Counted from the stretch's first letter, positions 1-21,707 are shown. The stretch: DNA of 21,707 nucleotides from a virus (IMGVR_UViG_3300021962_000750:1-21707), one strand, 5' to 3'. Translations and numbers: made by a program. Notes: generated from the sequence alone by a model not told the origin.

Positions 1-2
1 TG

Positions 3-3000
3 ATAGTCCTTAACACATATGATGGATTGTTTTTTGGTATGATGCCTCATGCTGACAATCTTTATGTTGTCCTTAAGGGTGGAGAAAACAGAAACATTGC
101 CACAATTGACTCTTCCCTTACAGGCAAGGCAAAGAATCGTGGCCTTAATGGGCAAGAGGGTGGCAGATGGTTGCAACAGCCGTCTGACGACCAACTTCCT
201 GCTGGTGCATTCGGACCTAACAACCCTGACACTGTAAGGCTTGCTAGGGCATTTAAGACTACGACTGGTCTTGCTACTGGTGACGGAAGATTTGTCATTA
301 AACTTAACAGAGATAAGTCTTTTAAGATTGGTTTAGAGTATGACCGCTTGAAGCATGACCCTTATAACCCAAAGGTTAGGGCGGCTTACAAGGCTTTTGG
401 TGATGAGACGCTGGTGCAAATGCAACACATTATTGACGCTGGCTACACTCCAGAGATGCATGGCTTGAACAGCGAGCCTTATTCTAGAAGTGCCGATGCT
501 ATTGCCGACATTAGAAACAACAAGCGTCTCAAAGTTCTTTCTACTGATAAAGCCTACGGCACATCAGCAGTTTCGGCAAAAGATATTACTGAAAATCCAT
601 TACTAGCAATGTCTAAGTTTAAGGACGCTAATGGAGTTCCTATGCGTATTCTTGATGTATTCAGATTTGTGCATGATTTCTTTGGTCATAGCGAGCGTGG
701 CAACGGATTTGGTCCTCTTGGTGAAGAAAACGCATGGGATGTCCATGCTAGAATGTATAGCCCTCTTGCTAGACGAGCAATGACAACTAGCACTAGAGGA
801 CAGAACTCTTGGGTCAACTTCGTTCATGAGCCAAACATTGAGGTAAACAGAAAGCGTGACATGGTTCGTGGACTTATGCGTGACGGAAGAATCGCTGAGG
901 CCATGGAAATCCAGAAGACTATTGGTGCAATCCGCTTTGCTGACCAGAAGATTGGCTTAATGCCTGAGTGGGTTAGTAGACTTGACGAGGAACTATCTCC
1001 AATAGAGAAGCAAGTTTATGGAACCCATATTGTTTCTGAAAATACATTTGGTCTTTACCAGAATGCAGACGGAGATTCTCATTCCATCCATAGTCCTGAG
1101 GCTGAAGAATTTGCTAGAATTGGCAAGGAGTCTCAGGCCGCATCTAAGTTTGGTACAGCAGTAGACATAAAGAATGCAGATGGCTACAAGGGCTACACCT
1201 TACTTATGTCTGGTGAAGGTAAGGCTCAGGCTTCTATCTCTCCTTCTGGAGAACTTGGCTCTGTCATCAAGGGTGTCAATGGTACGGCAAGTGATGTTGA
1301 AGCCGTTGTTAGAGCCGCACTATCGACTGGCAAGGTTAGATGGCTTAATGCCTTTGACACTGTGCTTCCTAGCATGTACGACAAGTTCGGCTTTGAAGCA
1401 GTTGCAAGATTAAAGTTTGTTGACGACTACAGACCTGATGGTTGGGATTATGTCCGATACGCCAAGTTTAACAGCGGTAGACCTGATGTTGTCTTCATGG
1501 CTTATGTCGGTGAAGGTAGGGCTATACCCTACGAGCGTAATGCTCGCAAGATTCCTACACTGTTGTCCTATGACGATGCTGTGGCACTTACGCTTGAGAA
1601 GGCTCAGCATGCTAGAGACAATGGCTATCTGATGCAACCTTCCGACATTGGTGGTCCTGACCCGATGGCATTCCAGAACTTGACGAAAATGACCAAGGAT
1701 GACTTGGACTTCAGAGGTGCAATCTTTGACTATGCCGAGTTTGTCAGAATGACAGATGAGCGGATTAAGGCCAGTGCAGAGCCTTTGAACAGAGGCTTGA
1801 TTCTTGCTACTTGGTTCAAGAAGAACATCAACAGAACAGGTGGAGGACAATCTCCGCTTACTTGGAACTTCGTAGTTGGTGCTGAAGGTAAGCGTATCCC
1901 TATTGAGGAGTTCACAAGAGAGCGTTTTAACGAACTAAAGGAGGAAATAATCAGAAAGGATTCCAACTTTAAGAAGGTGCATTCTGAGTGGGAAAAGACA
2001 GTCGGTGAATTGTATACAACTGAAGCAGACAGGCTTGCCGCAGAACTTCGTTCCCAAATAGAAGCAGAAGAAGAACAGCAAACAAGGCAAATTCTTGGCA
2101 GTGAAACAAGCATTCAGATGCTTAAGCGTAAGTACAGGGAAAGACATCATCAGAAAGTACTTGCGGCACTAGGCTCAAAGGGCAAGGAAACAGCAAAGGA
2201 CAAGAGCATACTCAAGTCTGGAGTATCAAACATCTACAAGACAAACAAAAAGGCTGAAGCAAACAGAAAGAGGGTTGCTGAAGAAACCGCACGACTTCAA
2301 AAGCGTAGCCAAGAACTTCGTGACATAGTTGCACTTGAAAGACTTGACGAAGACAACACTGGAAAGTCCGACAAGGAAATTGAACTTGAAATAATCCATG
2401 AAGCAGAAAGAAGACTTGCAGAAGAAGAGTCTAAGGCAACAGAGAAAGAATATGGTGAACTTGGACTTGAAGACGAAGCACTAGATGATTCTGGAAGCGT
2501 AAGAGAGGCAGATGGATTGTCAAAGGAAGACTATGATAAACTCGCAAAATCTAGAGCAGAAAGACTTGCAAGAATTGGTGTCACTTCCGAGAAGAGCGTT
2601 GAAGATGCAAACGCTGAAGTTTTGTCTGCCTTTTCGAGAGATGAAAATGCAGTTACAAGCGAAGATGTAATCCTTGAATACAAATCATTTACCCCTGATG
2701 AAATAGAAAGACTAATGCGTCTCGAAAACAATGAAGCATTTGAGAACGCTGGCTCTAAGTTGTGGTCTGAAATACCAGAAGAAGGAAGCACTACATCCGA
2801 GTTTGACAATGAGTTGCAGAAAAGAATAAGAATTAATAACCAATTAATTGAAATAAGAAAGAAGACAGAACAAGGGGCATCCCTTGAAGGAGTTAACAGA
2901 AACCAAGGAACCACATACAAGATTGGAACCCTTGACTATCTAGCAAAATATAAGTACGCAAACTCCGTGTGGTTCAATGAGTCTGGTGAGTCTATTCTCA

Positions 3001-6000
3001 GAGAAATACACGACAAAGGAATCGTAACGACCATTGAAGGAGTTGTTGACAAGTCCAAGCCAGAAAGTGTAATTACTATCAAGATTGCTGGTCAGCCTGA
3101 TATCAAGAAGATGTTTAAGGAATTGCCAGATGCCGTTAAGAGGGAACTTCTTGATGAAACAAAGGCTAAGCCTGTGTATCCTGATGAATACAATGCTGTT
3201 ATTGAACACAAGCGTAAGTTGCTTGATAGGCTTAAGAGTGCAGACACTAGACTAAGTACACCTCTTGAGCATATGATGCCATTGTTTGGTTTGTTCTCGC
3301 TATGGGGCTTTGAAGTGAATGACGCAATAATTTCCAAGGACTTCTTGGCTGGACATACTGAAGGTGCAATTCCCCTGAATGCTACCGCTGAGCAAACATT
3401 TAAGGCCGTTCTTTCTCAGACTGGAGTTCTTTTCACTGGATTTGATAGACCCGCTAAATTCACACAGGCTCTAAAGGATTTGCCTGACCTCATGACAACA
3501 ACGATGGAAGTGTTGTCGGAGATGAGAGAGGGTGCTTATTATGCGATGAGAGACAAGGATGGAAAAATCATTGCAGAAAGCGACATTCATTTGAGAAAGC
3601 AAAGAGGCGTAACGCTTGACCCTAAGACAATGGAACCAATCCAAGGAGTTCTTCAGGAGAATCCATTGGTTACAGAATGGCTCGATTCGTATCTTGCAAG
3701 GAATCCTGAAAATAGACATCTTGTTGCCACGATTGCCAAGGAAGGAGAAAAGGCTTCCCTCTCAAAGAAGGAATTGGACAGCAAGATTGACAACAAGTAT
3801 AAGGGGAATGGTGGAAGAAAAGAACAATTCAAAAAGAAACATGGAAGAAACCCCAACACGGAAGAAGCAAAAGAAATTCGTGAAAAAATAAAGCAGGAGG
3901 TCATTGCAAAGCATGAACTAACACAGGTCATTGGAAGACCTGAGTTTGTTGGTTCGTTCCTTGATGACAGTCGTGGCAAGAAAAATGTCAACTATGGCGA
4001 CAAGCCTAGTGTTGAATACAGGGTATTCCTTGAACTCAAGAAGCAGAACGAAGCGGCTGTAAAAAAGAAGGGCAAGGGCAAGGGCTTTAGTGATGATGCC
4101 TTGAAGATGGAAGCAAGACAGATAGCCAGCGACATCAGATATGAATTCATCGAGTACATGTTTGACCAAATGAACGCCTATGTTCTTGAGCAAGCGGATG
4201 TGTTTGAAGAAAGCCAAGGGCTTGTCCAGAAAGACTGGAAGACAATACAAGCGGAAAGAAGAGGTAAGGCTAACTATAGGGCTGATACAAGAAGCAAGGC
4301 CGTTGCTGATGCGTTTGAAGGCGAAGTTCCAGAGTCGTTCTCTACTGAAGAACCGACTGGTCTGGAAGCGACATCTACAGGTAGGACAATGACTCCTGCT
4401 GAAAGTGCGTCTACAGCCACTAGAGAGTTTACTACGGAAGAAGTCGGTCCTACAAAGGAAGCGGAAGTTCAGATAAACAGAACTTGGAGAGAGCAGTCCG
4501 ACAAGAAAGGTACATTCACCGACTCCGAAGGCAAGGGTAAGATTGTCAAGATTGCCGATGGTCTTGGCATAAACAGGGACGAGTCCCTTTATGGCGTGTA
4601 CATCGGTGACAGGCTCATCGGTAGAGAGACCGACATTAAGAAGGCTCAGCAGATGTTTGAAACTCAACTTGCCAAGTTTGAGGCTGAGGGCGGTATCGCC
4701 AACGAAGCACAAGCAGAGGTTGCAAAGGAACAGCCAGCACAGGCTACACCTGCTCCTGAACCTACCGCCAAGCCTTCGCTTGGAGAAGGATACCTAGCCA
4801 TGATGAGGGCTATCGAAGGTGAAGACATGGGTGCGTTTGAAGCCATGCTTGCTGGGAAGAAGGATGCTCCTGTCAAGCCAGTTGAACAAGCCAAGACTGT
4901 TGCTACGCCTGTTGAACCCAAGCCTAAGGCTGAAACGCCTAAGAGCAAGTTGTCTGATAATCTTCAGGGACTTACTACTGCAAAGTACTTCTTGACAGAA
5001 CAGGGTAGTCGAGGAATGGTTGAAAAGGAAGGACCGACATGGTTCCTTGACAAGAAGTATAATGGAAACGAACTTGCTGAAAGACTCAGAAAGAGATGGG
5101 ACTTGATGAGCGAGGGTGGAAAGCGTATCGCCATTGAAAGAATCAACCGCACAATAAAGGAAATCAAGGACAGAACTACCAGACAAAAGGAATGGATGGT
5201 TGAGCCTGAAAAGCGGAAGAAGGATGCTGAACTTGCACTTAGATTGATACAGCAAAACAAGGATGGGTCTAACATGACAAACGCTGAGTTTGCTGAAGTT
5301 GAAAAGACAGATAAGTACAAGAAGGTCAGGAAAGAATATGATGAAGCAGTTGCGGCATACAATGAAGCGTTTGGCAAGAGAGGTAATCCGTTTGAGGATG
5401 CGATAGAAGTTATTTCAAAGGAAATTGACGCAGAGCCAGAAACTCCTACCGCCAAGCCAGTCAAGCCCGCTCCCTATAAGCAGAACACTACAGCAACATC
5501 TGCTCCGTTTGCCGAGTATGATGCATTCATTGGTCCACGACAGCCTTCGTTGGCTTTGCCCGCTCCTAGGGCTAGTGCATACGATGCACCTATCGGTCCG
5601 AGAAGACCTGCTGGCAGACCTAAGAGTACGCCTACTCCTGCTGTTGAGGCGACAAAGACAAACAACGCAACCGCTCAGGTTAAGAAGATACAGCAGACCG
5701 CTGTTGCTCAAGCAACAGTTAAGCCTGTCAGTCAGATTGGTGCTTCGCAGGTTGTCATTGAAACTCAGGGTCCGATTGCGGTTTCCAGCAGAGAGAACCT
5801 TGAACACGCTCAGGCTGTCCTTTCTATCAAGGACCACTTGACGCTCAAGATGAATGGTTCTAGGATTTCTTCTGCCGACAAGCGTTACATAGTTACTGGC
5901 AAGGACGGCAAGTACGAGGTTGTTATGCAACCTCATGCAAGTCCTTACACTGGTCAGATTCTTGACCAGCGTAGGGTTGCCATCGTTCCCACGCTTGAAC

Positions 6001-6836
6001 ATGCACAGTTGTGCATCAGAGAGTTTGACAACCTACAGCGTAGGCTGGCTGAGATGGAAGGTGTCAATACATCTGCCAACCTTCAGGCTTCTGCTCCTGT
6101 CATGGCTCCTCAGCAGATTGCTCAGGTTGCTACTCAGGTTGCACAGGCTAACGCCCAGAACCCAGTCCCCCCTGTTACATCTCCGAGAACGCCAGCCGAG
6201 GTTCACCCGAACTTCAACGCTTGCGTGGTCGGTTTAAGCAAACTGCGTATTCCTCAGGCTCTCGCCAAGGAACTCGTCACGAATGCCGTAAATGCCCTAG
6301 GAACCAAGGCAACCATCCAAGACATAGTAGCACACGCACTGCATGCCAATCAGGTCATGGCGGCTCAAATAGCCCATGCCAACGAGGTGTTCGTAGCAAC
6401 AATAAACCAGACAACCAGCCAGCCAGATATCAGTGGCATCCAAAAGGTGGTCATCTTGCCCTCGCTTGCTGGCCTTAATGCGGCTGTCAATGCCGTCGTT
6501 CCTAGACCTCCTGTTATGAATGGTGGACTTGGCTACCCCCCGAATGCTATCCCTGCTCCTGTGTCCAGCCCGACTAGACCGCTGTGGGTTCCCACGGCTG
6601 AGAGTCTTGCTAGATTCAACACGCTCGTCAGGTTCAACATGTACAGGAACAAGTACAAACTTCCCAATGGTGGCGAAGGAGTTGGAACAATCCTCGTCAA
6701 CGACCTTGGCTATACAATCATGCAAACATCTCCGTCCAAGTTCAGAGTGTTCGCCCCGAACAAGATGCTTGTCTCCGTGGTTGACAACGAACAACAGGCT
6801 TGCGATGACATTGCCAAGCATTTCTTTAAGCGATGA
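3..6836 (+). CDS. Giant multidomain 'polyvalent'-type phage protein, 5' end outside the window
   Basis: The frame is open from base 3 without a stop, so the 5' end lies upstream and the TTG at 27 is not a real start; about 2,277 residues are visible. The N-terminal part (about nt 640-830) has a conserved His-rich block containing HDFFGH, then EENAWDVHARMYSP and TRGQNSWVNF, a block I associate with very large phage polyvalent proteins. A second domain (about nt 1180-1510) resembles a GNAT-like fold, with a GFEAVARL motif and a Pro/Gly/Trp segment. The middle (about 1930-4300) is highly charged, helical and coiled-coil rich. The C-terminal third has Pro/Ala linkers, two IGPR(Q/R)P repeats (near 5530 and 5593) and three short related Y-x-V...A modules. 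Such proteins are thought to be packaged and injected or to act early in infection; the exact activity is inference. The holin-like gene overlaps its stop codon as ATGA. Confidence 0.85.
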   Translation: MVLNTYDGLFFGMMPHADNLYVVLKGGENRNIATIDSSLTGKAKNRGLNGQEGGRWLQQPSDDQLPAGAFGPNNPDTVRLARAFKTTTGLATGDGRFVIKLNRDKSFKIGLEYDRLKHDPYNPKVRAAYKAFGDETLVQMQHIIDAGYTPEMHGLNSEPYSRSADAIADIRNNKRLKVLSTDKAYGTSAVSAKDITENPLLAMSKFKDANGVPMRILDVFRFVHDFFGHSERGNGFGPLGEENAWDVHARMYSPLARRAMTTSTRGQNSWVNFVHEPNIEVNRKRDMVRGLMRDGRIAEAMEIQKTIGAIRFADQKIGLMPEWVSRLDEELSPIEKQVYGTHIVSENTFGLYQNADGDSHSIHSPEAEEFARIGKESQAASKFGTAVDIKNADGYKGYTLLMSGEGKAQASISPSGELGSVIKGVNGTASDVEAVVRAALSTGKVRWLNAFDTVLPSMYDKFGFEAVARLKFVDDYRPDGWDYVRYAKFNSGRPDVVFMAYVGEGRAIPYERNARKIPTLLSYDDAVALTLEKAQHARDNGYLMQPSDIGGPDPMAFQNLTKMTKDDLDFRGAIFDYAEFVRMTDERIKASAEPLNRGLILATWFKKNINRTGGGQSPLTWNFVVGAEGKRIPIEEFTRERFNELKEEIIRKDSNFKKVHSEWEKTVGELYTTEADRLAAELRSQIEAEEEQQTRQILGSETSIQMLKRKYRERHHQKVLAALGSKGKETAKDKSILKSGVSNIYKTNKKAEANRKRVAEETARLQKRSQELRDIVALERLDEDNTGKSDKEIELEIIHEAERRLAEEESKATEKEYGELGLEDEALDDSGSVREADGLSKEDYDKLAKSRAERLARIGVTSEKSVEDANAEVLSAFSRDENAVTSEDVILEYKSFTPDEIERLMRLENNEAFENAGSKLWSEIPEEGSTTSEFDNELQKRIRINNQLIEIRKKTEQGASLEGVNRNQGTTYKIGTLDYLAKYKYANSVWFNESGESILREIHDKGIVTTIEGVVDKSKPESVITIKIAGQPDIKKMFKELPDAVKRELLDETKAKPVYPDEYNAVIEHKRKLLDRLKSADTRLSTPLEHMMPLFGLFSLWGFEVNDAIISKDFLAGHTEGAIPLNATAEQTFKAVLSQTGVLFTGFDRPAKFTQALKDLPDLMTTTMEVLSEMREGAYYAMRDKDGKIIAESDIHLRKQRGVTLDPKTMEPIQGVLQENPLVTEWLDSYLARNPENRHLVATIAKEGEKASLSKKELDSKIDNKYKGNGGRKEQFKKKHGRNPNTEEAKEIREKIKQEVIAKHELTQVIGRPEFVGSFLDDSRGKKNVNYGDKPSVEYRVFLELKKQNEAAVKKKGKGKGFSDDALKMEARQIASDIRYEFIEYMFDQMNAYVLEQADVFEESQGLVQKDWKTIQAERRGKANYRADTRSKAVADAFEGEVPESFSTEEPTGLEATSTGRTMTPAESASTATREFTTEEVGPTKEAEVQINRTWREQSDKKGTFTDSEGKGKIVKIADGLGINRDESLYGVYIGDRLIGRETDIKKAQQMFETQLAKFEAEGGIANEAQAEVAKEQPAQATPAPEPTAKPSLGEGYLAMMRAIEGEDMGAFEAMLAGKKDAPVKPVEQAKTVATPVEPKPKAETPKSKLSDNLQGLTTAKYFLTEQGSRGMVEKEGPTWFLDKKYNGNELAERLRKRWDLMSEGGKRIAIERINRTIKEIKDRTTRQKEWMVEPEKRKKDAELALRLIQQNKDGSNMTNAEFAEVEKTDKYKKVRKEYDEAVAAYNEAFGKRGNPFEDAIEVISKEIDAEPETPTAKPVKPAPYKQNTTATSAPFAEYDAFIGPRQPSLALPAPRASAYDAPIGPRRPAGRPKSTPTPAVEATKTNNATAQVKKIQQTAVAQATVKPVSQIGASQVVIETQGPIAVSSRENLEHAQAVLSIKDHLTLKMNGSRISSADKRYIVTGKDGKYEVVMQPHASPYTGQILDQRRVAIVPTLEHAQLCIREFDNLQRRLAEMEGVNTSANLQASAPVMAPQQIAQVATQVAQANAQNPVPPVTSPRTPAEVHPNFNACVVGLSKLRIPQALAKELVTNAVNALGTKATIQDIVAHALHANQVMAAQIAHANEVFVATINQTTSQPDISGIQKVVILPSLAGLNAAVNAVVPRPPVMNGGLGYPPNAIPAPVSSPTRPLWVPTAESLARFNTLVRFNMYRNKYKLPNGGEGVGTILVNDLGYTIMQTSPSKFRVFAPNKMLVSVVDNEQQACDDIAKHFFKR

Positions 6837-7144
6837 ACCCTCCAGACCCAGACCTAGGCAACGCAGTCCGAGACTTCCAAAAGGGAGGCTGGATTGTAGC
6901 CATCCTTGGGGCGTTGGGGATGATTGCTAGGATGATATTTGACGATGAGAAGCGTCCACTGGTGGTCTGGATAAAGAAGATATTTGCTGGTGCTATCTGC
7001 GGTGTGCTTATGTACTTCGCATTACATGGGACATCTATTGACCCTCTGTACAAGTCTATTCTCTATTCCACCTGCGGAGCCTTGGCTCCTGAGTTATTCG
7101 AGAAACAGGTCTACCAAAGGATTAAGAACATATGGAAAAAGTAA
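6833..7144 (+). CDS. Putative holin (LydA / superfamily III-like)
   Basis: This 103-residue protein starts with an ATG that overlaps the stop of the giant gene (ATGA), implying coupled translation. It has two hydrophobic stretches, about residues 18-35 (GGWIVAILGALGMIARMIF) and 48-64 (IFAGAICGVLMYFALHG), separated by a short charged loop, and ends in a basic tail (IKNIWKK). Size, spacing and the GALGM..R segment fit phage holins of the LydA type, which permeabilise the inner membrane to start lysis. The next gene, a membrane lipoprotein, starts 13 nt before this stop, so the two look like a lysis pair. The assignment rests on topology and context; a small membrane protein of another role is possible. 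Confidence 0.6.
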   Translation: MNPPDPDLGNAVRDFQKGGWIVAILGALGMIARMIFDDEKRPLVVWIKKIFAGAICGVLMYFALHGTSIDPLYKSILYSTCGALAPELFEKQVYQRIKNIWKK

Positions 7145-7911
7145 TTCTACTTATGGCACTGCTTATGTGTGGCTGTGCTACAACACAACAAACAACACAA
7201 ACACAACCCGCACCACGCATAATAGAAAATGAAAAGAAGGACGAATACATCGACTTCCTCGAAAACGAAGCATCGGAGGGCTCAGCCGCACTCATCTCCG
7301 TTGTTGGAAGCATTAGTGAACCTCATAAAAAAATCGTTGACCTCACTATTGTTAGGCTTTCTGGAATCAAAAAGCCAACAGAAGAACAAGTTCAAAGATT
7401 CAGATTAGCCATCAACGACAAGGCCGAACTAGACAAACAGGTCAATATTGCTAGGAGCGTTAACGAAGAAAGCGACAAGGCGTATGCCGAGGTCGCTAGG
7501 GTTGATGCAGAAAACGAAAGCCTCAAGGAACAGGTTAAATTCCTTGAGGCACAGCGTCAGGCAGACATAAGGCAGAAGTCCTACGATGAGGCTAGGACTA
7601 CATGTAACATATTAGGTGGAATACTTACCCTTGTCGGAGTTGGGCTTTCGCTTGCTTCCATCTGGATTGGTAAAGGACTTAAGGGCGGGGTTGTTGTCGT
7701 CGCCATAGGAGCCTCTATTATATTCCTTCCACTCGTCATTCAGGATGTTATCGAATCCGAGTGGTTCAAGATTACAATTGGAGTCTCGTTTGTTTCTTGC
7801 CTTGTCTTTGGGATTTTTAGGTTGTTCCATACTCATAAGCATATTACTTCTTTGCCAAAAGGCGATAGTGAACAGTCGGCCTTAAGTTCCCAGCCTGAGA
7901 ATGCACCTTGA
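7132..7911 (+). CDS. Lipoprotein with coiled coil and C-terminal membrane segments, spanin-like
   Basis: The 259-residue product begins with a lipoprotein signal: MEK, a hydrophobic stretch and the lipobox MCGC, with lipidation expected at Cys15. Residues about 30-150 are helical and charged with coiled-coil character. Two or three hydrophobic segments follow (about 158-178, 182-202 and 213-231), then a polar tail. A lipid anchor at one end and membrane segments at the other, next to a holin-like gene, is the layout of unimolecular spanins, which link outer and inner membranes in the last step of lysis. Known u-spanins have one C-terminal segment and are mostly beta-structured in the periplasm, so this is an unusual variant or another envelope protein. 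The gene overlaps the holin-like gene by 13 nt and its last 68 nt overlap the convergent gene on the other strand. Confidence 0.55.
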   Translation: MEKVILLMALLMCGCATTQQTTQTQPAPRIIENEKKDEYIDFLENEASEGSAALISVVGSISEPHKKIVDLTIVRLSGIKKPTEEQVQRFRLAINDKAELDKQVNIARSVNEESDKAYAEVARVDAENESLKEQVKFLEAQRQADIRQKSYDEARTTCNILGGILTLVGVGLSLASIWIGKGLKGGVVVVAIGASIIFLPLVIQDVIESEWFKITIGVSFVSCLVFGIFRLFHTHKHITSLPKGDSEQSALSSQPENAP

Positions 7912-8107
7912 ACTTTTTTATCTCAGAGTAGCCCAATTTGACTAGGCCATTCAACTGCCTGTTGGCTGTACTGTGACCTACCTTGTTCCGCTCTTGGTAT
8001 TCCTTGGCGGTAAACCACTCGTTTGGAACAACATCCGCTACGGACTTGCCGTTAAGACTGTGCAGTCTGAACGCCTTCTCGATTTGTTTTAGTTTTATTT
8101 TGTTCAT
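7844..8107 (-). CDS. Small winged-helix-like DNA-binding protein
   Basis: This 87-residue protein has an ATG start and probably closes the minus-strand operon. The segment FTAKEYQERNKVGHSTANRQL followed by a hydrophobic turn and basic strands (LVKLGYSEIKKFKV) reads as a helix-turn-helix with a wing, as in small phage regulators that re-read a 'template' or replication site; binding target unknown. The N-terminus (MNKIKLKQIEKAFRL) is basic. It overlaps the upstream small gene by 56 nt, and its last 68 nt lie opposite the end of the convergent lipoprotein gene. No Shine-Dalgarno sequence precedes the start. A transcriptional regulator is the best guess. Confidence 0.6.
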   Translation of the reverse strand: MNKIKLKQIEKAFRLHSLNGKSVADVVPNEWFTAKEYQERNKVGHSTANRQLNGLVKLGYSEIKKFKVHSQAGNLRPTVHYRLLAKK

Positions 8108-8234
8108 TGAGGGTTTTGGTTGCTTCTATCATCGCAGGTAAAAACATGTCTATCACGGAGGCAGGGATGCCTAAGGATATGGATGCCGATTCGATGGATG
8201 AATTGTATTTCTTTTTAGTTGGAGTGTTAGTCAT
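8052..8234 (-). CDS. Small hypothetical protein (60 aa)
   Basis: The ATG at 8234 overlaps the stop region of the metallophosphoesterase gene (AATGACTAA, ending at 8227), a tight coupling arrangement. A longer form from a TTG at 8243 is possible but less likely. The product has a Thr/Lys-rich start (MTNTPTKKK), a short amphipathic helix around LGIPASVIDMFLPAM and a polar tail. No family is recognised. Its 3' end overlaps the next gene by 56 nt, which is long for phage genes, so either this tail or the next start could be mis-set. Confidence 0.45.
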   Translation of the reverse strand: MTNTPTKKKYNSSIESASISLGIPASVIDMFLPAMIEATKTLNEQNKTKTNREGVQTAQS

Positions 8235-9009
8235 TGGTGTCAAAGTCTATAGGTGTTACCCACTTTCCTCCTACCTTGTGGGCTTGAAGTATCTTCCAGT
8301 CGTTACCCTTGACCCAGCCGTAGCACCAGCCGTTGCCCCATGTAGATGAGTTCAGGTGGTTCTTGGCATAGCCAGCGGTACGCTGTTTGCCTAGCCAGCC
8401 AGCACAGAAGCCGACCACACCACGATGTCGCTTGGCGTTTGCTTGGGTGATGGTATGCAGGTGGCCTATCACGCAAGCACCACCGCTGGGAGCGTAATGG
8501 ATGGCATGCTCCTTGACGCTGTTTTGGTTGGCTGTATAGCCATGGCAGAACACGATAGGTCCAAGCCTGAATGTGCCATCCTCCGCATGGTACTTCTTGA
8601 TTACCTTGCATCCGACATCCTTCAGGGTCGATACAATATAGTCAATAATGTCCTTACAATAGTCCCTGATGATGCCACTACCGCTCGACTCCATAGTTTT
8701 GAATAGGCGGTCTTCATGGTTTCCAAAAAGGTATACATTGGGTTTGGTTCTTTTAATGAATTTTATTCCTTGAGAGATATCGGCCTCAAGCGAGTCGTTT
8801 ACATCTTTTCCTTCTGCCCCCTTGCGAAGTGCCTTGATGTCAAATCCGTCACCGCCATGGATGCGGTAGTCTGGCTGGAACTTGTCCATGAAAGCAACCA
8901 ACGCATCGGTACACGACTCGTCTTCCATGTTGCCATGGTTGTCGGAAAAGAACACAAACTTAATCCACTTGCTTTTCTTTGCTTTTGTTTTGCTTTTTGG
9001 CTTTTTCAT
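8227..9009 (-). CDS. Calcineurin-like metallophosphoesterase
   Basis: The 260-residue protein carries the full metal-binding signature of the calcineurin-like phosphoesterase family: SDNHG (Asp23, His25), GGD (Asp54), GNHED (Asn97, His98), FCHG (His156) and GHLH (His183, His185). These residues bind two metal ions and hydrolyse phosphomono- or diesters; the substrate cannot be read from sequence. Phages carry such enzymes as nucleases, phosphatases or cyclic-nucleotide phosphodiesterases. The N-terminus is very basic (MKKPKSKTKAKKSK), which would suit a nucleic-acid substrate, but this is inference. It lies mid-operon with a 50-nt overlap with the upstream small gene and couples to the next gene. 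All catalytic residues are present, so it should be active. Confidence 0.85.
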   Translation of the reverse strand: MKKPKSKTKAKKSKWIKFVFFSDNHGNMEDESCTDALVAFMDKFQPDYRIHGGDGFDIKALRKGAEGKDVNDSLEADISQGIKFIKRTKPNVYLFGNHEDRLFKTMESSGSGIIRDYCKDIIDYIVSTLKDVGCKVIKKYHAEDGTFRLGPIVFCHGYTANQNSVKEHAIHYAPSGGACVIGHLHTITQANAKRHRGVVGFCAGWLGKQRTAGYAKNHLNSSTWGNGWCYGWVKGNDWKILQAHKVGGKWVTPIDFDTND

Positions 9010-9139
9010 ATACAGGTATGGTTCTATGGGAGCGAGGCTTTAACATGTCAATCTCTCTTAGGATAGATTCCAACTGCTCAGGGTCGAATGAGGCGTAGAC
9101 ACCCCTTCCGATTGCCTGACCAGCCATGATTCTAAACAT
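8960..9139 (-). CDS. Small hypothetical protein (59 aa)
   Basis: I chose the ATG at 9139 (MFRIMAGQAIG) rather than upstream ATGs at 9169 or 9196, because the preceding small gene ends at 9141 and this start then follows it by one base (TGAGATG). The product has a helical middle (FDPEQLESILREIDML) and a basic Lys/Gln-rich tail (EKAKKQNKSKEKQ). No family is recognised. Its last 50 nt overlap the start of the metallophosphoesterase gene. Confidence 0.5.
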   Translation of the reverse strand: MFRIMAGQAIGRGVYASFDPEQLESILREIDMLKPRSHRTIPVYEKAKKQNKSKEKQVD

Positions 9140-9140
9140 C

Positions 9141-9290
9141 TCAATTCCTTTCGTTTTCTTCAATGGCATCGTATTGCGGTGCGGTGTTGAGGACATGGAA
9201 CGCCCAGTCCAACTGGAACTCGTTCACATTGAGGAGGATACAGGCAAGTTTAACTCGCCATCTGCTTATATGGGTAATGTTTTGGTTCAT
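9141..9290 (-). CDS. Very small hypothetical protein (49 aa)
   Basis: ATG at 9290 overlaps the TGA of the upstream 42-aa ORF (ATGA), and its stop lies one base before the next ATG. The translation looks protein-like: a basic start (MNQNITHISRWRVKL), a hydrophobic/aromatic core (ACILLNVNEFQLDWAFHVL) and an acidic tail. No family is recognised. Support comes from the chain of start/stop overlaps filling a gap that would otherwise be empty. Confidence 0.45.
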   Translation of the reverse strand: MNQNITHISRWRVKLACILLNVNEFQLDWAFHVLNTAPQYDAIEENERN

Positions 9291-9415
9291 AGGTTCATCT
9301 TTTCTTCTATAGTTAGGTCTTCTATATCTTCGTCTTCGTCTTCTTCAAGAAACGGAAGGTACTTGCTTTTGAATTGCCTGTTCGACAATACATAGTTCTT
9401 GTGTAAGTGATGCAT
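9287..9415 (-). CDS. Very small acidic protein (42 aa)
   Basis: ATG at 9415 opens a 42-codon frame inside the 3' end of the upstream gene (overlap 71 nt) and ends in the ATGA junction with the next ORF. The N-terminal half is basic (MHHLHKNYVLSNRQFKSKY) and the C-terminal half strongly acidic (EEDEDEDIED). No family is recognised. The long overlap lowers confidence; the clean ATGA junction raises it. Confidence 0.35.
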   Translation of the reverse strand: MHHLHKNYVLSNRQFKSKYLPFLEEDEDEDIEDLTIEEKMNL

Positions 9416-9614
9416 GGACAATGAGTAGTTGCTCATTCGTCATGTTTTCGTACATAAGTTTCCTTCTGTTTGTCTTGGTTCTGACTAGGGGTGGTAGGTT
9501 GTTACGCCTACCAGCCATCCACAACGAATGATACTTAACATTGTATTCGTATGCGGCCTCCTTACCAGAAAGCCCTCTAGATAACGCTTCTTTGTAAATG
9601 TCTACTAGTTGCAT
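9345..9614 (-). CDS. Small helix-turn-helix-like protein (89 aa)
   Basis: The ATG start lies 17 nt after the nuclease stop, in the same transcription unit. Residues about 5-35 (IYKEALSRGLSGKEAAYEYN) have the spacing of a helix-turn-helix of the 'rule-of-recognition' type found in small phage and transposase-associated proteins. A basic segment (RTKTNRRKL) and a C-terminal helix (EQLLIVHASLTQELCIVEQA) follow. DNA binding is plausible but the role is unknown; no catalytic residues are visible. Confidence 0.6.
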   Translation of the reverse strand: MQLVDIYKEALSRGLSGKEAAYEYNVKYHSLWMAGRRNNLPPLVRTKTNRRKLMYENMTNEQLLIVHASLTQELCIVEQAIQKQVPSVS

Positions 9615-9631
9615 TGTTATAACGGCTGGGG

Positions 9632-10450
9632 TTATTCGATGTCAATATAGGTAATGCCGTCAGCATAAGAAGGCCAAATATTGTCGGTCAAACACTTGGA
9701 TAGGGTCTTGAATGCATCGGAGACCTTGGGCATGACGCTGAACAGAAGGTCGCTAGGAATGATTTCCACGAAGCGAACACCATGGGGTGGTTCCTTCTCC
9801 ACGAAGCAGAACACGAAGCGATACTCAGTGTCAGGACGCAAAGCCTTCATCAGATGGATGTAGTACAAAGCCTGAACATCGTACCCGCTCTTCTTTATGG
9901 CTTTCTTGATGCCATAGTTGTTTGCAATCTCGCTGGTGGTCTTGAGGTCCAAGATGACATGCTGTTCATGATTCACCCAATCAAGGCGACCCTTGGCTGT
10001 AACATTGTCATACATGGTGTCTGCGACAATGGATACTTCGGGGTTGCCAACGGCAGTGTACTTGATGAAGGTAGGCGTATTGCGGACGGCCTCAGCCATG
10101 CTGATGCATTGGTCGTATTGGTCTTGAGCGAGGCAAATCTTATTGCCATTGTCCAGAGTGAACTGCTCGTATCCTGCCTTTCCCTCCTTGGTACGCCTGT
10201 CGAACTTAGGCATCATGGTCACTTCGTTATGGAAGTGCTGAGGCTGAAAGACAGCAAGATGGGTTGCAGTGCCAAGCACCATGGCATCGGTCTCTTCGCT
10301 GGGCGTGGAGATGTAATGCTGGTAGTGGGCAGGTGACTTGAGCATCTGCTTGATGGCAGACTGGCTGACGGCTCCTAACTGGCGATAGGTGCTGTCCTCC
10401 ATGTTAACATGCTCAATGGCGTTCTTAAACAGTAGATGAGGCTTGGTCAT
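9632..10450 (-). CDS. Exodeoxyribonuclease VIII-like PD-(D/E)XK nuclease
   Basis: The 272-residue protein matches the RecE/Exo VIII-like branch of the PD-(D/E)XK nucleases: a His in LGTATHL (His64), Glu138 in GNPEVSI, Asp157 in KGRLDWV, the LDLKT core (Asp168, Lys170) and a Gln/Tyr motif (YDVQALYY, Gln193). Such enzymes resect double-stranded DNA ends 5' to 3' and work with an annealing protein; an ERF-type annealer is encoded just upstream. The ATG at 10459 lies only 4 nt after the predicted -10, so I prefer the in-frame ATG at 10450 (12 nt further than a leaderless minimum would require). The unit is headed by a C-tract promoter inside the 3' end of the transglycosylase gene. Confidence 0.85.
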   Translation of the reverse strand: MTKPHLLFKNAIEHVNMEDSTYRQLGAVSQSAIKQMLKSPAHYQHYISTPSEETDAMVLGTATHLAVFQPQHFHNEVTMMPKFDRRTKEGKAGYEQFTLDNGNKICLAQDQYDQCISMAEAVRNTPTFIKYTAVGNPEVSIVADTMYDNVTAKGRLDWVNHEQHVILDLKTTSEIANNYGIKKAIKKSGYDVQALYYIHLMKALRPDTEYRFVFCFVEKEPPHGVRFVEIIPSDLLFSVMPKVSDAFKTLSKCLTDNIWPSYADGITYIDIE

Positions 10451-10463
10451 ATGGTTCATATAG

Positions 10464-10493
10464 GTTATAATTACTTGGCAGGGGGGGTGTCCA
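10464..10493 (-). promoter_or_regulatory. C-tract promoter for the nuclease operon
   Basis: On the minus strand: TGGACA, C7, T, 18-nt spacer, TATAAC. It lies in the last codons of the transglycosylase gene, where it is translated as DTPPAK. It is the only copy with a changed -35 (TGGACA). Confidence 0.75.
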
Positions 10494-10971
10494 GTATGGA
10501 CTTGGCTCGCTTCATTGCGATGCGGGTATGATGGGTTGGGATTTCGTTGATGTTGAAGTTCACACCTCTAGCACCACGATATCCCATGTTGTAACACATG
10601 TATACAGTCATTGGAGTTACTTTTTGCTTGTTGTCCGTAAGTCTGTCGATAATCATTTCGACATAGCAGGTCGCAAGTAGTCTGGATGTGAATGGGTCAA
10701 GGCAGGACTTCTTGTGGTCCTTGAGCATCTTCTGAAATGTCAGCAATTCGTATACAAGTGGATGCTTTACTCTGCACCAAGCAACTGCGTCAAGGTAGGC
10801 ATCCTTGTGCATTTGGTATGCACCTATTGCGTTTCCGCTGTCACCAATGGCGTTAGGATTGTTGTTGGATTCGATTATTGCAATCTTGTCCATGAAGTCT
10901 TCAATTTCAAAGGAGTACCCAGAGATACAGGAGAGGAGCATAGACGATGCGTATGTTAGTAGTCGGTTCAT
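10471..10971 (-). CDS. Secreted lysozyme-like / lytic transglycosylase
   Basis: I chose the ATG at 10971; the GTG at 11001 lies inside a terminator hairpin. The 166-residue product begins with a signal-like stretch (MNRLLTYASSMLLSCISG) that contains a possible lipobox (LLSC). A goose-lysozyme/SLT-like motif follows: IIESNNNPNAIGD (catalytic Glu likely in IIES) and GNAIGAYQM. The enzyme would cleave the peptidoglycan glycan strand. Later Cys/Tyr-rich segments (YMCYNMGYRGARG) fit the C-terminal lobe. It sits between recombination genes, far from the holin-like gene, and starts directly after the poly-T of the preceding terminator, so its own expression is unclear. It could act as endolysin or in entry. 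Its last codons hold the next promoter. Confidence 0.7.
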   Translation of the reverse strand: MNRLLTYASSMLLSCISGYSFEIEDFMDKIAIIESNNNPNAIGDSGNAIGAYQMHKDAYLDAVAWCRVKHPLVYELLTFQKMLKDHKKSCLDPFTSRLLATCYVEMIIDRLTDNKQKVTPMTVYMCYNMGYRGARGVNFNINEIPTHHTRIAMKRAKSILDTPPAK

Positions 10972-11010
10972 AAAAAAAGGGGGAAGGGAGGGGGATTTCA
11001 CCCCTCCCTT
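10972..11010 (-). terminator. Likely rho-independent terminator after the ERF gene
   Basis: On the minus strand a 10-bp stem (AAGGGAGGGG with CCCCTCCCTT) and a 7-nt loop are followed by CCCCC and T7. The gap between stem and T-run is unusual. It lies 7 nt past the ERF stop and its T-run abuts the transglycosylase ATG. Confidence 0.5.
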
Positions 11011-11017
11011 TGACTAC

Positions 11018-11788
11018 TTAGAACGGAACATCATCGGACGCTTCAGGTTCCTGCTGGGGGTTTTGCGAGTTGTTATACAACGCAACAGCAGTGGCCTTCA
11101 ACTTGGCATCCTTTGCAGTGACTCGACCAGTCTTCTCGTAAGGACGAGGCTCCCACTTGGTGGCCCAGTAAGCAAGGTCATTGCCCTGAAGTTCACCGAT
11201 GGGAGTTCCCTTGTTGTTGCCAAAAGGCACAGGGATGGAGGGGTCGATATCACCAGAGGTCGGCTCAGGTGCGGTCAGGCCAGTGATGTAGTTGGCAACA
11301 GGCTTGGGGGCAACATATTGTTTGGGAGCAACAGCCTTAACCTGTCGGTCAAACTCAGCATCGTCATCTTCTGTAGCGACACCTGCAACGGAAGCCAGTG
11401 CGTAGCGTCTCAAATAAGTCAGCAATGCACCAGCCTGTTGACCAGTGGTATCCGTGTCGATAGGTACGACACATGATTGCTCAATGCTTTCTCCATTCTT
11501 GTGAATGATGATGGTTTGGATTCCGACAGCACCAATCTGTTTGCGTTCTGCACCAGACCAGAAAGCATCACTAGCCGATGTCGGGAACTGAAGTATAGCA
11601 AGTCCATTCTTTGCGAAGATTGGCTTAATATAATTCAAGTGAGCCGATAGGCTGGCGTACTTGGATTTGTGGAACGGATTGTTACTATCGGGGGCTATGT
11701 CCTTCGTCTCAAAAAGAGACTTGGCAATAGCCGAATAGAACTCGGAACGCCTCTGTTGTAGAGCGTTGATTTCATTATCTTGGGTCAT
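11018..11788 (-). CDS. erf: ERF family single-strand annealing protein
   Basis: This 256-residue protein has the ERF-superfamily N-terminal domain: an opening helix (RRSEFYSAIAKSLFETK), the conserved HKSKYASLSAHLNYIKPIF segment, GLAILQFP, and TGQQAGALLTYLRRYALAS near residues 115-133, which is the family's hallmark region. ERF proteins bind single-stranded DNA and anneal complementary strands in phage recombination and genome circularisation. The C-terminal part is a Pro/Ala-rich linker and ends in the acidic DDVPF, typical of single-strand DNA binding tails. It pairs functionally with the Exo VIII-like nuclease downstream. Transcription starts at its own C-tract promoter, 19 nt upstream of the ATG, and ends at a terminator. 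Confidence 0.88.
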   Translation of the reverse strand: MTQDNEINALQQRRSEFYSAIAKSLFETKDIAPDSNNPFHKSKYASLSAHLNYIKPIFAKNGLAILQFPTSASDAFWSGAERKQIGAVGIQTIIIHKNGESIEQSCVVPIDTDTTGQQAGALLTYLRRYALASVAGVATEDDDAEFDRQVKAVAPKQYVAPKPVANYITGLTAPEPTSGDIDPSIPVPFGNNKGTPIGELQGNDLAYWATKWEPRPYEKTGRVTAKDAKLKATAVALYNNSQNPQQEPEASDDVPF

Positions 11789-11807
11789 AGGTATGGGTTC
11801 GGGAAAG

Positions 11808-11837
11808 TTTATAAACAGGTTGCAGGGGGGGTGTCAA
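11808..11837 (-). promoter_or_regulatory. C-tract promoter for the ERF gene
   Basis: Minus strand: TTGACA, C7, T, exact 18-nt spacer, TATAAA. This is the copy closest to the bacterial consensus. It sits directly after the terminator of the replication operon. Confidence 0.8.
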
Positions 11838-11844
11838 CCCGATT

Positions 11845-11878
11845 AAAAAACTAATGCATAGGGAACCACCCCTATGCA
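11845..11878 (-). terminator. Rho-independent terminator of the replication operon
   Basis: On the minus strand a 9-bp perfect stem (TGCATAGGG with CCCTATGCA) and a 6-nt loop are followed by TTAG and T6. It lies 84 nt past the ATPase stop and 8 nt before the ERF promoter. Confidence 0.75.
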
Positions 11879-11961
11879 CTAGAACCTTTCGGTTTTGTAT
11901 GATGAACCAGCCGATGCCGTAGCACCCGCCAGCGTTGATTTAATAACTGAGTTGGTTAGGC

Positions 11962-12645
11962 TCAAGCGGAAATGGCAGAAAAGTAATCACGCAATCTTCT
12001 CACTAGGGCAACCCCTGTCTCCTTGTTCTGGAAACGCTCCAGCAACTTGTCGCCAGTATAGTTGGTCGTAATGATTGTCGTCTTAAGATTGGAGGTTCTC
12101 TCGTCAATAACCGCAAAAAGGTCTGACTCCAGACGCTGTGTGAGACGCTCCTTGCCCAAGTCGTCAAGAACTAGGACTGGGCAGGAGATAAGAATGTCAA
12201 GAACATTGCCATGCTTTCGGTCTTCAAAACCCTTTTCAATGAGCCCCTCAAACTTCCGCATCTGCAAAAAGAACGACCTGTCAGGGTAGTGCTTTCGCCA
12301 TAGCCTGTTGAACAGTCTCCATGCCGCCCTAGACTTGCATGTTCCAGACTCGCCATGCAGGATTAGAGACGACTTCTCCTCCGAAGGATGCCAGTCCTCG
12401 GCCTTAAGCAACAAAGGGCTCCTACGGACATCCGTGGCTATGAAGCCCTGAGGGTACTCAGGATGCAGGTGGGCAAAGGCAATGCCCTTCTTGTCAAAGA
12501 CTTCCTTGTAACTGAATGGGTAGTCCCAGTAGTCCTTGGCTGTAAAGCACTCTTCACACACACGGACAGACATGTCAAAGAACTTCTTGCTTTCGTTCCA
12601 TGCTGGTACGGCTTGGCTCTCGCAATGTACGCACTTGTACTTCAC
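11962..12645 (-). CDS. DnaC/IstB-like AAA+ ATPase, probable helicase loader
   Basis: I chose the GTG at 12645, which overlaps the stop of the preceding gene as GTGA; the frame also opens at TTG 12672. The 227-residue product has an N-terminal four-cysteine zinc-finger-like motif (Cys5, Cys8, Cys30, Cys33), then an AAA+ domain: Walker A HGESGTCKS (Lys104), Walker B VLVLDDLG (about 157-164), a sensor-1 ITTNYT and a C-terminal RRLRDY with arginine-finger character. It resembles DnaC/DnaI/IstB proteins that load the replicative helicase. The Walker A has Cys where Gly normally precedes Lys. No helicase gene is in this window. It is the last gene of the replication operon. Confidence 0.8.
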   Translation of the reverse strand: MKYKCVHCESQAVPAWNESKKFFDMSVRVCEECFTAKDYWDYPFSYKEVFDKKGIAFAHLHPEYPQGFIATDVRRSPLLLKAEDWHPSEEKSSLILHGESGTCKSRAAWRLFNRLWRKHYPDRSFFLQMRKFEGLIEKGFEDRKHGNVLDILISCPVLVLDDLGKERLTQRLESDLFAVIDERTSNLKTTIITTNYTGDKLLERFQNKETGVALVRRLRDYFSAISA

Positions 12646-13085
12646 GACTGCACTCCCTTGGCTTTTTGCCAATAAATCATGGCCTCACGCACTATTGTTG
12701 GTTCATAAGGGCAACCATTGAAGTCGGCTTGCAAAGTCACTTCCATCGCATCCCCCGCCTTGGTCAGCCGCTCGACCTCGGCCTTGAGGCGGGCGTGAGA
12801 ATCAACGATGTACTTTATACGCTCAGGAAGAGTCTTGTCAGCAAATATGTCTCCATTGTCAAATTCAAGCGTCTCCGAATTAGCCATTCTGATATATTCA
12901 GAAATGTTATATCCTAGAGGTATTGCTAATTTCTTCAGTTGCTCAACCTCGGCCTTTTCGTCAATCCATAGTTGGTAGTGTCGGTCTGACTCTTCACGAA
13001 TAAGAAGGTTCTCTGATTTGAGATTTTCAATCTCTTCACGGAGTTCTTGTCTAGTCCAGAACATCATATTAGAATCCTTTGGCAT
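12642..13085 (-). CDS. Coiled-coil hypothetical protein in the replication operon
   Basis: The product (147 residues from ATG 13085; ATGs at 13067 and 13064, just past the upstream stop, are equally possible) is mostly helical. Residues about 10-50 (EIENLKSENLLIREESDRHY) and about 95-110 (ARLKAEVERLTK) have heptad character. No catalytic motif or known family is recognised. It lies between the HTH replication protein (17-nt overlap if the long start is used) and the ATPase (GTGA junction), so it is probably co-translated with both and may act in the same complex. Confidence 0.7.
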   Translation of the reverse strand: MPKDSNMMFWTRQELREEIENLKSENLLIREESDRHYQLWIDEKAEVEQLKKLAIPLGYNISEYIRMANSETLEFDNGDIFADKTLPERIKYIVDSHARLKAEVERLTKAGDAMEVTLQADFNGCPYEPTIVREAMIYWQKAKGVQS

Positions 13086-13722
13086 GGTCGTTTTTGGTTA
13101 AGGTTGGTCCAGATTCGGTTCGGGCTGGCTCAAATAAGCCGACCCATCCGTTCTTTATGGAAAGTTCAATGGAGATAATAGCCTTGGTTTCGCCCCACTT
13201 CTTAAGGTCAGCAAACTGCTTCTCTATCGTAGATGGAGTCAACTTCTTCTTTAGTTCCTTTCGGTAGTCTATCCACGCTCCCCATGCCTTGTGAAACTCT
13301 TCAGATTCAAAAGGAAAAACAGGAGCATTAACAAGACCCTTTATCTTTTTAGTATCCTCTTTATTATCTTCTTTATTATATGGGTGCAACGGATTGCATG
13401 GGGTAGGTGCAATAGATTGCATGGGGGGTGTGCAATGCACTGCATCCCTAAGTGCAACAGAATGCACTGTATGCAATACCCTGCGTCCAACAGGAGTATA
13501 CTCACGCACAACGAGTTTACGCTCAATCAGTTTGGCGAGGATGTTCTGCATTTGTCGCTTCTCTACATTGAGGCAGTTCTGTAGGTAGGCGTTAGATGCC
13601 CAGCATCCATCCTCACCATCCAGTGCATCAATAAGGGAGAAGCATACCTTCTCGGTCAGTGTAAGAGTACTAGACTCAAACACCTCCTTGGGCATCCATA
13701 GCCCAGTAAATTTAAGGTTCAT
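13069..13722 (-). CDS. Phage replication initiator/organiser-like HTH protein
   Basis: I chose the ATG at 13722, because the alternative GTG at 13731 lies inside the predicted -10 (TAGAGT). The 217-residue product has an N-terminal winged-helix domain (LTEKVCFSLIDALDGEDGC, SNAYLQNCLNVEKRQMQNIL, a wing around VVREYTPVGRR), a Pro-rich linker with repeated (M/N)xL/IxP segments and a C-terminal helical region (FHKAWGAWIDYRKELKKKL). This layout fits phage replication proteins of the O/DnaD/replisome-organiser type that bind the origin and recruit the helicase loader; the loader-like ATPase is two genes downstream. The linker DNA (13380-13500) holds several near-repeats of a GCAATxxATTGCA-like word, a possible origin iteron region. 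Confidence 0.65.
   Translation of the reverse strand: MNLKFTGLWMPKEVFESSTLTLTEKVCFSLIDALDGEDGCWASNAYLQNCLNVEKRQMQNILAKLIERKLVVREYTPVGRRVLHTVHSVALRDAVHCTPPMQSIAPTPCNPLHPYNKEDNKEDTKKIKGLVNAPVFPFESEEFHKAWGAWIDYRKELKKKLTPSTIEKQFADLKKWGETKAIISIELSIKNGWVGLFEPARTESGPTLTKNDHAKGF
13380..13480 (-). repeat. Cluster of short near-repeats inside the replication gene, possible origin iterons
   Basis: Within the linker of the replication protein the words GTGCAAC/GTGCAAT and GATTGCATGG / AATGCACTG recur about every 15-25 nt (for example GGGTGCAACGGATTGCATGG at 13381, then GTGCAATAGATTGCATGG at about 13407). Lambda-like phages place origin iterons inside the initiator gene. The repeats may also simply reflect coding of Cys/Thr/Pro/His-rich linker peptides. 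Confidence 0.35.
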
Positions 13723-13729
13723 CGCTTCC

Positions 13730-13759
13730 ACTCTAACACCAGTCCAAGGGGGGTGTCAA
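13730..13759 (-). promoter_or_regulatory. C-tract promoter for the replication operon
   Basis: Minus strand: TTGACA, C6, T, 18-nt spacer, TAGAGT. The ATG lies 7 nt after the -10, predicting a leaderless or nearly leaderless mRNA. The TGA inside TTGACA is the stop of the preceding gene. Confidence 0.75.
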
Positions 13760-14217
13760 GCGGATGGTTCTTGTGGCTCAATCTCAATGATTGTTTCGCC
13801 TTTCAGCATCTTATTGATGTCGTCCTGCGATATCTTCTGGATGCGATGCTCTATCACGGCAGTAGGCTGGTCTTGAAGCACCGCAATCTTGTCAATGATA
13901 ATACCAAGAGCAGTAGGAAGGAAGTTCGGATGTATGTTTTCAATTTCATTATTAAGTCTATTAGCCCCCTTCATACCAGCATTCTTCATTATGTTAGCCA
14001 TGTTGGTCTTCCAGTCTTTGTCAGATAGACCAGACATGTCTGCCTTTATAGCGGATATGCTATGCTCGGACAGTCCTGTTTCCTTGACTATCTCGTCTCT
14101 GGTTATACCCTGCTTGAGCATCTCTTCACACTTCTGCCTACGCTCAGGCTCAATGTTCTTTGCGTTGCTGTAATGCTGGTTGTTACGAATTATCTCTTTC
14201 TTTGGCTCATATTCCAT
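13756..14217 (-). CDS. HTH DNA-binding protein, terminase-small-subunit-like or regulator
   Basis: I chose the ATG at 14217; a GTG at 14238 would start inside the divergent promoter. The 153-residue product has an N-terminal helix-turn-helix (MLKQGITRDEIVKETGLSEH, then SISAIKADM), a helical middle and a conserved-looking segment around PTALGIIIDKIAVLQDQPTAVIEHR. That last pattern occurs in phage small proteins that are annotated as HTH regulators or terminase small subunits. No large terminase subunit is visible here to decide. It ends in EPQEPSA, with its stop TGA inside the next promoter's TTGACA. It is divergent from the RusA unit. Confidence 0.6.
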   Translation of the reverse strand: MEYEPKKEIIRNNQHYSNAKNIEPERRQKCEEMLKQGITRDEIVKETGLSEHSISAIKADMSGLSDKDWKTNMANIMKNAGMKGANRLNNEIENIHPNFLPTALGIIIDKIAVLQDQPTAVIEHRIQKISQDDINKMLKGETIIEIEPQEPSA

Positions 14218-14231
14218 GAAAAGGATTGTGC

Positions 14232-14261
14232 TTGACACCCCCCCTGAGTCAACCCTAAAGT
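14232..14261 (+). promoter_or_regulatory. C-tract promoter for the RusA-tRNA unit
   Basis: TTGACA, C7, T, 18-nt spacer, TAAAGT; the ATG of the first gene is 7 nt downstream. This copy overlaps a weaker mirror-image TTGACT on the minus strand. Confidence 0.7.
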
Positions 14262-14268
14262 GACTTTG

Positions 14269-14376
14269 ATGAAAAATACCATTGCTACTTTGATACTAGG
14301 CGTTGCCGTCTGTGTTGTGTATACCACTGTTGCTACTGTTCTTGGAGGCGTAACAGGCGAGCGTCATGATTCCTAA
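14269..14376 (+). CDS. Single-span small membrane peptide (35 aa)
   Basis: The 35-residue product (MKNTIATLILGVAVCVVYTT, then VATVLGGVTGERHDS) is one long hydrophobic stretch between a short basic start and a polar tail. It starts 7 nt after a predicted -10 and overlaps the RusA gene by 11 nt, so it is well placed to be translated first from the unit. Role unknown; small phage membrane peptides can act in superinfection exclusion or lysis timing. Confidence 0.6.
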   Translation: MKNTIATLILGVAVCVVYTTVATVLGGVTGERHDS

Positions 14377-14875
14377 AATTGTCAATATCAGAGTTCCTAT
14401 TGAAGCCCCGCCTACGCACCAAGCCGCATTGCGTGTTCTAAAGAACAAGAGCGGTAAAATGTTCATAGGCAAGATGGCTAACAGCAATGCCGTCAAGTGG
14501 AAGCAGTCGTTTCTGCTTATGTTGCTTAAGTGGACTCCTAAGGAACCACTGTCTGGCCCCCTGCGTGTAAGCGTTAACTTTGGGTATCCATTGTTAAAGA
14601 AACATCATGAACAAATCAAGAAGCGTAAGGGCAATGGCGTAATGGTCGTGGAAGCAAAAGTCACACGCCCAGATTGCGATAACTTAGTTAAATCTGTGCT
14701 TGACGCATTGACCGAGGCTAAATATATTGTCGATGATTCAAATGTAGTTTCACTCAGCGTAAGCAAGTGGTTCCACTGGAAGGCTCCCTTCATTGATGTC
14801 ATCATCACGGAGGAAAAGAGCGACCCTTGGAAGGAACTTGACAACCCCTCCGCTCCATCCGTAGAACCCAAATAA
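14366..14875 (+). CDS. rusA: RusA-like Holliday junction resolvase
   Basis: The 169-residue protein has the RusA pattern: an N-terminal strand region with PPTHQAALRV, a basic loop (LKKHHEQIKKRKGN), the acidic motif TRPDCDNLVKSVLDAL (Asp103, Asp105, Lys109) and VDDSNVVSLSV (Asp123/Asp124) that form the metal site. RusA dimers cut Holliday junctions symmetrically and resolve recombination intermediates, which fits the ERF and Exo VIII-like genes nearby. Length is above the classic 120 residues because of a C-terminal Pro/Ser/Glu extension. It overlaps the small membrane peptide, and its stop overlaps the next start as TAATG. Confidence 0.88.
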   Translation: MIPKIVNIRVPIEAPPTHQAALRVLKNKSGKMFIGKMANSNAVKWKQSFLLMLLKWTPKEPLSGPLRVSVNFGYPLLKKHHEQIKKRKGNGVMVVEAKVTRPDCDNLVKSVLDALTEAKYIVDDSNVVSLSVSKWFHWKAPFIDVIITEEKSDPWKELDNPSAPSVEPK

Positions 14876-15330
14876 TGACCAACAAGATTACTGACCGAGC
14901 ATGCTACATCATGGAAACGGAATTCTGGTGCAATTACGAACTTGAAGGCGAAAACCTCACCGAGCGTACAATGAAAGGCAGAGTAAAGAAATTGCTTCAG
15001 ACACATATGGACAGGTGCTATAACAACGAAAATAGTGTTCCGTTTATAATGGTCACTGAAATTAGCAATAAAGAACCCATATGCGAAGACAAGGATGGCG
15101 TAACTAAATTGCGTACATCTTGTACAATGACCATGTGTATTGAAGATGCCGACAACAACCCTCAGCAATTGGCTAAAAACATGACCATGCTGTTCTTCGA
15201 CTCAATCAAGTTCCCATCATTTAGAATCAACAAAGCATATCCAACGCCAGACAGTATCTCCATCAAGGACGACTCATGCATGCGTGGCTATGTACAACTT
15301 GACAATACAGTTTTTATTCCAATCACATGA
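14875..15330 (+). CDS. Hypothetical protein (151 aa)
   Basis: The ATG overlaps the RusA stop (TAATG) and its own stop overlaps the next start (ATGA). It has several cysteines (for example CYIMETEFWCN, RTSCTMTMCIED, DDSCMRGY), a helical N-terminus and alternating beta-type strands. I recognise no family or catalytic motif. Its place directly after RusA suggests a nucleic-acid related role, which is inference only. Confidence 0.7.
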   Translation: MTNKITDRACYIMETEFWCNYELEGENLTERTMKGRVKKLLQTHMDRCYNNENSVPFIMVTEISNKEPICEDKDGVTKLRTSCTMTMCIEDADNNPQQLAKNMTMLFFDSIKFPSFRINKAYPTPDSISIKDDSCMRGYVQLDNTVFIPIT

Positions 15331-15539
15331 ACCAAAGAGAAATCAATCGTGTTGAGAAGTATCTCATCACATATCCGCAAATCAGGAATAATCCTGCCGC
15401 TATCGAGGAGTTGAAGAACCTGTGTCTCGACCCCAAGATTGGGCATCCTGCTGATGCAAACAAGCAACGCCAGTTCCGCAACGCTCGCAAGAATCGTGAT
15501 GCGGCTGTGCTTACGCTTGCCAGTTCACTGACTGCATAA
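15327..15539 (+). CDS. Small basic hypothetical protein (70 aa)
   Basis: ATGA overlap with the previous gene. It is a helical, basic protein: REINRVEKYLITYPQIRNN at the start and KQRQFRNARKNRD near the end. The pattern of a short helix pair with a basic tail resembles small phage proteins of transcriptional or DnaA-like binding type, but no family is recognised. It ends 7 nt before the first tRNA. Confidence 0.6.
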   Translation: MNQREINRVEKYLITYPQIRNNPAAIEELKNLCLDPKIGHPADANKQRQFRNARKNRDAAVLTLASSLTA

Positions 15540-15546
15540 GTCTTTT

Positions 15547-15618
15547 ATCCCATTAGTTCAGCGGATAGAACAGTGGTTTTCTAAACCATTAACCTTGGTT
15601 CGATTCCAAGATGGGATA
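15547..15618 (+). tRNA. tRNA-Arg (anticodon TCT)
   Basis: Full cloverleaf: acceptor ATCCCAT with ATGGGAT, D-arm GTTC/GAAC, anticodon loop TTTCTAA, T-arm CTTGG/CCAAG with loop TTCGATT, discriminator A. CCA is not encoded. It reads AGA, a codon used heavily in this phage. Confidence 0.9.
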
Positions 15619-15622
15619 CTTT

Positions 15623-15694
15623 GCCCTGTTAGCACAGTGGTAGTGCGTCTGTTTTGTAAACAGAAGGTCGTTGGTTCAACCCCAACACAGGGCT
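15623..15694 (+). tRNA. tRNA-Thr (anticodon TGT)
   Basis: Full cloverleaf: acceptor GCCCTGT with ACAGGGC, D-arm GCAC/GTGC, anticodon arm TCTGT/ACAGA with loop TTTGTAA, T-arm GTTGG/CCAAC with loop TTCAACC, discriminator T. CCA not encoded. Four bases after the Arg tRNA. Confidence 0.92.
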
Positions 15695-15702
15695 TACTTT
15701 CT

Positions 15703-15830
15703 GGAGGTATAGTTTAACGAAAACCTTTGTATAGGTGGTTCCAGCGGTACTGGTATGAAATGCGGGGTTCAACTCCCTGCCAACGCACCAAAAGTACAAA
15801 AAATGTGGGTATAAAATCCCATTACCTCCT
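15703..15830 (+). tRNA. Composite tRNA-like gene with a 58-nt insertion in the anticodon loop
   Basis: Outer parts form a cloverleaf of canonical helix lengths: acceptor GGAGGTA (15703) with TACCTCC (15823), TA linker, D-stem GTTT/AAAC, one base, anticodon stem TTTGT (15726) with ACAAA (15796), 4-nt variable loop and T-stem GTGGG/CCCAT. The anticodon loop is 65 nt instead of 7. The insert itself folds: GGTGGTT with AACGCACC (one bulged G), hairpin CCAG/CTGG, and a classic T-arm GCGGGG/CCCTGC with loop TTCAACT, ending near CACCA. It thus looks like a tRNA without an anticodon arm, nested in a tRNA. The outer D-loop is short and the outer T-loop (TATAAAAT) lacks TTC, so the product may not be a normal tRNA. 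Acceptor ends resemble tRNA-Tyr/Ser, but the amino acid cannot be assigned. Confidence 0.5.
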
Positions 15831-15837
15831 CCCTTTC

Positions 15838-15910
15838 ACGGCAGTAACTCAATTGGCAGAGTGTCAGTTTTCCAAACTGGATGTTGCGGGTTCGACCCCC
15901 GCTTGCCGTA
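15838..15910 (+). tRNA. tRNA-Gly (anticodon TCC)
   Basis: Acceptor ACGGCAG with TTGCCGT, D-arm ACTC/GAGT, anticodon arm TCAGT/ACTGG with loop TTTCCAA, T-arm GCGGG/CCCGC with loop TTCGACC, discriminator A. CCA not encoded. It reads GGA. Confidence 0.9.
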
Positions 15911-15915
15911 TTTTC

Positions 15916-15991
15916 TGGCGTGTAACTCAGCGGTTAGAGTGGGCTCTTTATAAGGGCTAAGCCGTGGGTTCAAATCCCACCACGCCAACCA
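15916..15991 (+). tRNA. tRNA-Ile (anticodon TAT), CCA encoded
   Basis: Acceptor TGGCGTG with CACGCCA, D-arm ACTC/GAGT, anticodon arm GGCTC/GGGCT with loop TTTATAA, T-arm GTGGG/CCCAC with loop TTCAAAT, discriminator A followed by CCA. It reads AUA with a UAU anticodon, unlike the bacterial norm of CAT with lysidine. A promoter TTGACA begins one base after the CCA. Confidence 0.88.
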
Positions 15992-15992
15992 T

Positions 15993-16022
15993 TTGACACC
16001 CCCTCCCCACAACAAATAAAAA
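15993..16022 (+). promoter_or_regulatory. C-tract promoter after the tRNA cluster
   Basis: TTGACA, C5, T, 18-nt spacer, TAAAAA. The ATG follows after 6 nt. It abuts the 3' end of tRNA-Ile. Confidence 0.75.
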
Positions 16023-16028
16023 CTCCTC

Positions 16029-16265
16029 ATGCCGAACAACAATCAAGACGAAGCAATCAAACTCATTCACCAGTTGGCTAATAAGGCTGGACTGTGCGTA
16101 TTCATCCTGTGTGATGAAGACCTTGCAATCAAGGAAGCAGACCACGCAACAAAGTTCACTGATGACGAAAAGGAAGACATCTACATTGAATTCCACGAAG
16201 GACTTTCTGAAGTGTACGATGAAATCCTTGACCATATCTGCAACAACATTATCGACAACCGATGA
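16029..16265 (+). CDS. Small acidic hypothetical protein (78 aa)
   Basis: ATG lies 6 nt after the predicted -10, so the mRNA should be leaderless. The protein is strongly acidic, with a helical N-terminus (NQDEAIKLIHQLANKAG), a hydrophobic strand (LCVFILC) and acidic helices (EDIYIEFHEGLSEVYDEIL). No family recognised. It opens a three-gene unit and overlaps the next gene as ATGA. Confidence 0.7.
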   Translation: MPNNNQDEAIKLIHQLANKAGLCVFILCDEDLAIKEADHATKFTDDEKEDIYIEFHEGLSEVYDEILDHICNNIIDNR

Positions 16266-16594
16266 GAAAACGAAATGGCTGGGGAACCTATGAGTTCCAA
16301 GAACTAAAGATTAACTATGGTGGTGCTACATACGCAGTCAGCGGAACATGCGACTGGGAAGTAGAAGACCATGGCATCGGCAGATACGAATACTGGGGCG
16401 ACATTGGACATGACCATCAATATATGGCTTGTTTCCATAGTGCCGACATTGATGATATCGTGCTTGAAGAAAGCACTGAATACGGAAATCAAAACCTTAC
16501 GGAAATAGATAAGGTTAACATTGCTGAATTAGTAGTGGATGCACTCAACGAAGACAGCGAACTATGTTCTGAACTTGCAGAAAATTATAAATAA
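16262..16594 (+). CDS. Hypothetical protein (110 aa)
   Basis: ATGA overlap with the previous gene. The first half is beta-rich and aromatic (WGTYEFQELKINYGGATYAV, CDWEVEDHGIGRYEYWG), and the second half is an acidic helix region (ADIDDIVLEESTEYG, NIAELVVDALNED). It looks like a compact globular phage protein; no family recognised. Confidence 0.7.
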   Translation: MRKRNGWGTYEFQELKINYGGATYAVSGTCDWEVEDHGIGRYEYWGDIGHDHQYMACFHSADIDDIVLEESTEYGNQNLTEIDKVNIAELVVDALNEDSELCSELAENYK

Positions 16595-16595
16595 T

Positions 16596-16811
16596 ATGGC
16601 ACATAACCCTATGATTGAAATAGTGCTTGAAAAAGCACTCAACGCATTGTCCGCTTGCGACAATGTTCTTGCACAAGAACTAATCACTCTTGAGTACAAA
16701 GAAGAACGATTTAAGAACGCTGACCAAATCAAGGAACGAGTTAAGCAAATCTCCGACCTCAAGCGTGAGGTGGAGTCTGTCTTGCGACAGGGCAACAGCC
16801 TCGACCTGTGA
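16596..16811 (+). CDS. Small helical hypothetical protein (71 aa)
   Basis: I chose the ATG at 16596, 1 nt after the preceding stop, rather than an earlier alternative start inside the previous gene. The protein is helical (MIEIVLEKALNALSACDNVL, then KNADQIKERVKQISDLKREV) with coiled-coil character. No family recognised. It closes the unit; its stop lies one base before the next TTGACA. Confidence 0.65.
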   Translation: MAHNPMIEIVLEKALNALSACDNVLAQELITLEYKEERFKNADQIKERVKQISDLKREVESVLRQGNSLDL

Positions 16812-16812
16812 T

Positions 16813-16842
16813 TTGACACCCCCCTCCCTCAAACATTAAAAC
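16813..16842 (+). promoter_or_regulatory. C-tract promoter
   Basis: TTGACA, C6, T, 18-nt spacer, TAAAAC; ATG after 12 nt. Confidence 0.8.
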
Positions 16843-16854
16843 CAAATTCCTCCT

Positions 16855-17334
16855 ATGAAAACCACGACCAAAGCCGACCCCGATAACATCATCATCTCCA
16901 ACCGAAAGCATCACCTGACTTTCTATAAGGAGCCTATCACCCCTGAATACGCCAACTGCCTGTGGTCTATCGTGACCACTTCTATTGAAGGCGGGCTTGG
17001 CGGTTCCTCTTGGGGCTGGCGTTGCCGAGACGCTGAACAAGTCAAGGCGTACAATTGTGCGAGTAATGACAAGACCAGCAATACCTACCTCAATCTCACT
17101 ATGGACTTTGCTATGTGGGAAGAGGATAATGACATCACTGACTATCATCGTGTGACCGCAGAATGGTTGCATAACAAGATGGTTAAGTTCGTCAATGATG
17201 ACAAGCAACCCATCCACCTGCGTACTCACTTCGCTGAATTCCTGTTGAGCCGTGATTACCCCAGCAGTGGCGATGCCGTCACCGATGACGCTCTGTTCCA
17301 GTATGCCTTCCTTGGCGAAATCCGCTTCGGCTAA
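16855..17334 (+). CDS. Hypothetical protein (159 aa)
   Basis: Single-gene unit between two C-tract promoters. The protein has Trp/Gly-rich segments (CLWSIVTTSIEGGLGGSSWG, WRCRD), a central strand region (YLNLTMDFAMWEED) and helical ends (VTAEWLHNKMVKFV, HLRTHFAEFLLSRD). It appears globular and soluble. No family or catalytic motif is recognised. No Shine-Dalgarno sequence precedes the ATG. Confidence 0.7.
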   Translation: MKTTTKADPDNIIISNRKHHLTFYKEPITPEYANCLWSIVTTSIEGGLGGSSWGWRCRDAEQVKAYNCASNDKTSNTYLNLTMDFAMWEEDNDITDYHRVTAEWLHNKMVKFVNDDKQPIHLRTHFAEFLLSRDYPSSGDAVTDDALFQYAFLGEIRFG

Positions 17335-17337
17335 CAC

Positions 17338-17367
17338 TTGACACCCCCCTCCCTCAACAAATAAAAC
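17338..17367 (+). promoter_or_regulatory. C-tract promoter
   Basis: TTGACA, C6, T, 18-nt spacer, TAAAAC; ATG after 8 nt. Confidence 0.8.
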
Positions 17368-17375
17368 AAAATCCT

Positions 17376-17762
17376 ATGACCAACCCGCTCCTATACATTC
17401 GTAATAAGTTCTGCCTCTGGATTACTGGGCTGACGCACAGTGAAATCGAAGAGATTGTCGAAGGCTACAATTCAATCCCCACTGACTACATCAGTACCAG
17501 TGACTTCAACCCAGATGATTATGACTTTGAGCCGCTCAAGGATTATGACTTCAGCGAGTTCATTACCTCTGATGGTTTCTCTGACCATCTTGTTGATAAC
17601 GAAGTCGTTCAGCAATCTGACTTGGATGACAAGTTGTGCGAATACACGACCACTGACGAGTTGAAGGTTATCATTGATGGACTCAAAGCCCGCCTTGAGG
17701 CTCTTGAACCCAAGAAGAAAAAGATTAATCTTGAGAAGAAGCCGAAGCAAGACGGCAAGTAA
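17376..17762 (+). CDS. Acidic hypothetical protein with basic tail (128 aa)
   Basis: Residues about 30-90 are strikingly acidic (for example DFNPDDYDFEPLKDYDF) with repeated (D/Y)DF-type words. The end is a coiled helix (ELKVIIDGLKARLEAL) followed by a Lys-rich tail (PKKKKINLEKKPKQDGK). An acidic surface of this kind is seen in DNA-mimic phage proteins, but no homology supports that here. Short leader predicted; the unit ends at a strong terminator. Confidence 0.7.
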   Translation: MTNPLLYIRNKFCLWITGLTHSEIEEIVEGYNSIPTDYISTSDFNPDDYDFEPLKDYDFSEFITSDGFSDHLVDNEVVQQSDLDDKLCEYTTTDELKVIIDGLKARLEALEPKKKKINLEKKPKQDGK

Positions 17763-17765
17763 ATT

Positions 17766-17787
17766 CACAGTGAGTTGTGTCACTGTG
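17766..17787 (+). other. Perfect 8-bp hairpin upstream of the terminator
   Basis: CACAGTGA, loop GTTGTG, TCACTGTG. A second small hairpin (AATCC/GGATT near 17804-17817) follows before the terminator. Together they make a folded 3' UTR or small RNA of about 90 nt. Confidence 0.5.
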
Positions 17788-17819
17788 TTGTGCGTGGTGC
17801 ATAAATCCTAACGGATTAT

Positions 17820-17854
17820 GGGCTGGGGGTTATGGTTGACCTCCAGCCCTTTTT
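17820..17854 (+). terminator. Strong rho-independent terminator
   Basis: An 11-bp stem (GGGCTGGGGGT with ACCTCCAGCCC, one G-T pair), 8-nt loop, then T5. It is the clearest terminator in the accessory region; the next promoter starts 10 nt later. Confidence 0.85.
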
Positions 17855-17863
17855 GCACCGCTG

Positions 17864-17893
17864 TTGACACCCCCTCCCATCAATCCTTAAAAC
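17864..17893 (+). promoter_or_regulatory. C-tract promoter
   Basis: TTGACA, C5, T, 18-nt spacer, TAAAAC; ATG after 9 nt. Confidence 0.8.
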
Positions 17894-17902
17894 CAAATTC
17901 CG

Positions 17903-18154
17903 ATGACCAAACAAAACAACGAAGAAATGCAATTTCAAGCATTTAACAAAATGCTTGAAATCGCTAAAGAGGCTTCCCTTGAAATCCTTGTCGTAACTGA
18001 CAACGATATTGAACTCGCACTGGATGGAAATGATGACGCTCTTGCTCAACTTACTCCCGATGTCTTGAAAAAGATTAAAAGAGACTTCATTGATGACCTC
18101 CACGATAATTTTCAATACACCATTCAAGACGCTATTGCTAAACATATCAAATGA
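17903..18154 (+). CDS. Small helical hypothetical protein (83 aa)
   Basis: First gene of a three-gene unit with a very short predicted leader. Predominantly helical and acidic: EEMQFQAFNKMLEIAKEASL, then ILVVTDNDIELAL, VLKKIKRDFIDDLHDNFQY. No family recognised. Overlaps the next gene as ATGA. Confidence 0.7.
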   Translation: MTKQNNEEMQFQAFNKMLEIAKEASLEILVVTDNDIELALDGNDDALAQLTPDVLKKIKRDFIDDLHDNFQYTIQDAIAKHIK

Positions 18155-18438
18155 CCAAAACGACCAACAGTAATGCACGACACTTCGTGCAACAACGGCA
18201 AGAGTTCACTGGTAGCAATACCTTTGGGCGATGGAATAACGGCAATTATGTAGTCTATTCTTATGGACTTCACTTCCCTATGTTTGTGTGGTGTGCGTTT
18301 GACTCCAAGTGGTATCAAAACTCTGACAAATACAGCGTTACTACTTCAAAACATAAATTTCAACTGCATCCGCTTGGCGAATGCGAAAGCCTCAACACCA
18401 TACAACTAAAACAACTAATCAACAAAACCTATGCCTAA
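18151..18438 (+). CDS. Conserved phage protein with YVVYSYG/HFPMFVW motif (95 aa)
   Basis: The core NNGNYVVYSYGLHFPMFVW, then KWYQNSDKYSVTTSKHKFQ and HPLGE, is a pattern I recall from a small phage domain of unknown function (DUF8033-like) in large phage genomes. It is a beta-rich, aromatic domain of about 60 residues. No function is established. ATGA overlap upstream, 8-nt overlap with the next gene. Confidence 0.7.
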   Translation: MTKTTNSNARHFVQQRQEFTGSNTFGRWNNGNYVVYSYGLHFPMFVWCAFDSKWYQNSDKYSVTTSKHKFQLHPLGECESLNTIQLKQLINKTYA

Positions 18439-18673
18439 ATATCGTATCGCTGAAACCCTGCGTGTAGAATACATTGTAGACTCTCAATCTCCAAGCAAGG
18501 CGGTAGATGAATATATGAAGGAGTTCCTGTTGCTGTTCAATACTGACCGACAAATTGAAGCAAGCGAAGGCACTGACTTCACCATTCACAAGGTGAATGA
18601 AGATGGAACTCTTGGCTACGAACAAGACCCTTGCGACAACACCATTGACACCCCCCCTGCTCAAACCGCATAA
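18431..18673 (+). CDS. Small hypothetical protein ending in a promoter-encoded tail (80 aa)
   Basis: It begins with a strand region (KYRIAETLRVEYIVDSQSPS) followed by a helix (KAVDEYMKEFLLLF) and a strand pair with EDGTLGYEQD; this resembles small alpha/beta phage proteins. The end DTPPAQTA is encoded by the next promoter's TTGACA-C-tract and is probably not functionally selected as protein. No family recognised. Confidence 0.7.
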   Translation: MPKYRIAETLRVEYIVDSQSPSKAVDEYMKEFLLLFNTDRQIEASEGTDFTIHKVNEDGTLGYEQDPCDNTIDTPPAQTA

Positions 18674-18674
18674 C
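18645..18674 (+). promoter_or_regulatory. C-tract promoter inside a gene end
   Basis: TTGACA, C7, T, 18-nt spacer, CATAAC; ATG after 7 nt. It overlaps the last ten codons of the previous gene. Confidence 0.7.
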
Positions 18675-18681
18675 CAAACCG

Positions 18682-18981
18682 ATGACCAAAACCCAAGAAC
18701 TAATCGACAAACTGAACATCCCTGCTGGTACTACATACCCAATCGTTGACTTCAATGTCGATGGTAATGTATTCGCTATTATCAGTGCTGTATCAAAGGC
18801 GTGGCGACCAATCAATCGTGATGTATCCAACAACATTATGAATGTTGTCAACGAGCATTGCGGTTCGTATGAGGAAGCGTTATGCTTTCTAATGGCTATC
18901 AGTAATGTATCATATGATACGGATAATGATGACCTTGGTGGACTTGAAGAAGACTTCCCCGATACGGAAGACGAAGAATAA
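18682..18981 (+). CDS. Acidic hypothetical protein (99 aa)
   Basis: ATG is 7 nt after the -10. An alpha/beta start (ELIDKLNIPAGTTYPIVDFN, VFAIISAVSKAW) is followed by a helix with Cys residues and a very acidic tail (DTDNDDLGGLEEDFPDTEDE). No family recognised. A 192-nt structured non-coding stretch follows. Confidence 0.7.
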   Translation: MTKTQELIDKLNIPAGTTYPIVDFNVDGNVFAIISAVSKAWRPINRDVSNNIMNVVNEHCGSYEEALCFLMAISNVSYDTDNDDLGGLEEDFPDTEDEE

Positions 18982-18987
18982 CAACTC

Positions 18988-19090
18988 TGGAGACTGTCCC
19001 ATTGGCATAAGAAAACTAATGGTGTTATAAAGAAAGGATATGCAGTATCAATGACAGGCAAAGCCAGTCGATATGGGCATATCTCCTCCA
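18988..19090 (+). ncRNA. Candidate structured RNA or structured leader
   Basis: Nested pairing: TGGAG (18988) with CTCCA (19086); CCATT/AATGG hairpin (18999-19022); GATATGC (19037) with GCATATC (19077) enclosing GACaGGC-AAA-GCCaGTC (19053-19069). A TTGGCA (19002), 18-nt spacer, TATAAA (19026) could start transcription at the base of the second stem. More hairpins follow (GCTG/CAGC near 19107-19125, CAAGG/CCTTG 19131-19154). It may be a small RNA or the leader of the gene at 19174. Confidence 0.4.
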
Positions 19091-19173
19091 AATAACTTTA
19101 TGGGTTGCTGTGAAGGCGTTCCAGCGTAATCAAGGCTAAAACTATACGACCTTGTTCCCACCTCTTTACCACA

Positions 19174-19389
19174 ATGCACAACCTAAACAAAAACGATGTT
19201 TATATTTGGGATATCATTCCCATTGGAAATGAGTCTTTCTATAGACTTACCTTCAGATACAACGGCAAGTTGCATTGCAGTCTTTTCAAGACTGACTCCG
19301 ATGTGAGGGAGTTTATCGACAGATACTACCTCGATTGGATGGCGAACCGAGCCGAGTTTGACACCCCCCCTGCCGAAGCCGTAGATTGA
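19174..19389 (+). CDS. Small hypothetical protein with promoter-encoded tail (71 aa)
   Basis: The only accessory gene here that follows a long structured leader instead of a C-tract promoter. It has beta-type alternation (DVYIWDIIPIGNESFYRLTF, GKLHCSLFKT) and a helix (SDVREFIDRYYLDWMANRA). It ends in DTPPAEAVD, encoded by the next promoter. No family recognised. Confidence 0.65.
   Translation: MHNLNKNDVYIWDIIPIGNESFYRLTFRYNGKLHCSLFKTDSDVREFIDRYYLDWMANRAEFDTPPAEAVD
19358..19387 (+). promoter_or_regulatory. C-tract promoter inside a gene end
   Basis: TTGACA, C7, T, 18-nt spacer, TAGATT; ATG after 6 nt, so leaderless. The stop codon of the previous gene lies just after the -10's start. Confidence 0.7.
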
Positions 19390-19393
19390 TTTT

Positions 19394-19738
19394 ATGCCAC
19401 TCAACCCTACTACGAACCGAGAAATTCACGACTTCATCTGTATGAAGTATCGCTACACTGACGCTGAAGACGAAGGTGCAGAGTATCGTGTAGCCGCAGG
19501 TTATTACTCCCAACTATTCGACATCTACGAAAACTGGGATGACTCTGACGAAGAACTGTTTCGTATGCTTGCTAATCGCAGATGGGAAATAGAAGCCTAT
19601 GCTGAAGAGCGTGGCTGGACTTTAGACCGAGACTATCCATACCCAGAGAAAAGCACTGAAAACCGCTTCAATCTGGTGTCTGCTCCGAAGTCGGCATACA
19701 CTGTTAGCCAATGGCGACAGTCGTTCCCAGCGACTTGA
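19394..19738 (+). CDS. Hypothetical protein (114 aa)
   Basis: Acidic, aromatic protein: DFICMKYRYTDAEDEGAEYR, YYSQLFDIYENWDDSDEELF, then NRRWEIEAYAEERGW. Mostly helical by pattern. No family recognised. Its TGA stop is the TGA of the next promoter's TTGACA. Confidence 0.7.
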   Translation: MPLNPTTNREIHDFICMKYRYTDAEDEGAEYRVAAGYYSQLFDIYENWDDSDEELFRMLANRRWEIEAYAEERGWTLDRDYPYPEKSTENRFNLVSAPKSAYTVSQWRQSFPAT

Positions 19739-19764
19739 CACCCCCCTCCCTCAATCGGTAAAAC
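19735..19764 (+). promoter_or_regulatory. C-tract promoter
   Basis: TTGACA, C6, T, 18-nt spacer, TAAAAC; ATG after 35 nt, the longest leader in the set. Confidence 0.8.
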
Positions 19765-19799
19765 GAATTTCCTCAACCAACCCACAAACACACAAAATT

Positions 19800-20315
19800 A
19801 TGTCACTCGATTGGAAAATGCCCAAGGAATTCTACGAAACCAAGAAGCATCTGATGTATACCAAGGAAGATGCTAATGGTAACAGCAAGATGCAGGTAGA
19901 ACTTGAATGCCTCATCTTTACTATGCTTCATCTCCAGCACGATATTGATGGCGAGATGACCGATGAAGCACTTATGGAGATTGAGCGTAGGCTTAATCTA
20001 TTGCAAGGTATTGGCTGTCTTATGGCTTGGTATTATGGTCGTGAAGACCTGCGTGACAAGACCTATGTAAACATTGAGACTGTCATCCGCTATTGGGGCC
20101 TTTGGACTAATGTATCTCATCTCAAGAAGACTGAATGGAACAAGCGTTTCCTTCGGATGAGCGAACCTCGTCCTTATGACTTCAAGTATGTATTGCAAGA
20201 AGCCAAGAACAAGATTGCGTCCTGCGATATGACTCAACCTGAACGGCAATGGGCTGAATACGAAAAGCAACAGACCGCCAAATCGACCGCTGTTGACACC
20301 CCCCCTGCCGAATAA
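19800..20315 (+). CDS. Helical hypothetical protein with promoter-encoded tail (171 aa)
   Basis: The largest accessory gene here. Helical throughout, with LECLIFTMLHLQHDIDGEM, ALMEIERRLNLLQGIGCLM and aromatic segments (AWYYGRED, YWGLWTNVSH). The end AVDTPPAE is encoded by the next promoter. No family or catalytic motif recognised. The 35-nt leader has no Shine-Dalgarno sequence. Confidence 0.7.
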   Translation: MSLDWKMPKEFYETKKHLMYTKEDANGNSKMQVELECLIFTMLHLQHDIDGEMTDEALMEIERRLNLLQGIGCLMAWYYGREDLRDKTYVNIETVIRYWGLWTNVSHLKKTEWNKRFLRMSEPRPYDFKYVLQEAKNKIASCDMTQPERQWAEYEKQQTAKSTAVDTPPAE

Positions 20316-20322
20316 CTAAAAC
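20293..20322 (+). promoter_or_regulatory. C-tract promoter inside a gene end
   Basis: TTGACA, C7, T, 18-nt spacer, TAAAAC; ATG after 16 nt. Confidence 0.8.
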
Positions 20323-20338
20323 GGCATCACTCCACCAA

Positions 20339-20611
20339 ATGAGCAAACTCAACAACCGAGGCGATAAACAATTCGATGAAGGCGACTTCATTGAGTCTAC
20401 CCAAGACAAGGCATTCAAGAGCGTTACCAATGCATTAGATGCAATCGAAAAGATTGAATGCGGTGTATATGAAACGCACGAAGAATATGCATCCTTGTAT
20501 CAAATCTTGATTGATGAAGGCATCGTCTGGCATCTCCAAGGAAGCCACCAGCGTAACGCCTCCCGACTGATAGCCGAAGGCTATTGCCACCAAGAGTCGG
20601 CATCGTCTTGA
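20339..20611 (+). CDS. Small hypothetical protein (90 aa)
   Basis: Helical (DKAFKSVTNALDAIEKIECG, HEEYASLYQILIDEGIVWHL) with a short C-terminal segment (RLIAEGYCHQE). The layout, a helix pair plus a 'W-x-L-x-G-S/H' turn, is common in small phage proteins of unknown role. The stop TGA is part of the next TTGACA. Confidence 0.7.
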   Translation: MSKLNNRGDKQFDEGDFIESTQDKAFKSVTNALDAIEKIECGVYETHEEYASLYQILIDEGIVWHLQGSHQRNASRLIAEGYCHQESASS

Positions 20612-20637
20612 CACCCCCCCTACCTCAACCTTAAAAC
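20608..20637 (+). promoter_or_regulatory. C-tract promoter
   Basis: TTGACA, C7, T, 18-nt spacer, TAAAAC; ATG after 24 nt. Confidence 0.8.
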
Positions 20638-20661
20638 GAAATCTCTCACCCAATACCAAAA

Positions 20662-20976
20662 ATGAGCAACACCCCCACCGAAACCACGAACTACACCAAG
20701 ATTACTACTTATCTGTCGTATGACGGCAAGATTAGTAGTGTCCACATCGGTCACTACAAGACCGCAAACCGACTCATTGACTCCCTCAATGAGGGCGACC
20801 TGCAAATGACGAGCATCCACTTCTCGTTCTTTAAGACTGAAGTCAAGTCCTATGGGATTTACAGTCAGTCCGTCCAACTCAATACTATCTTCGGGGATGC
20901 CCGCCTTGAGTTGAATAACAGTCATAAGCACTTCTGTCCAGAGTCTGTGGTGGGCTCTGAACAGATTGGTGGTTAA
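20662..20976 (+). CDS. Hypothetical protein (104 aa)
   Basis: Beta-rich start (YTKITTYLSYDGKISSVHIG), a helix (TANRLIDSLNEGDLQM) and further strands (SIHFSFFKTEVKSYGIYS, VQLNTIFGD). It is not as acidic as its neighbours. No family recognised. A 212-nt structured gap follows. Confidence 0.7.
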   Translation: MSNTPTETTNYTKITTYLSYDGKISSVHIGHYKTANRLIDSLNEGDLQMTSIHFSFFKTEVKSYGIYSQSVQLNTIFGDARLELNNSHKHFCPESVVGSEQIGG

Positions 20977-20993
20977 TAAGTGATACATAAGGG

Positions 20994-21118
20994 ATACTAC
21001 GCAGTATAGTTACGACTGTATTGCAGTTATAAAGAGACATCGCTCCGACAGCACCAGCATCCTACGATGAATAGGATTAAGGGAGTTATAGACCCGCTGA
21101 CACAGATAGAGAGCGATG
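20994..21118 (+). ncRNA. Candidate structured RNA with long-range 8-bp stem
   Basis: Three consecutive folds: ATACT/AGTAT (20994-21007), ACTG/CAGT (21015-21027) and CATCGCTC (21038) with GAGCGATG (21111). The last encloses CAGC/GCTG (21049/21096), a perfect ATCCTA/TAGGAT hairpin (21059-21077) and GGG/CCC (21081-21095). The 10-mer GTTATAAAGA precedes the long stem as it does in the 18988-19090 element. No good coding frame is seen. Confidence 0.45.
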
Positions 21119-21144
21119 CCGTCCCACCCCCTTTCGGCTCGACC

Positions 21145-21174
21145 TTGACACCCCCCCTTCACTTGGGGTAAAAC
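21145..21174 (+). promoter_or_regulatory. C-tract promoter
   Basis: TTGACA, C7, T, 18-nt spacer, TAAAAC; ATG after 14 nt. Confidence 0.8.
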
Positions 21175-21188
21175 CCTCTCACCAACCG

Positions 21189-21428
21189 ATGAAACCACTA
21201 ATCGTCTACGCCATCACTGAAAAGCCTGTGGGCTTCAATGCCCCCCTGCTCATTGATAGTAAATCCGCTGTCTTCCCTACTTGGGAGGATGCAGAAATTG
21301 AGCGTCTACGCAAATACCCAAATGAGGATTATTGCGTGACAAAGTGCAATTACCTGCATCAGTATCCAAGCGGTGAATACTCCGCTATGCTTTTGCCCGA
21401 AAACCACCTCCGCTTCTGTATTAACTAA
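21189..21428 (+). CDS. Small hypothetical protein (79 aa)
   Basis: Compact alpha/beta pattern: LIVYAITEKPVGFN, a conserved-looking FPTWEDAEIERLRKYPNED, then YCVTKCNY and a short end. The 'VFPTWEDAEIER' type helix is typical of phage proteins that look like small translated domains of host-interaction type; no family recognised. The next gene starts directly after its stop (TAAATG). Confidence 0.7.
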   Translation: MKPLIVYAITEKPVGFNAPLLIDSKSAVFPTWEDAEIERLRKYPNEDYCVTKCNYLHQYPSGEYSAMLLPENHLRFCIN

Positions 21429-21623
21429 ATGACCACAATCAAAATCACTCAAATAGAATGGGATACAGATGGCGAGTCCGTAGACCTTCCCAAGTCTGTG
21501 ACCATCACTGTAGAGGATTGGGCTACTGGAACAGACGAAGCCCAAATAGAAGATTGGGTATCGGATTATCTATCCGATGAGTATGGATACTGTCATCACG
21601 GCTTCGACTTTGAGGTCTGTTGA
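21429..21623 (+). CDS. Small acidic hypothetical protein (64 aa)
   Basis: Acidic strand-rich start (TIKITQIEWDTDGESVDLPK, VTITVEDW), then an acidic helix (EAQIEDWVSDYLSDEYGY) and GFDFEVC. The pattern resembles small phage domains with a WVSDYLSDxxGxxxxGF end, which I recall as frequent but uncharacterised. Its TGA stop is inside the next TTGACA. Confidence 0.7.
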   Translation: MTTIKITQIEWDTDGESVDLPKSVTITVEDWATGTDEAQIEDWVSDYLSDEYGYCHHGFDFEVC

Positions 21624-21649
21624 CACCCCCTCCCCCTAACCATTAAAAC
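21620..21649 (+). promoter_or_regulatory. C-tract promoter at the window edge
   Basis: TTGACA, C5, T, 18-nt spacer, TAAAAC; ATG after 17 nt. The array continues beyond the window. Confidence 0.8.
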
Positions 21650-21666
21650 GACCTCACTCCACCACA

Positions 21667-21707
21667 ATGAGCAAACGCCTAACTCCTGCAATTCCGTTCA
21701 CCGATTA
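21667..21707 (+). CDS. Start of another gene, cut by the window
   Basis: Thirteen codons from ATG (MSKRLTPAIPFTD) remain. It follows a C-tract promoter at the standard spacing, so it is probably a real gene; nothing can be said about function. Confidence 0.5.
   Translation, partial: MSKRLTPAIPFTD

Follow-up and report, generated by a model that had tools for sequence, protein, structure and literature searches.

Results

The window, the whole stretch of DNA analysed here, is a complete IMG/VR record (IMGVR_UViG_3300021962_000750) of 21,707 bases with a GC content of 46%, and is a partial sequence of an uncultured, podovirus-like aquatic bacteriophage. Its left part carries a portion of a giant late protein together with lysis-like genes. 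These are followed by recombination and replication genes, comprising a DUF3799 PDDEXK nuclease, Erf, an IstB-like ATPase, an O-like initiator and RusA, and the window is completed by four tRNAs and a series of small function-unassigned genes. Isolated phages gave no nucleotide match to the window, and no integrase or repressor was identified in it.

Anatomy of the C-tract promoter element

Fifteen sites with promoter-like anatomy lie between 10464 and 21649, all as the initial annotation had described them: 12 on the plus strand (starting at 14232, 15993, 16813, 17338, 17864, 18645, 19358, 19735, 20293, 20608, 21145 and 21620) and three on the minus strand (with -35 starts at 13759, 11837 and 10493). 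The -35 hexamer is TTGACA in 14 of these copies and TGGACA at 10493, and in 15/15 it is followed by a run of 5–7 C and then a T, with a -10-like hexamer after exactly 18 nt. The -10 starts with TA in all listed copies except 18645 (CATAAC); it is TAAAAC in exactly eight of the 15, where eight or more on the plus strand had been claimed, and in most copies it is either TAAAAC or TATAAC, with C as the last base. The copies thus have the features of sigma70-type promoters, a TTGACA-like -35 and a TATAAT-like -10 placed 16–19 nt apart, mostly with C and not T in the last position; having C at position -7 (TANAAC) is unusual for E. coli sigma70 and counts against a host-sigma70 reading.

The spacing is fixed. 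A TANA box is found at 18 nt in 14/15 window copies and in 54/63 copies from five related phages, and at any other distance between 8 and 35 nt in only 0–3 copies each. TTGACACCCCC occurs 14 times in the window against 0.01 expected from dinucleotide shuffles, and TTGACACCCCC-N13-TANA 13 times against 0 expected by chance. The late part of the window (27–7911) contains zero C-tract copies, and TTGACH-N16–19-TAWAAY sites that lack the C-tract were not found in the early region of four phages. A phase-variable promoter that changes by slippage is ruled out, as the run is 5–7 long in the window and up to 9 in relatives while the spacing stays constant at 18 nt. We also rejected a coding constraint on "DTPPA", a peptide specified by some copies at gene ends, because only four intact window copies continue in the upstream frame past the C-tract and four have their stop in the TGA of TTGACA. 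A single isolated match to the element in IMGVR_UViG_2937236879_000003 was set aside.

Placement on genes

Every window copy is directed into the following gene, and nearly every early transcription unit is headed by one. On the minus strand, the copy at 10464..10493 (TGGACA-CCCCCCCTGCCAAGTAAT-TATAAC) overlaps the 3′ end of gene 10471–10971 and precedes the DUF3799 PDDEXK nuclease gene (9632–10459); its orthologs read TTGACA-C7 in 3300009183_000184 (L020, G6) and TTGCGT-C6 in 3300046011_004995 (L015, G1). The copy at 11808..11837 precedes the Erf gene (11018–11788), and that at 13730..13759 precedes the O-like replication initiation gene (13069–13722), with the TGA of its TTGACA serving as the stop of gene 13756–14217.

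The plus-strand series begins at 14232..14261, before a 36-aa ORF at 14269 and RusA (14366–14875) and also upstream of the divergent HTH gene 13756–14217. It is followed by a degenerate 16th copy at 14838..14867, overlooked by the initial annotation, which reads TTGACA-ACCCCTCCGCTCCATCCG-TAGAAC (TTGACA-ACCCCTCC...-TAGAAC), stands 7 nt from the ATG of gene 14875–15330 and is intact in 3300009183_000184 (L020). The copy at 15993..16022 lies 2 nt past a tRNA-Ile gene and precedes gene 16029–16265, with 6 nt between -10 and ATG. Next come 16813..16842 before gene 16855–17334, 17338..17367 before gene 17376–17762, and 17864..17893 before genes 17903–18154 and 18151–18438. The copy at 18645..18674, with its CATAAC box, overlaps the end of gene 18431–18673 and precedes gene 18682–18981, and that at 19358..19387, with TAGATT, sits within the end of gene 19174–19389 and precedes gene 19394–19738. 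The remaining copies are 19735..19764 before gene 19800–20315 (the TGA of TTGACA being the upstream stop), 20293..20322, which overlaps the end of gene 19800–20315 and precedes gene 20339–20611, 20608..20637 before gene 20662–20976 (again with the upstream stop in TTGACA), 21145..21174 before gene 21189–21428, and 21620..21649 before an ORF that runs off the record end. Recombination (Erf, DUF3799 nuclease), replication-initiation and accessory units are hence headed alike, in agreement with the initial annotation.

The TGA within TTGACA terminates the preceding gene in four window copies, and in another four the end of the preceding gene reaches into the element beyond the C-tract; these overlaps indicate that the units are packed without terminators. 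Downstream, the distance from -10 to ATG is 6–9 nt in 29/64 copies, which is compatible with a start about 7 nt after the -10. Since transcription usually starts 6–8 nt past the -10, this distance points to leaderless or nearly leaderless mRNAs, and, with start points predicted in this way, about half of the promoters should yield near-leaderless mRNAs. In the remaining copies the leaders are mostly C/A-rich and without Shine-Dalgarno (SD) sites. SD-like motifs show no excess over a control stretch in the phages (0.10 versus 0.10), nor over control in 240 kb of an Opitutae MAG (0.10 versus 0.09).

Conservation in related phages

Pattern and protein scans identified five records of relatives bearing the element: 3300009183_000184 (L019/L020, G6), 3300046011_004995 (L014/L015, G1), 3300044951_001833 (L007), 3300020044_006911 (L016) and 3300027785_000054 (L017/L018, G5). 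The initial annotation had staked its claim on the motif recurring before orthologous genes of related phages, and the element is present there in 3300009183_000184, 3300046011_004995, 3300020044_006911 and 3300027785_000054. Copies number about 15–24 per genome in several species. The element is a promoter class of one phage lineage. As the window is a whole 21.7-kb record, its description as phage-wide has to be judged from relatives, and in their 39-kb records the copies are restricted to early, non-structural genes. Their late operon is free of copies with one exception (3300009183_000184, L019:600), which has no gene close downstream and contributes one arm to the intrinsic terminator at the end of the early array.

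To guard against circularity, slots were paired by gene orthology instead of by motif. Over 14 gene-anchored slots shared between the window and G1, the C-tract is 96% identical, the -35 89%, the -10 83% and the remaining spacer 45%. Before the nuclease and Erf genes of G1 and 3300020044_006911 the C6 run is kept next to -35 sequences that read TTGCGT and TTGCAT, and the C-tract is likewise retained beside the -35 sequences TTTTCT, TTGGCT and TAGACT. The earlier view that the C-tract is an addition to the sigma70 consensus is supported, and the tract is conserved upstream of orthologous genes. In the more distant relative 3300042549_003496 (L041, L111, L112), whose terminase (TerL) is 83% identical, the same genes are preceded by TTGACY or weaker, then ACYAC5–7, 7–8 nt and TAAAAC, so that the C-tract lies 4 nt closer to the -10 in about ten copies while the -35/-10 spacing is still 18 nt. 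By these comparisons the conservation of the C-tract equals or exceeds that of the hexamers, and its offset has changed in concert across the genome. Given its persistence at decayed -35 sequences and the concerted 4-nt shift, the C-tract probably has a function of its own, as an operator or the site of a co-activator placed on promoters of the host sigma70 type.

The two halves of the element differ in their history. Spacer positions 7–12 are 70–82% uniform within a lineage and 45% identical between orthologs, whereas the -10 and spacer positions 13–18 are slot-specific, with -10 identity of 83% between orthologs versus 71% between non-orthologs; the TAGAGT -10 before the initiator gene, for instance, stays with its slot. 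Gene conversion of whole elements is not supported, as -10 variants remain with their slots.

Gene-order junctions

Gene order in the early array differs among relatives, and many of the differences coincide with promoter copies. When G5 is compared with G1, 6 of 14 copies join left and right genes that come from different G1 sites, and in three more only one flank has a partner. The clearest example is G5:481, which matches the left parent across the entire promoter as far as GATT and the right parent from there on. Genes change at element-free boundaries too: 12642–13085 was not found in G1, and gene 17903–18154 sits between a promoter and 18151, a change away from the element. This pattern suggests that genes move, are lost or are gained as promoter-plus-gene units, and that the copies act as, or at least tolerate being, joints for gene shuffling; as most boundaries carry an element, we do not claim enrichment. 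The initial annotation did not include the C-tract shift particular to one lineage, the near-leaderless geometry or the presence of copies at gene-order joints.

Candidate readers and host

The initial annotation had raised an altered RNA polymerase as a reader of the C-tract. This is not borne out by searches of the phage proteins against Pfam and PHROGs, in which remote homologs could be missed and which returned no RNA polymerase or sigma factor; a MotA/AsiA-like match was likewise lacking in the proteins searched. A virion RNA polymerase of the N4 kind within the 4.3-kaa late protein was considered and dropped, as Pfam, PHROG, PDB and signature motifs gave no support. With no phage polymerase or sigma factor found, reading by the host polymerase is assumed by default.

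Two DNA-binding proteins are candidate regulators. An 87-aa winged-helix protein (7844..8107, minus strand), whose predicted model is confident in the core, has clear homologs in the checked C-tract phages that cover that place, including the shifted variant, and weak or no matches in relatives without the element. A 153-aa HTH protein (13756..14217, minus strand) lies beside the central divergent promoter and is also well conserved in phages lacking the element; it may be small-terminase-like, its model is poor (pTM 0.33) and a fold search with it gave no significant match. Both are weak candidates, tied to the C-tract solely by their occurrence.

The terminase aligns with over 400 viral contigs and, among cellular genomes, with two Opitutae MAGs only, at 32–35% for the TerL relatives. 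SD-scarce Verrucomicrobia have been reported (PMC10783764), and this report, the terminase matches and the shared SD scarcity make Verrucomicrobiota/Opitutae the likeliest hosts. Judging from TerL in two MAGs and the SD-poor trait, the host probably belongs to the SD-poor Verrucomicrobiota (Opitutae). A scan of a one-per-species GTDB collection for TTGACACCCCCCTCC-N9-TANAAC, aimed at the host, returned no match, and 240 kb of an Opitutae MAG yielded no promoter consensus signal for comparison. Our literature searches found nothing relevant on C-tract phage promoters and Opitutae podoviruses, nor a transcription study of phages of SD-poor Verrucomicrobiota.

Discussion

How would such an array be read? 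We somewhat favor, at better than even, that the copies are early promoters of the host sigma70 type in which the C-tract is a selected element, most likely the site of one shared regulator. Each element, with its host sigma70-type geometry (TTGACA, 18 nt, TANAAC), would serve as an early promoter before one or a few small genes. Host RNA polymerase would initiate most likely 6–8 nt past the -10, at or adjoining the ATG in about half the units, giving leaderless or nearly leaderless mRNAs; we infer both its use and the start points from sequence. The C5–7 tract just 3′ of the -35 would be a separate, selected cis element and the common site of one regulator, either a repressor or an activator that replaces weak -35 contacts, which would govern the whole early set together. 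Both the existence of such a regulator and its sign are presumptive. A 4-nt shift, which exceeds a third of a helical turn, would be difficult for an activator in need of fixed geometry, though not for a repressor or under co-evolution. The promoter copies may also serve as, or tolerate being, gene-shuffling joints. More tentatively, and with a chance well below even, a C-tract-binding phage protein such as 7844–8107 may run a regulon of leaderless single-gene cassettes, with protein and site co-evolving and copies doubling as recombination joints at which accessory genes could be reordered and still be regulated; such co-evolution would explain the concerted shift in the relative.

It is rather unlikely that the host polymerase acts alone, with the C-tract as an intrinsic promoter feature of the host group that works through DNA shape or direct contact and needs no regulator. 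Such a feature would account for the persistence of the C-tract at weakened -35 sequences and for the lack of an obvious regulator, and across 93 genomes of the candidate class TTGACACCCCC outnumbers its reversed control about threefold (122 versus 40), although this control is biased by TTGACA itself being a promoter hexamer. However, a genome of the host class then has only ~1.3 copies on average, compared with 14 in 21.7 kb of phage, the longer pattern is without a match in GTDB, and C-tract promoters are lacking from the late operon of these phages. The rarity in the candidate class and the absence from GTDB indicate that the C-tract is not a general host promoter feature; a weak intrinsic role in host promoters is still conceivable. 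A phage-modified or phage-encoded specificity factor of the polymerase could instead read TTGACA and C-tract jointly, like MotA/AsiA at T4 middle promoters, and the contiguity of -35 and C-tract in the main clade, the C in place of T at the end of the -10 and the lineage-specific nature of the element would fit. We regard this as distinctly unlikely, given the lack of a sigma, RNAP or MotA/AsiA-like match in the searched proteins and the 4-nt difference in offset in 3300042549_003496.

Nor do the repeats seem to be kept mainly as recombination joints, where identical stretches separating small genes would allow the annealing protein Erf to shuffle, drop or acquire single-gene cassettes while conversion keeps the 5′ half uniform. 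The G5 junctions, six two-sided and three one-sided among 14 copies, the switch of identity inside the promoter and the homogenised spacer positions 7–12 all speak for it, but the slot-specific -10 and spacer 13–18 show that whole-element conversion is not the rule, genes change at element-free boundaries too, and a role as joint leaves the fixed promoter geometry in need of another cause, which makes this very unlikely. Finally, the C-tract might act in the RNA of transcripts reading through from upstream, for example in Rho loading or in a translation-related manner, as each gene end carries a C-rich, G-poor stretch, leaves little space for terminators and has upstream stops in or near the element. 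The tract is short for a rut site, however, and the strict -35/-10 linkage better fits a promoter role, so that we find this scarcely credible.

If the C-tract is an operator, the array would be a natural promoter-operator library, with about 15–24 copies per genome in several species, that could reveal which bases are important. It would also open a way to study how phages of SD-poor Verrucomicrobiota control their genes, and would show clearly that genes travel from slot to slot together with their promoter, so that a newly acquired gene would at once come under phage control.

Relation to known systems

In T4 middle promoters, a MotA box near -30 replaces the -35 and, together with a host -10, defines a temporal class. 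The C-tract element resembles these in combining a phage-specific box near -30 with a host-type -10, but here the extra box stands next to an existing TTGACA, and the proteins searched include no MotA/AsiA homolog. A stoperator is a 13-bp repressor site that halts transcription, and most stoperators lie outside promoters. As with the stoperators of L5 and cluster A (named in PMC3203893), the many directional phage-specific copies could serve one repressor; in contrast to stoperators, nearly every copy here has promoter geometry. Phages such as 7-11 and phiEco32 place their early genes under host sigma70 promoters (PMC4331800), and here too host-type promoters serve early, non-structural genes. 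Those phages have few such promoters, which are similar to the general host consensus and serve long operons (PMC4331800), whereas in our phages almost every unit has its own near-identical C-tract copy. Promoters of a phage-encoded sigma factor or RNAP, as in N4, T7 and phiEco32, are not supported, with no Pfam or PHROG match, and no PDB match or RNAP signature in the giant protein, in searches that could miss remote homologs.

The closest known system is that of the Start-Associated Sequences (SAS) and extended SAS (ESAS) of cluster K mycobacteriophages (PMC3203893). SAS/ESAS and the C-tract element are both phage-specific repeats that stand before many non-structural genes in one orientation, are conserved at orthologs and are absent from the host (PMC3203893 for SAS/ESAS), and both hold upstream stop codons inside the repeat; the function of SAS/ESAS is unknown. 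The ESAS consensus varies between subclusters (PMC3203893), as the C-tract element does between lineages. SAS (GGGATAGGAGCCC) occupies the ribosome-binding position and contains a Shine-Dalgarno core, and ESAS consists of 17-bp inverted repeats (PMC3203893), whereas the element described here is a -35/-10 promoter with a C-tract and without Shine-Dalgarno sites. With copies of the form TTGACA-C5–7-...-TANAAC and no SD excess, the C-tract element is not a member of SAS/ESAS but a variant of phage-wide repeated regulatory elements.

In the relatives checked (L-numbers denote relative-phage sequences), a TTATTA flanked by two G-tracts (GGGGGTTATTAGGGGG, GGGGATTATTAAGGGG) precedes the late operon, in most cases no more than about 250 nt from a small-terminase-like gene. 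It is found at L019:760, L017:5161, L117:590, L113:193, L039:3123, L038:406, L041:4374, L045:2010, L119:1796, L052:7010, L061:1232 and L070:6770, and on the minus strand at L014:11607. The site is often followed by TTGACA or TGTCAAG, is also present in checked relatives that lack the C-tract promoter, and its 15-mer occurs in many further viral contigs. It may act in packaging or in late control.

A terminator closes the array of early genes: a strong C-tract/G-tract hairpin with T's behind it (L019:590-665; L017:5000-5060; L117:440-500). In L019 and L117, one of its arms is a promoter-like TTGACACCCCCCC copy. The giant protein of the late operon (window 27-6836; L024:900-13853; also L025) reaches about 4,300 aa in relatives; searches of Pfam and PDB returned no match for it, and those against PHROG gave two weak matches, both to families of unknown function.

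At the central divergent site, an inverted TTGAC...GTCAA (TTGACACCCCCCCTGAGTCAA) lies within the promoter element (window 14232-14252), adjoining the opposite-strand helix-turn-helix gene on its upstream side, and is present in L015 and L020 too. Immediately 3' of promoter 14232 is a 36-aa ORF (MKNTIATLILGVAVCVVYTTVATVLGGVTGERHDS; window 14269-14376), at whose place relatives carry a similar ORF start (MKNT...).

Two parts of the small-gene array are separated by a block of four tRNA genes (window 15547-15991), namely Arg-TCT, Thr-TGT, Gly-TCC and Ile-TAT, the last with an anticodon that is unusual for tRNA-Ile among bacteria.
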